From Enterovibrio coralii (GTDB taxonomy: Bacteria; Pseudomonadota; Gammaproteobacteria; Enterobacterales; Vibrionaceae): 64,000 nucleotides of DNA. Position numbers and translations under genes: made by a program. The stretch covers positions 1 through 64,000 of the forward strand of contig NZ_LNTY01000051.1 in assembly GCF_001559595.1 (NCBI RefSeq), in the 5' to 3' direction. Below, one piece after another: positions 1 to 64,000 of this stretch. Numbering within the stretch: the stretch's first letter is position 1; each line of letters starts with the position of its first letter. Below the pieces are notes generated by a model. The model did not search any database. It was not told where the DNA came from and saw only the letters and a list, made by a program, of their open reading frames with translations.

Positions 1-108
1 AGCGATGTCAGCCATACCCATTGGTGCACCTGGGTGACCAGAGTTAGCTTGTTGAACACCGTCCATGCTCAGCGCACGGATTGCATTGGCAAGGGTTTTA
101 CGTTCCAT
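1..108 (-). CDS. tkt: transketolase, N-terminal fragment (runs off the window)
   Basis: Only the first 36 codons are present, starting at the ATG at 106-108 on the minus strand. The residues read like the conserved start of transketolase, with the [14 protein letters not shown] segment that lines the thiamine-diphosphate pocket. Transketolase moves two-carbon ketol units between sugar phosphates in the non-oxidative pentose phosphate pathway in the cytoplasm. It lies directly downstream of transaldolase on the same strand, with a hairpin between them. The two enzymes share substrates, so co-regulation is expected. The rest of the gene is outside the window. Confidence 0.93.
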
Positions 109-177
109 CTTGGGCTTACCTTGTTAAATCGAAGTTATCAGACCGGGAATTTTCAGCCGGATCATATAAGAAATAAG

Positions 178-199
178 AAAGCGGCAATAGTGCCGCTTT
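178..199 (-). terminator. hairpin terminator or attenuator between tal and tkt
   Basis: A 9-bp perfect stem (178-186 with 191-199) closes a 4-base loop and is followed on the minus strand by a T-rich stretch. It sits between the end of transaldolase and the transketolase start. It may partly terminate transcription or lower transketolase expression relative to transaldolase. Confidence 0.7.
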
Positions 200-218
200 C
201 AGAAAAGTGATTTGACGC

Positions 219-1169
219 TTACAGACGCTCGCGGATCATGACTTCAAGTTTGCCTTGGTCAACCGCGAAATTACGGATGCCTTCGGCCAGTTTCTCTACT
301 GCCATTGGGTCCATGTTGTGTTCCCACAGGAACTCAGCGTGAGACATTGCTGCTGGGCGGTCTTTCACTTCCACGTCGTCTTGCAGTTTTTGTACGACTT
401 CGCCTTCAGCGTCAGACAGCTCTTGCAGAAGCTGCGGGCTGATAGTCAGGCGGTCACAACCTGCAAGTTCAAGGATTTCACCGATGTTACGGAAGCTTGC
501 GCCCATAACAACTGTGTTGTAGCCGTGCTCTTTGTAGTAGTTGTAGATGTTGGTTACAGACAGCACGCCTGGATCTTCTGTTGGTTCAAAGTCACGACCT
601 TCTTGCGCTTTGTACCAGTCCATGATGCGGCCTACAAAAGGAGAGATGAGGTAAACACCTGCTTCTGCACATGCACGCGCTTGAGCGAATGAGAACAGAA
701 GCGTCAGGTTACAGTTGATACCTTCTTTTTCCAGCACTTCAGCCGCGCGGATGCCTTCCCACGTAGATGCCAGTTTGATCAGAATACGATCGTTGCTGAT
801 ACCTGCTTCGTTGTACATGCTGATCAGCTTGCGTGCTTTTGCCACGCTGCCTTCGAAATCGTAAGAAAGACGTGCATCAACTTCGGTAGAGATACGGCCT
901 GGAATCACTTTCAGGATTTCTTTACCAATGTTCACTGCCAGACGATCACCTGCGTCTGCAACTTGCAGTTCGATGTCGTCACTTTTTGATTTTGCGTATG
1001 CGATAGCGTCATCAATCAGTGGCGCGTATTGCGGGATTTCGGCAGCTTTAAGAATCAGAGAAGGGTTAGTGGTTGCATCTTGTGGTTGGTACTTCGCGAT
1101 AGCATCGATATCACCAGTATCCGCAACAACAGTCGTGAGCTTGCGTAGTTGTTCAAGTTTAGTGCTCAT
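219..1169 (-). CDS. tal: transaldolase
   Basis: A 316-residue class I transaldolase, the same length as the E. coli enzyme. It transfers a dihydroxyacetone unit from sedoheptulose 7-phosphate to glyceraldehyde 3-phosphate in the pentose phosphate pathway. The Schiff-base lysine is K132 in the [11 protein letters not shown] motif, and the N-terminal DATTNPSL motif is at 31-38. It is followed by transketolase and preceded by a SorC-family regulator on the same strand. The 268-bp upstream gap holds TTGTTCA/TGAACAA half-sites like those in the regulator's own promoter, which suggests direct control. Confidence 0.97.
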
Positions 1170-1236
1170 CTTCAGAACCTTTTGTAGAGAGTTTCACTTT
1201 GGTCGCGTGGCAACCTGATGCTGCTTCAGGTTCGAA

Positions 1237-1296
1237 TTGTTCACAAACATGGTGTTTTTGCATGAGTTGAACAAATGCGACATACCTGAGCAAATG
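1237..1296 (-). promoter_or_regulatory. candidate SorC-type operator half-sites upstream of tal
   Basis: Upstream of tal are TTGTTCA (1237-1243), TGAACAAATG (1268-1277) and TGAGCAAATG (1287-1296). They match the half-site of the perfect palindrome ahead of the regulator gene (2494-2526). The last two begin 19 bp apart. I infer that the neighbouring regulator binds here; this is not shown. Confidence 0.45.
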
Positions 1297-1437
1297 ATAT
1301 GGTCATGTTTGTGTTTTTCCGCGATAAAGTCAACGGCTGGATCTAAGATTTTTTCCCCAGATCTCACCGCTCTTGACCTTATTTTCAAATTCTGCTCAGC
1401 GCGCTGTTAACGGGATTTTGCTGTTACAAATGTTCAG

Positions 1438-2445
1438 TCACTTAAACGATTGTTCAGCGTCCACCATATTAAGTAATGCCATGGCACAACTTGCACTTGT
1501 GGCAAGCACGTCAATGGTGCCTGTTTTCAATGCTCCGAGGATAGAAAGTGCCTTGCGGCTTTCACTTGCCATGGCAATAACATTGGGAATTCTCGCCAAA
1601 TCAATCATTTCCAGTCCAACAACACGGTCGCGCATCAGAGTATTGGCGCGGCTGCCATCCAATTTAAAGAAGTCAAAACCACCGATGTCGCCCACAATGC
1701 CGTCGTTAATACGTGCTTCTACAAACTCTTTCGCTGAGAAACAACCAAGTTTCACCATATGGCTGTTCTCATCCATGTCACCAATACCCACTAGCGCGAA
1801 CTCCGCCTTTCTCGCCTGACTGAGTGTTTCTGCGATGTTTGGATGATGAATAAAGACATCTCTGATCGCGGGTGTGTCGACATAGGCAGGGGCGTACAAG
1901 GTTTCACTGGAGCCCCCAAATTTCTTCGCCAAACGGCGGCAAATGTGGTCAGCATTGATGATGTCACCGCTTCGGTGTGTACCGCCAATGGCACAAACAA
2001 AGCGGGCATTGCGATGTGAGACAAGCCCCGGGTGATCGGCAATGGCGGCGACGTTTTGGCCCTGACCAACCGCGACGACCATGCCATCTTGCAAGCTGCC
2101 GTCCAAAAACGAAGAGACAAGGGTTGCCACTTGGGTACGTTGCTCTTGAACGCTTGGCTGGTCGAGCGCAATCAATGCGCGCTTTAAGTTGAACCGCTCC
2201 ATTAATCTTTGTTCGAGTTGCGCACTGTGCACAGGGTGAAACTTCACAGAGATTTCAACGATGCCTTCTTCACGCGCGCGGCGTAGCAATCGGCTTACTT
2301 TGGCGCGGCTTATGCCAAACTTCTTGGAGATTTCTTCCTGCGTGGTGTTCTGTTGATAGTAAAGAATTGCTATTTCAGTCAATAGGTTAGTGTCATCCAA
2401 TAGACTTTCGAAATTGCTGCTCAGTGCGCGGGTCGTGATCATCAT
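1438..2445 (-). CDS. SorC/DeoR-type sugar-binding transcriptional regulator
   Basis: A 335-residue protein. An N-terminal helix-turn-helix (about residues 30-65) includes TQEEISKKFGISRAKVSRLL, typical of the SorC family. The rest is a SorC-type effector-binding domain, which usually senses a phosphorylated sugar. It lies upstream of tal and tkt on the same strand, so a pentose-phosphate intermediate is the likely effector (inference). A long palindrome in its own promoter suggests autoregulation. The start chosen is the first of two adjacent ATG codons; the second is equally possible. Confidence 0.88.
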   Translation of the reverse strand: MMITTRALSSNFESLLDDTNLLTEIAILYYQQNTTQEEISKKFGISRAKVSRLLRRAREEGIVEISVKFHPVHSAQLEQRLMERFNLKRALIALDQPSVQEQRTQVATLVSSFLDGSLQDGMVVAVGQGQNVAAIADHPGLVSHRNARFVCAIGGTHRSGDIINADHICRRLAKKFGGSSETLYAPAYVDTPAIRDVFIHHPNIAETLSQARKAEFALVGIGDMDENSHMVKLGCFSAKEFVEARINDGIVGDIGGFDFFKLDGSRANTLMRDRVVGLEMIDLARIPNVIAMASESRKALSILGALKTGTIDVLATSASCAMALLNMVDAEQSFK

Positions 2446-2761
2446 GCTTCTCGGCTAGGGTTATCTGCGAGAGTTTACTCGTTTTCCAAACAATGAACAA
2501 ATGTTCGGAATAAATACATTTGTTCACGTATCGCGTGCTGATCGAGTATGAATATTTGGCGAATAAAAGTGATCTGTGTTTGAAAAAGTAGCCACTCGTA
2601 ACTAAGTTGATATTGATTGAAACAGTAATGTTAACGGCATTTTCTCTTTATTTTCGGTGAGATGTTCTCTTCTCGAGTTGGCTTATGGAAAAAATTTTTC
2701 AAAGTTTTGTGTATTTGCGCACACATTCGACGTTTGTTCGTCATATGAAAAGGCATGACGT
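2446..2761. other. divergent intergenic region, SorC regulator / EAL protein
   Basis: The 316 bp between the two divergent starts holds the palindrome described separately and AT-rich sequence. I see no further gene or terminator. Promoters for both genes must lie here. Confidence 0.5.
2494..2526. promoter_or_regulatory. perfect inverted repeat operator upstream of the SorC regulator
   Basis: TGAACAAATGT (2494-2504) and its exact reverse complement ACATTTGTTCA (2516-2526) are separated by 11 bp, so the half-site centres are 22 bp apart, two helical turns. The element lies about 50 bp upstream of the regulator start and also upstream of the divergent EAL gene. The same half-site recurs ahead of tal. 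Confidence 0.65.
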
Positions 2762-5329
2762 ATGAGGAATGTGTCCTTGGTGCCGAATAAAACGCTCTGG
2801 GTTACGGCGTCTCTGCTTTTGGTTATCCTCTTTGGGTTAACCTCTGCGCGCTTCTCGTCATTTTTTCCGGCCTTGTCATCGCAAAGCGAGAGTCTGAAAG
2901 CGAAATACAGCTATTTCATCGACAATAGCAACAGCCATATCCTGAGCTATGTAATTGGCTCTGCGATTTTCCGAAATATCGATGATCCCTCTGAAATCCC
3001 TTGGACCATCGGTCAAAAGTCTTACTGGGTCAAAGTTGAATTGCAAAACATCGCGGACGAGCACAAGCACCACGTTCTTTACTTCGACACGCCACTGATA
3101 GACAGGCTCAACATCTATATGTATTCATCAGGTGGTGTGTTGGTGAAACAGTGGTGGCTGGGTGACAGTGCGCAGCGTGGCTATGAAATGGGCGACATGC
3201 CGCCAGCGGTGCATTTTCAGCTAGACATTGGCGAACGTGCGACCATGTATTTGCAGGTGAGCACAACGGGCATTCCAGTGATGCCCATTTGGCTCTTGGA
3301 TCAACAAGAGTTTCATCAAGTCACCCAACTGCTGCATTTAGTATGGGGCGGCTTTGTCGCCATCTTGGGTATTGTGGCGGTGTATACCTTCGCAGTCTTT
3401 GTCGCGCTCAAAGAGAGAGTTTATCTGGTTTACGCCGCCTACGTCGTAACCGCGATTGTTCAATTGGGGGCATTGCATGGGTTTGGTGCCTATCTCTTCC
3501 CTTCAGCGGTGCAGTCCTTCTTTAGTAAAAATCTGGTTGCGCTGACCTTTGGCCTATTCATTCTTTCTTTATTATTCGCTCATCTCTATTTGCGGGTACA
3601 TAAAACTCCGAGTCTACTGCGTCAGGTCGTTCACTATGGCTTGATGGTGCTCAGCGGGTTGATGTTGGTATCGCTATTTTTACCTGAGCATATCTCGGGC
3701 ACTTTCTTGATTGCCGTTCAACCGCTTTTCTACGGGCTCATTGGCACCATTGTGTGGCGCAGATGGCGACTTGGTAAAAACTGGGGCCGGATGTTCATGG
3801 TCTCTTGGGTGCCGCTCATCATTGCGGGCGTATTTCCGCCACTGCTGGCGTTGGGGGTTATTGAATACACCTTGACGACACGCTACGCCTTTATGATGGG
3901 TACTGTGCTCGCTGTGTTCTTTATGGCGTTGGCTCTCGCCGAGCGTTTTCGTCAGCAACGCCAAGATTCAGTGTTCCAACTTACCCATGATGTGGTTTCT
4001 CAACTGCCTAATCTCAATGTGTTGAGCCTTGTGGTAGACAGGCTTGTCGACAAAGCGACACCTTTTACGCTGTGCTGTTTCCAAGTTGACCGATTCGAAA
4101 GTCTGTCGCCTTACATGTCGGCAGATGAAAAGGCACGATTCGTGAACGCGATTTGTGAACGGCTCACTCGCGCTCTCGACAGCGACGATGTCCATGAGCT
4201 GGAGCGTGGCTACAAGGTCATGCATCGCGTGGCGTGTATTAAAGAAGGGAGCTTCGGCTTTATCGTTCTGTCCGCGGTGGAAGAAGACGTTTCCCTCTTT
4301 GTCTCTAGCGTGATTGATGAAGTAGAAGGTTACATCGAGCTGAACAACTACAGTATTCGAGCGCAGGGCACCGTCGGTATGAGCCTGTTCCCGAAAGATG
4401 GCAGTCAGTCTGACGTCCTTATCAACAAAGCCCTGCAGGCGGTGACAGAGACCTCTCCGCTTGAGAAGAAAGTTAACACCTACGATTGTCTGGATAACTT
4501 CAACCGCACCTTGAACATGTCACTTGTGGCTGACTTGAAAAAGGCGATTGAGAACGACGAACTCTCGTTGTATCACCAACCACAGGTCGATTTGCGTACA
4601 GGCACCATTCACGGTTCAGAAGTCCTGTTGCGGTGGGAGCATCCGAAATACGGTCACATTTCGCCAGAAGTGTTTGTGAAGTTGGCGGAGGAAGTTGGCT
4701 TAATTAATGACCTGACGATGTGGGTAATCAAGCGCGCCTTCTACCAACAGAGCAAGCTGATTGAGATGGGCTTTAGCCGCCGTTTGTCTATCAATGTGAG
4801 CGCGTCTGATATTGCTATCCCAAATCTTGTCGACAGGATTTGTGACTTTGCCAATAACTACAGAGTGCCAACCGGATTGCTGTCACTTGAATTGACAGAA
4901 TCCACCATGGTGTCTGACTACGACAGGCTGCATGAGGTGATCGAGAAGTTGTCTCAATTCGATATTGAGGTTTCTATCGATGACTACGGAACAGGGTATT
5001 CCTCGCTGACCTACTTGTCGCAATTGCAGTTTACGGAGTTGAAGATAGACAGAGGCTTTATTCAATCGCTCACCAGCAGCCCTCGTCAGCAGAACATTGT
5101 GCGTGCGACGACCGAAATGGCGAAATCACTGGGTTTGATGGTGGTGGCTGAAGGGGTGGAAGACCTTGAAACCGTCTCTGTGCTCAAACGCTATGGGGTC
5201 GATATCGCGCAAGGCTATCACTATTCTCGACCCCTAAGTTTCAGCCAGTATTTGATCTACTTGAAGCGCACGTGCACGCAAATGCCTGCGCCAGCAAATC
5301 GTATCCGCCGAGATTCTCAGTCCGGGTAA
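2762..5329 (+). CDS. membrane c-di-GMP phosphodiesterase (7TMR-DISM, degenerate GGDEF, EAL)
   Basis: An 855-residue membrane protein. Residues 10-30 form a first hydrophobic segment and about 40-180 a periplasmic 7TMR-DISM-type sensor. Several membrane spans follow at about 185-395, then a GGDEF-like domain at about 410-580 and an EAL domain at about 595-845. The GGDEF signature is lost (GSFGF at the expected place), so diguanylate cyclase activity is unlikely. The EAL domain keeps its metal and catalytic residues: EVL at 620-622, ELTES, DDYGTGYSS, KIDR and AEGVED. This predicts hydrolysis of c-di-GMP in response to an external signal. Its 3' end overlaps the convergent anmK gene by 13 bp. 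Confidence 0.9.
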   Translation: MRNVSLVPNKTLWVTASLLLVILFGLTSARFSSFFPALSSQSESLKAKYSYFIDNSNSHILSYVIGSAIFRNIDDPSEIPWTIGQKSYWVKVELQNIADEHKHHVLYFDTPLIDRLNIYMYSSGGVLVKQWWLGDSAQRGYEMGDMPPAVHFQLDIGERATMYLQVSTTGIPVMPIWLLDQQEFHQVTQLLHLVWGGFVAILGIVAVYTFAVFVALKERVYLVYAAYVVTAIVQLGALHGFGAYLFPSAVQSFFSKNLVALTFGLFILSLLFAHLYLRVHKTPSLLRQVVHYGLMVLSGLMLVSLFLPEHISGTFLIAVQPLFYGLIGTIVWRRWRLGKNWGRMFMVSWVPLIIAGVFPPLLALGVIEYTLTTRYAFMMGTVLAVFFMALALAERFRQQRQDSVFQLTHDVVSQLPNLNVLSLVVDRLVDKATPFTLCCFQVDRFESLSPYMSADEKARFVNAICERLTRALDSDDVHELERGYKVMHRVACIKEGSFGFIVLSAVEEDVSLFVSSVIDEVEGYIELNNYSIRAQGTVGMSLFPKDGSQSDVLINKALQAVTETSPLEKKVNTYDCLDNFNRTLNMSLVADLKKAIENDELSLYHQPQVDLRTGTIHGSEVLLRWEHPKYGHISPEVFVKLAEEVGLINDLTMWVIKRAFYQQSKLIEMGFSRRLSINVSASDIAIPNLVDRICDFANNYRVPTGLLSLELTESTMVSDYDRLHEVIEKLSQFDIEVSIDDYGTGYSSLTYLSQLQFTELKIDRGFIQSLTSSPRQQNIVRATTEMAKSLGLMVVAEGVEDLETVSVLKRYGVDIAQGYHYSRPLSFSQYLIYLKRTCTQMPAPANRIRRDSQSG

Positions 5330-6417
5330 TAAATGGCACCGAGTCGACATTGTCGGCTCGCGCCCGTTACTTCAGAAAGGTTCCCCGGCTTTCCTTCGAT
5401 CGCTTGTTTGGCCAGCCATGCGAAGGCGAGTGCTTCCATGGAGTCGCCATCGACGCCACGTTCATCGGTTGTCAAAACCTTCCAAGTAGGCAATGCAGCT
5501 TGCATTGCGCTCATAAGAGCAATGTTTTGCGCCCCGCCACCACAGACAAGCAGTTCACCTGCCGTGTACTTGGCGACATCATTTGCTATGGATTGTGCGG
5601 TAAGTGCAAGCAGGGTCGCTTGCACGTCCTCCTCGTTGAGATCTTCTCCGAACATGTCGAGTTGCTGACGAAGCCAGCCTGCGTGGAAGAGCTCGCGTCC
5701 CGTACTCTTTGGTGCAACGCGTGCGAAATAAGGCTCAGACAGCATTTGATTTAATAGCTGGGTATTTACCGTACCTGAAGCTGCCCATAAACCGTCTTTG
5801 TCATAACCTTGCCCTTTATGCTGTTTGATCCAGCTATCCATCAACATGTTGCCTGGACCCGTGTCATAGCCAATCACTGGCTTGTTTGGCTCTAAGACAG
5901 AAATGTTGGCAATACCGCCAATGTTGAGGATCACGCGGCAAAGGTGTGGGTCGGAAAATAGCCCTTTGTGGAATGCGGGCACCAATGGCGCGCCTTGTCC
6001 GCCCAATGCCATGTCTTTACGGCGAAAATCTGCAACGGTTGTGATACCCGTTTGCGCGGCGATGATGTTTGCATCACCTAGCTGCATAGTGAAGCGCATG
6101 TCACCATCTGGCTTATGGAAAACGGTTTGACCGTGGCAGCCAATCGCGGTGACAGATGCTGGCGGCAATTGATGCTCATCCAAGAAGCGATTGACCGCAT
6201 TGGCGTAAGTAACGCCAAGGAAATGGTCAATCGTGCCAACCTCTTCCAATGTCACTGGTGCGCCTTGGCTAAGGGAAATCAGCTTTTCTACGAGCTCGGC
6301 AGGAAAGGGATACATTGACTGGTGCAGAACACGAATGTCGTCGCCAGAAAATTCAGCCGCGACCATATCAATACCATCCAAGCTGGTACCGCTCATAATG
6401 CCTATGTAAATGCTCAC
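5317..6417 (-). CDS. anmK: anhydro-N-acetylmuramic acid kinase
   Basis: A 366-residue sugar kinase of the AnmK family. It converts 1,6-anhydro-N-acetylmuramic acid and ATP to MurNAc-6-phosphate in cytoplasmic peptidoglycan recycling. The ATP-binding GTSLDG motif is at residues 10-15 and the GYDTGPGNMLMD motif lies in the middle, as expected. The divergent neighbour is nagZ, which produces the anhydro-sugar upstream in the same pathway, so the 145-bp gap probably co-regulates both. Length and motifs are complete. Confidence 0.97.
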   Translation of the reverse strand: MSIYIGIMSGTSLDGIDMVAAEFSGDDIRVLHQSMYPFPAELVEKLISLSQGAPVTLEEVGTIDHFLGVTYANAVNRFLDEHQLPPASVTAIGCHGQTVFHKPDGDMRFTMQLGDANIIAAQTGITTVADFRRKDMALGGQGAPLVPAFHKGLFSDPHLCRVILNIGGIANISVLEPNKPVIGYDTGPGNMLMDSWIKQHKGQGYDKDGLWAASGTVNTQLLNQMLSEPYFARVAPKSTGRELFHAGWLRQQLDMFGEDLNEEDVQATLLALTAQSIANDVAKYTAGELLVCGGGAQNIALMSAMQAALPTWKVLTTDERGVDGDSMEALAFAWLAKQAIEGKPGNLSEVTGASRQCRLGAIYYPD

Positions 6418-6562
6418 AATTTCACCTCAAAATTGGCGTCTTTATGCGGGTAAGTTTCTCATAGGATTAGCATTTCCAATATCAATTTATACTGCACTCT
6501 TTCTAGAGTGTGCGACTCAACGTAATATGTCGCGTAGATTTAAGAAATGACAGGAGAGCACC

Positions 6563-7567
6563 ATGGGCCCACTGTGGCTTGACCTTACCGGTTGTGAGCT
6601 GGACGCTGAAGAACGAGAACTACTTGAACACCCTTTGATTGGTGGCGTCATCCACTTTGCTCGTAACTATCACGACAGTGAACAGCTTGCTGCATTGAAC
6701 AAAGCGATAAGAAAAGCAGCAAAACGCCCGATCCTGATTGGTGTTGACCAAGAAGGTGGCCGCGTTCAGCGTTTTAGAGAGCAATTCAGCATTATTCCGC
6801 CAGCCCAATCGTTCGCAATGATGGACAACGGTGAGCAGTTTGCCCGTGAGTCAGGCTGGCTGATGGCAGCTGAGTTGATTGCGCATGACTTTGATTTGAG
6901 CTTTGCTCCTGTTCTGGATCGCGGATTCGATTGTAAGGCGATTGGCAGCCGCGCATTTGGCGACGACAACGACACTGTGCTGCGTTATTCGACCGCGTAT
7001 ATGCAGGGCATGAAAGACGTTGGTATGGCAACGACCGGCAAACACTTCCCTGGGCACGGTGCGGTGCTGGCGGACTCGCATTTTGAAAGCCCTATCGATG
7101 ATAGAACAAGTCTGTTTGAGCAAGACATGGCGATATTCAAAGCGCAGATTGATGCAGGCATACTCGATGCGATGATGCCTGCACATGTTATCTATCCGCA
7201 CTTCGACGACCTGCCAGCCAGTGGTTCGCCATATTGGCTGAAAGACATTTTGCGAAACAAGCTTGGCTTTAAAGGCATTGTGTTCTCGGATGACCTCTCC
7301 ATGGAAGGCGCGACTGTTATGGGAGGGCCTGCTGAGCGTTGTCGTCAAGCGTTGGCAGCGGGCTGTGACATGCTTTTGCTGTGTAATAACCGTCAATCGA
7401 CAATTGAAGCGATTGATGGCCTTTCTATTACAGAAGTGCCACAAGCCGCATCGTTGGCAAAACGTCAGTCTTTCAGCGTGAAAGAGCTTAAAGCGACCGA
7501 AAAATGGAAAGAAATCAGCAAGCGAATTGAAGCCTACAATGCTGAATGGCAAGAACGTCAGGCGTAG
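6563..7567 (+). CDS. nagZ: beta-N-acetylhexosaminidase NagZ
   Basis: A 334-residue cytoplasmic GH3 glycosidase. It removes N-acetylglucosamine from GlcNAc-anhydroMurNAc peptides during cell-wall recycling. The KHFPGHG motif is at 160-166, carrying the catalytic His-Asp dyad loop. The FSDDLSM motif at 241-247 carries the nucleophile, probably D243. The GAGAG-type upstream sequence just before the ATG at 6563 serves as RBS. Divergent to anmK and followed by a strong terminator. Its products can influence AmpC-type regulators in species that have them; none is seen here. Confidence 0.97.
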
Positions 7568-7591
7568 TAGGCGTTTTTGAATGATGAAAGG

Positions 7592-7620
7592 AAAGGCAAG
7601 GTGAATACCTTGCCTTTTTT
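7592..7620 (+). terminator. rho-independent terminator of nagZ
   Basis: An 11-bp perfect stem (7592-7602 with 7607-7617), a GAAT loop and a run of Ts follow nagZ. The arm reaches the stop codon of the convergent ArsR gene, so it may serve both directions. Confidence 0.88.
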
Positions 7621-7915
7621 AATTGCAGGTTTCGTCGCGGCAACATTCGTCGCGTAGAAACGCGAGTACGCCTTCTAACTGGTCATATTCTGGGGTGCAA
7701 TAAAGCACGCGACCTTCACGACGCTGGGTGATAAGACCCGCAGACATCAGACTGGATAGATGGTGTGACAGTGTCGAGCCCGGAATCCCCAGTTCTTCTT
7801 GTACAACACCTACAGCAATGCCGTTGTGTCCGGCCTTAACGAGACGTTTGAATATCGTTAGGCGAGTAGGATGCCCAAGTTCCTTCAGTGCCTTAGCGAC
7901 GGATTCTATGTTCAT
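7619..7915 (-). CDS. ArsR-family winged-helix regulator with C-terminal cysteines
   Basis: A 98-residue protein from the ATG at 7913-7915. An in-frame extension upstream has no family similarity and was left out. The winged helix runs through LGHPTRLTIFKRL and the recognition helix GSTLSHHLSSLMSAGLI. The protein ends in a cysteine cluster, C91, C92 and C97 (CCRDETC). This resembles the C-terminal C-C-x5-C site known in the arsenite sensor of Acidithiobacillus ferrooxidans, so it may sense a thiol-reactive metalloid (inference). No ars or metal-export genes are next to it. It is convergent with nagZ. Confidence 0.87.
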   Translation of the reverse strand: MNIESVAKALKELGHPTRLTIFKRLVKAGHNGIAVGVVQEELGIPGSTLSHHLSSLMSAGLITQRREGRVLYCTPEYDQLEGVLAFLRDECCRDETCN

Positions 7916-8143
7916 GGTGTGTTCTCTTAATACATCTGATTTCGATATTACCAGAATTAACCAATTACGCACGCTCAACGCAAAGTTTCTTGCTGAGTCG
8001 AGGGGGGCAGCGCGCATGGGTGTTGGGGAGAAACGCAAAACGCTCGCTATACACATTAGGTCTTTGCCTTGGGCAAGGGTGTATCGACGAGCGTTTGGAT
8101 TAGTCAGCGAATGCTGTGAGTTCGATTTTAATGCTTTGCGGTA

Positions 8144-8302
8144 TTAATCGAATGGGTAGTCCTCGTGGGTAGGACGACCAGAACGCGGCTTACGACGCTT
8201 TCTGTCTCGTTGAGGTCTATCGCTATATTCATCATTGAATTTAGAGTGAAATTTCTCTTTTTTGTTTGTGTCGTTTTTCAGCCACTGATCCCACTTGGCC
8301 AT
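8144..8302 (-). CDS. small basic protein, 52 aa, unknown function
   Basis: A 52-residue reading frame from an ATG at 8300-8302 to a TAA at 8144-8146, with an AGGG ribosome-binding site about 9 bases upstream. The composition is polar: it starts MAKWDQWLKND and has a basic core QRDRKRRKPRSGRP and an acidic end EDYPFD. Such a mix suggests a nucleic-acid or ribosome-associated protein, but no family is recognised. It lies alone on the minus strand between the ArsR gene and a 600-bp gap. Confidence 0.6.
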   Translation of the reverse strand: MAKWDQWLKNDTNKKEKFHSKFNDEYSDRPQRDRKRRKPRSGRPTHEDYPFD

Positions 8303-8899
8303 CGTATTTACCCTGTTCGTTTAACTGTTGTGTAAAGAAAACTATTAGGTGTTTCAATGCGACTATATTTCATTAATGCATTACCCGCAGAAATATAGCT
8401 CACGCTCCATGTCAATTTCATGAACTTTTATTGGCATCAGTGTGATACCGCAGTCGGCTCAAGCATAAGCTCAGCGCGATGATTAAATAAAACGAAAAAA
8501 TTCGTCCTTTGTGATTAGAAAAATAGATGAAGAATGAAAAAACATAGACAGTTCCATTTTGGCTTCACTTTCGCTACAGAAATGTTGCTGTGGTGTAAGC
8601 GGGTAGCGGCTTGCAGCCGAAAAACTGCGATCAGTACCGCGGTTGAAAAATGAATGATGACCGTTTTCACATTGTTACAATGATTTACGCATTACGTACT
8701 CGACCTCTCCGTATTTATTGACTATTTTGGCTTATAAATGAGATAGGAAATAGGTGTTCAAAAGCTCGACAGAACTTAAAAACGTCGCTATAAAGCGCGT
8801 GAAGCATTAATTTTCTTTATCGTCAGATTAACAATATTTTGCTTTACACCTTAATGGTTTAATGAAAAATATTGCGCAAATTTGTTAAGGAGCTAAATA
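8303..8899. other. 600-bp gap upstream of maoP
   Basis: The stretch is AT-rich with many short A and T runs. The only structure noted is a weak CGGCT/AGCCG hairpin near 8607-8620. I see no coding frame with a convincing start. The last part carries the maoP promoter and its RBS AAGGAG at about 8887. Confidence 0.4.
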
Positions 8900-9229
8900 A
8901 TGTTTAGTGGTCAAAAGTTTTTTGATGACAAGCATTTTCCAAAAGGTTTCGCTCGTTCCGGCTATTTCACCATCAAGGAAGCGCAACTTTTGGAAACCAG
9001 TGGCCGTACTATGAAAGCCTTGTTTGAAGGTACGATGGTTCCACAAGATGAAGAACAGCAGAAGTTTGTTGATGAAGTGAACGGTCGCCGTGCTGCTGAA
9101 TCACAATACGCTCTATGTTGGTTGAAGTATTTGAAAGAGATCAACCACAAGCACGTTGTATACAACCTGTGCTCGACATCTCGTAACGGTGCTGCTGAAG
9201 ATTACTCAGAAGCTGAAGCTGACGAATAA
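8900..9229 (+). CDS. maoP: MaoP (DUF413/YifE family) macrodomain Ori protein
   Basis: A 109-residue protein of the DUF413/YifE family. It matches E. coli MaoP in the signature DDKHFPKGFARSGYFTIKEA and in the acidic tail with EDYSEAEADE. In E. coli MaoP acts with the maoS site to organise the Ori macrodomain of the chromosome. I see no maoS-like site that I could call here. The AAGGAG RBS sits 8 bases before the ATG. A strong terminator follows, so it is a single-gene unit. Confidence 0.88.
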   Translation: MFSGQKFFDDKHFPKGFARSGYFTIKEAQLLETSGRTMKALFEGTMVPQDEEQQKFVDEVNGRRAAESQYALCWLKYLKEINHKHVVYNLCSTSRNGAAEDYSEAEADE

Positions 9230-9245
9230 TCGGCTGAAAATGCGG

Positions 9246-9277
9246 AAAAAAAGCGAACAAATTGTTCGCTTTTTTTA
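9246..9277 (+). terminator. rho-independent terminator of maoP
   Basis: An AAAGCGAACA/TGTTCGCTTT stem with a run of seven Ts lies just after the maoP stop. The A-run on the other side could also make it act on the opposite strand. Confidence 0.88.
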
Positions 9278-9303
9278 TTTCTGCTCTAAGCAAAAACGCC
9301 TAT

Positions 9304-10995
9304 TTAGCTCAATAAATCAGCCAGTGAATAGGGCTTGCGAGCCAGTCCCAACGCTTGTGCCGGAGTAATGCCATTGCTGTCTTGATGACACAGGTTGTTC
9401 CAAGCGCGATAGATATCCAAAAGCGGTAGCAAACCACCTGGACGCAGACGACGCCTTGGCTCATCGATAACGCTTTTAAAGCATTGATGGAATCGAGATT
9501 GGTATCTTTCCAGTTGTTCGGTAGACGCACACTCCAGCCAATGTCGCTCGTTATCCGTTTCTCGCCCTAAGTGGCAAATCGCTTTATTGCCTTCTCCACT
9601 TTTCGTAAATGCCCATCTGTCTCTCCACCAACTTAACAGCATGATATCAACAGGGGCACTCTCATCTGGTTTGTGCCAATAGGCATTCTGTACCACATAC
9701 ACAGGGTGGCAGGATTTTCCAAGCATTCTGTCTTTGAACACAGAGACCACCGCAGAGCGAAGAAGCGGCTCCTGAGGTAGATACAGCGTGACGGTTTCCC
9801 AGTGAGCGGTTGCTTCGACAAGACGCATAAAATGGGCGTAGGTGGTGTATTGAGGGCGCACTAAACTGCCGACTGCAGGGTAGTTCACATCAATCGCTTT
9901 GGTAAACGGATCTTCAACGTTCTGGCGAGACAAGACGTCGCTGTATTTTGCATTGACCTTATCGAGTAACACCTGTGGTGTCGGAGCCGGCACTTCACTC
10001 GGAGCAACAAAATCATCAGGCATTAAACGGCTATGTTTCTGTGTGGCTGAGAATGTAACTGGCTTATCTTCATCGGCCGAGTAATTCAAGCTTTGCTGTA
10101 AGACATAGCCAAAGTTTGCATCGCCCGTTGCCAGCCAGTTGACCCCGTTTTTACTGTTGGGTTGTAAAGGCGCAATGGTTGCAGCTAAAGGTGTTGAATC
10201 GCAAAGCTGAACAAATCGCGCATCAACCGCCGCCAGTTTGTTGCGACAACGGAGCGCAATTTGCGCGAGGTGGTCGTAAAAGGTTTTGGGATTGATGGCG
10301 AGCTTGCGGCAGATTTCGCGTACGGCGTGCCCGGTAAAAACCAGACCAAGCAAGCGCTGTTGGATCTCTAGCTTAGGATTGGCATTCGACCATTTATCAA
10401 CAAAGGTCGATTGGCATTCTTTACAGCGGTAACGCTGTTTTTCACCACTATAACCAAATGCGTGGTAGAGCTCGCGATGGGTCAACACGGGTTTGCCAAA
10501 CGAAGAACAATCGTGATTTGAACACGCAGCAAGGTTTGCCGAGTCCTGCTGCTTGGTTCGAAAAACCTCTTCGAGCAACGCTCGGTTATCAAGGAGAGGA
10601 GGAAAGGCACCGCACTCACGGCAAACTAAGCCGGGACGAGACGGATCGGTTTCTTGAAGCAAGTAGTACTTCTTGTCACTCAACCCAAAGTTTCGACACG
10701 CCAATGTTTTACAATGATTCATTGAAGCTAAGCCAATCGTGCCACCAAAATCGATAGGTTGGAGAAGTAACTCCGTGCTGTCGATTTGGGTAGGTTGATG
10801 TGGTGTCAGCTTGCAACCGTTGAGTTTTAATCCATCTGCTGTCGACGTTAATTTACCTGGCGACACCAGTCCTCCTCGAAATTTATAATGCAAATGACTG
10901 TCAGGATGTTTTTGATAAACACCATACGGGCGTTCATCGAGAGCGTGGTGCTCTCTACTGACGGAAAGGGTATTCCCACTCCGTGAACGCTTCAT
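9304..10995 (-). CDS. transposase-like protein with two C4 zinc ribbons and HTH
   Basis: A 563-residue soluble protein. Two tandem zinc-ribbon motifs are visible: one at about 95-130 (CKTLAC then CREC) and one at about 155-200 (CSNHDC then CKEC, followed by QSTF). The second closely resembles the InsA zinc finger of IS1. A helix-turn-helix follows (GHAVREICRKLAINPKTFYDHL). The C-terminal part has LCDSTPL and WLATGDANFGY segments that may be a worn RNase-H-like fold. No terminal inverted repeats or target duplication were seen. It may be a domesticated transposase or a DNA-binding protein of transposon origin; function unknown. Confidence 0.55.
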   Translation of the reverse strand: MKRSRSGNTLSVSREHHALDERPYGVYQKHPDSHLHYKFRGGLVSPGKLTSTADGLKLNGCKLTPHQPTQIDSTELLLQPIDFGGTIGLASMNHCKTLACRNFGLSDKKYYLLQETDPSRPGLVCRECGAFPPLLDNRALLEEVFRTKQQDSANLAACSNHDCSSFGKPVLTHRELYHAFGYSGEKQRYRCKECQSTFVDKWSNANPKLEIQQRLLGLVFTGHAVREICRKLAINPKTFYDHLAQIALRCRNKLAAVDARFVQLCDSTPLAATIAPLQPNSKNGVNWLATGDANFGYVLQQSLNYSADEDKPVTFSATQKHSRLMPDDFVAPSEVPAPTPQVLLDKVNAKYSDVLSRQNVEDPFTKAIDVNYPAVGSLVRPQYTTYAHFMRLVEATAHWETVTLYLPQEPLLRSAVVSVFKDRMLGKSCHPVYVVQNAYWHKPDESAPVDIMLLSWWRDRWAFTKSGEGNKAICHLGRETDNERHWLECASTEQLERYQSRFHQCFKSVIDEPRRRLRPGGLLPLLDIYRAWNNLCHQDSNGITPAQALGLARKPYSLADLLS

Positions 10996-11065
10996 TCCTT
11001 TTAGTACGCTCAGTGTTTAATGTTGGATTAAATCAATGAGTTTTAACGCTTTTTACTGTTCGTCG

Positions 11066-11236
11066 TTAAGAGAAAAAGCGCGCGACGATGGCGTGGTAAG
11101 CTTGACCGCCTAAGTAAATCCCCACTATTCCCATAATACCTGTGATAACGGGCGGTGCTGGCAGTGGCAGTTTGATAGCACTGAATAGAAAACCCACCAG
11201 TGCGCCAGCAAATAGGGCAAGGATAACGTCGCTCAT
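11066..11236 (-). CDS. XapX-domain small membrane protein, 56 aa
   Basis: A 56-residue reading frame from the ATG at 11234-11236 to a TAA at 11066-11068. It has two hydrophobic segments flanking the ALVGFLFSAIKLPLPAPP motif, the hallmark of the XapX (DUF1427) family. It is a likely inner-membrane protein with two short spans. The biochemical role of the family is unknown. RBS GAAGAGAG precedes the start. It lies between the transposase-like gene and a gap before the aspartoacylase gene. Confidence 0.85.
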   Translation of the reverse strand: MSDVILALFAGALVGFLFSAIKLPLPAPPVITGIMGIVGIYLGGQAYHAIVARFFS

Positions 11237-11560
11237 TGTGTTTACTCTCTTCTACGTATCGCCCTTTAAAATCATCCTGTTGCGTAAAGGGCCAGTGATA
11301 TTGTCTCTCTCTGTGATGCCTTTGTTTTTTTATTTAGGCATTCTGTTCATTTTTGTTAGTGCGATTAGTCTAAGTAAACTGCAAATGCGTGCGAGGGATC
11401 TCGGTCACAATGATGGGATCGTTTTTTGGATTATACGTGATAGTAACTAAAAGTGTTGAAAGTGAGGTTATAGCGTATTCATTTGTTTGCATAATTTTGG
11501 CGTGAGCACAAAAAAAGCACCACTGAAAAGGGTGCTTTTTGTTGAGGATTGCGAAGGCAA
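11237..11560. other. gap between XapX and aspartoacylase genes
   Basis: The stretch contains the aspartoacylase terminator (11512-11540) and a short plus-strand frame of 44 codons (from about 11318) that encodes one hydrophobic segment but lacks an RBS. I see no other gene. Confidence 0.4.
11512..11540 (-). terminator. rho-independent terminator of the aspartoacylase gene
   Basis: A 10-bp perfect stem AAAAAGCACC/GGTGCTTTTT with a 9-base loop and a T-run on the minus strand, 20 bp past the stop codon. Confidence 0.87.
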
Positions 11561-12451
11561 CTATTTGATAACTTTGATATCGACCTTCTTACCCAGCGAC
11601 ATCGCCAGATTGTTGTCGTAGTACGCCGCTTCATTGATGAAATGCGGGTAGGCTTCGTAGTCACCGTCCCAGCAGATCTCTTGTCCATCAAACAGGGTGT
11701 AGATAGGGTCACCGTTTCGCAGCGGTGTAAAGTCTGCATCTTGAACGTTTTTGTGCACCATGCCGATGCGCTCACCCTTCTCGTCTTCAGGTAGTTTCAG
11801 CGTTTCTGTATAGCGGTATGCGGAAATCGTGTCTGGCAGCTCAGGTACGTTGTTATTGTTGTACAGCTCGACGAAATCGAGGATGTGAAGCGTCATTTCT
11901 TCCATCCAATCCAACACATCTTGGCGGATCACTGACTGAGGCTGAGGACCTACTTCGATGATGATACCTTGCTCTGCAATCGAGCACAGGAAGTAGTGCT
12001 CTTCTACCGAGCAGTGATCCTCAAAGAGGATAACCGCATCATCCATGCGCTCTGCGACATAGGCAGCAAGCTGTGTGTTGAAAGCATCAGATTTCAGCAA
12101 AATCAGCGTTGGGCCCATGTTGCTGGTGGTGTTGTGAAGATCGATGATGAGATCGGTACGCGCGTTACCCTTCGGGCCAAGTTGCAAATTGATCGCTTTG
12201 GCGCGGCTTTGCTCGTAATTTCCAAGCTCAGGGTTGGCAAGATCGTGAAGAAGAAACTGACGGTTCAGGTCGCAGTCTAAATAGCGCTTGTTGTCACGAT
12301 GCGCGTTTGGGTTGCCAAAAAGGGTTTCTGTTTCGAAAGTAGGGCGGCTGATGGTCGCAGGCGTCGCTTGCCATTTTTTCAAAAGATAAACGCCACTAAA
12401 TTCATTTCCGTGGGTGCCGCCAACAATGGCTACCCGATTAAAAGTCTTCAT
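11561..12451 (-). CDS. aspartoacylase (N-acetylaspartate amidohydrolase family)
   Basis: A 296-residue zinc hydrolase of the AspA/AstE family. It would cleave N-acetylaspartate, or a similar N-acyl amino acid, to acetate and aspartate in the cytoplasm. The zinc ligands H14 and E17 are in GGTHGNEFSG and the third His is in DLHNTT. The substrate-binding DLNRQF segment and EVGPQP near the catalytic Glu are present. AGGAGAGGA precedes the ATG. It is monocistronic with its own terminator. Substrate specificity within the family cannot be read from the sequence. Confidence 0.88.
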   Translation of the reverse strand: MKTFNRVAIVGGTHGNEFSGVYLLKKWQATPATISRPTFETETLFGNPNAHRDNKRYLDCDLNRQFLLHDLANPELGNYEQSRAKAINLQLGPKGNARTDLIIDLHNTTSNMGPTLILLKSDAFNTQLAAYVAERMDDAVILFEDHCSVEEHYFLCSIAEQGIIIEVGPQPQSVIRQDVLDWMEEMTLHILDFVELYNNNNVPELPDTISAYRYTETLKLPEDEKGERIGMVHKNVQDADFTPLRNGDPIYTLFDGQEICWDGDYEAYPHFINEAAYYDNNLAMSLGKKVDIKVIK

Positions 12452-12541
12452 CCTTGTCCTCTCCTGATAGACGAACAGTCAATATATCAGGGAGGTAGGC
12501 ATTCCCCAAGTGCTTAAAACATCATGAGGAATGCATAAGTT

Positions 12542-13200
12542 TTATCTATCGAACCAACGCTCTCCATAGGCGGATGAATAGTCAGGCTCGACGTCCGTTT
12601 TCAAGTCACTTTCTGCAATCAAAGGCCCGACAACTGTGCGGTAGGGCAATATGCCAGCCCAGACATCAAGCTTCATGTCAGCGAGGTCATCATTCACCCC
12701 GTGACGACCGATTTTTACGGAGGCTTCTTGTATTGGCATAACCAGCAATTCTGTCGCGGTTAGTTCTTTCTCATTGCCCGGTCTGGCTTCTTGGCTTCTG
12801 CCCGGTGCGATTTGCTCGAGAAACGCGTCCAATGCGACTGCCTTTTGCTGGTTGTCTTCAACGCGTTCGAATTGTCCAAACACCATTGCACAACGGTAAT
12901 GAGCACTGTGGTGGAATGCCGATCTCGCTAGCACCCAGCCATCAAAAAGAGTGAAAGTCAGGCAGCAATCTTCACCTTTCTTCAAGTGCTTCATCAAAGG
13001 CTGTTCTTTGCGCCGTGAATATAGAGGTTATCGTCGATGCGCCATACCAACATTGGAATGACAGTTGGACCACGATGATCGTGAATGGCGACATGCGCCA
13101 GTTTTGATTCATCGATGATCACGTAGAGCGCTTCTTGATCTTTAACGCCTTTGTGCGCGGCTTTATTAAGCGTTGTTCGTGCCGTTGAACTGAGTGACAT
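12542..13200 (-). CDS. pyridoxamine 5'-phosphate oxidase-family flavoprotein (frameshifted)
   Basis: About 219 residues when one missing base near 12997 is restored. As sequenced, the first part stops at HGAKNSL and the second resumes with LMKHLKKGEDCC. The family has these as one continuous split-barrel FMN-binding protein. It starts at the ATG at 13198-13200 behind GAGGGGAAG. The divergent neighbour is a MocR/PdxR-type regulator, a common pairing that suggests a link to vitamin B6 or its vitamers. Enzymatic activity is not established for this subgroup. The break matches many others in the window and is probably a sequencing error. Confidence 0.75.
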
Positions 13201-13227
13201 TGTTTGCTTCCCCTCATTGTCTGATTC

Positions 13228-13261
13228 CTTAACTTGAAATTTAAGACAAAGGTGGCACCTT
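13228..13261. promoter_or_regulatory. candidate MocR operator region
   Basis: Between the divergent flavoprotein and MocR genes there is an imperfect palindrome CTTAA-N8-TTAAG (13228-13245) and a short inverted repeat AAGGT-GGC-ACCTT (13249-13261). One or both could be the binding site of the adjacent regulator. This is inferred from position only. Confidence 0.35.
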
Positions 13262-13297
13262 ATATAGAACCAATTTTTACAAGCTAATGGATCCAAT

Positions 13298-14758
13298 ATG
13301 CAGCCCATCGACATCGGAGACCTCGTGCTGGATGAAAGTGTCGGCTCAAAGCAGCAGTCGCTCTATCTCGCCATCCAATCAAAAATTCTTCGTGGCGAAT
13401 GGAAAAACCAGGCGAGGTTACCAGCAACCCGTGTGTTGGCAGCGGAGATGGGGCTGAGTCGCAACACGGTAACGGCCGTTTATGAGCAGCTAAAGGCGGA
13501 AGGCTACATTGATAGCAAACCGGGCGCGGGCTATTTTGTGTTGCTGCACCCCGACTATTATTTGAATACACAAGCTGCGGCACTCGATTCGGCTGATTTA
13601 GACAAATCCGGTGAAACGGTGTTCAGTTCGAGTACGAGGAATAGACCGTTTTCGCCAGGTGTGCCCGACCTTGCCCACTTTCCTTATAAAAAATGGGCAA
13701 GACTGGTTCAAATCCAAATGCAGCGCGCAGTGTTAGCGGGGCAAAATGATATTCAGGGTAGTTTTGCGCTTCGCCAGGCGTTGAGTGAGTATCTCCTGAC
13801 AAGCCGCTCAGTGGTCGCACCGGCGCATCGCATCATTATTACAACAGGCGCACAACAAGCCTTGTTTATCGCACTCAATGCCATTGTGAGACGTGGTGAC
13901 AAAGTGCTGATGGAAAATCCGGGTTATACCCAAATGCGCAAGGTGCTGCAGCAATCAGGTGCGAACGTTTCTTACTTTTCTCTCGCAAGCCAATTCAACG
14001 ATGATTTATCGATGTTGGATAACTTCAACGGAAAAGCTCTATATCTCACGCCCAGCAATCAATACCCGATGGGGCATAGTATCGATACACAAGCGAGAAT
14101 GCGTTGCATTGAGTGGGCAGTGAAAACCGGCGGTTGGATCATTGAGGATGACTACGACAGTGAATTTCAGTTCGCCAATCGTCCTTACCCGTCTTTACAA
14201 GGGTTGGCGACTCAACTGCAGGGTGAAAGGGCAAATGTTATCTACATTGGCACCTTTGGAAAGGCGTTTGTACCGGGTATTCGTGTTGGCTACATGGCGG
14301 TGCCAGACGGTCTTGTGGACGCCTGTTTATCACTGAAAGACGCGACCACCGGGTGCTCCCCCGTTCACATTGAGGAAGCCTTGGCCGAGTTCATTAAGCC
14401 GGGTGATTATCTTCGTCACATTAAGAAGATGCGCCACCTTTACCAGCAAAAGCACACCAAATTTGTGGCATGTTTATCTTCCGTGTATGGCGGGAATATC
14501 GATGTTGTAAGCCAACCCGCGGGGCTACATGTGACGTTTAGATGGCAAGGTGGTCCAGATGCGTATTGGGTCAAAAATGCACTGGCGGACAAGGGATTTA
14601 CCCTCCGTACCTTGGATTACTATTGCGATGAGGAATCCCTGCACCAGATGCCAGAATGGATACATCGTTGTCTGGTGGCAGGGATAGGCAATAGCTCGCT
14701 GAATGACATTGAAGAAGGGCTACTCGCACTGAGCGATGTTTTTAAAGCGTTTGGCTAA
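13298..14758 (+). CDS. MocR/PdxR-family transcriptional regulator (GntR HTH + aminotransferase-like)
   Basis: A 486-residue two-domain protein. The GntR-type winged helix is at about 15-85 (LPATRVLAAEMGLSRNTV, then a wing). The class I aminotransferase fold runs from about 115 to the end. The PLP-binding lysine is in IGTFGKAFVPGIRVGY and EDDYDSEF is the Asp-containing cofactor loop. Such regulators bind PLP as an effector and commonly control vitamin B6, GABA or similar genes. The divergent FMN protein is its likely target. Confidence 0.93.
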   Translation: MQPIDIGDLVLDESVGSKQQSLYLAIQSKILRGEWKNQARLPATRVLAAEMGLSRNTVTAVYEQLKAEGYIDSKPGAGYFVLLHPDYYLNTQAAALDSADLDKSGETVFSSSTRNRPFSPGVPDLAHFPYKKWARLVQIQMQRAVLAGQNDIQGSFALRQALSEYLLTSRSVVAPAHRIIITTGAQQALFIALNAIVRRGDKVLMENPGYTQMRKVLQQSGANVSYFSLASQFNDDLSMLDNFNGKALYLTPSNQYPMGHSIDTQARMRCIEWAVKTGGWIIEDDYDSEFQFANRPYPSLQGLATQLQGERANVIYIGTFGKAFVPGIRVGYMAVPDGLVDACLSLKDATTGCSPVHIEEALAEFIKPGDYLRHIKKMRHLYQQKHTKFVACLSSVYGGNIDVVSQPAGLHVTFRWQGGPDAYWVKNALADKGFTLRTLDYYCDEESLHQMPEWIHRCLVAGIGNSSLNDIEEGLLALSDVFKAFG

Positions 14759-14967
14759 GACACCCTAAGAACATGGGGATGAGCTGCGTTGGCATGCTCA
14801 TGGTAGATATCGCCAAGGTAAGTGAGAAGCTCGTTTTCTGTCATCTCATTGGGAATAACAACATCATAAACACGCACTCGCATCGCTGTTGGCGACTCTT
14901 TGAAGAGTTGCCACTCATCCCCAATGCGTCGCACACTCATCAACTGGCCGAACACATTGAAAACCAC
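14755..14967 (-). CDS. small conserved protein, 70 aa (DUF7661-like)
   Basis: A 70-residue protein. The chosen start is a GTG at 14965-14967, one base after the stop of the pentapeptide-repeat gene, with GGTGG just upstream. An earlier in-frame TTG at 14985 would overlap that gene. The sequence VFNVFGQLMSVRR, then VYDVVIPNEMTENELLTYL and IYHEHA, resembles from memory a short family called DUF7661. Function unknown. Translational coupling to the upstream gene is likely. It overlaps the end of the convergent MocR gene by four bases. Confidence 0.6.
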   Translation of the reverse strand: MVFNVFGQLMSVRRIGDEWQLFKESPTAMRVRVYDVVIPNEMTENELLTYLGDIYHEHANAAHPHVLRVS

Positions 14968-14968
14968 C

Positions 14969-15568
14969 TCAATCCACCAGCTCAATGTTGAGGCTCTCTA
15001 GCAAAGCCAGTGCTTCATAGCGTGAGAAGGTTGCACCTTTGAGGTTGTTTTCTAACACATTGATTGAGAAATTGTGTGAATCGGTAAAATCGGTTTCAGA
15101 CAAGTTTGTTCGCATAAACAAGCTATTGGAAAAATCACAATTAGTGAGGGTGGAACTAGCAAAATCCCCATCACGAAAGTCGACATCATGAAGCTTACAA
15201 TCTGTGCAGTTAAGCTCATTTAAGGTCAACCCAAAGAAGCTGGAATCTGTGAGGATGCAGTTTTTGAATCTCATCTCGGCATCTTTTCGATAGGCTGGCC
15301 AATCTGCCATTGTCCAATCAATTCCCACAAGTTTAGATTCCTCAAAATCCAGCTCAGTGAGCCTTGAGAAAGGAAACTTTGCCATGCTGAGGTTACAGCG
15401 TCGGAAAGTGCAATTGATGAACTTGCAGTCACGAAAAACCGTGCCTGTAAATTGGCAATCTCGAAACTCACACTCTTCAAATTCAATACCCGTGAAATTG
15501 GCTTCTTGAAGGGTTAGCTTTGAAAACACTTCATCGTAATACTGCTCGCCATTTTCAATGCTTACCAC
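14969..15568 (-). CDS. pentapeptide-repeat protein (Qnr/McbG-like)
   Basis: A 199-residue protein when started at the GTG at 15566-15568, which has AGGAG five bases upstream. A longer frame from 15664 lacks an RBS. Repeated A(D/N)LXX-type blocks such as ANFTG, CEFRD, CQFTG, CKFIN and CNLSM form a right-handed quadrilateral helix that mimics DNA. The end, LKGATFSRYEALALLESLNIELVD, resembles the C-terminus of Qnr proteins, which shield DNA gyrase from quinolones. Whether this one binds gyrase is unknown. Followed immediately by a small gene. Confidence 0.8.
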   Translation of the reverse strand: MVSIENGEQYYDEVFSKLTLQEANFTGIEFEECEFRDCQFTGTVFRDCKFINCTFRRCNLSMAKFPFSRLTELDFEESKLVGIDWTMADWPAYRKDAEMRFKNCILTDSSFFGLTLNELNCTDCKLHDVDFRDGDFASSTLTNCDFSNSLFMRTNLSETDFTDSHNFSINVLENNLKGATFSRYEALALLESLNIELVD

Positions 15569-15737
15569 GGTAACTCCTGTGTGTGTTAGTGCCTGAATAT
15601 AGAGTGAGAGTACAGTGTATTTGGGCGGAGAGAAAGCGCGATTTTCGAGGCTAAGAGAATCCATTTAACGAGGGAATATTTGACATCCTTGACTATGATT
15701 AAAGGCAGAAACCTTTGTGAGCCAAGGTCGTAGATGT

Positions 15738-16199
15738 ATGACAAATAGAACAATCTACTTTTACGAGCCAGACGATGCGTACGGCTTTCTGTCTAACTTC
15801 TTTATTGCGCCTTTAACGATTGATGACCGTGTTTGGTTAACCTCCGAGCACTATTATCAAGCGCAAAAATTCCCGTCTTTTTCTCTTCAAGAGCGTATTC
15901 GACATGCGCGCTCACCGGACGAAGCGTTTCAGTTAAGCCGACAATTTGCTGACGAGGTCGACAGCAAGTGGATGGACGTTCGCTGCGAGGTGATGCGCCA
16001 TGTGGTCGAGCAAAAGTTCACGCAACATCCTGCGTTAAGGACGTCGTTACTCGCCACCAATGATGCATTGCTGGTGGAGCATTCCAGTGTTGATGCGTTT
16101 TGGGGCGATGGGGCAAAGGGTGATGGCCTCAACCAACTCGGTCTGATTCTAATGGATGTCAGGTTGATGCTGGCTAACAATGCGAGACATGTATCCTGA
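15738..16199 (+). CDS. NADAR-family N-glycosidase (YbiA-like)
   Basis: A 153-residue protein starting at the ATG at 15738; an upstream in-frame GTG at 15717 is less likely. The NADAR fold is shown by FYEPDDAYGFLSNFF, WLTSEHYYQAQKF and FWGDGAKGDGLNQLG. E. coli YbiA hydrolyses the N-glycosidic bond of early riboflavin intermediates, removing toxic pathway products. Other NADAR proteins reverse ADP-ribosylation of guanine, so the substrate here is open. It stands alone, divergent from the pentapeptide-repeat gene. Confidence 0.9.
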   Translation: MTNRTIYFYEPDDAYGFLSNFFIAPLTIDDRVWLTSEHYYQAQKFPSFSLQERIRHARSPDEAFQLSRQFADEVDSKWMDVRCEVMRHVVEQKFTQHPALRTSLLATNDALLVEHSSVDAFWGDGAKGDGLNQLGLILMDVRLMLANNARHVS

Positions 16200-16570
16200 G
16201 TCATCCTCTGCGCTGATTTTGGGACAGAGTGTTCTCCGAGATAAGCGCGTTTTCATGCATTTTGATTGAGAGAAAGTGCCTACAAAGTAAGAATTAACAA
16301 CATTTCCTCCTTTTGCTGCAACCCTGCGCGCAGTGCCCCTGCTATTTTAATGACGAGCGGGGAAGTCGGCGCAACCGCTCTTAAATATCCCGCCAATAAA
16401 AATTAATAACTCAAAGCAGCCGTCACCAAGATGTGATGTTGTCTGTCAGGGAACGTGAGTTTGGCTTTATCCATTGCTTACACCGATGAGGATGTGCCCA
16501 AGTACAAGAACTGAATGCGTCGTCAGTTTTCTTCCACGAAGTTCTTATTGTGTGGTTAAGCGGAAAGACA

Positions 16571-16600
16571 CTTTGGTATCAGAAGGATTGCATACCAAAG
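16571..16600 (+). other. leader hairpin 1
   Basis: A perfect 9-bp inverted repeat, CTTTGGTAT (16571-16579) and ATACCAAAG (16592-16600), with a 12-base loop that contains AGGA. It lies about 215 bp before the regulator start. It could be part of a regulatory leader or a small RNA. Confidence 0.5.
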
Positions 16601-16622
16601 AAACATTACACCTGTGACTCAA

Positions 16623-16697
16623 AAATCTTGGTGTGAGTAAAGGAGAACGAAACACTCGCGGAGTGCGATTGTTCTTCTCATTTTTACGCCAAGATTT
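16623..16697 (+). other. leader hairpin 2, long imperfect inverted repeat
   Basis: An imperfect inverted repeat with arms of about 35 bases. The outer stem AAATCTTGG pairs with CCAAGATTT, and the inner parts GGAGAAC/GTTCTTC and CACTC/GAGTG also pair. The apex is CGCG-rich. It is followed by no T-run, so it is not a simple terminator. Candidate structured RNA or protein-binding site. Confidence 0.5.
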
Positions 16698-16814
16698 GAC
16701 GCCAAAACGGCAACGAACATGACGAGATTCATGTTGCTTCCTGTTGCGATACTCAACGCGCAACTGGCCTGAGGCGGTTTTATGTCAGGTGATTTACCAT
16801 GATAAGGGGGAGAA

Positions 16815-18170
16815 ATGTTTGAAACACCAAGGAGCAATGTCTCTTCAGCTCAGGGATCGCTGCTGATCATTGATGATGATCCCGAATCCCAGAAACGCTT
16901 GAGCCTAGCGTTAGAAAGTGAAGCGTCCATCGTTACCGCACAATTTTCCAATATATCCCAAGCTCTACACCAGTTACTGACCTCTATTGTCGTGTTAGGT
17001 AAGAGCGACGTTGCCGCCATCAGTTTATTAAAAGAACTCAGAACCATCGCGCCAAAAACGAAAGTCTTAGTCATTGTGGACAATGACACTGATGGTGACG
17101 CAGTATTGGCCATGGAATCCGGCGCGTTTGATGTTATTGACCGACCCTACAGTGATGAGTTCTTGCGGCTGATGGTTCGTCGCGCACAGCACGTATCCAA
17201 ATTAGAAAATGAAGTGGAGCGCTTAAAGAAATTTGAGCGACGAGAAGAGTCGATCGTCGGTGGCAGTTCGCAAATGGTTCAACTGATGCGAATGGTTGAG
17301 CGAATCGCAGCTTCGGGTGTGGATACCTTGGTGGCGGGAGAAAGCGGCACAGGTAAAGCCTTGCTAGCACGAGCGATACACGACAGAAGTGCCCGCAGTG
17401 ATGGACCGTTTGTAACGGTAAATTGTGCTTCCGTACCAGAAAATCGTCTCGGCGCAGAGCTTTTTGGTCAAGAAATCATAGGTGAAGAGGCGCACCGTGT
17501 GCTGCGAGGGAAGATTGAAGCGGCAAACGGCGGCACCCTGTTTTTGGATGATATTGGCGACATGCCGCTTGGGCTTCAAGCCAGTGTGTTGAAGTGTCTC
17601 AAAGAGCGCAGTGTCACTCGACAGGGCGGCGAGCAGAGCATTCCGGTAGATGTCAGAGTGGTCAGTGCGAGTTATCACGACTTGGGACAAAGAGTGAATG
17701 AACGCCGGTTTCGGGAAGATTTGCTTCAGCTTATCAGTGACGTCATGGTGACGATTCCGCCCCTTCGTGAGCGAGGTGATGATGTTCTTCTGTTGTCCAA
17801 GACGTTCCTGCTTCAATTCAATCAAACCATGCATCGCAATATCTCCGGTTTTTCCGATGATGCGATAGAAGCGTTGATCGGTCACAGTTGGCCGGGGAAC
17901 GTACGAGAACTTCAAAACAAAATTAAGTCCGCATTGATCATGGCTGATGGCAACAAGATCACTGCGGCGGATCTTTCCTTGACCAAAGATCACAAAAAAG
18001 ACAGTGGGTTACCGTTGAATCTCCGCCAAGTCAGAGAGGAGGCAGAGCGCCACGCAGTGACGCGTGCATTGGCGAGAGCGCAGGGAAACATGTCGCAAAC
18101 GGCGACATTATTGGGCGTGTCTCGCCCGACGCTATACACGCTCATAGAGAAATATTCATTACAACGATGA
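16815..18170 (+). CDS. NtrC-type response regulator lacking the GAFTGA motif
   Basis: A 451-residue protein. The receiver domain (about 15-130) keeps IIDDD, but G replaces the expected phospho-acceptor in SIVVLGKS. The AAA+ domain has Walker A GESGTGK at 175-181 and Walker B GGTLFLDDIGD. The sigma54-contacting GAFTGA loop is replaced by a sequence around IIGEEA (about 218-224). A Fis-type HTH (MSQTATLLGVSRPTLY) ends the protein. The HTH resembles PrsR regulators of exopolysaccharide loci. Loss of GAFTGA is also known in VpsR of Vibrio cholerae, which activates with sigma70. Possible exopolysaccharide or biofilm regulator (inference). Confidence 0.83.
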   Translation: MFETPRSNVSSAQGSLLIIDDDPESQKRLSLALESEASIVTAQFSNISQALHQLLTSIVVLGKSDVAAISLLKELRTIAPKTKVLVIVDNDTDGDAVLAMESGAFDVIDRPYSDEFLRLMVRRAQHVSKLENEVERLKKFERREESIVGGSSQMVQLMRMVERIAASGVDTLVAGESGTGKALLARAIHDRSARSDGPFVTVNCASVPENRLGAELFGQEIIGEEAHRVLRGKIEAANGGTLFLDDIGDMPLGLQASVLKCLKERSVTRQGGEQSIPVDVRVVSASYHDLGQRVNERRFREDLLQLISDVMVTIPPLRERGDDVLLLSKTFLLQFNQTMHRNISGFSDDAIEALIGHSWPGNVRELQNKIKSALIMADGNKITAADLSLTKDHKKDSGLPLNLRQVREEAERHAVTRALARAQGNMSQTATLLGVSRPTLYTLIEKYSLQR

Positions 18171-18364
18171 TGTCATCACCTCATCAGCGTCTTGAGGCTG
18201 CGACTCGAGGTTAAGTATCCCCAAATTGAACATGGGTAAGTGACAGGAGCGTATAAAGTTATAAAAGGCGATATGAATTCGCTGAATTTTTTTGTCAGAC
18301 AGCCAGGTTATTTGAGCCATGTTAGGTGATACACGAGTTCAGCACGATCGAGTGGAGCAGTAGG

Positions 18365-18678
18365 ATGAGAATGTGTGAACTGATTGATAACAATTTGGTG
18401 CTGAAAGCGGATGTCGATGTGTGTCTGGCAGAAGACTTTTCTTTGGATGTGTGTTGCTATGAGAAAGGCGACCAGCTTGTTGTGTTCAGCCCTGTCACGG
18501 GTGATGTGATGGTGTGTGATAGCGCGACCAGCGTGTTCCTCTCTTTGATTGAGAAAAACCTTCCTTTAGGTGCGGCGTTGTCAGCCTGTCAGTGTGCGAC
18601 CCTGAGTACGCCCGTCGTTTGATCCACGAATTAGAGCGTATGCAGATCATCCAGCTTGCAGGGGTGCGTTGGCATTAG
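18365..18678 (+). CDS. PqqD-like protein, HPr-rel-A type (frameshifted)
   Basis: About 104 residues when one base missing near 18597 is restored. The first part reads QLVVFSPVTGDVMVCDSATSVFLSL. After the break it continues DPEYARRLIHELERMQIIQLAGVRWH, the usual end of PqqD-fold proteins. These are RiPP-recognition (RRE) domains, or chaperone-like relatives found beside HprK-related kinase systems. No maturase, kinase or precursor peptide is visible nearby, so it is an orphan. It follows the NtrC-type regulator by 195 bp and is convergent with the cheY-like gene, overlapping its stop. Start chosen at ATG 18365 behind GGAG. Confidence 0.6.
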
Positions 18679-19064
18679 GTGCCCGCTTGTCGATGCTGGT
18701 TTTGCTTTTCGATTCGTTGAAGTTGCTTTTGTAACGTTGCCCCGTTGAAGGGTTTAACCACAAAGCCATTCACACGATAGTCAATCAACTCTTGGATTTG
18801 GTTTTTATCTTGCTCGCATGACACGATGAGCACAGGAAGATGACCAATTCTCTTGTCCCTTCGTATTTCCTTGAGTAACTCTTTGCCGTCCATTTTTGGC
18901 ATGTTGAGATCAGTGATCAACAAATCGTAGGGATTTTTCTTCAGCATTTGAAAAGCCTGCCAGCCATTTGTTGCCTCTTCTAAATCGAGGTAGCCGATGC
19001 TTCTGAGCAAGTTCAACATGACGTGCCGCATTGATGTCATATCATCAACGACCAGTATTTTCAT
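18675..19064 (-). CDS. stand-alone CheY-like response regulator
   Basis: A 129-residue single receiver domain. The acidic pair D7-D8, the phospho-acceptor Asp in LLITDLNMPKMDG, S in LIVSCEQ and the lysine in VVKPFNG are all present, so phosphorylation should work. There is no output domain. No histidine kinase or chemotaxis gene is adjacent. It may talk to the flanking glycosyltransferase or to the degenerate NtrC regulator, or serve a distant kinase. Confidence 0.92.
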   Translation of the reverse strand: MKILVVDDMTSMRHVMLNLLRSIGYLDLEEATNGWQAFQMLKKNPYDLLITDLNMPKMDGKELLKEIRRDKRIGHLPVLIVSCEQDKNQIQELIDYRVNGFVVKPFNGATLQKQLQRIEKQNQHRQAGT

Positions 19065-19201
19065 GGTATCGAACGCTTCTAAATTGAGTCACATGACTAA
19101 AATATAGTCCATCAATAGCCCGTTATTTAGACAGACTCTCCAAATTCTACTGAAATGCTGGATTTATCCGCGTTCTGTGAGTGTTGTAGGTAAGTGGACG
19201 C

Positions 19202-20415
19202 TCACTCTCGCCGAGAGGTTGGTGAGGCCGCATAGCGTCTCGGGGCACTTTCATCTAGTGACGTGTGCTCTGCGTGTCGTGCCATTTCATACAGTGACAG
19301 CAAGCGGGTTTCATACTCACGCGCACAGTGTTTTTCTTGCACATAGAGCCTCGACTCGCGGCCTAAACGAAGGCGTTTCGTCATGTCAGTAAACACATCC
19401 AACAATTGGTGTTGAACGCGACAATGTCCTTTCTTATCTGTCCATTTGAGCGGGTGTTCATTTCTGCGGGCAATGGCTTTGGGGCGCACCGAAATCACGG
19501 GTGTTGCCATCGCCATAGCTCCAGTAAGAGGGCAGAACGTGTGTCTATTTCTGTAGGGATGGCCAATGCATCAATCACATTGAAAAAGGGATAGTAGTCA
19601 GAGATTTCACCTGCAAAGCGAACGTTGTTTTCAATGATATTTCTGGCTTGAATTTCGTTTCTCAACAGGGGCAAGAAGCGCGCGTTTCCTGCAATGAGCA
19701 GCACGCTATTGTGCTTAAATTCCGGCGACAGTTTACAAGCAACCGCAAACTCGTCGATCAGGTGTATCACATCTTCAATGGCGTGATGAGTAATGTCCGT
19801 GCCAACGACGAACTTATTGGTTGGTATGGCAACTGTCCCAATAAAGGAATTCGTCCTCTCTGCATCAACCTGTTGTAACGCGGGACGGAAACGTCTTGCA
19901 TTGATAGCAGGCCGAATGAGACGGCATTGTTCAGGGGCGATCTTCACCCTCTTTTTTAGCCAGACATACGTATCGCTTGATGATGAGATGAAAACGTCGG
20001 TGGAGTGCGACAGAGCTGACAAATAAAGACGTGAGAGCCAGCTTGCGTCCTTTTCAGTTTGCGCAGGTGCTAATTGATGAAGCTTTACCGAAATAGATGC
20101 TCGGTGAGCAAGCCATTGCATGGCAAGTGGCACTTCACCATAGGTATGGCAGATGTCTGGCTTAAGGATGCTGAGGATTTTCTTGCACTCGCGAAAAGAA
20201 CGCCAGCATAACGGCTTGGTATTTTTAAGCTCAATACAGCTAACACCATTGGGAAGTGTGAGTCTCTGTCCTTGATGTTTACTCAGAACCACGAGCGTGT
20301 GTTCATAGTCTTTGGACATAGAGCAAGACAGGTTGCTCAATAACTGGCGATTTAGCACATCATCCGTGTATGTACTCACGATATGGCAGATGTGCGTGGA
20401 TGAAACTGCCGACAT
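19202..20415 (-). CDS. GT4-family glycosyltransferase (frameshifted)
   Basis: About 404 residues if one base missing near 19518 is restored. As sequenced, LLLELWRWQHP replaces the expected LLLEAMAMATPVIS. The chosen start is the ATG at 20413-20415 with GGAG ten bases upstream; a longer frame to 20481 lacks an RBS. Features fit GT-B fold enzymes that use nucleotide-sugar donors: an N-terminal HIVSTY strand, IRPAINARRF and the C-terminal helix region LRLGRESRLYVQEKH. It may act in surface polysaccharide synthesis, given the regulator nearby. Acceptor unknown. Confidence 0.72.
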
Positions 20416-20576
20416 GAATTTCCACTCCAAACGCTTGACTATCCAGATACTTCGGCCAACAACACCTTGGTACGACGACATGTTCGCACAATTGCGTAAG
20501 TGGCAAATTCCGAAAAAAGAGACAAACAGGAGAGACGGGGTTCAGCAGGGATGTTTAAGGAAAGAGAGATAACGTA

Positions 20577-20596
20577 AGCCCCTAAAACTAGGGGCT
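20577..20596. terminator. hairpin downstream of the diguanylate cyclase gene
   Basis: A perfect 8-bp stem AGCCCCTA/TAGGGGCT with a 4-base loop lies 18 bp after the diguanylate cyclase stop. The T-run is weak, so termination may be partial. Confidence 0.6.
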
Positions 20597-20613
20597 ATTC
20601 GAGGGCTATGATA

Positions 20614-22458
20614 CTAGCTGCTTAGTTCTGAGACTTGGTGACGTTTTAACTCAGCACGGTTGCGTCCGGCGCGTTTTGCTTTGTACAAACACTGATCGGC
20701 CATCTCAAGCAGTTGGTTTGAATTGGTATTCTCGTCTGGGTAGCAAATGATGCCCCCGATACTGATGGTGATAATACCGCTACTACTGCTGCCTTGATGT
20801 GGGATACACAGATCGCGAACGTTTTGACAAAGCTGCCACGCGATTCGTTCCGCTTGTGCCTGATCGTTTCCGCGGATCAGTAAGGCAAATTCTTCGCCAC
20901 CAAAACGTGCCAGTGGCGCATTCCATTCTTTAGCAACCAGCCCCATCGCACGAGATACGTAAAGCAGGGCTTTATCGCCTTGCAGGTGTCCGTAGATGTC
21001 ATTGTAGGCTTTGAAATGGTCGATATCGATCATCATCACCGTCAAGGATGAATGCTCGTCGACAGCGTCATACAGTGAAGCACTCAAAAGGCGACTGAAT
21101 GGACGGCGGTTTAGCAGACGCGTTAGCTCGTCGGTTTCCGCTTCGACACGCAGGCGTTCATTGGCGAGGATCAGCTCTTCTTGCAGTTCAGTCATTGCTT
21201 GATGATCGCGCTCACGAATGGTGAGTTCACTCAACATGGTCGCGAAACGTTTGAACAGCAGTTTCTTACTGTCGTTCCACACTAACGGCTTGTCTGAGTT
21301 TGCCGCAGCAATAACCCCAAAGCTCTTGCGTCCGTCAGTCAGAGGGAAAATAGCTAAGCTGCTTATCCCTGCGTTTTCCAAAAGCTCTTTTTCCGTTTGC
21401 GCGTGGGTATCAAGAAGGTGAGTGTCCACTATCGCGACGTCTTGTGAGCTCAATAGCCAACGTTTCATCTTGTACATGTCGTTGAGCTCGACCACAGGGA
21501 GCGGAATTTGCTGTGGGTAGCTGGCGCGGTATCTCACGGTATCGTTATCAAAGGACAACCAATAGAGCTGTTCTGAGTTCAGCAACAGGCTCATTTGGTG
21601 CAGCGCAAGACGAACATCATGTTCAACATCGGCTTTATGCCACTGCAACAAGCGAAGTGATAAATCTGCCAGTAATTTGTTTGACTGACTTTGCCATTCA
21701 ATTTCGCTGGTTCTTGCATTCACTTCGTCAACGAGCAAAGACTTGTGTTGCTTGAGGGTGCGTTCTTTGAGCTTCTTTTCGATGACGTCTGCGCGGATAC
21801 GCGCATGCAATTTTTGAATAGAGCGGGCGACCTGCCCAATCTCATCTTCACTGTCGGTCAAAGCCTGAGGAATAGTCAGACGGCTGACACGGGAAAGATT
21901 GATGCTGTCCACGCTATCGACAAGTGCTCGGATACGGCTGGTGAAGGTTTTTTTCAGGACAAGCAATAAAAGAAAGGCAACAGCCAATGCTTCAAACAGG
22001 TAAATAATGCCAGCGGGAGCGGCATTCTTCATGGCGACAACCTTAATGGCACCAAGGTCGAGGTATATATCTAAATCACCAATTTCCTGCCCGTCAGTCA
22101 CCAAATCGTATTTCAAATGGTGATTAACTTCTGATTCCTTGGTGAGGTTATCCGCCCAAAACTCTTGTCCATCACGGCTGGTGAGGTGGACATTGCTGAC
22201 AAAAGGGGTGTTAGCGAGGTCTTGCAGCTGTTGAACGAGAAGATCGGTATCGTCTTTTTTCAACGAATAGGTAATAACAGATACGGCACTGGCTGTGCGT
22301 TTCTCTAATGCTTGGGTCGTCCACTCTACGGTTTGAGTGTAGTTCCGGCCTAGTTGCACGCTCACTGATACCACAGCAAACAGCAAGCTTACTCCAAGAA
22401 CCAGTACGGAAAGCCGAGTTTGTATACTCTTGTGCGACTTGAGTAATTTTTTCAACAT
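20614..22458 (-). CDS. membrane diguanylate cyclase (periplasmic sensor, HAMP-like, GAF, GGDEF)
   Basis: A 614-residue protein with an N-terminal membrane segment (about 15-35), a periplasmic region and a second membrane span (about 148-165). A HAMP-like linker, a GAF-like region (about 270-420) and a C-terminal GGDEF domain (about 450-605) follow. The active motif is GGEEF at 520-524, so it should make c-di-GMP from two GTP. The inhibitory RxxD site is absent; KEWN stands there, so product feedback is probably weak. Confidence 0.93.
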   Translation of the reverse strand: MLKKLLKSHKSIQTRLSVLVLGVSLLFAVVSVSVQLGRNYTQTVEWTTQALEKRTASAVSVITYSLKKDDTDLLVQQLQDLANTPFVSNVHLTSRDGQEFWADNLTKESEVNHHLKYDLVTDGQEIGDLDIYLDLGAIKVVAMKNAAPAGIIYLFEALAVAFLLLLVLKKTFTSRIRALVDSVDSINLSRVSRLTIPQALTDSEDEIGQVARSIQKLHARIRADVIEKKLKERTLKQHKSLLVDEVNARTSEIEWQSQSNKLLADLSLRLLQWHKADVEHDVRLALHQMSLLLNSEQLYWLSFDNDTVRYRASYPQQIPLPVVELNDMYKMKRWLLSSQDVAIVDTHLLDTHAQTEKELLENAGISSLAIFPLTDGRKSFGVIAAANSDKPLVWNDSKKLLFKRFATMLSELTIRERDHQAMTELQEELILANERLRVEAETDELTRLLNRRPFSRLLSASLYDAVDEHSSLTVMMIDIDHFKAYNDIYGHLQGDKALLYVSRAMGLVAKEWNAPLARFGGEEFALLIRGNDQAQAERIAWQLCQNVRDLCIPHQGSSSSGIITISIGGIICYPDENTNSNQLLEMADQCLYKAKRAGRNRAELKRHQVSELSS

Positions 22459-22827
22459 GTCTGGTTCGTCACTTCAATAGGATATAAACAACGTGATAAG
22501 GACTACTTACGAAACCGCTAAGTCGTCACCGATGAATATCCTATTCAATAAAACGCCTTACTAGAGTGCTTCTTCAATGAGCCTTTGTTTTACTTATTCC
22601 CAAAGCCCGATTTGTGCTTTCGTGGAATCAAAGGTCTATCTATTTCAAAGGGTGTTATTACTGCGCCGGGCAAGAATTTTATTTCTTATTCATCCCATCG
22701 ATAGCATATAGCCACATGTTACTTTAAAAAGGCCAAAAAACATTTGGAAATTGCACCAAATTGGCAAAGGAAAGTGCTGATTGCACGTATTTTCGCCAAG
22801 AATGGCAGTGCGGAGCGAGATTTAAGG
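22459..22827. other. gap between the diguanylate cyclase and a small membrane protein gene
   Basis: The 369 bp hold the diguanylate cyclase promoter. A plus-strand frame starting TTG at 22744 has no RBS and lies opposite the small-protein gene; I do not call it. Confidence 0.4.
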
Positions 22828-22995
22828 CTATTGCGAATCTTGAGTAAGGCAGATTCGATGGCTGCCTTGTGCGGTTTTTTCGCCCATATCCAAACAGGAA
22901 TTCAGGTTTGTGAATTTCTCATATTCTATTCCGAGCACAAAAGCACCAATCACTAAAACAACAACGATTATCCATCGGAAAACTTTGAGTTTCAT
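22828..22995 (-). CDS. small single-span membrane protein, 55 aa
   Basis: A 55-residue frame from ATG 22993-22995 to TAG 22828-22830, with GAGGG about ten bases before the ATG. The N-terminus FRWIIVVVLVIGAFVLGIEY forms one membrane span. The soluble tail has two cysteines (C34 and C49) that could form a disulfide in the periplasm. No family is recognised. Single-span proteins of this size often modulate larger membrane complexes, but nothing here tells which. Confidence 0.6.
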   Translation of the reverse strand: MKLKVFRWIIVVVLVIGAFVLGIEYEKFTNLNSCLDMGEKTAQGSHRICLTQDSQ

Positions 22996-23322
22996 GTAAA
23001 CTGCTTGCCCTCTCGGTGACTGAGACGAGTACAGAGGCGAAATTTATCGCGACGTTGAATAAGTATAAGCCGAGAAAGGCGATTTACCTTGATTCTTGTT
23101 GTTTCATGTTGCCGCTGACAAAGGGATGATAAGAAATTTGCTCATGCCGATTTTTCACCGTCATTCTCACTGGAGGGTTAGACCCAAATCTCATAAATAT
23201 AAAGAAACGAATGCAATAAAAACAATCAGTTATTTGCGGTCGTTTTTATGGCGGATATGAAAACAGCTTCTATACTCAGATCTCGTGTGCATCGGTTTTC
23301 GTAAGAGAAAAGAGATACGACA
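22996..23322. other. gap upstream of the 115-aa gene
   Basis: 327 bp with AT-rich sequence and no convincing coding frame on either strand. Promoters for the two flanking divergent small genes probably lie here. Confidence 0.4.
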
Positions 23323-23670
23323 TTGAAAATAAACAAACGAATCCGCAAGTTTTTTCCTTTGGACTTCTATGGAGAAGATCGGGGTTGGCGGTTTGTAATT
23401 AGAGCTCACAACACGAGTGAGGTGTTGGATGCATTGATGTGGCGCTCTTTCCTGTCTGTGCGTCGACAGGATTTCAATTTGCTTCACCTTGCTGTTGAGA
23501 CGTTCTCTTATGAGAATGACTACTCGGAAGGACGGATCGCGGAAGTCTCGGGTTCTCACGGCGCGATGATGCGAGTGAAAATGTTGGGGCCAGTGGTCAA
23601 TGTGAGTGCCTTAAACCAAGCCTACCTTGAGAAACAAGCTGCGGCACAAGCGTTGTGCTCTCTTGCTTGA
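23323..23670 (+). CDS. unknown protein, 115 aa, TTG start
   Basis: A 115-residue soluble protein that starts at a TTG behind an AAAGAGA stretch. There is no alternative ATG near the start. It opens with a basic segment (KINKRIRKFFP). No family is recognised. A strong terminator begins 15 bp after the stop, which supports a real transcription unit on this strand. The opposite-strand frame of similar length has no such support. Confidence 0.6.
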   Translation: MKINKRIRKFFPLDFYGEDRGWRFVIRAHNTSEVLDALMWRSFLSVRRQDFNLLHLAVETFSYENDYSEGRIAEVSGSHGAMMRVKMLGPVVNVSALNQAYLEKQAAAQALCSLA

Positions 23671-24124
23671 AGCTGAATACGTAACAAAAAGCCGAGCTTA
23701 GTGCTCGGCTTTTTCGTGTCTAAGATTCGCCTTTCTACACTTCTTTACGCCAACAGTGTTCTTCGCGTAAACCCATACAGTCGCTGCTTTTCTTGTTACA
23801 TTTTAGAGACACTTTGAAGGTTGGGAAACCTCAGTATTTAAAGGCTATTGATGTAATTTCGTTTTACCTCACAAAAAACGCCATTCAAATATGTAATTAA
23901 ATGTTTCCAATTGCAACAAAACAACATTTTATTAACGTGTTTAGACGTACATAACTATCAGATATATCAACAAATGCTGGTTCTTAACCTGTTGTAATAC
24001 GGTATAAATGTTGAATGAATGTGGCATTAATGTTTTTGGATTATTGCGCATGGATGTGTAAAAATAGCAACGAGTTGAACAAAATGTGTTCAGTTATTCA
24101 TTAACTTTAGTTGTTGGAGTATAA
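23671..24124. other. AT-rich gap upstream of the 122-aa membrane protein
   Basis: After the terminator at 23686-23714 the stretch is strongly AT-rich, with candidate promoter sequences such as GGTATAAAT near 24001. No coding frame is seen. Confidence 0.4.
23686..23714 (+). terminator. rho-independent terminator after the 115-aa gene
   Basis: The stem AAAAAGCCGAGC/GCTCGGCTTTTT with a 5-base loop ends in a T-run, 15 bp after the stop codon. Confidence 0.88.
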
Positions 24125-24493
24125 ATGGCCTTTTTCGTGGTTGTTTTTCTTTCTGTTGTTGGTGGTATTCTCGCGGGTGATCATTTCCATTCATTTATGG
24201 TGGGCTTCTCGCTAGCAACCATCGCTGTGGGATGTTGTTACTGGTTGAGCTTCCGTCACACGAAATACCCTCAACTGGCCCTGTTGCTGCTGATCTCTGG
24301 GTTTGCAGTGAAAATGGGGATCACCATATTTGGTGTTATGTGGAGCCTTGAGCGTGAGCTGATCACGTCTCCATTTGTGTTTGCGCTGTCGTACCTATTT
24401 TTCTCTCTGGTCTCGACGTATGCTTACTTCAAGTACCGCGAGTTTTGGAACAAGCGCATTGAAGCTGTGAAAGCGCGTCTGCAAACGACATAA
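24125..24493 (+). CDS. unknown inner-membrane protein, about four spans, 122 aa
   Basis: A 122-residue hydrophobic protein with likely spans at about 2-20, 24-42, 50-72 and 82-102, and a basic tail (NKRIEAVKARLQ) that should face the cytoplasm. RBS GTTGGAG is just ahead of the ATG. Followed by its own terminator. No family recognised. It has a 454-bp AT-rich region upstream. Confidence 0.7.
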   Translation: MAFFVVVFLSVVGGILAGDHFHSFMVGFSLATIAVGCCYWLSFRHTKYPQLALLLLISGFAVKMGITIFGVMWSLERELITSPFVFALSYLFFSLVSTYAYFKYREFWNKRIEAVKARLQTT

Positions 24494-24527
24494 CAGCTTG
24501 ACGTCTAAACGTTAACTATCGTTTTAT

Positions 24528-24553
24528 AAAGGTGGCTAGATAGCCACCTTTTT
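24528..24553 (+). terminator. rho-independent terminator
   Basis: An 11-bp stem AAAGGTGGCTA/TAGCCACCTTT with a 2-base apex and a T-run lies 35 bp after the membrane-protein stop. Confidence 0.87.
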
Positions 24554-24571
24554 TGTTTTTAGAGATTGTAC

Positions 24572-25129
24572 ATGGATAGACAAACTGCTCGACTCCTTCT
24601 GCGCCCCTTCACCGAAGAAGACCGCGAGCCCTTTGCGGCACTCAATGCCGACCCTGATGTGATGAAGCATTTTCCTGCAACCTTGAGCCATGCAGAAAGT
24701 GATGATGTGCTGCTGCGTATATCACGTAAGTGGCAAGAGTACGGCATTTCTTACTGGGCAATTCGGTTAAAAAGCACCGATGAATTTATTGGTACGGTAG
24801 GGATCAACTTCACAGACTATTTAGTTCTCGGTGAATATGTCTATGAAATTGGTTGGCGTATTTCACCCAAGCATCAACGCAAAGGCTACGCCAAGGAAGC
24901 TGCTCAAGAAGCGTTACGCATCGCGTTTGAAGAAATGAATATCGGAAAAGTGGTGTCGTTTACGGTTCTCGATAATTTGCCGTCACAAGGTGTAATGCAA
25001 AGCTTGGGGATGGAAAACACGGGCGAGCAATTCGCGCATCCGTTGATAGAAGAGAGCCATCGCTGCTCCATGCATTGTTTGTATTCACTCACTCAAGACG
25101 CTTGGCTAAATAGACAGTCCACCAGCTAA
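24572..25129 (+). CDS. GNAT acetyltransferase, RimJ/RimL-like
   Basis: A 185-residue N-acetyltransferase. It opens with DRQTARLLLRPFTEED, typical of the RimJ/RimL group. The acetyl-CoA loop is in RISPKHQRKGYAKEA. It would acetylate an amino group of a protein N-terminus or a small molecule. The start used is the ATG at 24572; a TTG six bases earlier is less likely. It is convergent with the frameshifted DUF6151 gene. Confidence 0.88.
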   Translation: MDRQTARLLLRPFTEEDREPFAALNADPDVMKHFPATLSHAESDDVLLRISRKWQEYGISYWAIRLKSTDEFIGTVGINFTDYLVLGEYVYEIGWRISPKHQRKGYAKEAAQEALRIAFEEMNIGKVVSFTVLDNLPSQGVMQSLGMENTGEQFAHPLIEESHRCSMHCLYSLTQDAWLNRQSTS

Positions 25130-25135
25130 CGGTAT

Positions 25136-25698
25136 CTAGAGTTTTTCTGGCGGCGAGACCGATTTTCCATCGCTCGTAAAAAAGGGTGTTGGGGCATTGT
25201 TGCCTTTAATCTTGTTGGTAAGCATTAACGCCATCACTTTCACAATAGAGCCAAAAGAGAACTTTGGGTGAGGATTGAGAGGCGGAGCACCGTTCGCGTA
25301 AGTTCCATGACGGCATGGGTTATCGGCCCCAATAAAGCGTCTTTATTTTCGCCATGAAGTATTGCTACGGGAAGGCCGGCAAAGGCCGTTTTGTAGCTGA
25401 TGGTATTGGCAATGGGTGTGCGGCAACACTTCGCGTAGTAACGGTAAATACCCTTGGGCTTAAGCCGGACACACTTTAGTTGGTCTGCGCCAGTTAAGAT
25501 TTTTATCTTGGCGGGCGCGACCTGAAAAACTTCCGTACCACCCCATTCATCGAGCCATTTTTCAGCGTCACCCAAATAGCGTGCATAACGTTGGCAGTCG
25601 TCGCAATAACACATCATGTGATTACCTCTCTTTGGAGAGACATCTTCCAACACACCAGTCAGGGTGCCGCATTCACAGCGTATTGTTAGCTCTGACAT
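25136..25698 (-). CDS. DUF6151/GFA-like zinc protein (frameshifted near its end)
   Basis: About 187 residues if one base missing near 25297 is restored. The frame then continues NGAPPLNPHPKFSFGS to the ending PEKL at 25136. The N-terminus has a CxC pair (RCECG) and CYCDDCQ, with CC in YAKCCRTP, suggesting a zinc site as in the glutathione-dependent formaldehyde-activating-like fold. Function is unknown. It starts nine bases after the upstream DUF482 gene with an AAAGGTGG RBS, so they form an operon. Confidence 0.72.
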
Positions 25699-25707
25699 AA
25701 ACCACCT

Positions 25708-26915
25708 TTATTCGTTGTGAGTATCGTGCGACTCGACATTTTGTCGGTAAGGTAAGTGTGCGATGGCGTCTTCAACGTATCCATCAATCAGCTTGTGCTC
25801 ACGTTGCAGATAATCTGCAATGGCTTGATGGAATCCTTGGTGTTCGAGGTAATGTGCGGAATAGGTGATCACAGGTTCGAAACCTCGAAGGAGTTTATGT
25901 TCGCCTTGTGCGCCAGCATCAAACTTCTTAAAGCCATGCTGAATACAGTAGTCGATACCGCGGTAATAACAGAGTTCAAAGTGGAGATTATCAAACTCCT
26001 GTGAGCAGCCCCAATAGCGTCCGTAGAGTGTGTCATCAGATTTGAAGTAAAGCGCGCCCGCGATGTATTGACCATTTTTTCGGGCGAGTGCCATCACCAA
26101 TGCGTCGCTCATGGTTTGGACGAGTTGATGAAACAATTCATCATTAAGATAGCCCGTGTGACCGGAGCGTTTGAGGTAAGTGTTGGTGTAAAAGCGTGCA
26201 AATAGTTGCCAATGTTCTTGAGTGATTGCGTCACCTTCGAGTATTTCCACCTCAATCTGCTGCTGTTCAATGCGCTGGCGTTCCTTACGAATGTTTTTGC
26301 GCTTTCTCGCTGTCATTTGAGCGAGGAAGTCATCAAAACAACCATAGTCTTTGTTCTGCCAGTGAAACTGCACCGCGCGACGTTCCAAGAAGCCAATTGG
26401 CTTGGTTTGAACGCACAGTGATTGCTCTGGAAAGAGAATGTGAGCACCAGAGCAGGCGGTTTGATCGACCACTGAACGCATGGCATTGGCGAGCAAGCGG
26501 TGCATTTGTTGAGCGTCCTCGCTGTCCCGACAAAGAAAACGAGGCCCTGTCGCTGGTGTGAATGGGATGGCACAAATGAGCTTGGGGTAGTATTCCAACC
26601 CTGCATCTTCATAGGCTTCGGCCCATGCCCAATCAAACACATACTCGCCATAAGGGTGCGTTTTGATGAAGCAAGGTGCGGCACCAATCAATTCGTCGCC
26701 GCGATAAACAACAAGGTATTGTGGTATCCAACCTGATTTGAGGCCGACGGCTTGTGTCTCTTCCAAGCGAGAAGAAACTCATGCCGTAGAAAGGGATAGC
26801 GAGAGTTCACCAATGCATGCCATTCATCAGCCGTAACGTCTTTAATGCTTGTAATGGTCTGACAGTGCAGTTCGTCGTCCATATTGACGTTTTCTTTGGT
26901 GTTTTCTGGCGTCAT
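25708..26915 (-). CDS. FemAB-like/DUF482 acyltransferase-fold protein (frameshifted)
   Basis: About 402 residues once one base missing near 26768 is restored, joining FLRHEFLL to LEETQAVGLKSGW. This matches the DUF482 (peptidogalycan biosynthesis/FemAB-like) family, which opens with a similar 'ALEE' segment. The fold is a double GNAT-like domain. The end has KKFDAGAQGEHKLLRGFEP, the usual conserved C-terminal block. Substrate unknown. The start is uncertain: ATG 26915 is used and ATG 26882 is also possible. Followed by the DUF6151 gene nine bases later. Confidence 0.75.
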
Positions 26916-27284
26916 GGTGAGCAACAGAGATAAAAGGTCATAGGTATAGTCAAAGAGATCGGCGAGTGAATTTCAACCTACAGAAAACAGTGTTATTCAT
27001 GAAAGCGCGAGTTGTACGTATTTGCTAGCCCTCAGGTGGTTGTAGCACTAGATGTTCATTCTGTTTACATGTGGCTAAACAGTTCATTCGTTCTGGTTGA
27101 CGATGAGAGTAGTATTAAATTCCGACATGACTGGCTTTATTACGCCTGGCTGGTTGAAAGTCTTGTCAGCCATACCATAAGATTATTAACAAGGGATTAA
27201 CACGATTTGCTGGAGGCTGTTTAGCCTCATATTCACGCCAGTTCAAAGTTGCTCTGACGTCATTTCAAGAGAAAAGGAGCGTTT
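26916..27284. other. divergent gap
   Basis: 369 bp between the DUF482 gene and the cysteine desulfurase-like gene. A 62-codon plus-strand frame with a TTG start at 27012 has no RBS and no family match, so I leave it out. No terminator seen. Confidence 0.4.
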
Positions 27285-28523
27285 ATGGCTAAGTGCTTTC
27301 CGCTAACTTCAGATAATGTTGATGTCATTCGCAGTCAATTTCCTGCCTTACAGCGAAAAATTGAGGGGGACTCACCCACCTACCTTGATGGCCCGGGTGG
27401 CACCCAATCGCCTGAGTCAGTGATCCTTGCCATTAGTGATTACTTACGCGGCGGGAACTCGAATCTGGGTGGACGTTTTCTTGTCAGCCAAGAAACCGAA
27501 GCCATTGTTGCTAAGGCAAGAGAGGGCGTTGCGGCATTGTTGGGCGCGTCAAAAGAGGAGGTATTCTTTGGCGCGAACATGACGTCAGTTACCTTTACCT
27601 TGAGCCGCGCCCTGTGTCAGGAGTGGCAACAAGGCGATGAAGTGATCGTTACGGATGCGGATCACGGCGCGAATCGATCGAGTTGGATCATGGCGGCGCA
27701 GGATCGAGGTGTCACCGTTCAACATTTGCCGATCGTTGATCAGCAGGGCGCACTCGATCTGGAAAAGCTGGACGGTTTGTTAAATGCAAATACGCGCTTG
27801 GTCGCGATTACAGCGGCCAGCAATATCACAGGTAACAAAACTGATTTAGATGTGGTCATCGATAAGTGCCGAAAGGTCGGCAGCAAGGTGTTTGTTGATG
27901 CAGTGCATTTATTGCCACACCAGTTGGTGGATGTGAAAGCGTTAGATGTCGATTTTCTCGCATGCTCGGCTTACAAGTTTTATGGTCCGCATTTGGGCAT
28001 CATGTACGGGAAAGCTGAGTGGTTGTCTTCGCTTACGCCCTATAAAGTGGCACCCGCTCCGGATGTGACACCGAAACGCTGGGAAACGGGCACATTGAAC
28101 TTTGAAGCATTGAGCGGCGTGGTGGCGACCATTGACTATTTGGCGTCTCTTGGTGAGGGTGACTCGCTTCGCGCGCGCCTTGTGTCAGCCTATGACAACA
28201 TCCATTGCTATGAAGATGAATTGGCTGCGTATTTTCTTCAAAAGCTGAAAGACGTGGAGAGTGCAGAGCTTTTCGGTTTGAACGCGGTAGAGGGGCGGAC
28301 TGCGACGTTTGCGCTTCGATTTGGCGAGCGAGATCCGGCTGAGATTGCTGAGGCTCTGGGACAAAGACAAATCTATGTGTGGAGTGGTCACCTTTATGCT
28401 GATCGCCTAACAGATGCTTTTGGGGTGACGGAGAAAGGGGGCATCCTTCGCGTAGGCTTGATGCATTACAACACCAAAGCAGAAATTGACACATTCTTTG
28501 AGGCACTTCATCAGATACTCTAG
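27285..28523 (+). CDS. cysteine desulfurase-like aminotransferase class V (VC1184 subfamily)
   Basis: A 412-residue PLP enzyme. It belongs to the subfamily named after V. cholerae VC1184, of unproven substrate. The PLP lysine is in ACSAYKFYGPH and the nearby Asp-His pair is in VDAVHLLPH. YLDGPGGTQ at the start is typical of class V aminotransferases. The AAAAGGAG RBS stands before the ATG. It is a single gene with its own terminator. Cysteine desulfurase activity is not assured. Confidence 0.88.
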   Translation: MAKCFPLTSDNVDVIRSQFPALQRKIEGDSPTYLDGPGGTQSPESVILAISDYLRGGNSNLGGRFLVSQETEAIVAKAREGVAALLGASKEEVFFGANMTSVTFTLSRALCQEWQQGDEVIVTDADHGANRSSWIMAAQDRGVTVQHLPIVDQQGALDLEKLDGLLNANTRLVAITAASNITGNKTDLDVVIDKCRKVGSKVFVDAVHLLPHQLVDVKALDVDFLACSAYKFYGPHLGIMYGKAEWLSSLTPYKVAPAPDVTPKRWETGTLNFEALSGVVATIDYLASLGEGDSLRARLVSAYDNIHCYEDELAAYFLQKLKDVESAELFGLNAVEGRTATFALRFGERDPAEIAEALGQRQIYVWSGHLYADRLTDAFGVTEKGGILRVGLMHYNTKAEIDTFFEALHQIL

Positions 28524-28562
28524 TTGCTAAGCCCGAAGGTCATATTGGCCAAGCAATAAAAA

Positions 28563-28590
28563 GAAAAAGCCGACGTTACGTCGGCTTTTT
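28563..28590. terminator. bidirectional terminator
   Basis: The AAAAAGCCGACG/CGTCGGCTTTTT hairpin lies between the convergent cysteine desulfurase-like gene and the yqfB-like gene, with A and T runs on both sides. Confidence 0.88.
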
Positions 28591-28592
28591 GC

Positions 28593-28913
28593 TTAGTCCA
28601 CCAGTTTGTAACTGATCACATAGAATACGTTATCGTCTGGGTAGATCTTCCTGATCAGTGGCTTAAGCTCGTCAAGCGCCAGGAACTCCTGCGCTGCGTG
28701 TTCTTCGTTGATGTCATCAAACGAAATTTGTTCCACCTTCAGGATGTCAATCTGACAAACATACTCGTCTTTTTCTAGCGTATGCACGTCAACACGCGTA
28801 CCCGGTACATAGTGGCTTTCTGACTCGTCACGAATAGTGATGGTCTTTTTGCCAGAAGCAACAAGTGGCGTCAGCCATTCAAAGAAGGTGATTTTAGTTG
28901 GAGCTTGGTTCAC
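28593..28913 (-). CDS. yqfB: ASCH-domain N4-acetylcytidine amidohydrolase (YqfB family)
   Basis: A 106-residue ASCH-domain protein of the YqfB family. It shares GKKTITIRDESESH with E. coli YqfB, which hydrolyses N4-acetylcytidine to cytidine and acetate. The catalytic Lys and Thr are in this motif; the catalytic Glu should lie in FLALDEL. It is the first of two ASCH genes and sits 150 bp downstream of the second. Confidence 0.88.
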   Translation of the reverse strand: MNQAPTKITFFEWLTPLVASGKKTITIRDESESHYVPGTRVDVHTLEKDEYVCQIDILKVEQISFDDINEEHAAQEFLALDELKPLIRKIYPDDNVFYVISYKLVD

Positions 28914-29062
28914 AGGGATTACCTATAGAGCTGTGATGATTTACGGGCGCATTAAACCACAAAGCTTAACGAAAACTGGAGCAGTATTTTGTGTCATAAC
29001 GTGACTTTCCCAGAGTGGTGGCACCTTGGGAGTGCGCAACGGTGTGGGATGAAGCGTAAAAA

Positions 29063-29545
29063 CTAGCTTTCGCTGTCGTTTGAGACAAAAACCGTTTCGA
29101 ATCGCTCAAGAACGAGCAAAGTCTCTTCTGTCATTGGTATACCCAGCTCTTCACATTCCGCAGAGAAAAACGCCCAATGTGCGTCTCGCCACCAGGTGTA
29201 GCTTTTATCACCTTCGCCTTCCGCGGCTGCAAACTCTTCGGTGACTTGGTTGAAAGGGCAAGTGGTGACATCTGTGATTTCTATGATGCACTTGGGTACA
29301 CCGTGAAAGTCAGTGACAACCTGAAGATGGCCAACCTGAGGGTAGGGCTCACCTTCTTGGTGATACCAAATCGCCATGCTGCAAGAGGCGCGCTTTTCAC
29401 CCCTGGCTATTAGGTCTGCGCAAATACGTGCGTTGTCTTCATCAGCGCAAAAGTAGTCGGCAGAGAAACTGACATAAGTGGCGCGTTTTTCTGGGGTAAG
29501 GGTGTCGAGGTAAGCGTTTAAATAGCGTTGAGTGCGAGCGTCCAT
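29063..29545 (-). CDS. ASCH-domain protein
   Basis: A 160-residue protein with the longer ASCH form. Key segments are ADLIARGEKRASCSM, QVGHLQVVTDFHGVPKCIIEIT and EGEGDKSYTWWRDAHWAFF. The family has been linked to RNA binding or RNase activity in some members; the substrate is unknown. It sits just downstream of mtlR on the same strand (gap 56 bp) and may be transcribed with the mannitol operon. Confidence 0.85.
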   Translation of the reverse strand: MDARTQRYLNAYLDTLTPEKRATYVSFSADYFCADEDNARICADLIARGEKRASCSMAIWYHQEGEPYPQVGHLQVVTDFHGVPKCIIEITDVTTCPFNQVTEEFAAAEGEGDKSYTWWRDAHWAFFSAECEELGIPMTEETLLVLERFETVFVSNDSES

Positions 29546-29601
29546 GCATCTTCACTTTGTTGTCTGTTGCAAGTGGCGAGAGTATATCGGCTTTGATGGC
29601 G

Positions 29602-30132
29602 TTAGAACGGACTCTCTTTGTTAAGCTCGTTACAGATTTCGACGATGGCGAGGGAGAGCCCTGAAGCAATCATTTGTTGCTGACGTTTGAGCTGTAATTG
29701 ATAGAACTCCAGGTCGACATCGTCATCCGGCTGCATCACTTCCAGCCTCACCATTCCCATTTTTTCCACCAAGTTGAGCGACTTAATGGCGCTGATGATA
29801 AAGGGATCCGTGAAGGTGTACTCTTCACCGTCACTGTTGAGTTGATTGCGAAGTTTGATGATTTCGTTAATGTCTTGATAGATAGGGTCAGGTAATACAC
29901 CCAAGCCATAAAGTAATTTAAGGCGAACCGCGATGTCGCCAAGCGGCCCTGTATCGTCGAGCAATGGGCCAACAACAGACTTCACAGCAAAATCATCCTT
30001 ACGGAAAATGCGTTGGATGAGTTGGTCAATGGCGTCGGTAAATACTTCAACGGAGGCAATAAAGAACCCTCGCACAGTCGGCGCAGCGTTTAGCTTTTCT
30101 AATATTTGTGTTTCGTTTATCGGCGATACCAT
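29602..30132 (-). CDS. mtlR: mannitol operon repressor MtlR
   Basis: A 176-residue protein of the MtlR family that lacks a classical HTH. It represses mtl transcription in enteric bacteria and Vibrio. Recognisable segments are VRGFFIASVEVFTDAIDQLI and PLLDDTGPLGDIAVRLKLLY. Third gene of the mtlA-mtlD-mtlR operon, with a 75-bp gap after mtlD. Confidence 0.93.
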   Translation of the reverse strand: MVSPINETQILEKLNAAPTVRGFFIASVEVFTDAIDQLIQRIFRKDDFAVKSVVGPLLDDTGPLGDIAVRLKLLYGLGVLPDPIYQDINEIIKLRNQLNSDGEEYTFTDPFIISAIKSLNLVEKMGMVRLEVMQPDDDVDLEFYQLQLKRQQQMIASGLSLAIVEICNELNKESPF

Positions 30133-30207
30133 TTTTGCCTTAGTTGTTTTTTTCTTTGGGGAGGCTTTCGCCCTCCTTTTGTGTTCCCTTCCAGCAAAGG
30201 GGAAGGT

Positions 30208-31355
30208 TTAAAGCTGGCTGAAGATTGACTCAATGCTCTGCGCCTCTTTGCTGTTTGCTTCTAAGCCGCAGTAATTCGCGAGCGTTTTCATCACACCGTG
30301 TTCTTGTAAATAGGTCTGCAACTCGACGGCTTGTGGATCTGTGGCATTGATATACTTCAGTGCCGCTGCTATGCCCTTGAGCAATGCGTCGTTTGACGTA
30401 CCATATTCAATTGTACCGAGTAACGGTCTGATTAATCTATCATTCCTGCCAAGTTTTCTAATGGGCTCTCGTCCCACTCGATTAACTTCATCCACTAAGA
30501 ATGGATTTGAGAATCGCTCGAGAATTTTCTCGATATAGGCGTAATGCTGTTCCCTGTCGAACCCATATCGCAAGATCAGCACTTCGCCACTCTCTTTCAT
30601 TGCTTTTGTCACATCCATACGGATGATTGGATCGCTAATGGCCTCTCGAATGGTGCGATACCCCGCCAAACAACCGAGGTAAGCGTGATGCAATGTCCCG
30701 TGTTAAGGGTGAACAGTTTGCGTTCCACGTACGCCATCAAGTTGCTTGTGCGTTCCATACCAGCAATTGAAGGAATATCGCCTTTGAATTGCTGGTCATC
30801 CACAATCCACTCACTGAAGCTTTCAACAGTGACTTCAAGCGGGTCGTCATTCGCTGCATCCATGGGAGGCACGATACGGTCTACCGCGGAATCAACGAAC
30901 CCAACATATTGCTCTGCTTGGTTTTGCTCCTCTTCATTGAGGTGGGCGTAAACCTCTGCTTTCAGGTGTGTGCTTCCACGCACCATGTTTTCGCACGCAA
31001 TGATATTCAACGGTGACTCATTGCCCAGTTCAAAACGTTTCTGCAACCCTTCAGCGATGGTTCTGGCGATTCTATCCAGTACATTTGCGCCAACTGCGGT
31101 GGTGATCATGTCGGTGTAAGTGATTTTATCTATCACGTCTTTGCTCAGAGAGTTCACCGCCGTGATGTGCTCTACGACATCAATTTTGTTGTCTTTGCCT
31201 ACGACACGAACCCTGTATTTTTGCTCGTGACTTAATTGGTCAATCAACGGTGCGTTAACATCGGCAAAGGTCACCGCTACGTTTGAATCTGCAAGCAATT
31301 TCCCGATAAAACCACGGCCGATATTGCCTGCGCCAAAATGGACAGCTTTTTTCAT
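30208..31355 (-). CDS. mtlD: mannitol-1-phosphate 5-dehydrogenase (frameshifted)
   Basis: It oxidises mannitol 1-phosphate to fructose 6-phosphate with NAD. One base is missing near 30684: the frame reads GHCIT and then goes off, while [14 protein letters not shown] continues in the next frame. Restoring one G there gives 382 residues, the length of E. coli MtlD, so the gene is probably intact in the cell. The start is the ATG at 31353-31355, with GAGG eight bases upstream; [10 protein letters not shown] is the Rossmann motif. The enzyme is needed for the PTS mannitol route. Confidence 0.88.
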
Positions 31356-31417
31356 CTTCATTACCTCATCAATGTTCAGAAAGGAGCCAGAACGTGCTGA
31401 CTCCATTCTTTTGGGGC

Positions 31418-33364
31418 TTACGCCGCCTCAGTCGCAGACAGGATTTCCAGAACTTCATTAACGTCTTGCGTGGAAGCAAGTCGTTCGATGGCGTTTGGAG
31501 CGTCCAATGCGTTAGTGATGGAGGTAATAACTTGAATGTGTTCGTCGTTTTTCGCCGCGATGCCGATAACCAGTTTCGCTACGTCATCGTCGTCTTCGGT
31601 GAACTTTACACCGCTTGGATACTGACAAAATACAATGCCAGTTTTCTTCACCTTGTCTTTGGCCTGAATAGTGCCGTGTGGTACAGCGATAGATTCACCG
31701 AGATAGGTCGACACCAATTTTTCACGTTCAAACATGGCATCGACGTATTCAGGCTCAACATAACCAAGAGCCACCAGTTGCTCACCGGCAAAGCGGATAG
31801 CGTCTTCTTTGGAGTTGGCCTGCAGACCAAGGTGAACGTTTTTCTTCTCCAGCTGGAAGGCGGGTGTCGGTTGAGGCTCTAAGGTTTCGTCGTTTGCGGC
31901 AAGCAGCGGTTTTTTAATGTACTCCGCATCGTTCGCCGCTTTCGGCCCTTGCGCTGCCAACAATTGCGTGACGAGGTTGCTGTAAACGTCGCTATCAAGG
32001 AAGTTTTGCAGCGAAATGTGGTGTGCGTGTTCAGCGTGTTTGCGCGCACGGTCGGTAAGATCCGAGTGTGTAATAACAATGTCGACATCTTGCGGCAGGT
32101 TGTTGATAGCCACGTTTGTCACGCTAATTTCTAATCCTGCATCTTGCACTTTCTTGCGCAGCAGACCCGCGCCCATGGCACTTGAACCCATGCCCGCGTC
32201 ACACGCCACAATAATGCTCGACACGTTCGCCATATCAACACGGCTGTTATTGTTCTTCTGAGCCACCATGCCTTTAGATGTCGCTTTCATGTCTTTCATC
32301 TGTGACGTGGCCTTGGTAAGCGCATCTTCGTCGTCTTCGTCTTCTGTACGTTGTGCTTTAAGCAGCAGAGAAGCAACAAAGAAGGAGACGCCTGTCGAGG
32401 CAGCAACTGACAACAACACACCCACTAACGAGCTTTTCGGTGTCATCAGAAGGATGGCGAAGATAGAACCAGGAGAGGCGGGCGAGACCAGTCCTGCATT
32501 GAAAAGAGTGAGAATAAACACGCCAGTCATACCACCCGCGATCGCCGCCAGAAGCAGCCGAGGGTTCATCAATACGTACGGGAAGTAGATTTCGTGGATA
32601 CCACCAAAGATTTGGATAATCGATGCACCACCTGCGGTTTGTTTCGCGGTCCCTTTACCAAAGAACATGTATGCGAGAAGGATCCCTAAGCCTGGGCCTG
32701 GATTTGCTTCAATCAAGAAGAATATAGACTTCCCGGTTTCTGCCGCTTGCTGAATACCCAGCGGAGAGAAGATGCCATGGTTGATAGCATTGTTCAGGAA
32801 CAGAATTTTCGCTGGCTCGACAAGGATGGATGTGAGAGGCAACAAATGCGCTTCAACCAAGAAGTTAACGCCAGATGCCAGCATGTTTGAAACGACTTTA
32901 ACGAATGGGCCAATCAGGAAGAACGCTACGATCGCACATAGCATGCCGATAATGCCGGAAGAGAAGTTGTTGACCAGCATTTCAAAGCCGCTTTTGACTT
33001 TGCCTTCCATGTATTTGTCGAACGTTTTGATGGCCAAACCGCCCATTGGACCAACAATCATCGCACCCATAAACATGGGGATGTCTGAGCCGACAATGAC
33101 ACCCATGGTGGTCACTGCACCAACAACGGCACCGCGCTCGCCGCCCGCTAAGCGGCCACCCGTGTAGCCAATAAGCAGTGGAAGCAGGTAGGTGATCATT
33201 GGGCCAACAAGAGCTGCCAATGTTTCATTTGGCCACCAACCTGTTGGAATAAATAGAGCTGTGATAATACCCCACGCGATAAACGCGCCAATGTTGGGCA
33301 TAACCATGTTTGAGAGAAACCGACCAAAATTTTGTACTTTGATCTTCGCATCTGGTGATATCAT
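31418..33364 (-). CDS. mtlA: mannitol PTS transporter EIICBA
   Basis: A 648-residue PTS permease with fused domains. EIIC is a membrane domain at about 1-340. EIIB (about 383-480) has its phosphorylation site at C388 in [13 protein letters not shown] (about 505-648) has its site at H563 in VPHGT. It imports and phosphorylates mannitol. An acidic linker with DEDDEDA lies between C and B. The upstream region has CRP-like sites and a hairpin in the 5' leader. First gene of the operon with mtlD and mtlR. Confidence 0.96.
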
Positions 33365-33434
33365 AAGAATTACCCGTCTGAAGTCTCTTTAGATTTGTGT
33401 GGAGCGGTTCGCCAAAACCGCTGGTTTGTTTTTG
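33365..33434 (+). ncRNA. candidate MtlS-like antisense RNA or terminator-like hairpin in the mtlA leader
   Basis: On the plus strand, opposite the mtlA leader, a perfect AGCGGTT/AACCGCT stem (33403-33409, 33416-33422) is followed by GGTTTGTTTTTG, terminator-like. In V. cholerae the sRNA MtlS is made from the strand opposite the mtlA leader. A possible -10 (TATCAT, 33357-33362 region) lies upstream. This is a position-based guess. Confidence 0.35.
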
Positions 33435-33657
33435 CACAATTACAAATTACCACACTCTTCAATGAAGGCACTGATGACGGGTTTTTTGTGACTTTCGTCA
33501 ACTAAATCGCCGTCAGGTCACAGAAAAAAGTGAGAATAATCTCACATTTATGCTGTAGTTTTCTTTCAAATTCCCATCATCTCAAAAGTCAACAAAATTC
33601 ATTAATTCTAATGATGATCCATCTCTCTTTTTTCACACGTCATACGCGAATATTTCT

Positions 33658-33673
33658 TGTGAGTTTGATCACT
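33658..33673. promoter_or_regulatory. candidate CRP site upstream of mtlA
   Basis: TGTGA-GTTTGA-TCACT fits the CRP consensus TGTGA-N6-TCACA except for the last base. It lies about 295 bp upstream of the mtlA start. Confidence 0.6.
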
Positions 33674-33708
33674 TATTGAATCAAATTAGAGGCCGAAGAA
33701 TTTTTTAA

Positions 33709-33724
33709 AGTGATTCAGATCACA
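33709..33724. promoter_or_regulatory. candidate CRP site upstream of mtlA
   Basis: AGTGA-TTCAGA-TCACA fits the CRP consensus except for the first base, 51 bp from the previous site (five helical turns). Confidence 0.6.
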
Positions 33725-33932
33725 TTAAAATTGTTAATTATCTCGCCAAATAAAGTGAAATGAATCGCATTAAAATTTCTGTAATTTTCGTACAGCGAAT
33801 TTTTGGTGATCTCGCGCACATTTAAGCGGGGCTGTACTGGGTCAGTTTTGTCATCCCAAACGTGCTCCTTGAGACCGTTTCCAACGACTTACTCTGCTAT
33901 GCTGGCTGAAAATAGTGCTTTGGAGTCATCAA

Positions 33933-34196
33933 ATGAAGAAAATAAAACATGAAGCTCAACTACTGAAAAAGGCACTGCAGATTGGCGAGCAGTACGCGCG
34001 TAAAAGAGGGTTTGCGCACTTCGATGAGGGCACGTCCAACAAGATAAAAATCGAATGCATTTATCGTTTATTAGTAGAGGACAAGGTGCTCACGCCATTG
34101 GCGTCAGACAAGGAAGACGGCCCAAACATGAAGCACAAACTGGTACTTTGGATTCATAAGCAGTTGCCAGATGGGCATCCACTCTTGAGTGACTGA
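33933..34196 (+). CDS. DUF5062 family protein
   Basis: An 87-residue protein from the ATG at 33933. It matches the Vibrio DUF5062 family, with MKKIKHEAQLLKKALQIGEQ and KEDGPNMKHKL. Function unknown; the family is commonly found divergent from mtlA in Vibrionaceae, as here. An in-frame TTG at 33915 is a less likely start. RBS GGAG is upstream at about 33921. Confidence 0.87.
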   Translation: MKKIKHEAQLLKKALQIGEQYARKRGFAHFDEGTSNKIKIECIYRLLVEDKVLTPLASDKEDGPNMKHKLVLWIHKQLPDGHPLLSD

Positions 34197-34262
34197 TGTT
34201 GAACCAACATGATTGACAGCGCGTACGATTGACAGATTTGGCTCTAAAGGGGAGATAATTGC

Positions 34263-34730
34263 ATGATGAAAAAGACAGCGTTAGCGTATGGTTTTCTTGG
34301 GCTTATCCCCTTCGTCGCGTTTGGCATGCTGTTGCCCATATGGCCGCTGGATTGGCAAGCAGGCCTTGTCCATATGTTTAATAGCTACAGTGCTATCATA
34401 CTCGCCTTTTTGTCAGGTGCGGTGTGGGGAATGACGATCAGTGGCGCGAAGGAAGAAAAGCCAACAAACGGACTGACTGTCGGGATAGTGTTTTCGCTGG
34501 TGGCCGTTGGGGCACTGTTGATTCCGTTTCCTTATTCCATCTACTTACTTATCGCGTCCTTTGTCGTTTTGTTCGCGCTCGAAGTGGGATTGATGTTCAA
34601 AGGGATTTACCCTTTTTGGTACACGCTAATGAGAGCGGCATTAACGGCCGTTGTGGTGATATGTCACCTGTTTTTACTCTACTGGCTTGGCGACATTTAC
34701 AACGATGTGGTGTCGATGGGTACAACATGA
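34263..34730 (+). CDS. DUF3429 inner-membrane protein
   Basis: A 155-residue protein with five likely membrane spans. The segments AYGFLGLIPFVAFG, SYSAIILAFLSGAVWG and FWYTLMRAALT are typical of DUF3429. Function unknown. GGGGAGA precedes the ATG pair at 34263. It is followed by a strong terminator. Confidence 0.87.
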   Translation: MMKKTALAYGFLGLIPFVAFGMLLPIWPLDWQAGLVHMFNSYSAIILAFLSGAVWGMTISGAKEEKPTNGLTVGIVFSLVAVGALLIPFPYSIYLLIASFVVLFALEVGLMFKGIYPFWYTLMRAALTAVVVICHLFLLYWLGDIYNDVVSMGTT

Positions 34731-34758
34731 AAAAAGCGCCTGACGGCGCTTTTTTTTT
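34730..34758. terminator. bidirectional terminator
   Basis: AAAAAAGCGCC-TGAC-GGCGCTTTTTTT lies between the convergent DUF3429 gene and the 90-aa gene, with T-runs in both directions. Confidence 0.87.
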
Positions 34759-35029
34759 AATCTTCTAAGTCTTGTTGCCAAGGCATCTCTGGCAGCAAGT
34801 CCAAATGCTCTTCGTAGCGCTTCAGGTTGAATTCGCCATCGCATTTCGCCACGTCGTAGATTTCAACCATCAGTGCGCAGGCAATGTATTCCATTGCTTC
34901 TTCCTGTGAAGAACCGGTCATGCGCAAACGCATCAGGGTTTCCTTCACTTTCTTAGGGTTGTTGTCTGCTAACTGATTTTCAACGATTTCAATTAGATTC
35001 TCGCTGGTCAGAATGTCATCTTCATTCAT
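34757..35029 (-). CDS. unknown protein, 90 aa, acidic
   Basis: A 90-residue acidic protein from the ATG at 35027-35029, behind an AAGG-type RBS. The upstream in-frame extension to 35194 is basic and unlike the rest, so I exclude it. It has helix-rich segments, NLIEIVENQLADNNPKKVKE and EAMEYIACALMVEIYDV. No named family is recognised. It follows the MASE1 diguanylate cyclase gene on the same strand. Confidence 0.7.
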   Translation of the reverse strand: MNEDDILTSENLIEIVENQLADNNPKKVKETLMRLRMTGSSQEEAMEYIACALMVEIYDVAKCDGEFNLKRYEEHLDLLPEMPWQQDLED

Positions 35030-35132
35030 AAATTCAAAGCCTTGCTTAAAGCGAATGGTGGAGAGCGTAATTTTCCTGCCTATGGTACGGGAAGATGACT
35101 GCGCGAGACAGTCTTTTCGACTAGATGAGGAC

Positions 35133-36508
35133 TTACTGCACCACGACGCGGTTACGTCCTGTGTTTTTGGCTTGATAGAGCAGGGTGTCTGCACGTTCCA
35201 TCAAGGTATCTTGCGATTCAGAGAGTTGGTAGTGCGTTGCCCCAATACTGATGGTGACCGTCAATTCGGTATCAGCCAGGGTGATCTTATGGTGCTCACA
35301 GCGTTGCCTGAGCCGGTCCAACGCGCGTTTTGCTTGTTGCGTGGTCGCGCCGGGCAACAAGATGGCGAATTCTTCACCACCAATACGGGCGACAAAATCT
35401 GATTCACGCATTTGGTCACGCATGATTTCAGCGATTTCAAGCAAGACTTTGTCGCCGACCGCGTGACCGTGGGTATCATTAACGACTTTAAAATGGTCGA
35501 TATCGATAACGGCAAGCACAAGATCAGTGTTGGCATCGTCAGCTGCTTCACAGTGGTTAGTGAGTTCAGGGAAAAACGCGTAACGGTTAGGTAGGCCCGT
35601 TAATTGGTCGGTTTGCGCTTTGGTCTGCCAACGATCCCTTGAACGAGAAACGACATTGAGGCGTCGAACGTGCAAGCCAATAGCGATAGGGGTGATCATA
35701 CTGACCAGCACAAACGTCAGTAGCGCGGTGTGTCCTTCAGTTTTGTCCGGCAGGTTGAAGGGGCCAAGATCATACGGTGCAATCGCTGTGACAATCAGTC
35801 CCATTCCGAGTAATCCGAGCAGAGATGCTAGCTCCTCTCCTTTAAATGCCAAAATCATTGGCACGACAGGTGCAATGAATATCAGACCGGGCGAAAAGAT
35901 GAATGCACCCAGAGTTATCAGAAGATACGCGCCAATATAACTGAGGTTTTGTTTATTTAAGTGTGATAGCGGTTTTTCGGTGCGCGTCCAAATGTAATAG
36001 AAGGGTGCGACGAGCAAGATGCCCAGCGCATAGGTGGAGGTGATTTCATACAGATCGTAGAAATAGCCGCCTTTGCCCGTATAACCGCCGTAGAGAATAT
36101 CTAACGATTTGACTGAGCCGAGCAATAGCCCTGGCAATAAACAGACATTCAGAAGATACGAAAACAAGGTCTCAAACCGTAAGCCTTCTTTGCTAAAACG
36201 GGTAACCCATATTTTGGCTGAAAGATAACACGCCAAAGGTATAAGCACCCCAGAGATGATTGCGGGGAGCAGGGAGGCGGACGCATCCCAACGATAAATC
36301 GCAAGTGGATAGCAACGGCGGAAGCGATAGAAAGTGCAATCAGTGCACGAATACCCCCATGGAGACAGGTGATCATACCGATTCCTGATGCGACGCTGAG
36401 CTGTACGATGTTTGCGTCGTGCAGACTTAATGGCGTTGCACCAGAATATGCAGCGATGAAATAAAGAAATGATCCGGCGACTATCCATGCGTCTGAACCA
36501 CGAGTCAT
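35133..36508 (-). CDS. MASE1-type membrane diguanylate cyclase (frameshifted)
   Basis: About 458 residues if one base missing near 36312 is restored. The N-terminal part (SDAWIVAGSFLYFIAAYSG...LSVASGIGMIT) and the following spans fit a MASE1 sensor of about eight membrane spans. The C-terminal GGDEF domain has an active GGEEF with RESD positioned as the inhibitory RxxD site. It should make c-di-GMP with product feedback. Start is uncertain; ATG 36508 is used because GGAAG lies ten bases upstream. Confidence 0.82.
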
Positions 36509-36729
36509 GCGAAATAGACTTCCAATACTACTGGCTTGTGGCTCGGCCCCTTGGCCCTTTTCCCTACTGACTTTACCGACTGTTTTTATTGTTATTGGCG
36601 GATCACTGCACCACAAGCAATTACCACTTCCGCTCTATGAGTATAGGGTGAGTTTGCCTTCAAGCCACCCAACGGAGGAGCCAATGGAAAGAGACCACGC
36701 AGAGTCTGCCTGCGTGGTCGCTGAAGTGA

Positions 36730-37173
36730 CTACTTTTCTTTTTCAAGTGCCACAGCGTTGATACAAAAACGCAGGCGAGTCGGAAGCGGGCCATCAGGGA
36801 AAACATGCCCCAAATGCGCATCACAGACATTGCATGTCACCTCGACGCGGGTCATGCCGTGGGATATGTCCATGTTGTAGGCCACCACATTCTCCTCTAA
36901 CGGCGCTGAGAAAGATGGCCAGCCAGTGCCAGAGTCAAACTTTTCCTGCGCATTAAACAGTGATGTTTTACAGCAAACACAGCCGTAAATACCGGGTTCA
37001 AATAAGGCGCACATTTGCGAACTGAATGGACGCTCTGTACCGTGTTGACGGGTAACGTAAAATTGCTCTTCAGTCAGCAGGCTTCGCCATTCTTGTTCAG
37101 ACTTTTCTACTCGACGAGGAGCCACAGGGTTCCCATTTTTCGCCGTGTTTATTACTGATTCCCAGTTAAGCAT
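36730..37173 (-). CDS. msrB: peptide-methionine (R)-S-oxide reductase MsrB
   Basis: A 147-residue MsrB that repairs R-methionine sulfoxide in proteins with thioredoxin as reductant. The catalytic cysteine is in RLRFCINAVAL. Zinc-binding cysteine pairs are in CVCC and CNVC. The GTGWPSFSAP motif is complete. It stands alone on its strand. Confidence 0.96.
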   Translation of the reverse strand: MLNWESVINTAKNGNPVAPRRVEKSEQEWRSLLTEEQFYVTRQHGTERPFSSQMCALFEPGIYGCVCCKTSLFNAQEKFDSGTGWPSFSAPLEENVVAYNMDISHGMTRVEVTCNVCDAHLGHVFPDGPLPTRLRFCINAVALEKEK

Positions 37174-37315
37174 ACTACCCCCTTGATACGTAAAACCCTC
37201 ATTCGATACTGCGAAAGAGGTGTGTAACAGACCGAATACTCAAGCAAAAGATTTCAGACGTTGAAGCGGTTTGATTTGTACTATGGTTTACGCATGGCGT
37301 TGAAAACAGGATCCC

Positions 37316-37956
37316 ATGACCGCTCATTCCTTTGCCTTCTTAACAGTCTTTTTTCCCTTAGCATGCAGACGCGTGCTATGCGTATTCGGGTTGGTGTTGT
37401 TTACCTCATCTTGTGCATCCGATAACCCTAGCTCAGTCGACATGACTGGTCGTTCTCAGATTGAAGATGACGAAGTGCTGTTGGTGGGAAAGGTGTCTGT
37501 TGTGCCTGTTCCTGCTACGAAGACATCGCAAGAGACAGACACACTTAATCTCTTTTCTGATGAGCGCGTGTTGTTGTGGCTCAGTCCGTTTAAGCGTAAC
37601 GTCAAATCTCAACCAGATGACATGCTGGGACTTTCGGCGGCGTGGGGTAAGACGTTTTCTTATGCCATACCCAAAAAGAACGTTGCCCTGCAAAAGTTAG
37701 AACGGGCGAAGGCAGTTAATGACCAACCAGTTTATCTACCATTGCTTCTCCCTGAAGCGTTCAAATTTCTCATTCGGTAGATGATCGCGTTATCTATATT
37801 GGGCATCTTAGGCTCTACGTGAATCCATTCGAAGAAGTGATTGGTTTTGAAGTGCTGGATGAATCGAAGCAAACCCAACATCAACTTCATCAAGCCATTG
37901 CAGGAAATGGGCGCTTTCGCGTCTCATTGATGGCACCGGTCTCAGAGTTTCACTGA
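37316..37956 (+). CDS. putative lipoprotein, unknown (frameshifted)
   Basis: About 213 residues once one base missing near 37758 is restored. The N-terminal hydrophobic stretch LCVFGLVLFTSSC ends with a lipobox-like cysteine, so it is probably an outer- or inner-membrane lipoprotein. The region after the break reads ISHSVDDRVIYIGHLRLYVNPFEEVIG. The segment VYIGHLRLYV with PEA before it suggests a CsiV-like or similar envelope protein, but I cannot assign the family. It lies before the HAD phosphatase gene on the same strand. Confidence 0.55.
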
Positions 37957-38050
37957 TATTTGATCAATACACCGCAATCAATACGTGGTGCTGGCATTCT
38001 CGGCGAGAAGTGACAGAGTAAGAAGTATCTCCCTCGCTTGGACGACGACT

Positions 38051-38734
38051 ATGGCTCCACACCTCGCAGTATTCGATTTAGACGAAACCCTTGTCTCTGC
38101 CGATTCCATGGCACTTTGGCATCAATATTTGCTAGACCGACACTACACAAAAGATGCGGACTTCATGGAAAAAGATGAAGCGTTTATGCGTGACTACAGT
38201 GCTGGCACGCTAAACCTTGCTGACTATCTGGCTTTCAGCCTTTCTCCGCTAACGTCACTGACTACCGAAGAAGTTGACGCGTTGGCAACGCAATTTGCTG
38301 AAGACATCATGCCCGAATATGTCTATGACGAAGCACGCGCTACGTTGGCAGAACTTAAAGAGAGCGGTGCGACTATCATTATTGTTTCAGCATCCTTGGC
38401 GTTTCTCGTAAAACCGATAGCGAGAATGCTGGGTGTCGATGCCGCGATGGGCATTGAATTGAAAACAAAGAATGGTAAGTACATGCCTGAACCCGACGGG
38501 GAGCCCACGTTCCGTGAAGGTAAAGTCTTTAAACTCACGGAATGGATTTACGCCTTAGGACATGATTTTGAGCATGTCAGCTTCCACACAGATTCCATTA
38601 ACGACCTACCAATGTGCTTTTTTGCCGACAGCGTGAAAGTAGTGAACCCTTGCAAAAGGCTGCTGGCAAAAGCGAGAGAATACCAATGGCCAGTGTTGCG
38701 CTGGGGAACAGTTGAAGGGGAGCTGGTGGACTGA
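38051..38734 (+). CDS. HAD-IB family phosphatase
   Basis: A 227-residue HAD-superfamily hydrolase of the HAD-IB (SerB-like) group. Motif I is VFDLDETLV, motif II is in IVSASLAFL, motif III is a Lys near EGKVFKL and motif IV is HTDSINDLPM. It likely dephosphorylates a small metabolite; substrate unknown. The upstream in-frame extension to 37985 lacks family features. Followed by a strong terminator. Confidence 0.87.
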   Translation: MAPHLAVFDLDETLVSADSMALWHQYLLDRHYTKDADFMEKDEAFMRDYSAGTLNLADYLAFSLSPLTSLTTEEVDALATQFAEDIMPEYVYDEARATLAELKESGATIIIVSASLAFLVKPIARMLGVDAAMGIELKTKNGKYMPEPDGEPTFREGKVFKLTEWIYALGHDFEHVSFHTDSINDLPMCFFADSVKVVNPCKRLLAKAREYQWPVLRWGTVEGELVD

Positions 38735-38750
38735 AAGTCTCAGAGTATGA

Positions 38751-38775
38751 AAAAAGGAGCCTTGGCTCCTTTTTC
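38751..38775. terminator. bidirectional terminator
   Basis: The hairpin AAAAAGGAGCC-TT-GGCTCCTTTTT lies between the convergent HAD and MetF-like genes. Confidence 0.85.
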
Positions 38776-38776
38776 T

Positions 38777-39685
38777 TTAGATGGCTTTGATGCGATTTAG
38801 CAGTTCGATGGAGGCATCAACTTCGACTTTTCTGACTGCTACGCTTTCAATGTTGCAGCCGATCGGAATACCTTTTTCGTCGGCAAACTCTTTCAGCTCA
38901 CGCCAGCTTTGCTCCGAGTAATCGACCGATTGTTGGAGGATATCGTCTGAATGAATCAAATCGTTCTCCAGCCAACGAGGAATGTTAATTCCCAGCCACT
39001 TCATAAACTGCAGCGTCTTTTGAGAACCGCAAGGCGTCAAGGTGAAGATAATTGGCACCAAAGGAATGCCATGTTTTTTGCCGTAGTAGTAATAGTCAGA
39101 CAAGAAGTCTTTTGACGCATGCACGTCATAAACACCCTGCGACACGAAAAACGAACAGCCAGCCTCTATCTTTCTGAACACGCGGAGATGCTCATCGCCT
39201 TTCACCAAATGACGCTCAGGAATGGTAACACCGCCGAGCAGCATGTCTTTGTTGACGCGCTTTTTTAGGGCGTAGGCTTCAGACATTGGCATCGTCACGG
39301 ATTGATCGGCTGAGGATGCACCAACAAACACAGACAGTTCATCGGCAGGGTGAGAGTCTTCCAGAAAGCGCGACAGCGAGGCTTCTGAATATTTGCCAAC
39401 CGATCGGTAGATAACGCGCGGCAACTTAATGTCAGCCAGATAGTCGCGGCTGTATTCGACGCCATCCAGTGTTTCCATGAACGGAAAGGGGCGTTCTTCT
39501 GATGTGCGTGTGGCTTCGTCTTGGATATCGTAAACGATAAGGCCATCTATCGGTTGATCTTGGAGTCTGGCAACTTGGCGAGAGGCAATTTCGGTCACTT
39601 TTTCTGATTCGGTGCCTTTCTTCGGTGGAACCAATCCATAAAGGATGATGCCGCTTTCGCGGGCTTTAATTTTATCTAACAGCAT
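38777..39685 (-). CDS. methylenetetrahydrofolate reductase-family protein
   Basis: A 302-residue protein of the MTHFR/MetF superfamily, a TIM barrel that binds FAD. Its family consistency is best at YGLVPPKKGTES, GLIVYDIQDEA, GGVTIPERH and the C-terminal ESVAVRKVEVDASIEL. It is more distant from E. coli MetF than a true orthologue would be. No met genes are adjacent. Substrate not settled. Confidence 0.72.
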   Translation of the reverse strand: MLLDKIKARESGIILYGLVPPKKGTESEKVTEIASRQVARLQDQPIDGLIVYDIQDEATRTSEERPFPFMETLDGVEYSRDYLADIKLPRVIYRSVGKYSEASLSRFLEDSHPADELSVFVGASSADQSVTMPMSEAYALKKRVNKDMLLGGVTIPERHLVKGDEHLRVFRKIEAGCSFFVSQGVYDVHASKDFLSDYYYYGKKHGIPLVPIIFTLTPCGSQKTLQFMKWLGINIPRWLENDLIHSDDILQQSVDYSEQSWRELKEFADEKGIPIGCNIESVAVRKVEVDASIELLNRIKAI

Positions 39686-39882
39686 TAAAATCCAGTGACT
39701 CCTGTCATTTGGAACGCAAATTCAATCCCTAAAGCAACGAGATAGCATCAATGGCAGAGGAATTTGCTAGTCGCTCACCATCGTCTCGATGCTTTTCTAC
39801 CTTAACAGGCTGAATAAGGGATGCAATTTGAATTTACGGTTACAGGCTGTTTTCTTATTGTTTTCGCGCTGTTTTTTCCATG

Positions 39883-40728
39883 TTACTGGGTGTTGTTTTG
39901 AACATTTTCCAGTGCGGTAACGCGTCGCTGTTGATCGGCGGAGAAATACTTATCTTTAAGGGCTTGAAGTTGTGATGGTGAGGAAGTCGGTGAAAACGCG
40001 TGTTTTTCAGCAAAGTAAGCAGCGAGGTTTTGCTCGAATGCTTCTTCTTCCTGTTCGTACGCTCGAATGCGCGAAGCAGCCTCCGTGCCAACCAGTTGGT
40101 CGAGTGCCGAGTCATAGTCTGAAGCAGACATGTTATCGAGAGCACCGATTTGGCTTATCAACGCAGCATTTTGATAGCTTTCCTTCATATCCGGCGGCAG
40201 TTTGTCCAATTCGTCTTGCCATTGTTCTGCCCTTGCATTTTCATCCAGGCCTAAGGCTTCCAATTCAAGACGTTTGATGGTCATGTCTCTGGCGAGGTTC
40301 TCTACGTAAAAAAGCTTATTCTGCTCACTTTCTGTAAACAGTTCAGCCTGTCTAAGATGGATTTGATCTTGAATAAAATAGAGATAATCGATGCCTGATA
40401 ACGAATCTGAAGGCGAAATGTTGTCGAGGGATTGTCTGTACGCCTGATATTTAGCGAACAGCGACTTTTGATTTTCACCATAGCTGACTGAGTCTGCAAA
40501 CGCTTCATAATCACGCTGGACGTCATTGAGTTCTCGTTCGCCCAATGTGGAGAGGAAATACTCGAATGTATCTCTATCGCTCGAGATATCCACGCTAGTA
40601 CCTTGGTGAGAGCGAGCCTGCGAACCGTTGTTCTCGTCACCGTTCATCAGCCAATACAGCAATAAGCCAAACAGAATGCCTGCGACGACGATGAGTGCGA
40701 TTTTGTAACCGGTAAATGAAATTCTCAT
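39883..40728 (-). CDS. lifO: lipase-specific foldase (Lif)
   Basis: A 281-residue inner-membrane-anchored chaperone. One N-terminal span (about 9-28) is followed by a Ser/Gly-rich linker and the helical foldase domain in the periplasm. It helps the secreted lipase fold before type II export. Matching segments are SLSGIDYLYFIQDQIHLRQAE and FSADQQRRVTALEN. It lies 37 bp downstream of its partner lipase. Confidence 0.93.
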   Translation of the reverse strand: MRISFTGYKIALIVVAGILFGLLLYWLMNGDENNGSQARSHQGTSVDISSDRDTFEYFLSTLGERELNDVQRDYEAFADSVSYGENQKSLFAKYQAYRQSLDNISPSDSLSGIDYLYFIQDQIHLRQAELFTESEQNKLFYVENLARDMTIKRLELEALGLDENARAEQWQDELDKLPPDMKESYQNAALISQIGALDNMSASDYDSALDQLVGTEAASRIRAYEQEEEAFEQNLAAYFAEKHAFSPTSSPSQLQALKDKYFSADQQRRVTALENVQNNTQ

Positions 40729-40765
40729 TCGCAGGCTCCTGCTAGGTTATGTCTGTCGCGAATCG

Positions 40766-41746
<981 letters not shown>

Positions 41747-41845
41747 TTAGCTATCGCTTTGCAACGCGTTCTGTCGTAACAGTGAGAAACGGTGAGAATG
41801 TTAATGAAATGTGATCTTGGTTTTGGTGGAGTGGGATTGAGATCA

Positions 41846-41872
41846 AAAAAGGAGCGCGGTGCGCTCCTTTTT
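41846..41872 (-). terminator. terminator of the rimB-rimK operon
   Basis: AAAAAGGAGCGC/GCGCTCCTTTTT hairpin with T-run on the minus strand, 17 bp past the last gene. Confidence 0.83.
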
Positions 41873-41888
41873 ACCGTTAGGGATGGTG

Positions 41889-42956
41889 TTATTGAACACC
41901 AATACCAAACTTAATTTCGTTGCTGATATCGTCAGTCACTTCATCCAAGTAGTTTTCTACCTGCTGCTCAACCAAACGATCTGGCTCTTCGAAGAACGCA
42001 ATGTGGAAGATTGCGTCACCTTCGTTCACCAGAGGCAGCGTCTGCTGACCAATGATGATACCGCCAGCTGGTGCGTAGATTTGGATTTCTTCGCTACCCG
42101 TTGGCGCGCTGATCGATGCCAGTGATTGACCTTTGCTTACGCGTTGGCCAAGTGCAACGTGTGAACGCAAGATACCATCGGCTTCTGAACGCACCCAGCG
42201 AGTTGCGCGCGCAATAACAGGCTCTACAGCCGTCTTACGCTTGCTGCTCTTGCGGATCATGCCTAGGTATTGCATAACACGCTTACAGCCTTTCACACCA
42301 GCAGTGATCGCATAAGGTTCGAAGCGAAGTGCTTCACCTGCTTCATACGTCAATACTGGGATACCAATTTTCTCGGCTTCAGAACGCAGAGAGCCTTCAC
42401 GCAGTGCTGCGTCGATAACAACAGGCGTACCGAACGCCAGAGCCATGTCGTACGTTTGTTCGTTAGACAGGTTTGCGCGAATCTGTGGCAGGTTAGTGCG
42501 GTAAATCGCCGCAGTGTGCAGGTCAAGAATATGGGTACAGCGACGAACGATTTGTTCGAAGATCTGGTAAGCCATACGGCCTGCGATTGAGCCACGCTCA
42601 GAACCTGGGAAACAACGGTTCAGGTCGCGACGGTCTGGTAGATAACGGGATTTGTGGATAAAGCCAAAGACGTTAACCACTGGAATCGCGATTATCGTAC
42701 CTGTTAGTGTTGCTGGGTTAATACGCTCAAGAACTTGGCGTACGACTTCAACACCGTTCAGTTCGTCGCCGTGGATCGCTGCGTTAATCATTAACACAGG
42801 CCCAGGCTTCTTACCGTGAATCACTTCTGCGGTGACAGAAAGTGGAGAGTGCGTATAGAGTTTTGCGACTTCAAATTCAACGCTAGCGCGTTGACCAGGC
42901 GGGATGGTCATCCCGCCGATTTCGAAAGCTTTATTTTTATTATTTGCTTTTGACAC
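41889..42956 (-). CDS. succinylglutamate desuccinylase/aspartoacylase-family hydrolase beside rimK
   Basis: A 355-residue zinc hydrolase of the AstE/M14 group. The zinc ligands are H62 and E65 ([12 protein letters not shown]) and H in ILDLHTA; Arg in [15 protein letters not shown] binds carboxylate substrates. The C-terminal part is a small barrel-like domain. It starts at a GTG overlapping the end of rimK by 17 bp, with AAGGA upstream. Together with rimB and rimK it forms an operon. Since RimK adds glutamates, this enzyme might trim or process them (inference). Confidence 0.85.
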
Positions 42957-43848
42957 GTGTCCTTGTCCTCGGAGTTGAGACTATTTTCTCAATATGATCA
43001 ATGATCATCCCTGCTACGTCTTTTCCTGTAGCAGCTTCGATCCCTTCCAGACCTGGTGAGGAGTTCACTTCCATCACTAGAGGTCCGCGCTCAGAGCGAA
43101 GAAGATCCACACCCGCTACGTGAAGGCCCATTGCCTTCGCAGCAGCAACTGCAGTCTTACGCTCAGTTGGAGTAATACGCACCAGTGATGCACTGCCACC
43201 GCGGTGCAGGTTAGAGCGGAACTCACCTGGCAGCGCTTGGCGCTTCATTGCTGCGATTACTTTATCGCCGATAACGAAACAGCGAATATCTGCGCCGCCC
43301 GCTTCTTTGATGTATTCCTGAACCATGATGTTAGCTTTCAGGCCCATAAATGCTTCGATAACACTTTCCGCTGCTTTACGGGTCTCTGCCAGAACAACGC
43401 CAATGCCTTGGGTACCTTCCAGCAGTTTGATAACAACTGGTGTGCCACCGACCATGCTCAGCAGGTCTTTAATATCGCCCGGTTTGCTCGCAAAGCCTGT
43501 GATCGGCATACCAATATTCTTACGAGACAGCAGCTGAAGTGAACGTAGTTTGTCACGAGAACGCTGAATCGCCACTGAATCATTCACGGTGTAAATGCCA
43601 AGCATTTCGAACTGGCGAAGAACCGCACAGCCGTAGAATGTTACAGACGCGCCAATGCGAGGAATGATGGCATCAAAACCCACCAGATCTTCACCGTTTT
43701 GGTGAACAGAAGGCTGGGTAGAGTTGATGTTCATGTAGCAGCGCAAAGCATCAATAATCTTGTATTCGTGGCCACGCTGTTCACATGCTTCGATCAGACG
43801 ACGGGTTGAATACAGGTTTTCGTTACGAGATAGAATTCCAATTTTCAT
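42940..43848 (-). CDS. rimK: ATP-grasp glutamate ligase RimK
   Basis: A 302-residue ATP-grasp enzyme from the ATG at 43848 behind AAGGG. E. coli RimK adds glutamates to the C-terminus of ribosomal protein S6 and can make poly-glutamate. The ATP-grasp core has [16 protein letters not shown], and Mg-binding residues are in [14 protein letters not shown]. It is preceded by rimB (4-bp gap) and overlaps the AstE-like gene. The upstream in-frame extension to 43899 is not family-like. Confidence 0.95.
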
Positions 43849-43852
43849 ATAA

Positions 43853-44344
43853 TTACCCTTGAGGCACCTGAACGATAAATGATTGTACTGGGTCGACAAG
43901 TAGTCGGTTTTCCATGGCAGTACGGCCCAACAACATTCGAAATACCATAGTGTCGCGAGCTGTCAGCGTCATCTCGATTGGGTAGGTCAAATCACCAATA
44001 ACCAATGGGGTTTCGATAACGTAACGGAACGTCTCATGACCACCTGAATCGCGAACAGTTCGCATGTCTTTTACTTTTGCGTGACATTCTTTCTCGGTCA
44101 CGTTGTCGTCTTGAATTGGGTGGATCATAAACTTCACCCACTTCTCGTCGTCCTTCTCGTACTCTTCGATACCGAAAGTGTGCAGACATGAAGTACGTGC
44201 ACCTGTGTCAACTTTCGCTTTGATCGCAGAGATACCTAAATCTGGTAAGGCTACCCATTCTCGCCAGCCAACCAGCATTCTGTCGTTTGAATTTGCGTGG
44301 TTAGAGTCCTCGACTGCTGGTCGAGCTGTGTTTTTGTCAGTCAT
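43853..44344 (-). CDS. rimB: RimB-type ATP-dependent zinc protease family (retropepsin-like)
   Basis: A 163-residue protein when started at ATG 44344; a TTG start at 44413 lacks an RBS. The motif [11 protein letters not shown] (D46-T47-G48) is a retropepsin-like catalytic aspartate loop and LLGRTAM is the second conserved block. Pseudomonas RimB is a protease that acts with RimK on ribosomal S6 glutamylation. First gene of the three-gene operon. Confidence 0.87.
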
Positions 44345-44794
44345 TACTGTCAATGCCCCAGGTAGTGAATTTCGTACGGATGGAGTGAGCGCATCAATCT
44401 TTGACTTACTCAAGTAAACGATAGCTGTTTTGCGGAGATGTTCCGCTCACATTTCTAAGAACTGATTGAATAATCAACACTATCGAATTACTAAATACTG
44501 TGGCGTTCAAAGCCACATGGGTATTTCACTCCGGCGGCGCACTTAATCATCCACTTTCTCAGCACCGCACCAAAGAGCGCGCAAGGTACAGCTTTGCAAT
44601 GCAAGCGACAAGTCAATTTGTGATTTGTGATAATCAAAATAATTTATCGATAAAATTATTAATCGCCAGAAAATCACATAATTAGCTTACTCGCCCAGTT
44701 GGTCCATATTCGGTGTTACGCTGTCGGGTTGTATCGCCCATGATGAGAGTATGAATGTATATTCTTTGACCGCAAATTTGGTCAGGCAGTTCGT
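44345..44794. other. gap between the oxygenase and rimB genes
   Basis: 450 bp. It contains a small hairpin TGTGGC/GCCACA (44499-44517) and AT-rich sequence with the rimB promoter. A 61-codon frame at 44500 has no RBS or family match. No gene seen. Confidence 0.4.
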
Positions 44795-45643
44795 TTATAA
44801 AACGAGTTTTTTGTCATCTTTTATCTGTTTAAACCACTGATACATAGGGACGTTACCCGCGTTGTCTACATTGGGCGCACCTTTGCCGTGTTTTACATCG
44901 TGAATGTTCACTGTCCGTATTTCTACGCTGAAGCGAAACTTGTCCGTGAGATTGAATTTGCTGCCATGAAGGTGTGCGGAAGCAAACGTTAGGATCTCGC
45001 CGGGCTGAAGTTCTGGCGTGAAACACGCTTGTTCATCAATAGATTCCAATGCTTGTGGCGAGCTTGGATAGGCAATTTTTTCACCTGAAGGCGTTGCTTT
45101 CTTTTCTGCCAAGTAGCGAGAAAACGACCAGTCCGACGTCGTGTTGGCGACTTTTTTGTTCCAGTAGTCAGGATACAGAGCAATAGAACGCGCTTTTCTG
45201 AGGGGAAAGATAGGCAGCCACCAGTTAATTTGGCTATCAATGTTACTGCCCCACGTGTCTCTGTGGTGCTTCACGCTTGCCTGTCTGCCCTTGTCGTAGG
45301 ACGTTACACAAGGGACGATCCGAAGGACCAATCTGTCATAAAAATTCTCTTCGCGATTCACTCCACAGGTCTCAAGCGCACTAAAAAAGAGAGACTTAAT
45401 TTCAGGGTCTCGTTCAAAAGCCGTCATGGTTTCGCTTGCACGCGCTGCGTACGTGGGTTCATCGAGTGCTAAATGTGCTTTTTGGGGATCTGGAATACCG
45501 AAGTGCTTATTGATGAGCTGCTTAGTTCGGTTGAGGAAAGGAGCTAGTTCGTCAGCGATGGAGAAGATGATCAGTTCGCCTTGAAAAAGACGGTCTCCAA
45601 GCTCTTGGTGAGAAAGTGCAGTATATGTGTGAAATGGATCCAT
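44795..45643 (-). CDS. 2-oxoglutarate/Fe(II)-dependent dioxygenase-like protein
   Basis: A 282-residue protein from the ATG at 45643 behind AAGGTG. The iron-binding HxD is H127-R-D129 in VKHHRDTW, a distal His is in SAHLHGSKF (H224 or H226) and the 2OG-binding Arg is in RFSVEIR. It fits the phytanoyl-CoA dioxygenase-like cupin fold. Substrate unknown. An in-frame extension to 45697 lacks family features. It stands alone. Confidence 0.7.
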   Translation of the reverse strand: MDPFHTYTALSHQELGDRLFQGELIIFSIADELAPFLNRTKQLINKHFGIPDPQKAHLALDEPTYAARASETMTAFERDPEIKSLFFSALETCGVNREENFYDRLVLRIVPCVTSYDKGRQASVKHHRDTWGSNIDSQINWWLPIFPLRKARSIALYPDYWNKKVANTTSDWSFSRYLAEKKATPSGEKIAYPSSPQALESIDEQACFTPELQPGEILTFASAHLHGSKFNLTDKFRFSVEIRTVNIHDVKHGKGAPNVDNAGNVPMYQWFKQIKDDKKLVL

Positions 45644-45746
45644 GGAGTCACCTTGTAGCGTTTGCTTTTCCTCTTTTCGAGGATAGCTCACGCTCAAGGT
45701 GCAGTTTATTGAGATAAAGAGACGAGATGTAATTTATAGAAAGAGG

Positions 45747-46229
45747 CTACATGGCAAATTGCATTGCGATCGAGGCTGGCTCTCGCTTCCATTCACACAA
45801 TATGTCTGCGAGGCCTTCTTCATTGTCATGCTGTCCAACCTCGCATTCTTTGAAGCCATGTTTCTCCCAGAAGGTTCGTGCAGGAAGGTTGACCTCGAAG
45901 GTATAGAGTTTTAGATGGTCTGTGTTCTCTTGCGCGAGCTCTACAAGGGCAGAACCAATCCCACGGCATTGGTGGTCGGGATGAATATAAAGCTGAGAGA
46001 TGTAAACATCGTCCATTGCCATCATGCCCAGCACGGTGTCCGTGGTTTTTTCAACAGCGAGATAAATTCGATGAGAAGGTGCAAGGATACGGTTTAGGTA
46101 ATAACGGTGTGAATCTAGCGAATGCAACTCTGGTATGCCCAGAGCTGCTTCCTTGCTTTCGCGCCACATCTCGATGGTTTGTTCGGTGTAGCGCGGATGA
46201 TAATCGACTATAACAATTTCACGATTCAT
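45747..46229 (-). CDS. GNAT acetyltransferase
   Basis: A 160-residue GNAT-fold enzyme. The CoA loop is in YIHPDHQCRGIGSALVE and FWEKHGFKECE is the usual end of the domain. The protein ends in a short non-conserved tail. Substrate unknown. It is on the same strand as the next GNAT gene, 32 bp downstream of it. Confidence 0.88.
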   Translation of the reverse strand: MNREIVIVDYHPRYTEQTIEMWRESKEAALGIPELHSLDSHRYYLNRILAPSHRIYLAVEKTTDTVLGMMAMDDVYISQLYIHPDHQCRGIGSALVELAQENTDHLKLYTFEVNLPARTFWEKHGFKECEVGQHDNEEGLADILCEWKREPASIAMQFAM

Positions 46230-46261
46230 AAGGTTACGACGCAGTCTCAGGCTAAGTAAAG

Positions 46262-46738
46262 TTAAACAACGTTACTGAACTGCTGAAGCGTGCGCGTAAA
46301 GAAAGCACTGTTTGGATCTTCTTTATAATCGGCAAACGGCGCACATTGTTCGAAACCGAAACGTTCGTAAAGACGTCTTGCCGGTTCAAACTCAGGTTCA
46401 GTACCTGTTTCTAAACTTAGGCGGGAAAACTGACGTCTGCGCGACTCTTGAAGAATATGTGCGAGCAAGTTCGCAGCCACGCCTCGACGAACAAACTTCT
46501 GCGATGTACGCATCGATTTTATCTCGCCGTGCGAAGGGCCAATTTTCTTCAATGCGCCACATCCTGCGAGTTCGCCATCAATCCAAGCACTCCATAAAGT
46601 CACATCGGGATGCTGAAGTGCGCTGAGATCCAATGCGTGAACACTTTCTGGTGGGCTGATTTCGTGCATGTTCTTGAGATGTTCGAGAAGAAGTTCCTGA
46701 ATTTCGCTTCCACTCAAATCATCAATACGAATTTCCAT
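46262..46738 (-). CDS. GNAT acetyltransferase
   Basis: A 158-residue GNAT enzyme. The CoA loop is in SQKFVRRGVAANLLAHIL, with RLYERFGFEQCAPFADY at the C-terminus, typical of the YsnE-like group. It is the first gene of a two-gene unit with the next GNAT. The substrate is unknown. Confidence 0.88.
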   Translation of the reverse strand: MEIRIDDLSGSEIQELLLEHLKNMHEISPPESVHALDLSALQHPDVTLWSAWIDGELAGCGALKKIGPSHGEIKSMRTSQKFVRRGVAANLLAHILQESRRRQFSRLSLETGTEPEFEPARRLYERFGFEQCAPFADYKEDPNSAFFTRTLQQFSNVV

Positions 46739-47015
46739 TTTCTACACTCCCGAAAAACCAACCTCCCTGCATTTATCACGTGAAGACGGGTTTGTCCAAG
46801 TGGCTTGAAAGCATTGCAAACGGTGAACAGGGGCTTTTCTACGTTTTGAATTGTCTGCTTAGAGAGGTTTGTATGAGATTTAATGCTTAATAGATGGTGA
46901 AAACTAGAGAGAAAAAATTTTGGAAGCAGTGAGAGATAAAGAAAAGAATCGGTACATCATTCGATATCGGTCACAGAATGCATTGGATGTACAACCGAAG
47001 TTCCCATGGAAAAGA
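46739..47015. other. gap between GNAT gene and the EamA terminator
   Basis: About 280 bp with no coding frame that I would call. It holds the promoter of the GNAT pair. Confidence 0.4.
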
Positions 47016-47037
47016 AAAAGCCTCCGAAGAGGCTTTT
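47016..47037 (-). terminator. terminator of the EamA gene
   Basis: A 9-bp perfect stem AAAAGCCTC/GAGGCTTTT around a CGAA tetraloop, 6 bp past the EamA stop. Confidence 0.78.
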
Positions 47038-47042
47038 ATTGA

Positions 47043-47918
47043 TCAACAGGTTTGTGGCTCGTGAGTTTGCGCTGGCAGTGTTTTGGCTTTCTTTTGCTTG
47101 GCTCGGATCATCAAACCCAAGCTGAGGAACACCAACCCAATGCCAATCCACTGGTATGGGCCCAACACTTCACCGACCAAGACGACGCCAAGGGTAACCG
47201 CAGCAATTGGGTTAACCATGCCCAGCATTGCCATAGCATCTGGGCCAATGCGTTTGATAGAACGAGTATATGCCCAGTACGCAAAGGCAGTGTTAAACAG
47301 GCTGACCCAAACTAATCCCGGTACTTCTTGAAGGGTGACCATTTTGGGGGCGCCCTCTACCAAAAATGCAATGGGCAACAGAAGCAGCCCGCCCAACGTC
47401 AGTTGCCACGCTGTGAGTCGGAATATGTCTGTTACAGGCCAGCTTTTCAGCCAAAGCGACGCGCGAGCAACAAGTGCTGTGGCGGTAAGTGCCGCAATGG
47501 CACCGATAGGGTCGATATCTGCTGATGGGTTGAGGATCAACATCACGCCACTCAGGCCAATAATGGCCAAGCCCAACATTTTCCATTCAGGCTTTTTACC
47601 TTCAACCAGCCACTGCATAAACATCAGTTGCAAAGGCAATGTTGCGCCCAGTGTGCCAGCCACCGAACCTGGCAATCTGTATGCGGCAATAAAAAGCAAA
47701 GGGAAGAACAAGGCAATGTTCAGCACGCTAAGCAGGGTCATTTTCGACCAAGGCAATGGTGGCTTGCCCGGTTTTAGTAACAGCAATAGTAGGCCAGCCG
47801 GTAATGCTCGCCACACAGCAACCCAAAATGGTGTCATGTCTTGCAGGTACAATCCCACTGCCGCATAGGTGCTGCCCCAAAGTAGGGGGACGAGTGCAGC
47901 GAGTATGTAGTTTTTCAC
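47043..47918 (-). CDS. EamA-type drug/metabolite exporter
   Basis: A 291-residue DMT-family transporter with ten membrane spans in two EamA repeats. The GTG start at 47918 is preferred because AGGAG lies seven bases upstream; the ATG at 47939 overlaps that RBS. Segments LLWGSTYAAVGLYL and NPIAAVTLGVVLVGEVLGPYQWIG are typical. It is divergent from a MarR regulator and flanked by its operator, so it probably exports a toxic or signal compound under MarR control. Confidence 0.9.
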   Translation of the reverse strand: MKNYILAALVPLLWGSTYAAVGLYLQDMTPFWVAVWRALPAGLLLLLLKPGKPPLPWSKMTLLSVLNIALFFPLLFIAAYRLPGSVAGTLGATLPLQLMFMQWLVEGKKPEWKMLGLAIIGLSGVMLILNPSADIDPIGAIAALTATALVARASLWLKSWPVTDIFRLTAWQLTLGGLLLLPIAFLVEGAPKMVTLQEVPGLVWVSLFNTAFAYWAYTRSIKRIGPDAMAMLGMVNPIAAVTLGVVLVGEVLGPYQWIGIGLVFLSLGLMIRAKQKKAKTLPAQTHEPQTC

Positions 47919-47973
47919 TTTGGGCTCCTCAGTGTGCATACATTATCAAATCGCACACTATCTTCTAAAAAAG

Positions 47974-47991
47974 TATCTTTTCTAAAAGATA
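47974..47991. promoter_or_regulatory. MarR operator copy 1
   Basis: TATCTTTT-CT-AAAAGATA is a perfect 8-bp inverted repeat near the EamA gene start. It matches the second copy near the marR gene. Confidence 0.7.
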
Positions 47992-48020
47992 AATTATTCG
48001 CTTTGTCTCTTTTTTTCAAG

Positions 48021-48038
48021 TATCTTTTTCGAAAGATA
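48021..48038. promoter_or_regulatory. MarR operator copy 2
   Basis: TATCTTT-TTCG-AAAGATA, an inverted repeat of the same sequence class, lies 47 bp from copy 1 and ends five bases before the marR RBS. Binding here should block marR itself. Confidence 0.7.
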
Positions 48039-48057
48039 AATTAAGGAGCATGTGGTG

Positions 48058-48537
48058 ATGGCTGATCATGTCGATACAATCCTTGCGCAGTGGAAGACGC
48101 AACGACCAGATTTAGACTGTTCTCCGATGGCAGTGATTGGGCGTCTAGTTCGCGCAAAACAGATTGTTAACCCTAAGTTGGACTCGGTTTTCAAGTCGTT
48201 TGAGTTAAGCAGTGTAGAGTTCGATATTCTTGCCTCGATGCGACGTTTTGGCTCGCCAGTGACACCAACGGAGCTTTATCAGACCTTGATGCTTTCATCG
48301 GGTGCGATGAGCACGCGCATTGATGGCTTGGTGAAACGCGGGTTTGTAGAGCGCCACGCCAGTGAAACCGATAGACGTAGTTGCACCATTACGTTGACGG
48401 CGTCAGGGACGACTCTCATTGACGAAGTGGTCAATGCACACGTGGAAAATGAACGTCAAATGCTGTCGAGTCTTTCGCTCGATGAACAAGAGCAATTGGC
48501 TGGGCTGCTGCGAAAATGGCTTATTGCTAACGAATAA
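48058..48537 (+). CDS. MarR-family regulator
   Basis: A 159-residue winged-helix regulator. The ATG at 48058 has AAGGAG nine bases upstream; two GTG codons just before are less well placed. The HTH is in LYQTLMLSSGAMSTRIDGLVKRGFVER and the wing in ETDRRSCTITLTASG. Divergent from the EamA exporter, with two matching operators between them, so it likely represses both. The inducing ligand is unknown. Confidence 0.93.
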   Translation: MADHVDTILAQWKTQRPDLDCSPMAVIGRLVRAKQIVNPKLDSVFKSFELSSVEFDILASMRRFGSPVTPTELYQTLMLSSGAMSTRIDGLVKRGFVERHASETDRRSCTITLTASGTTLIDEVVNAHVENERQMLSSLSLDEQEQLAGLLRKWLIANE

Positions 48538-48619
48538 AGGTCACTCTCTGGTCTCATGCCTGAGCCCCTCTCACCTTATATCTCCGCAATACTAAAGGAA
48601 CTAAGAGAGGGGATGGGCA

Positions 48620-48883
48620 ATGGATTACATGCCAGTGACAAAATTGATTGAGCTTGACCTGCATTGGATCAGAGGAAAGGATGCGCGCTTTAACGCCATT
48701 TTAAAAAGCCTTCGTAAGGGAGATGGCATCCAAGAAGCCATTTTGCTGATCAATTGTGCGTGTGGGAAAACCTATATTCTGCAAGATGGTGGGCACAGAA
48801 TTTCTGCTGCTTATCAGCTTTTCTTAGAGTCCGGGAAGGATTCGATGCTTCCTGTCTCAATATTCCAATCCAACATTCCCTAG
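48620..48883 (+). CDS. small ParB/Srx-like protein, 87 aa
   Basis: An 87-residue protein. YILQDGGHRISAA carries the GxHR motif shared by ParB N-terminal domains and sulfiredoxin, where it binds a nucleotide phosphate. PVTKLIELDLHWIRGKDARF may be the start of the fold. There is no HTH or C-terminal part, so it is not a chromosome-partition ParB. It is adjacent to a BLUF gene on the same strand. Function unknown. Confidence 0.6.
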   Translation: MDYMPVTKLIELDLHWIRGKDARFNAILKSLRKGDGIQEAILLINCACGKTYILQDGGHRISAAYQLFLESGKDSMLPVSIFQSNIP

Positions 48884-48965
48884 ACAGCTTTGCGACTACT
48901 CCCTGAATGAAAGCTTCTATAGTTAATGATGATAACAACTATAAGTACTTATTTTAGGGGGAATA

Positions 48966-49382
48966 ATGATTAGGTTGATCTATGCAAGTTCAGCGACCAC
49001 GGAGTTTACAGAAAGCAAACTGATGAAGTTGCTTGGCCAAGCAAGAGCAAATAACCAAAAAGAAAATATTAGTGGCTTGTTGTTGTATGCCAAAGGGAAC
49101 TTCTTTCAAGTGCTGGAAGGGGAAAAACAGGCAGTTGAAAAGCTTTACTGCAAAATCCAGCAAGATGAAAGGCATACCTCAGTTGTTGTCATCGATAGAA
49201 GTGATATTACTCGGCGGGCGTTTCCAGATTGGTCGATGGGCTTTAAAAACTTAGAAACCTTTGATAGCTGTGAAGTGCGTGGTTATAACACCATCTTTAA
49301 TAAAGCACTCTCTGAAAAAGACATGGAAGAACTTGGCCCCGATATTATTTACCTCATCGAGCAATTCAAAAAAACGTGGTGA
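48966..49382 (+). CDS. BLUF-domain blue-light sensor
   Basis: A 138-residue stand-alone BLUF protein that binds FAD and senses blue light. The photocycle residues are in place: Y6, N30 and Q48 (in FFQVLEG) plus W89 and M91 (DWSMGF), the same spacing as AppA. The C-terminal 35 residues are helical and may contact a partner. RBS GGGG is just ahead of the ATG. No output domain or c-di-GMP enzyme is adjacent, so the partner is unknown. Confidence 0.92.
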   Translation: MIRLIYASSATTEFTESKLMKLLGQARANNQKENISGLLLYAKGNFFQVLEGEKQAVEKLYCKIQQDERHTSVVVIDRSDITRRAFPDWSMGFKNLETFDSCEVRGYNTIFNKALSEKDMEELGPDIIYLIEQFKKTW

Positions 49383-49484
49383 CAGGCGTTTAAAATCCGA
49401 TTGTCTTGACTTTGAACAAGTCTGAAGTGTTTCAAGAAAAGTGGAATATGATAGGCTGCCTTTTCAATCAAAGAGAGGCAGCTC

Positions 49485-50109
49485 ATGGACGACGTTTCTT
49501 TCTGGATGTTATTTCTATCCACCGCAGTGGTGCTGAATATTGCACCTGGCCCTGACCTTTTATACATCCTCACCAAAACAGTTACTGGCGGCAGAAAAGT
49601 GGGTTTTCTTGCTGCACTGGGTGTATGTACCGGTGCGCTCTTTCATGTCGTAGCGGCTGCAATCGGTTTGTCCGCAATCCTCGTATCTTCCGCCTTGGCG
49701 TTTACCATCGTTAAATATGTCGCGTTGCTATCTTCTTTATCTCGCGTGGCAGGCGTTTTGCTCCAAAGGCACCCAACTTAATGTAGAAGCCGCATCCGCT
49801 GAAGCAGTTTCTGGTTGGGCTGCGTTCAAACAGGGTGTGTTGATTGATATTCTAAACCCGAAAGTTGCCATCTTCTTTATGGCATTTTTGCCTCAGTTTG
49901 TTAGAGAAGGCGAGGGGCCTGTTCCGGTACAACTGCTCGTGCTGGGTTTTATTGTGGTGCTGGTGGCGATTGTGGTGGAAGGGCTTTATGTTCTGGCGGC
50001 TGACAAACTGGCAGACAAGATTCGAAATAGCCAACGCATCAGTCGTTGGATGGACAAAATCGTCGGTGCCATTTTCACCTTTTTGGGTATCCGCCTTGCT
50101 ATCAGCTAA
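49485..50109 (+). CDS. LysE-family amino acid exporter (frameshifted)
   Basis: About 208 residues, the family length, if two missing bases between 49722 and 49728 are restored. This reads KYVGVGYLLYLAWQAF, which matches the conserved LysE segment. The protein has about six membrane spans, with NIAPGPDLLYILTKTV at the N-terminus. It would export an amino acid such as homoserine or lysine, or a related compound. RBS AGAGAGG before the ATG. As sequenced, the gene is split into two frames. Confidence 0.82.
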
Positions 50110-50375
50110 GGAATAGCAAACCTGTAAGGGATGCAATAACATCCCTATTGAATTACTACTTATCCCTCATAGTGTTACGGCTCATCTATAAGCGACTTCT
50201 TGCATGTCTTAAATTTGAGCCAAAAACCCCCATCCTTTCGCGGTTATTATGCCCCGATAAGAGGCCAATCTGAACGTTCGACCGTATTCAGAAAGGTACA
50301 GAAATAATTCTTTCATTGTCAGTGGCTTGATCATAACCGCCGAGCACGTGTGCCGTGCGGCAGAGGAATACGATC

Positions 50376-50717
50376 ATGCTGTACGTTGATGGGCTGGTGA
50401 CTGCTTTACCTGCCAAAAACAAAGATACCTACCAACAATTGGTAAAAGATGCAGTTCCCCTGATGCGTTCGTATGGCGCGATTCAGGTTGTGCACTGTAG
50501 TGACAAGCCGACACATCAAAATGTCACACAAGAGGACTACGAAACGGCGAAAGGTGTGGTGGTCTTCTCATGGATTATTTGGCCGTCTCGTGAAGTCAGG
50601 GATAGAGGCATGGAGAAAATGCTGTCCGATCCACGATTTGATGATGTGATGAACCCGCATTCGTTGGAGGGGGAGCGGTTAGAGCTCGATCCTTCTTTCG
50701 TACCCAAATTCCACTGA
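50376..50717 (+). CDS. DUF1428 family protein
   Basis: A 113-residue protein of DUF1428 from the ATG at 50376, behind GAGGAA. MLYVDGLVTALPAKNKDTY and VVFSWIIWPSREVRDRGMEKML are the family signature. Fold is ferredoxin-like. Function unknown. An in-frame extension to 50355 lacks an RBS. Confidence 0.88.
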   Translation: MLYVDGLVTALPAKNKDTYQQLVKDAVPLMRSYGAIQVVHCSDKPTHQNVTQEDYETAKGVVVFSWIIWPSREVRDRGMEKMLSDPRFDDVMNPHSLEGERLELDPSFVPKFH

Positions 50718-50923
50718 TCCCATTCTTCAAAACCCGTCTTAGGCAATCGCAAGTCAGTGATTGCCAAAAGACAGACCATTCTGCTTTAAGAAATTCGGCC
50801 AGATCCTCAGTGCGGCTCTTGTACTTCGTGCGACTTTTCTTCATGTTATTGAAATGTTGGAAATCAATGGATACACCAGACGATGCCTCAGTCATATCGT
50901 CATAGAAAAAGCATGGAGCCGTG

Positions 50924-52162
50924 ATGATCAAATACATCATTACTAAACAACAGATAGAAGAGATGGAAGGGGTGACAAAAACACACTTCCTTAATCCCAA
51001 TGCGGTGAGACATGCCAAGTCACTGGGTGACCTTGTTGGCATCACTGGCTTTGGTTTTCACCTCGTTGAGATTGAGCCTGGCCATGAGTCGACGGAATAC
51101 CATGTTCACTATTTCGAAGATGAGTGTGTTTTCATCTTATCTGGCGAAGCGGAAGTGACGATAGGTGACGACGTTTTCTCGGTTGCCGATGGCGACTTTA
51201 TTGGGTACCCCGCGAATGGCTTACCTCACGTGATGAAAAACACGGGGTCACAGACGCTTCGTTGTCTCGTGGTTGGTGAGCGTCTCGCTCATGATGAAGC
51301 GGACTACCCAAGGAAAAACAAGCGGATATTTCGAAACGAAGGGCGTCCTTGGCAGCTTGTCGATATAGATAAGATTACCGACCAACCCAAGGGAAGTAAG
51401 AAGATGGCTCCAGTGAAAAATGAAATCGCGTTAGTGACAGGCGGTAGTCGAGGCATCGGTGCTGCCACGTCTCTAAAGCTTGCTGAAATGGGCTACACAG
51501 TTTGTGTAAATTACCGCTCACGCAGCGCAGAAGCGAATGCCGTGGTGAAAACCATTCAAAATAACGGGGGTGAGGCTTTTGCGATTCAAGCTGATATTTC
51601 TGACGAAGACGCAGTGCTTGCTTTGTTCGCCGCTATCGATGCGAAAGCGCGGCCTTTGGCTTGCTTAGTTAATAATGGTGGCGTGCTTTTTACGCAAAGC
51701 CGTCTGGAAGATATGACGGTAGAGCGGTTTAACACGGTCTTTAGTGTGAATGTCACTGGCTCTTTCCTTTGTGCAAGGGAAGCAGTGAGAAGAATGTCGG
51801 TGGAAAGAGGCGGAAAAGGCGGTGTGATTGTGAATGTCTCGTCCGGTGCCGCGCGTTCAGGCTCACCAAATGAGTACGTGGATTATGCCGCAAGTAAAGG
51901 GGCTATTGATACGTTGACGGTAGGGCTGGCTAAAGAAGTCGCAAGCCAAGGGATACGCGTGAATGGTGTCAGACCCGGCTTTATTTACACAGACATTCAT
52001 GCCGATGGCGGAGAGCCGAATCGCGTCGACAGATTGGCCAAGAATATACCCTTACAGCGTGGCGGAGAGCCAGTAGAAGTGGCGTCTGTTATCTGCTTTT
52101 TGGTGTCAGCAGAATCCACATTCATGACGGGTAGCATCCTTGATGTGACGGGTGGCGTGTGA
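50924..52162 (+). CDS. cupin fused to short-chain dehydrogenase (SDR)
   Basis: A 412-residue protein from ATG 50924 behind GGAG. Residues 1-160 are a cupin (HVHYFEDECVFILSGEAEV; HVMKN). Residues 165-412 are a classical SDR with TGGSRGIGAAT, NNGG and the YAASK catalytic Tyr-Lys. The join, at about residues 155-165, falls exactly where a normal cupin ends and an SDR starts. An AAGGGA and an ATG stand at the join, and a TAA occurs in the shifted frame a few bases ahead of that ATG. It may be a true fusion or two genes joined by a sequencing error. Substrate unknown. Confidence 0.72.
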   Translation: MIKYIITKQQIEEMEGVTKTHFLNPNAVRHAKSLGDLVGITGFGFHLVEIEPGHESTEYHVHYFEDECVFILSGEAEVTIGDDVFSVADGDFIGYPANGLPHVMKNTGSQTLRCLVVGERLAHDEADYPRKNKRIFRNEGRPWQLVDIDKITDQPKGSKKMAPVKNEIALVTGGSRGIGAATSLKLAEMGYTVCVNYRSRSAEANAVVKTIQNNGGEAFAIQADISDEDAVLALFAAIDAKARPLACLVNNGGVLFTQSRLEDMTVERFNTVFSVNVTGSFLCAREAVRRMSVERGGKGGVIVNVSSGAARSGSPNEYVDYAASKGAIDTLTVGLAKEVASQGIRVNGVRPGFIYTDIHADGGEPNRVDRLAKNIPLQRGGEPVEVASVICFLVSAESTFMTGSILDVTGGV

Positions 52163-52307
52163 CGCTGAGTGAATACGCGTGATGGTTAAATTTTGATCTT
52201 GTTGCATTTTCTTGCATTTACCGACGCCTTTCCTCTAAACATCGCTGTGTCTCTATGGAATAATACAGCGATGTTTAGAACTCATTTAAGTTGAATTCAA
52301 ACCGTTA

Positions 52308-52694
52308 ATGATTATCAGAAAGCGTTGGCTGTTGTCCGCCCTGTTGGTGTGGTGCTCAAACGTGGCCGCTAGCGAATCCATCAGTCAGGATGTAGGTACC
52401 GAGTCTGAGGTGACTTACGATTATCATCAAATTGTGCCGAGTGAGACGGTGTGTCGTTCGAGCCTTCGTCAAAAGTTGCTGGAGCAGCAGATTGCCTTTA
52501 GCAACAGTCACAATTCTCCCGAAGAACGCCGATTTGCCGAAGAGAGCATTGATGAGGCGAGAGAAGCTTATTCTCAAAAGCAAAGTTACTGCGATGCAAC
52601 CTTGGCACTGACGAAATACTTAGATCGCAAAGAGCACCATATGTCTCAAGCGGCGAAAGACGGGCAAGTTCAGAGTTTTGCGTCGACCGAGTAA
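52308..52694 (+). CDS. unknown secreted protein, 128 aa
   Basis: A 128-residue protein with an N-terminal signal peptide (RKRWLLSALLVWCSNVAA, cleaved near residue 21). The mature part is acidic and helical, with two cysteines, in VCRSSLRQK and SYCDATL, that may form a disulfide. Periplasmic location is likely. No family recognised. It is convergent with the AraC regulator gene, with a single base between the two stop codons. Confidence 0.6.
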   Translation: MIIRKRWLLSALLVWCSNVAASESISQDVGTESEVTYDYHQIVPSETVCRSSLRQKLLEQQIAFSNSHNSPEERRFAEESIDEAREAYSQKQSYCDATLALTKYLDRKEHHMSQAAKDGQVQSFASTE

Positions 52695-52695
52695 C

Positions 52696-53634
52696 CTAAC
52701 GCTCACGCACCAGTGTCGGGTGTTTCTTTCGATAAACCAGAGGGCTCACGCCCTTGATACGCCTGAATTGTCGGCTGAAGTTCGCCAAATTGTGAAAGCC
52801 CACTGTTTGGCTGATGTCAGCAATGGTGTCTTCACTTTCTCTTAGAAGCACACAAGCACGCTGAATGCGGACTCGGTTTACAAAGTCGGTAAAACGGTGT
52901 CCTGATGCTTGATGAAAGAATCGCGAGAAGTAGGATTCTGTCATACCCAGCATGTCGGCAACGGTTTTTAGTCGGATAGGTGTTTGGTAATTTTGCATCA
53001 CATAGTTCACCACATCGCTGACCCTGCTTTGCACTGTGCTGGCATCTTTCGTTTCCGACGCGGGCATATTTGACAAGACACGTGTACTGCGTGAGTTCAG
53101 GTAATCGATGAACGAAAGGAAGTTAACCAGTCTCGTCACCCCTTGGCTTTCCCGTATTTTACGAAAATTCTCCTCAGCTTTGTCGAAAGGCACATCCAAG
53201 AACTCAATGCCCATCTTTGCCTGTTCCAAAAGACGTGTGAACTGCATAAGCTCAGGGAACACAAGCGCGGCACCATCAAACAGATCGGGCTTAAAAACAA
53301 CGACCATGTCCCTTAGCTGGTGGGTCTCCCCCGGCGCAAGCTGACTCTCCCAATTGTGAGGAAGCCAAGGGCCAACCAAGGTTAAGTTACCCGGAGAAAA
53401 CGGCCCGAGGTAATTGCCAATCATGACCTTGCCGTGGGTTTTCACGATGAGGTGAAGCTCGTATTCCTCATGCACATGCCAATGAATGCGCTCGTGCGGC
53501 ACACCATGTTCGACATAGCGTACTGACTCATCATCAATTTGAATAAATTCCCATACTGGGTCTTTGGCAACAGACATAGCTTCTTTCCAATTTGTGCTTT
53601 CACTGCTGAGAGAGTCATTCTCAGCAGCGTCCAT
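52696..53634 (-). CDS. AraC-family regulator of the polyol operon
   Basis: A 312-residue regulator. The N-terminal cupin-like sensor is at about 40-140 (HVHEEYELHLIV) and the AraC double HTH is at about 205-305 (MLGMTESYFSRFFHQASG and AFH-type second helix FHNLANFSRQFRRIKGVSP). It follows the polyol dehydrogenase by 41 bp on the same strand. This resembles MtlR of the Pseudomonas fluorescens mannitol operon. It likely activates the operon when polyols are present (inference). Confidence 0.87.
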   Translation of the reverse strand: MDAAENDSLSSESTNWKEAMSVAKDPVWEFIQIDDESVRYVEHGVPHERIHWHVHEEYELHLIVKTHGKVMIGNYLGPFSPGNLTLVGPWLPHNWESQLAPGETHQLRDMVVVFKPDLFDGAALVFPELMQFTRLLEQAKMGIEFLDVPFDKAEENFRKIRESQGVTRLVNFLSFIDYLNSRSTRVLSNMPASETKDASTVQSRVSDVVNYVMQNYQTPIRLKTVADMLGMTESYFSRFFHQASGHRFTDFVNRVRIQRACVLLRESEDTIADISQTVGFHNLANFSRQFRRIKGVSPLVYRKKHPTLVRER

Positions 53635-53675
53635 CTTAATTGACGGAGAAAGGGATCTTGAAGAGCTAGCTTGGG

Positions 53676-54485
53676 TTAGCTCATGACATTACCCCCATCG
53701 ACATTGTAGGTCTGAGCGGTAATGTAATCGGACAAGGGAGAGGCCAAGAACAATGCCGTTCCCGCAATGTCATTCGGCACACCCATGCGTCCTAAGGGGA
53801 CTTCTTCACCCACCAGTTTTTTCTTTTCACCCAACTCGCGGTGTTCGTATTTCGCAAACAAGGCATCGACATGTTCCCACATAGGAGTATCAATCACGCC
53901 GGGCGAAATACTGTTGACGGTAATGCCATGTTCCGCCAGTGCCAGTGCCGCGGATTGGGTGTAATTGATCACCGCTGCTTTGGTGGCGCAATAATGGGCA
54001 ACCAATGCCTCTCCGCGCCGGCCAGCTTGAGACGCCATGTTGATGATCTTGCCGCCTTGCTGGTTTTCAACCATGGTTTTCGCCACGTCTTGCATCAGAA
54101 AAAACATGGCTTTGACGTTTACGTTAAACAGCTTATCGAATTGGGCTTCGGTTGATTCTAACAAAGGCCCCATATCGAAAATGGCTGCATTGTTAAACAG
54201 CACATCAATTTTTCCGAAGCGTGATAGCGTAGATGTCACGAGATGATGGCGGGTTTCCGCATCCGTAATATCACCATGAAGGTAGGCCACGTTGTCACCG
54301 TATTTACCCAGAAGGGCAGCAACACCGGCAGAGGGTTCTTGTGGAAGATCGGTGATCATGCACTGTGCACCACTTGCCAAATAGGCATACGCGACGGCTA
54401 ATCCTATGCCGCCGTTAGCACCACTTAGCAGCGCAACTTTTCCTTCTAAGAGCGGCTTACCATGTTGTTCAAGAGAAATGGTCAT
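53676..54485 (-). CDS. polyol (sorbitol-like) SDR dehydrogenase
   Basis: A 269-residue classical SDR. The NAD site is in SGANGGIGLA, with NNAA, a Ser before the Tyr, and Y-x3-K in HYCATKAA. It resembles sorbitol/galactitol dehydrogenases (SmoS/PolS) that oxidise sorbitol to fructose. It overlaps the start of the dehydrogenase upstream by four bases (ATGA), so they are translationally coupled. Substrate inferred from context. Confidence 0.83.
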   Translation of the reverse strand: MTISLEQHGKPLLEGKVALLSGANGGIGLAVAYAYLASGAQCMITDLPQEPSAGVAALLGKYGDNVAYLHGDITDAETRHHLVTSTLSRFGKIDVLFNNAAIFDMGPLLESTEAQFDKLFNVNVKAMFFLMQDVAKTMVENQQGGKIINMASQAGRRGEALVAHYCATKAAVINYTQSAALALAEHGITVNSISPGVIDTPMWEHVDALFAKYEHRELGEKKKLVGEEVPLGRMGVPNDIAGTALFLASPLSDYITAQTYNVDGGNVMS

Positions 54486-55882
54486 GGGTAACGCTCCTGA
54501 TAGCCATTGAGTACGGTTTCAATTTCTTTCGCCAAGGTTTCTCCATACAGCGGGAAACGACGATGCAGCCCTTGCCAAATATCAGGGTCTTTAATGAAGG
54601 CATCAATGGGATCCGCTTGTTTCATCCAACCCTCGGCCACATACAAATAGGGGTCGCGGTAGTTGAACTTAAATTTGCCTTCAATCAAGAGGGCGAGAAA
54701 CGCGTACCAATGCGCAATCAGCGTGGTTCCCGCTTGCGGCATATAGCCTCTTTCCAGATTCAATCTGATGGTTGGCAACACGAACTGAGGAAATTTACTG
54801 ATGCTGTCCATCGCAATACGTTCGATGCTGTCTGCGATATAGGCATTGCTAAAACGAGATATGATGATGGCGCGATAATCTTCCATATCGAATGGACGGT
54901 CATAGATCGTCGGGATCACCTCGTTTTGGTGATATTGGCGAATTAGCTCGTTGAGTTCAGAGTCGCGAATGTTTTCGTCATAGAATTTGTAGCCGCGTAA
55001 AGCCCCGATATAAGAAAGCAGGAAATGCGCGCCATTGAGAACGCGGATCTTGGCTTCTTCATACGCATGGACATTGTGTGTAAAGGTCACACCAACTTTC
55101 GCCAATGGCGGGAAGTCAGCGGCCATAACATCTTGAATGACCCACTGCTCAAAATCTTCACCCATGATAGGCGCATTGTCTTGAACACCGGTTGCTTTGA
55201 GTACGTCCTGCGGCAAGTCAGCAGGTGGCACTGGCGTAATTCGGTCGACCATTGAACATGGAAATGTGACGTTGTCACTCATCCAGTTTGAAAGTGTGGT
55301 TAAGCCTGCCAATGAAACGAACTGCGTGAAGGCTTTTTCAAGGCGTTTTCCGTTATCACGAAGATTGTCACAGGTGGCGACTGTGATGGCTCCCTCGCTG
55401 AGTGCTTCGCGGGTTTGGAGAGCCAATGCGAGATAACCGTATAACGTTTTGGGGTGTCCATTGCCCTGACGGATCACTTCGATGTCATGTTTGATTTCAG
55501 GATGCTCGCCGTTTAGATCGTCGTTGTCATTGAGGTAGTAACCCCCTTCAGTGACAGTGATGGTCAAGGCTTTGACGAGTGGGTCACTGAACACTTCTCC
55601 AATCACACTCAAGTCGTAGGATGCGTCTTCCACACGGTCAATGCAATGGATCTCGATGTATTCTGCGTTGCCATCTGGCGCGATGCGTTTGAAATGGTAG
55701 CGGCCATGTTGTTGCTTCAGGGCTTCAGGAATACTACGCGTTTCGGCGCGCAGGTTAATATCGGTATAAAACCACTGCTCGTTCTCTGGCAGCTGTTCAT
55801 TTAGCTTTTGCAGATAGTAAGCTTGGTGCCCACGGTGAAAGGCACCAATACCAAAATGAACAAGACGCTTATGTTCAGACAT
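54482..55882 (-). CDS. mannitol 2-dehydrogenase family enzyme
   Basis: A 466-residue member of the long-chain polyol dehydrogenase family (MtlK/UxaB/UxuB). It opens with FGIGAFHRGHQAYYLQKL, as in this family. The catalytic region has IRVLNGAHFLLSYIGALRGY with the typical Lys-Asn pattern (here Arg in place of Lys). It oxidises a free polyol such as mannitol or arabinitol to the ketose with NAD. It overlaps the ABC ATPase gene end by eight bases and the SDR start by four. Confidence 0.85.
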   Translation of the reverse strand: MSEHKRLVHFGIGAFHRGHQAYYLQKLNEQLPENEQWFYTDINLRAETRSIPEALKQQHGRYHFKRIAPDGNAEYIEIHCIDRVEDASYDLSVIGEVFSDPLVKALTITVTEGGYYLNDNDDLNGEHPEIKHDIEVIRQGNGHPKTLYGYLALALQTREALSEGAITVATCDNLRDNGKRLEKAFTQFVSLAGLTTLSNWMSDNVTFPCSMVDRITPVPPADLPQDVLKATGVQDNAPIMGEDFEQWVIQDVMAADFPPLAKVGVTFTHNVHAYEEAKIRVLNGAHFLLSYIGALRGYKFYDENIRDSELNELIRQYHQNEVIPTIYDRPFDMEDYRAIIISRFSNAYIADSIERIAMDSISKFPQFVLPTIRLNLERGYMPQAGTTLIAHWYAFLALLIEGKFKFNYRDPYLYVAEGWMKQADPIDAFIKDPDIWQGLHRRFPLYGETLAKEIETVLNGYQERYP

Positions 55883-56981
55883 GGCTTACCTCACCATACA
55901 CATTGAGGGCATTGTCTTCTGCATTGAACAAGTAAACGCGTGTAGCGTCGAGCTTAATGCCGACAGTTGAGCGCAAGGCCGGCGTGTATTTAGGATCGGC
56001 TCGTACAACCACAGTTTCGCCACTTAAGGTGCGAACATAGGTCAAGGTTTCTGAACCGAGCTGCTCAACCACTTCCACGTCACCTTTCAAATCGCCGTCA
56101 GCGGCATCGCAAAAAGAAAGAGACTCAGGCCTGAAACCAATGGCTTTGGCGGACTCTGCCGACGCTTGATAGAGCGACGCATCCAGTTCAATGCTCGCAT
56201 CTGTGCCAAAGTCGACTTTCAATGTGGAATCATTGGCAGATGCTTTATCGACAGGCAGCACGTTCATTTTCGGTGTGCCAATAAAGGTTGCGACAAATCG
56301 GTTTGCGGGCTGGTGGTAAAGCTCCAGTGGAGAACCGATTTGTGCCACTTCACCTTGGCTCATGATCACCACCTTGTCGGCCAATGTCATGGCTTCGACC
56401 TGATCGTGGGTAACATAAATCATGGTGCTTTGTAGCTCTTGGTGCAGGCGCGACAGCTCGATACGCATTTCCACACGCAATGCGGCATCAAGGTTCGATA
56501 ACGGCTCATCAAACAAGAACACTTTTGGGTTTCGAACGATAGCGCGACCAATGGCAACACGCTGACGTTGACCACCGGAAAGGGCTTTAGGTTTTCGGTC
56601 TAACAGCATGTCCAGCTTCAGCGCCTTAGACACTTTCGCGACCTTGGCTTCGATTTCGTCTTGCGGTTTCTTCGCCAGCTTTAGCGCGAAAGACATGTTG
56701 TCTTTGACCGACATGTGCGGGTAAAGCGCGTAGCTTTGGAAAACCATAGCGACATCGCGTTTTGAGGGATGGGTTTCAATGATTGACTGCCCATCCAGCT
56801 CAATATCACCGCCGGATGAAGACTCAAGACCTGCAATGGTGCGCAGCAGTGTTGATTTGCCGCAACCGGAAGGTCCAACGAACACCACGAATTCGCCTTT
56901 CTGGATTTCAAAGTCGATGTCTTTTAGCGCGAGGGTGTCGCCGTATTTTTTATAGAGATGTTTGACTTGTAAGTAACTCAT
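55875..56981 (-). CDS. polyol ABC transporter ATPase
   Basis: A 368-residue MalK-type ATPase from ATG 56981. It overlaps the permease stop by four bases (ATGA). Walker A GPSGCGKST, signature LSGGQRQRVAIGRA and Walker B VFLFDEPLSNLDA are intact, and a C-terminal regulatory TOBE domain is present. It powers the adjacent permeases. The in-frame extension to 57032 lacks an RBS. Confidence 0.93.
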   Translation of the reverse strand: MSYLQVKHLYKKYGDTLALKDIDFEIQKGEFVVFVGPSGCGKSTLLRTIAGLESSSGGDIELDGQSIIETHPSKRDVAMVFQSYALYPHMSVKDNMSFALKLAKKPQDEIEAKVAKVSKALKLDMLLDRKPKALSGGQRQRVAIGRAIVRNPKVFLFDEPLSNLDAALRVEMRIELSRLHQELQSTMIYVTHDQVEAMTLADKVVIMSQGEVAQIGSPLELYHQPANRFVATFIGTPKMNVLPVDKASANDSTLKVDFGTDASIELDASLYQASAESAKAIGFRPESLSFCDAADGDLKGDVEVVEQLGSETLTYVRTLSGETVVVRADPKYTPALRSTVGIKLDATRVYLFNAEDNALNVYGEVSHV

Positions 56982-57811
56982 TTTACAGCCCCAAAGGTTA
57001 ATCCTTGAACCAGTTGTTTCTGACAGAACCAACCGAGAATGACGATAGGCGCACAGGCCAGAGTGGATGCGGCAGAAAGCTTCGCCCAGAACAGCCCTTC
57101 GGGACTGGAATACGTAGAAATCATGGTGGCGAGCGTGCCGGCATTCGCGGAGGTTAAATTGATGGACCAGAAGGCCTCGTTCCAGCTAAGGACAATAGAA
57201 AGCAACGCTGTCGATGCAATTCCACCTAAAGAGAGCGGCAGCAGCACGTAACGGATTTCGCCAAGGGTATCAGCACCGTCCAGTCTCACTGCTTCCAAAA
57301 TGTCTCTTGGGATGTCCTTGAAATAAGAGAACAGCATCCAGACCACAATCGGTAAGTTAATCAGTGTGTAGATGATGGTCAGTGCCAAGGTCGTATCGAG
57401 CAGCCCTGTTTTCTGACACAAGATGTAAATCGGCACGAGTACGCCAACGGCTGGTAGCATTTTGGTCGAAAGCATCCAAAGCAACATGTCTTTGGTGTGC
57501 TTTTTCGGGTAAAACGCCATCGAGTATGCAGCAGGGATCGCGATGATCAGTGCCAGAATCGTAGAGCCAAAGGCAGTGATCGCAGAGTTAATGGCGAACT
57601 TCAAATAGTCGCTTCGCTCTTGTACCAAACCGAAGTTTTCAACGGTTGGTTCGAAGAAGAAACTGGGCGGCACTTCGATCGCCTGTTGTTCAGTTTTGAA
57701 CGCGGTGATCAGCATCATCAGGATAGGGAAGAACACCAGCAATGCTAACGCCCAGCAGATGATGGGGCGGAGCCATCCTGTTTGATCAATCAAAGATACA
57801 TGTTTTGCCAT
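56978..57811 (-). CDS. polyol ABC transporter permease (MalG-type)
   Basis: A 277-residue inner-membrane permease with six likely spans. The ATPase-contact EAA loop is ILEAVRLDGADTLGEI. It forms a heterodimer with the preceding permease. Operon order is substrate-binding protein, two permeases, ATPase. Confidence 0.92.
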   Translation of the reverse strand: MAKHVSLIDQTGWLRPIICWALALLVFFPILMMLITAFKTEQQAIEVPPSFFFEPTVENFGLVQERSDYLKFAINSAITAFGSTILALIIAIPAAYSMAFYPKKHTKDMLLWMLSTKMLPAVGVLVPIYILCQKTGLLDTTLALTIIYTLINLPIVVWMLFSYFKDIPRDILEAVRLDGADTLGEIRYVLLPLSLGGIASTALLSIVLSWNEAFWSINLTSANAGTLATMISTYSSPEGLFWAKLSAASTLACAPIVILGWFCQKQLVQGLTFGAVK

Positions 57812-57820
57812 AACTCCTCC

Positions 57821-58681
57821 CTAGGTCACCAGATTTTTGCCGATCGCTCTGATCAAGAAGAACGCGACAATGTTGGCAAGAATGACGGCAATGAGACCGC
57901 CGGCAGACGCAACGCCGACATCAAATTGCATGAGTGCCTGACCAAAAATCAGGAAGGCGAGGTTAGTGGACTCGTACCCAGGGCCACCGCCGGTTGTGAC
58001 AAAGATTTCTGCGAAAATTGAAAGCATGAAGATAGTTTCAATCATCATGACCACGGCAATCGGACGGGCGAGATGTGGCAGTGTCAGGTATCTAAACACC
58101 TGCCAACCTGTGGCACCGTCTAACAATGCCGCTTCTTTTTGTTCGTGGTCCATCGATTGCAGCGAAGTGATAAAAATCAGCAGTGCAAAGGGCATCCATT
58201 GCCAACTGATCATCGCAATGATAGAGCCGAGCGGAAACTGCGCGAGCCAGTCGATGGGTTCTAAGCCAACACTCTCCCAGAGCGCTGCAAGAACACCGTA
58301 TACGGGATGCATCATCATGTTTTTCCAGATCAACGCGTTGACCGTTGGCATGATGAAGAATGGAGAAATTAGCAAAACACGTGCCACACCGCGGCCAAAA
58401 AAAGGCTTATCGAGAGCGATAGCGATGATCAGTGCGCCAATGACGGTAACGACCAATACCATTCCTACCAGCGTCAGCGTGTTGAAGATCGCGGGCCAGA
58501 ATGCTTCGTCCGTGTAGAAAAATTCGAAGTTCATCGAGCCGATGAACTCGTTGTCTCCGGGATACAGCAAATTATATCTGATGGTTGAAAAGTAGATCGT
58601 CATGGAGAGAGGGACGATCATCCAAAGCAGCAAGCTGACAAAGGACGGCGCAACCAACAGCCGAGGCAACCATTTTTGCAT
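57821..58681 (-). CDS. polyol ABC transporter permease (MalF-type)
   Basis: A 286-residue permease with six likely membrane spans and the EAA loop QKEAALLDGATGWQVF. It pairs with the next permease, nine bases downstream. A strong hairpin separates it from the binding-protein gene. Confidence 0.92.
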   Translation of the reverse strand: MQKWLPRLLVAPSFVSLLLWMIVPLSMTIYFSTIRYNLLYPGDNEFIGSMNFEFFYTDEAFWPAIFNTLTLVGMVLVVTVIGALIIAIALDKPFFGRGVARVLLISPFFIMPTVNALIWKNMMMHPVYGVLAALWESVGLEPIDWLAQFPLGSIIAMISWQWMPFALLIFITSLQSMDHEQKEAALLDGATGWQVFRYLTLPHLARPIAVVMMIETIFMLSIFAEIFVTTGGGPGYESTNLAFLIFGQALMQFDVGVASAGGLIAVILANIVAFFLIRAIGKNLVT

Positions 58682-58710
58682 TAGAAATTACCAGTAAAGC
58701 TGTGAGAGAT

Positions 58711-58732
58711 GCCGGGCAGTTTCCTGCCCGGC
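58711..58732 (-). other. intercistronic stem-loop between the binding protein and permease genes
   Basis: A perfect 9-bp GC-rich stem GCCGGGCAG/CTGCCCGGC with a 4-base loop, without a T-run. Such elements after binding-protein genes stabilise the upstream mRNA and keep the binding protein in excess over the permeases. Confidence 0.7.
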
Positions 58733-58742
58733 GATGAGATGA

Positions 58743-60059
58743 TTACTTGTAGTAGCCAGATTTGCGCATTTCGCGGTCTGCAGACTTGTTTGCATTTTTC
58801 AGTGCATCTTCAACAGACACTTTGCCAGCCAATGCCGAGGTAAATTGCTGACCAGCAGCGATACCAATGGCTTGGAACTCTGGGATAGCAGCGAACTGAA
58901 CACCCACATATGGAGTTGGTTTCAGCGTGCTGTTTGATGGGTCCGCAGAGTTAATCGCGGCAAGCTCAGCTTCTGCAAATACAGCGGCTTCTTGGAAGTT
59001 CGGGTTGTCATAGGTTGACTGACGCGTACCAGTAGGGACATTTGCCCAACCGTTTTCTTTCGCGACGAGGTTGATGTAATCCTTAGACGTTGCCCAAGTA
59101 ATGAACTTCTGTGCTTCTTCCGCATTTTGGGTTGCAGCAGGTACAGCCAATGCCCACGCCCATAGCCAGTTTGCACCGCGGTCTGTTACCGCAACAGGTG
59201 CCTGAGCAAACGCGACTTTGTCATGAACCTTGCTTTGATTCGGGTCGGAGATGAAAGAAGCTGCGATGGTTGCATCAATCCACATGCCACACTTGCCTTC
59301 GTTAAACAGGGCAAGGATTTCGTTGAAGCTGTTGGATGAAGAACCCGGAGGACCGTAGTTTTTTAGCAGGTCAACATAGAAATTAACCGCATGTTGCCAT
59401 TCAGGTGAAGTTAGCTGTGGTTTCCAGTCTTCGTCGAACCAACGCGCACCAAAGGAGTTTGCCATGGTGGTGATGTATGCAGCGTTGTCGCCCCAACCTG
59501 GTTTACCGCGTAGACAGATACCGTAAACACCATTGTCTGGGTCGTGAATAGCTGCTGCAACATCGCGAATGTGGCCCCATGTTGCGCGGTCTGGCACTGT
59601 CATGCCTGCTTTGTCGACCAAGTCTTTACGGTACATGACCATTGAGCTTTCACCGTAAAACGGCACGGCGTAGAGTTTTCCGTCGTAAGACAGACCAGCA
59701 CGCATGGCTGGCAACAGGTCGTCCACGTCATAAGCTTCGTCGGTTTCGACTTCTTTTAGCCAACCTTTTTCACCCCAAATTGGGGTTTCGTACATACCGA
59801 TAGTCATGACGTCAAACTGGCCACCTTTGGTGGCGATATCGGTAGTGACACGCTGACGAAGCACACCTTCTTCAAGCGTTACCCAGTTGAGTTTGATATC
59901 AGGATTTTGTTTTTCGAACTCTTCACTGAGTTTCTGCATTTCAATCATGTGGCCGTTGTTAACCGTTGCAATGGTTAACTCCGTCACTGCGAAAGCAGGA
60001 AGCGAGAGTGCAGCGCACCAAGTAGCGAAAGCGGTAAGTGTTTTCCTTTTAGACAACAT
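58743..60059 (-). CDS. polyol ABC transporter substrate-binding protein
   Basis: A 438-residue periplasmic binding protein with an N-terminal signal peptide (about residues 1-24, cleaved after AFA). It fits the sugar-binding family 1 fold, like SmoE/MtlE of mannitol and sorbitol ABC systems. Segments DVMTIGMYETPIWGEKGWL and VPFYGESSMVMYRKD are typical. First gene of the operon, with a 228-bp upstream gap. Confidence 0.9.
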   Translation of the reverse strand: MLSKRKTLTAFATWCAALSLPAFAVTELTIATVNNGHMIEMQKLSEEFEKQNPDIKLNWVTLEEGVLRQRVTTDIATKGGQFDVMTIGMYETPIWGEKGWLKEVETDEAYDVDDLLPAMRAGLSYDGKLYAVPFYGESSMVMYRKDLVDKAGMTVPDRATWGHIRDVAAAIHDPDNGVYGICLRGKPGWGDNAAYITTMANSFGARWFDEDWKPQLTSPEWQHAVNFYVDLLKNYGPPGSSSNSFNEILALFNEGKCGMWIDATIAASFISDPNQSKVHDKVAFAQAPVAVTDRGANWLWAWALAVPAATQNAEEAQKFITWATSKDYINLVAKENGWANVPTGTRQSTYDNPNFQEAAVFAEAELAAINSADPSNSTLKPTPYVGVQFAAIPEFQAIGIAAGQQFTSALAGKVSVEDALKNANKSADREMRKSGYYK

Positions 60060-60287
60060 TTTTTATTCCTCATTGTCGTGATGATGTGTAACGGCCTGTC
60101 GTTAACATTCATGTAACAATGAAAGTACAAAAAAAGGCAAAGGTGAACGAAAACGGTGAAGAAAAGTACTTTTATGATGGGGGAAGATAAAATTTTTACT
60201 TTGGAATGGCGGTTTCGTTTAGATAGTTAGACGGCTTTTTGCAGTGGGTGCCGTTGAAGTCAGACACCCATTGCATTGAAATGCATA

Positions 60288-61205
60288 TCAACAGTGTAGT
60301 GCTTTAGATTCTAACTCGGAGAGAAGATCGTCATCAGCGATAGCAACAGGCTCTTGCTTCAGCACGCGTTCGCAATAGAGGGTCATAAAGTCCTCACGAA
60401 TCAACTGCTCAAGGTCTGTTGCACGCTCTGTTGGGCAGAATAAACGTACGTGCACTTGAGGGTCACCTAAGCTGGTGGTTGTGACATGCACGTGAGGATC
60501 CGCCCCCGGGAGGTCGACACCCGCATGGCGCTCAATCACATGGTTGTATCGCGTTGCCACTTCGTAGAAATCTTCACAGTGGTCATCAATTCTTGCTAAC
60601 AAGCTTGGAACCAGCGGATAAAGATTCGCCGTCTCTTTCACCGTGATATGGAATTCATGGTAGACATAGCGCTTCATGAAGTTCAGGTTTTTGACTGGCG
60701 TTGTGAAGAACAAGCTGTTCGGGAATGTGACGGTTTTGCCCGTGTAGGCATAGGTGCCGTGGTGTAGGTCGATTTCCTGAATCTTCGTAGCCATCAGGTT
60801 GTGTTCAATCACTTCACCACACAGATTGCCTACTTCAATCCATTCGCCGATTTGAAATGAGCGAGAGCTCGCGCGTTGAATCGAGCCTGTAAAACACAAG
60901 ATGATTTCTTTCGAAGCGACCACCACTGCTACTGCAATGGCCGTCAGTGACAATGCAAACTCATTAATTTCTGAGCGCCACAGTAAGAACATGACGACAA
61001 GAAGCAGGGTGAACGAACCGTTTTTGGTTCGTGAAATCCACTTTCTTTGGTCTTCGCTTAGGAAGTTGGCATCTCCCCAAATCCATTTGATTAAAAGGCG
61101 ACGTACAAGCCAAAAGATTGAAAAGACCACAAGGGTAAATAGAAATTTGTGTTCGCTAAAAAAAGCGATCGTGGTTCCAAGATATTCCACAGCCAGATCC
61201 TGCAT
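60288..61205 (-). CDS. MscS-type mechanosensitive channel family protein
   Basis: A 305-residue membrane protein with about three N-terminal spans. A conserved MscS pore/beta domain follows, including SIQRASSRSFQIGEWIEVGN and KTVTFPNSLFFTTPVKNL. It likely opens on membrane tension or forms a small ion channel. It stands alone after the polyol operon. Confidence 0.85.
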   Translation of the reverse strand: MQDLAVEYLGTTIAFFSEHKFLFTLVVFSIFWLVRRLLIKWIWGDANFLSEDQRKWISRTKNGSFTLLLVVMFLLWRSEINEFALSLTAIAVAVVVASKEIILCFTGSIQRASSRSFQIGEWIEVGNLCGEVIEHNLMATKIQEIDLHHGTYAYTGKTVTFPNSLFFTTPVKNLNFMKRYVYHEFHITVKETANLYPLVPSLLARIDDHCEDFYEVATRYNHVIERHAGVDLPGADPHVHVTTTSLGDPQVHVRLFCPTERATDLEQLIREDFMTLYCERVLKQEPVAIADDDLLSELESKALHC

Positions 61206-61638
61206 GCTTAAGGGAAAGTTAGAAATTCATCTCTCTAATCACGTAAGGCGAAGTGCTTTGTCCTCTCCAAACTTACGTTTTGTAGGAAATTTGCTACGTA
61301 CAGTAAAGTCTATAGCGATAGCTCGCAAGGTGAAATGAAGACAATCAATAAAACAATAGCTCAGTAATTAATATCAACTAACACATTGATTTTAGATATT
61401 CATGCTGTCAATTCATCAAGCTTAAGCCACTCTTGGTTGCCAGAAAGCTCATGCACGAAATTCCTAAGAGATAAAACGAATGCTGTTCCGTTTTCATAGG
61501 TGATGTGATCGAGTCTCTCAAATGAGACATTTGTGTGAAATTTCACCAGTGTTTTCTTTATCAATCAGAACCTGTCTGCCACTTTTATTTATGAGACATG
61601 CATCTCAATTCTGATTTGGTAGTAACGCTGGAGGGGGC
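61206..61638. other. divergent promoter region, MscS gene / protease gene
   Basis: 433 bp, AT-rich. GTGAAATTTCAC (61535-61546) is a perfect palindrome and GTCTC/GAGAC forms a small stem near 61513-61528. Both lie just ahead of the protease gene. No coding frame seen. Confidence 0.4.
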
Positions 61639-64000
61639 ATGGCACGGCTCGATACAATGTTTAAACGGTCTTTGTTTTTGCTTCTCGCTCCGTTTGGCTA
61701 CACCTATGCGATTGAAATTCATAGCGTTAGTGATCCTTCTCTTCTTGAGCAAGCTCCCCAGAAATCTTCGTTTAGCTCCAACTCGTCAAACAACGGCTTT
61801 TTACCCGTCGAAACCATCGTGTTGCCCAACGGCAAAGTGAAAACAAAATACCGCCAGTACCACAATGGCGTGCCAGTGCGTAAAGGGTTTGCCGTCTCGA
61901 CAAAAGAGGGAGTGAGCAATAAAGACGTGCACGGCAAGAAAGTCATGGGATTGAGTGGTGCCATTCCGTCAGCTTCGCCCGCGATTAGCCGAGAGGGAGC
62001 GCTGCAACGGCTAAAATCGCTTCATCATTATCAAGCACCTGCTGCGGAAATCGTCTTTCCTGAAAACGAAGAAAGCCAGCTTGTTGTTTGGATGGATGAC
62101 GCGGGTGGAGCGAGATTGGTATATGAAGTGAGCTTCTTCCTTCCTGCGAAGAAACCATCACGTCCGCATGCACTGATCGACGCTAAAACCGGTGAAATGA
62201 TCAAAACATGGGAAGGGCTGACGAAAATTGAGGACCTCGGTCAAGGGCCGGGGGGCAATGAGAAAACAGGGCAATATTATTTCGGTACGGATTATTCTGC
62301 GTTCACTATCGACAAAACAGGCACGACTTGCACATTGGAAACGGCCAATGTCAAAACTGTCAACTTGGCACATGGTACATCCGGCTCAACGGCATTTTCT
62401 TATGGCTGTAACGACGCACTAAACACCAACACATTCAAAACCATAAATGGAGCATACTCGCCTCTCAACGATGCGCACTTCTTCGGGCAACTGGTCTTTG
62501 ATATGTACAAAGACTGGCTAAACTTGTCGCCATTGTCTTTCCAGCTCGTTATGCGTGTTCACTACGGTAATAACTACGAAAATGCATTTTGGAATGGCTC
62601 CTCAATGACATTTGGTGACGGCTACACGCGTTTTTACCCTTTGGTAGATGTGAATGTATCTGCGCACGAAGTCAGTCATGGTTTTACCGATCAAAACTCA
62701 GATCTTATCTACTCAGGCATGTCAGGTGGGATCAACGAAGCGTTCTCTGACATCGCGGGCGAAGCGGCGGAGTATTTTTGGAAAGGCTCTGTCGATTGGC
62801 AAGTTGGGCGTGATATTTACAAGAACAGCGGCGCACTCAGATATTTTGAGACACCTTCTGATGACGGCGTGTCGATTGACCATGCGAATCAATATTACAA
62901 CGGCTTAGATGTTCACTACTCAAGTGGTGTGTTTAACCGTGCTTTCTATCTATTGGCAAACACGTCAGGCTGGGACGTGAGAAAGGCGTTTGAAGCCTTT
63001 GCGTTTGCAAATAAGCTTTACTGGCAAGCGGACTCCAACTTCGATGAAGGTGGCTGTGGCGTGGTGCAAGCCGCAAGCGATTTAGGTTACAACACAACAG
63101 ATGTCGTGAATGCTTTTAATCAGGTAGGGGTTTACGCTTGCTTGGATGCGACTGAGTTGACGAATGGCACGCCAGTATCCGGCGTTAGCGGCACATCTGG
63201 TGAAGAGTCCTATTTCTACTTCAGTCTTCCTGCGAATACGGATTCTGCTAGTGTGGCTTTGACTGGCGGATCGGGCAATGCTGACATGTACGTGAAGTTT
63301 AATGGCTGGCCGACCACCACAGATTACGATTGTGCCTCTACTACCAGTGACAACAATGAATACTGTGATGTTACCTTGCAAGGTAGCGGTGAATACAATG
63401 TTCTTGTTGTGGCACAAACAGACTTTAGCGGCGCGTCTATTCAAATGGATTACGTGGAATCGCCGCCACAAGAAATCGCAATTGGTGAAACGGTTGGCAG
63501 CCTGTCGGGATCCAGAGGCGATACCTTGTTCTACCGCTTCGCAATCCCAGAAGATGGCAGCGGTGTCAGGGTGGTACTCTCTGGTGGCACGGGTGATGCT
63601 GATTTGTATGTTCGAAAAGGCGCAACCCCAAGCCTAACAGAATACGATTGCCGCCCATACTTTTGGGGTAACTCAGAAACCTGTTCGGTGTCAGGCTCTC
63701 CGGGCGACGCGTTTTACATCATGCTTCATGCTATTCGTCATTTGCTAACACATCTGTGTCACTCGTTGCCGAGACAACAAACACTGAGCCACCGGAAGAT
63801 CGCGCCGATCCGATTGACCCTACGACACCGCAATCCAATATCCAGGGTAGTGCGGGTGACGCGGTTTACTACTCCTTCACTGTAACCAGTGCGGGCTTAT
63901 TGTCTTCTCGAAATGCATCAGCATTGTCGGCGTCGACCTTAAATGGAGACACCGTTACCATTTCACTTTCTGGTGGGCAGGGTGATGCTGATCTCTATGT
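61639..64000 (+). CDS. secreted vibriolysin-like M4 metalloprotease with PPC domains (frameshifted, runs off window)
   Basis: A secreted zinc protease with a signal peptide (about 1-24). An FTP/PepSY-type propeptide region (to about 190) precedes an M4 domain with HEVSH at 343-347 and the third zinc ligand Glu about residue 367 (GGINEAFSD). At least two pre-peptidase C-terminal (PPC) domains follow, from about residues 510-610 and 625-710. One base is missing near 63730, after which the frame continues YSSFANTSVSLVAE and into a third PPC-like domain up to the window end. It would digest proteins outside the cell after type II export. RBS GGAGG before the ATG. Confidence 0.9.

Follow-up and report, generated by a model that had tools for sequence, protein, structure and literature searches.

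Missing single bases in a draft Enterovibrio-like genome very probably reflect a context-specific error of the assembly consensus

Taken together, the comparisons reported here indicate that the bases missing from the window, a stretch of 64,000 nucleotides on contig C51 of G000, an Enterovibrio-like draft genome in 72 contigs, are almost certainly errors of the assembly consensus, foreign to the organism's DNA and not a biological feature. The earlier note had likewise preferred a context-specific sequencing or consensus error to gene decay, and this reading is borne out by losses of one sign on three contigs, a tight sequence context, the lack of a stop excess, equal conservation around the breaks, and the disruption of infC and ispG.

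Broken genes of the window

A frameshift-aware aligner was used to place intact open reading frames of relatives on the contig, and the eleven genes previously described as broken by base losses were found to be so, ten being one base short and the eleventh, a LysE gene, two. Seven of the one-base breaks fall in genes on the reverse strand: a Pyridox_ox_2 flavoprotein gene in two frames (12548..13200), broken near 13000 (about 12999-13002) relative to two relatives, with PF12900 on both pieces; a glycosyltransferase family 4 gene (19205..20415), broken near 19518 relative to G015 only, its long piece matching PF13439 and its short piece no family; a DUF6151 gene (25139..25698; three relatives; long piece matching PF19648), broken between about 25297 and 25308; a FemAB-like gene (PF04339; 25729..26879; five relatives), broken near 26768; the mannitol-1-phosphate dehydrogenase gene mtlD (30211..31376; three named Enterovibrio; Mannitol_dh and Mannitol_dh_C on its pieces), broken near 30683; a MASE1-GGDEF diguanylate cyclase gene (35136..36517; two relatives; long piece matching PF00990 and PF05231), broken near 36313 (about 36307-36313); and a lipase-like alpha/beta hydrolase gene (40769..41706; four relatives), broken near 41670 (about 41670-41676). 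On the forward strand, a small gene (18329..18676; 119 aa in G015; two relatives) is broken near 18584, a gene without a Pfam match (37316..37954; 214 aa in G015; two relatives) near 37778, and an M4 metallopeptidase gene with a PPC domain (61636..64000), which continues beyond the end of the window, near 63730 relative to G015 only. The forward-strand LysE translocator gene (49485..50106) has pieces in different frames that match positions 2-66 and 67-191 of the LysE profile, and near 49725 it is two bases short of the intact 210-aa homologues in L265 and L266, which fits the two adjacent losses proposed earlier. Most of the positions first assigned to the breaks were recovered; however, that at 37758 moved about 20 bases on to 37778, that at 18597 lies 13 bases away at 18584, and for 25297 the aligner prefers 25308, 11 bases away, although the alignment also permits 25297. 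The family names "PqqD-like" and "lipoprotein" found no support, as the pieces tested (18326-18619, the first piece of its gene, and 37316-37777) gave no Pfam match at E<=0.01. The proposal that core genes are hit applies elsewhere in the genome, where essential genes are affected, the window's own genes being not known to be essential.

Rate and sequence context across the genome

The losses are spread through the window, as had been noted; however, the window is not special, since 120 one-base shortfalls were found in 434 kb of compared coding sequence (617 kb of G000), approximately one per 3.6 kb of consensus, affecting 100 of 426 gene spans. An event was counted as solid when at least 20 residues were aligned at 40% identity or more on both sides of the break. 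By this definition, queries from G015 yielded 86 one-base losses, 5 one-base insertions, and 1 two-base loss (317 genes, 106,869 residues), and queries from G009 yielded 79 one-base losses, 4 one-base insertions, 1 two-base loss, and 1 two-base insertion (307 genes, 103,801 residues); 45 of the 120 merged sites were detected with both references. The same alignments of relative against relative gave 2 losses and 3 insertions in 191 genes (66,550 aa) and, in the other set, 3 losses and 2 insertions in 196 genes (66,827 aa), while 80 named loci gave 18 losses in 1,115 genes (377,530 aa), one control event (in L071) sitting in a run of N. G015 and G009 are almost free of losses, and the exception among the sister genomes is G014. 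Sites occur on all three contigs examined at 0 to 9 per 20 kb, C51 being thinner with 10 in 59.5 kb; one of these ten solid sites, at 51366, may stem from an error in the reference, because G000 has an open 413-aa reading frame there. The window alignment also shows events at gene starts (e.g., 30158, 44408, and 60078), which are left out of the counts. A further break on C51, at 74570, lies outside the window. The mtlD, lipase, and LysE genes are absent from the 120-site set, the first two being clear in the window alignment.

The claim that every loss lies beside a GC dinucleotide was too broad, as 37778 has no adjoining GC, but the association itself is strong. A GC lay within 3 bases of the break in 53 of the 60 events tallied out of 75 (32% background), and at 73 of the 85 well-localised sites among the 120, against 41% expected for intervals of equal length (99/120 over all sites), leaving 12 of the 85 with none. 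The loss could be oriented as a shortened run at 39 of the 120 sites, which excludes an apparent A-run loss at position 212356 of contig C50. G or C runs account for 35 of these 39 clear run-shortenings, all 35 with an implied length of two or three, and in 26 of 30 oriented single-base remnants a shortened G run was followed by C (38% expected; p = 4e-8). The oriented context reads C-A-A-[GG]-C-T, or A-G-CC-T-T-G on the other strand; compared with 15,120 intact GGC sites, it is distinguished by C at position -3 (p = 1.3e-4), A at position -1 (p = 1.6e-4), and T after the C (p = 1.8e-5), these values being uncorrected for 48 comparisons. Long-homopolymer error of the 454 type was considered and rejected, as it would strike longer A/T runs most, and among the 39 clear shortenings just one concerns an A/T run with an implied length of at least four, although the 617 kb contain 6,716 such runs. 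No paper among those listed by a literature search was seen to name the context C-A-A-[GG]-C-T, and the available portion of PMC4053816 holds nothing on it.

Decay, recoding, and modified bases

It might be supposed that the genes are truly decaying, or that a frameshift-mutator lineage is losing G:C pairs at GGC, as the losses are almost all of one base and one sign, such as a slippage mutator might produce. However, no second match exists in G000 for infC, which is identical at 161 of 166 residues and carries one break, or for ispG, identical at 358 of 372 residues and carrying two, and both genes are essential in E. coli. Sole copies of essential genes are therefore not spared, and the breaks reach 100 of 426 gene spans. 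Local identity on the two sides of the breaks is 0.858 and 0.860, the identity of 72 broken genes (0.844) resembles that of 245 intact ones (0.863; p = 0.13), and no excess of in-frame stops was seen, with 5 in 106,869 residues and 3 in the 66,550 residues of the control, the aligner penalising stops equally in test and control; broken genes are longer, at 481 against 295 aa. These observations make decay or a mutator very improbable. Still more remote is the idea that the sequence is true and that ribosome slippage or RNA editing compensates hundreds of shortfalls at GC-flanked sites, even in infC and ispG. The essential genes are indeed spread over two or three frames in the G000 sequence, but G015 and G009 are almost without losses, and most other copies in G000 of the words found at the losses are intact. 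Indispensable genes also look broken, so the breaks speak for how the genome was sequenced and say little about the bacterium.

Among explanations by sequencing error, the earlier note had suggested a modified base, and it may be imagined that native DNA was read by nanopore or PacBio and that a modified base near GGC made the caller drop a base. The short oriented context of the losses is of the kind a methylation motif would give; however, the words associated with the losses show no depletion: per 100 kb, G000 has 16.7 copies of CAAGGCT, compared with 13.6 and 14.8 for relatives, and 163.6 of AGGCT, compared with 172.0 and 169.8. It is therefore unlikely that one motif is always misread, although modification may have partial effects. 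Some GGC words are depleted (GGCGCC 0.41, GGCGCT 0.56), yet GCGC is near only 7 of the 85 well-localised breaks. Further, long A/T runs are hardly touched, and the assembly looks like a short-read product, with contigs of 244, 398, and 632 bases and only 63 tRNA matches, compared with 92 and 111 (up to 150 candidates being scored in each genome). The failure to match SSU rRNA in G000 points the same way as weak evidence, because the same search found SSU in only 9 of 14 control genomes and missed 5. Overall, a modified base is an unlikely source of the losses. No broken tRNA was found among the G000 matches listed, whose scores are like those of relatives, and the observed rate predicts only one or two.

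Candidate chemistry and consequences

The losses are thus best read as a fault of sequencing, in which a G or C run of two, sometimes three, would be read one base short, with a strong and strand-oriented preference for GG before C in C-A-A-GG-C-T. If the shortened form is present in enough reads, the base would drop out of the consensus and the gene would appear split. The strand-asymmetric C and G deletions of the Ion Torrent PGM are the best match in print and appear to fit closely. In the available portion of Bragg et al. (2013; PMC3623719), strand-asymmetric, high-frequency indels are dominated by C and G deletions, lie in 82% of cases in runs two to three bases long, and cause frameshifts in assemblies. 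PGM data and G000 share the loss of single bases, chiefly C or G, from such short runs. The oriented, non-palindromic context of the losses is at most consistent with strand asymmetry of the reads. However, the same source, as available, suspects a context without naming one, whereas G000 presents C-A-A-GG-C-T; it gives a rate of one per 1000-2000 bp counted in reads, whereas the rate in G000 is counted in consensus; and it finds only 7.4% of testable sites to be strand-asymmetric. It also describes flow errors that under-call long runs and, among high-frequency indels in general, A/T insertions, whereas in G000 the two query sets gave 86 and 79 losses but just 5 and 4 one-base insertions, whichever the base. 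Because these A/T insertions and long-run undercalls are not seen here, confidence in an Ion Torrent-type chemistry was lowered a little, and it may be held only slightly better than an even prospect. A precedent is offered by C. pseudotuberculosis 316, an Ion Torrent assembly with false pseudogenes (PMC3917457); however, the part of that account available blames homopolymers in general, whereas the longer A/T runs of G000 are nearly untouched.

A different error-prone chemistry, or a low-coverage consensus, with the same preference is a possible but weaker candidate. In its favour, V. mimicus CAIM 602, a PGM assembly reassembled and refined by its authors (PMC3622966) and the sole Ion Torrent assembly compared, is a mostly clean yardstick: 23 of its genes contained one one-base loss, which lies in a matching context, and one two-base loss, and another 46 gene spans (43 kb) added a single insertion and no loss; the scarcity of A/T insertions and long-run losses in G000 points the same way. 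In addition, G014, of the same genus, is dense in one-base losses (54 sites, its solid events being counted as alignments and not as distinct genes). Unlike G000, it lacks the tight GC context, with GC at 27 of the 44 breaks used and at 22 of 33 under the filter that gave the 85-site set, and its error spectrum differs; more than one faulty spectrum is therefore present in the genus. Against this alternative stands the closeness with which the published Ion Torrent indels fit, and an Ion Torrent-type chemistry is retained as the leading candidate.

Other public assemblies could be searched for this fault by means of the oriented context C-A-A-[GG]-C-T, which makes a simple fingerprint. For the organism itself, roughly one in four of the gene spans compared (100/426) look like pseudogenes and probably are not, and inferences of gene content, pseudogenes, or metabolism drawn from this assembly would therefore be wrong.

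Broken reading frames within the window

Intact ORFs of the relatives G015 and G009, and of E. norvegicus, E. calviensis and Enterovibrio sp. ZSDZ42, were compared with the contig (C51) using a frameshift-aware protein-DNA aligner, yielding 272 alignments. The eleven genes that an earlier note had named as broken by base loss are indeed broken: ten lack a single base, at or near the positions proposed (flavoprotein, 12997; PqqD-like, 18597; glycosyltransferase, 19518; DUF6151, 25297; DUF482, 26768; mtlD, 30684; MASE1-DGC, 36312; lipoprotein, 37758; lipase, 41670; protease, 63730), and LysE, with a double loss proposed at 49722 and 49728, is two bases short near 49725. The lipoprotein loss itself holds, but it is better placed at 37778, where no GC adjoins it. 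For LysE, mtlD and the flavoprotein, Pfam assigns the two pieces of each gene to a single family or enzyme; the pieces named PqqD-like and lipoprotein have no Pfam match at E ≤ 0.01. At 51294-52160 a G015 ORF aligns with a frame break, yet the window carries an open 413-aa ORF there (50921-52162), and the G015 sequence may be the faulty one. Outside the window, at 74570 of C51, another gene (635 aa in G015) is one base short.

The E. coralii assembly (G000) comprises 72 contigs totalling 5.50 Mb, and the window is bases 1-64000 of the 80,864 of C51. The sister genome G015 is syntenic along it (73-89% DNA identity per aligned block), with stretches absent from G015 including the mtl and LysE regions; G009 shares synteny with much of it, and three named Enterovibrio have proteins 90-91% identical to the one encoded at 31418-33364. 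On contig C50, at ~148-157 kb, homologues of RuBisCO large subunit and phosphoribulokinase, and a hydrogenase small-subunit-like match that falls short of the NCBIfam cut-off, lie within ~10 kb in both G000 and G015 (references in locus L138), a grouping that suggests a Calvin cycle in this Enterovibrio-like lineage.

Frequency and context of the losses

The losses extend well beyond the window, across the 617 kb scanned (C50, 320 kb; C51; C60, 216 kb). Counting as solid those events with at least 20 aligned residues and at least 40% identity on each side, G015 ORFs (317 genes, 106,869 residues) revealed 86 one-base losses, five one-base insertions and one two-base loss, and G009 ORFs (307 genes, 103,801 residues) 79, four and one, with one two-base insertion. 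As controls, G009 against G015 (191 genes) gave two one-base losses, three insertions and two two-base losses, and G015 against G009 (196 genes) three, two and one. Ten of 17 other genomes of the genus, sampled over a few kb each, gave no solid events in 73 alignments, and across 80 named loci from Vibrionaceae and some Aeromonas and Providencia (1,115 genes) one-base losses numbered 18 and one-base insertions 12. Merged, the G015 and G009 results define 120 sites in 100 of 426 gene spans (434,009 bases; ~1 per 3.6 kb), spread over all three contigs at 0-9 per 20 kb and sparser on C51, owing in part to the filter, which mtlD, lipase and LysE do not pass.

The proposed association with GC is borne out: of 85 well-localised breaks, 73 have the dinucleotide, compared with 41% of nearby intervals of equal length, and it is present at 99 of all 120 sites; in an earlier site set it lay within three bases of 53 of 60 breaks, against 32%. 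Where the relative's run is one longer, 35 of 39 shortened runs are G or C; only one is an A/T run of four or more, yet the scanned sequence holds 6,716 of these. When a single G or C is left (n = 30), after orientation C follows G in 26 (p = 4e-8), compared with 38% of exact GG runs generally. Relative to 15,120 intact GGC sites, these 26 tend to carry C at -3 (14), A at -2 (16), A at -1 (16) and T after the C (17). As this context is not palindromic, it has a direction.

Modified base or sequencing chemistry

A modified base had been suspected, but this idea is not supported: CAAGGCT, AAGGC and AGGCT occur in G000 at roughly the frequencies seen in its relatives, evidence against any motif being misread every time. 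GGCGCC and GGCGCT stand at 0.41 and 0.56 of their mean frequency in two relatives (C50, C51 and C60, 617 kb), perhaps through restriction-site avoidance; despite this rarity, GCGC lies near only seven of 85 breaks. Tiny contigs and fewer tRNA matches (63, against 92 and 111 in relatives) suggest assembly from short reads, for which the lack of an SSU rRNA match in G000 is weak evidence. Bragg et al. (2013; PMC3623719) describe strand-asymmetric, high-frequency indels on the Ion Torrent PGM, of which 82% fall within runs of two to three bases and C and G deletions predominate, and caution that frameshifts arise in assemblies. However, the authors also describe inserted A/T and long runs that are undercalled, neither of which is seen in G000, and the fit is thus only partial. 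An Ion Torrent assembly fell from more than 400 pseudogenes to 64 after curation, according to PMC3917457. The only known Ion Torrent assembly compared, V. mimicus CAIM 602 (PMC3622966), which its authors had refined, showed in 23 genes a single one-base loss, its context a match, and a single two-base loss; 46 further gene spans showed no losses. G014, a further assembly of the genus (87% complete; loci L182-L201, L214), is likewise full of one-base losses (54 sites), but their context is looser, GC being present at 27 of the 44 sites that could be localised (22 of 33 with the G000 filter); the tight GC context of G000 is therefore not accounted for by a high loss rate alone.

Gene decay or artefact

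Broken genes are longer than others (481 against 295 aa) and similarly conserved (0.844 against 0.863; p = 0.13). Of 32 listed broken-gene references, a list chosen for high local identity, 20 were compared with NCBIfam families: 14 lie above a family's cut-off (including infC, ispG, lipA, radA, tgt, secF and nqrB), another four have only sub-cut-off matches and two have no match at E ≤ 1e-30. Both infC and ispG are essential in E. coli; their sole matches in G000 are their own broken places, where identity continues across the pieces (161/166 and 358/372 residues). These sole broken copies, the even identity to the reference before and after breaks (0.858 and 0.860) and the lack of excess in-frame stops over the control (five in 106,869 residues against three in 66,550) uphold the earlier attribution to sequencing artefact rather than gene decay, and we see no new biology in the base losses of this genome.
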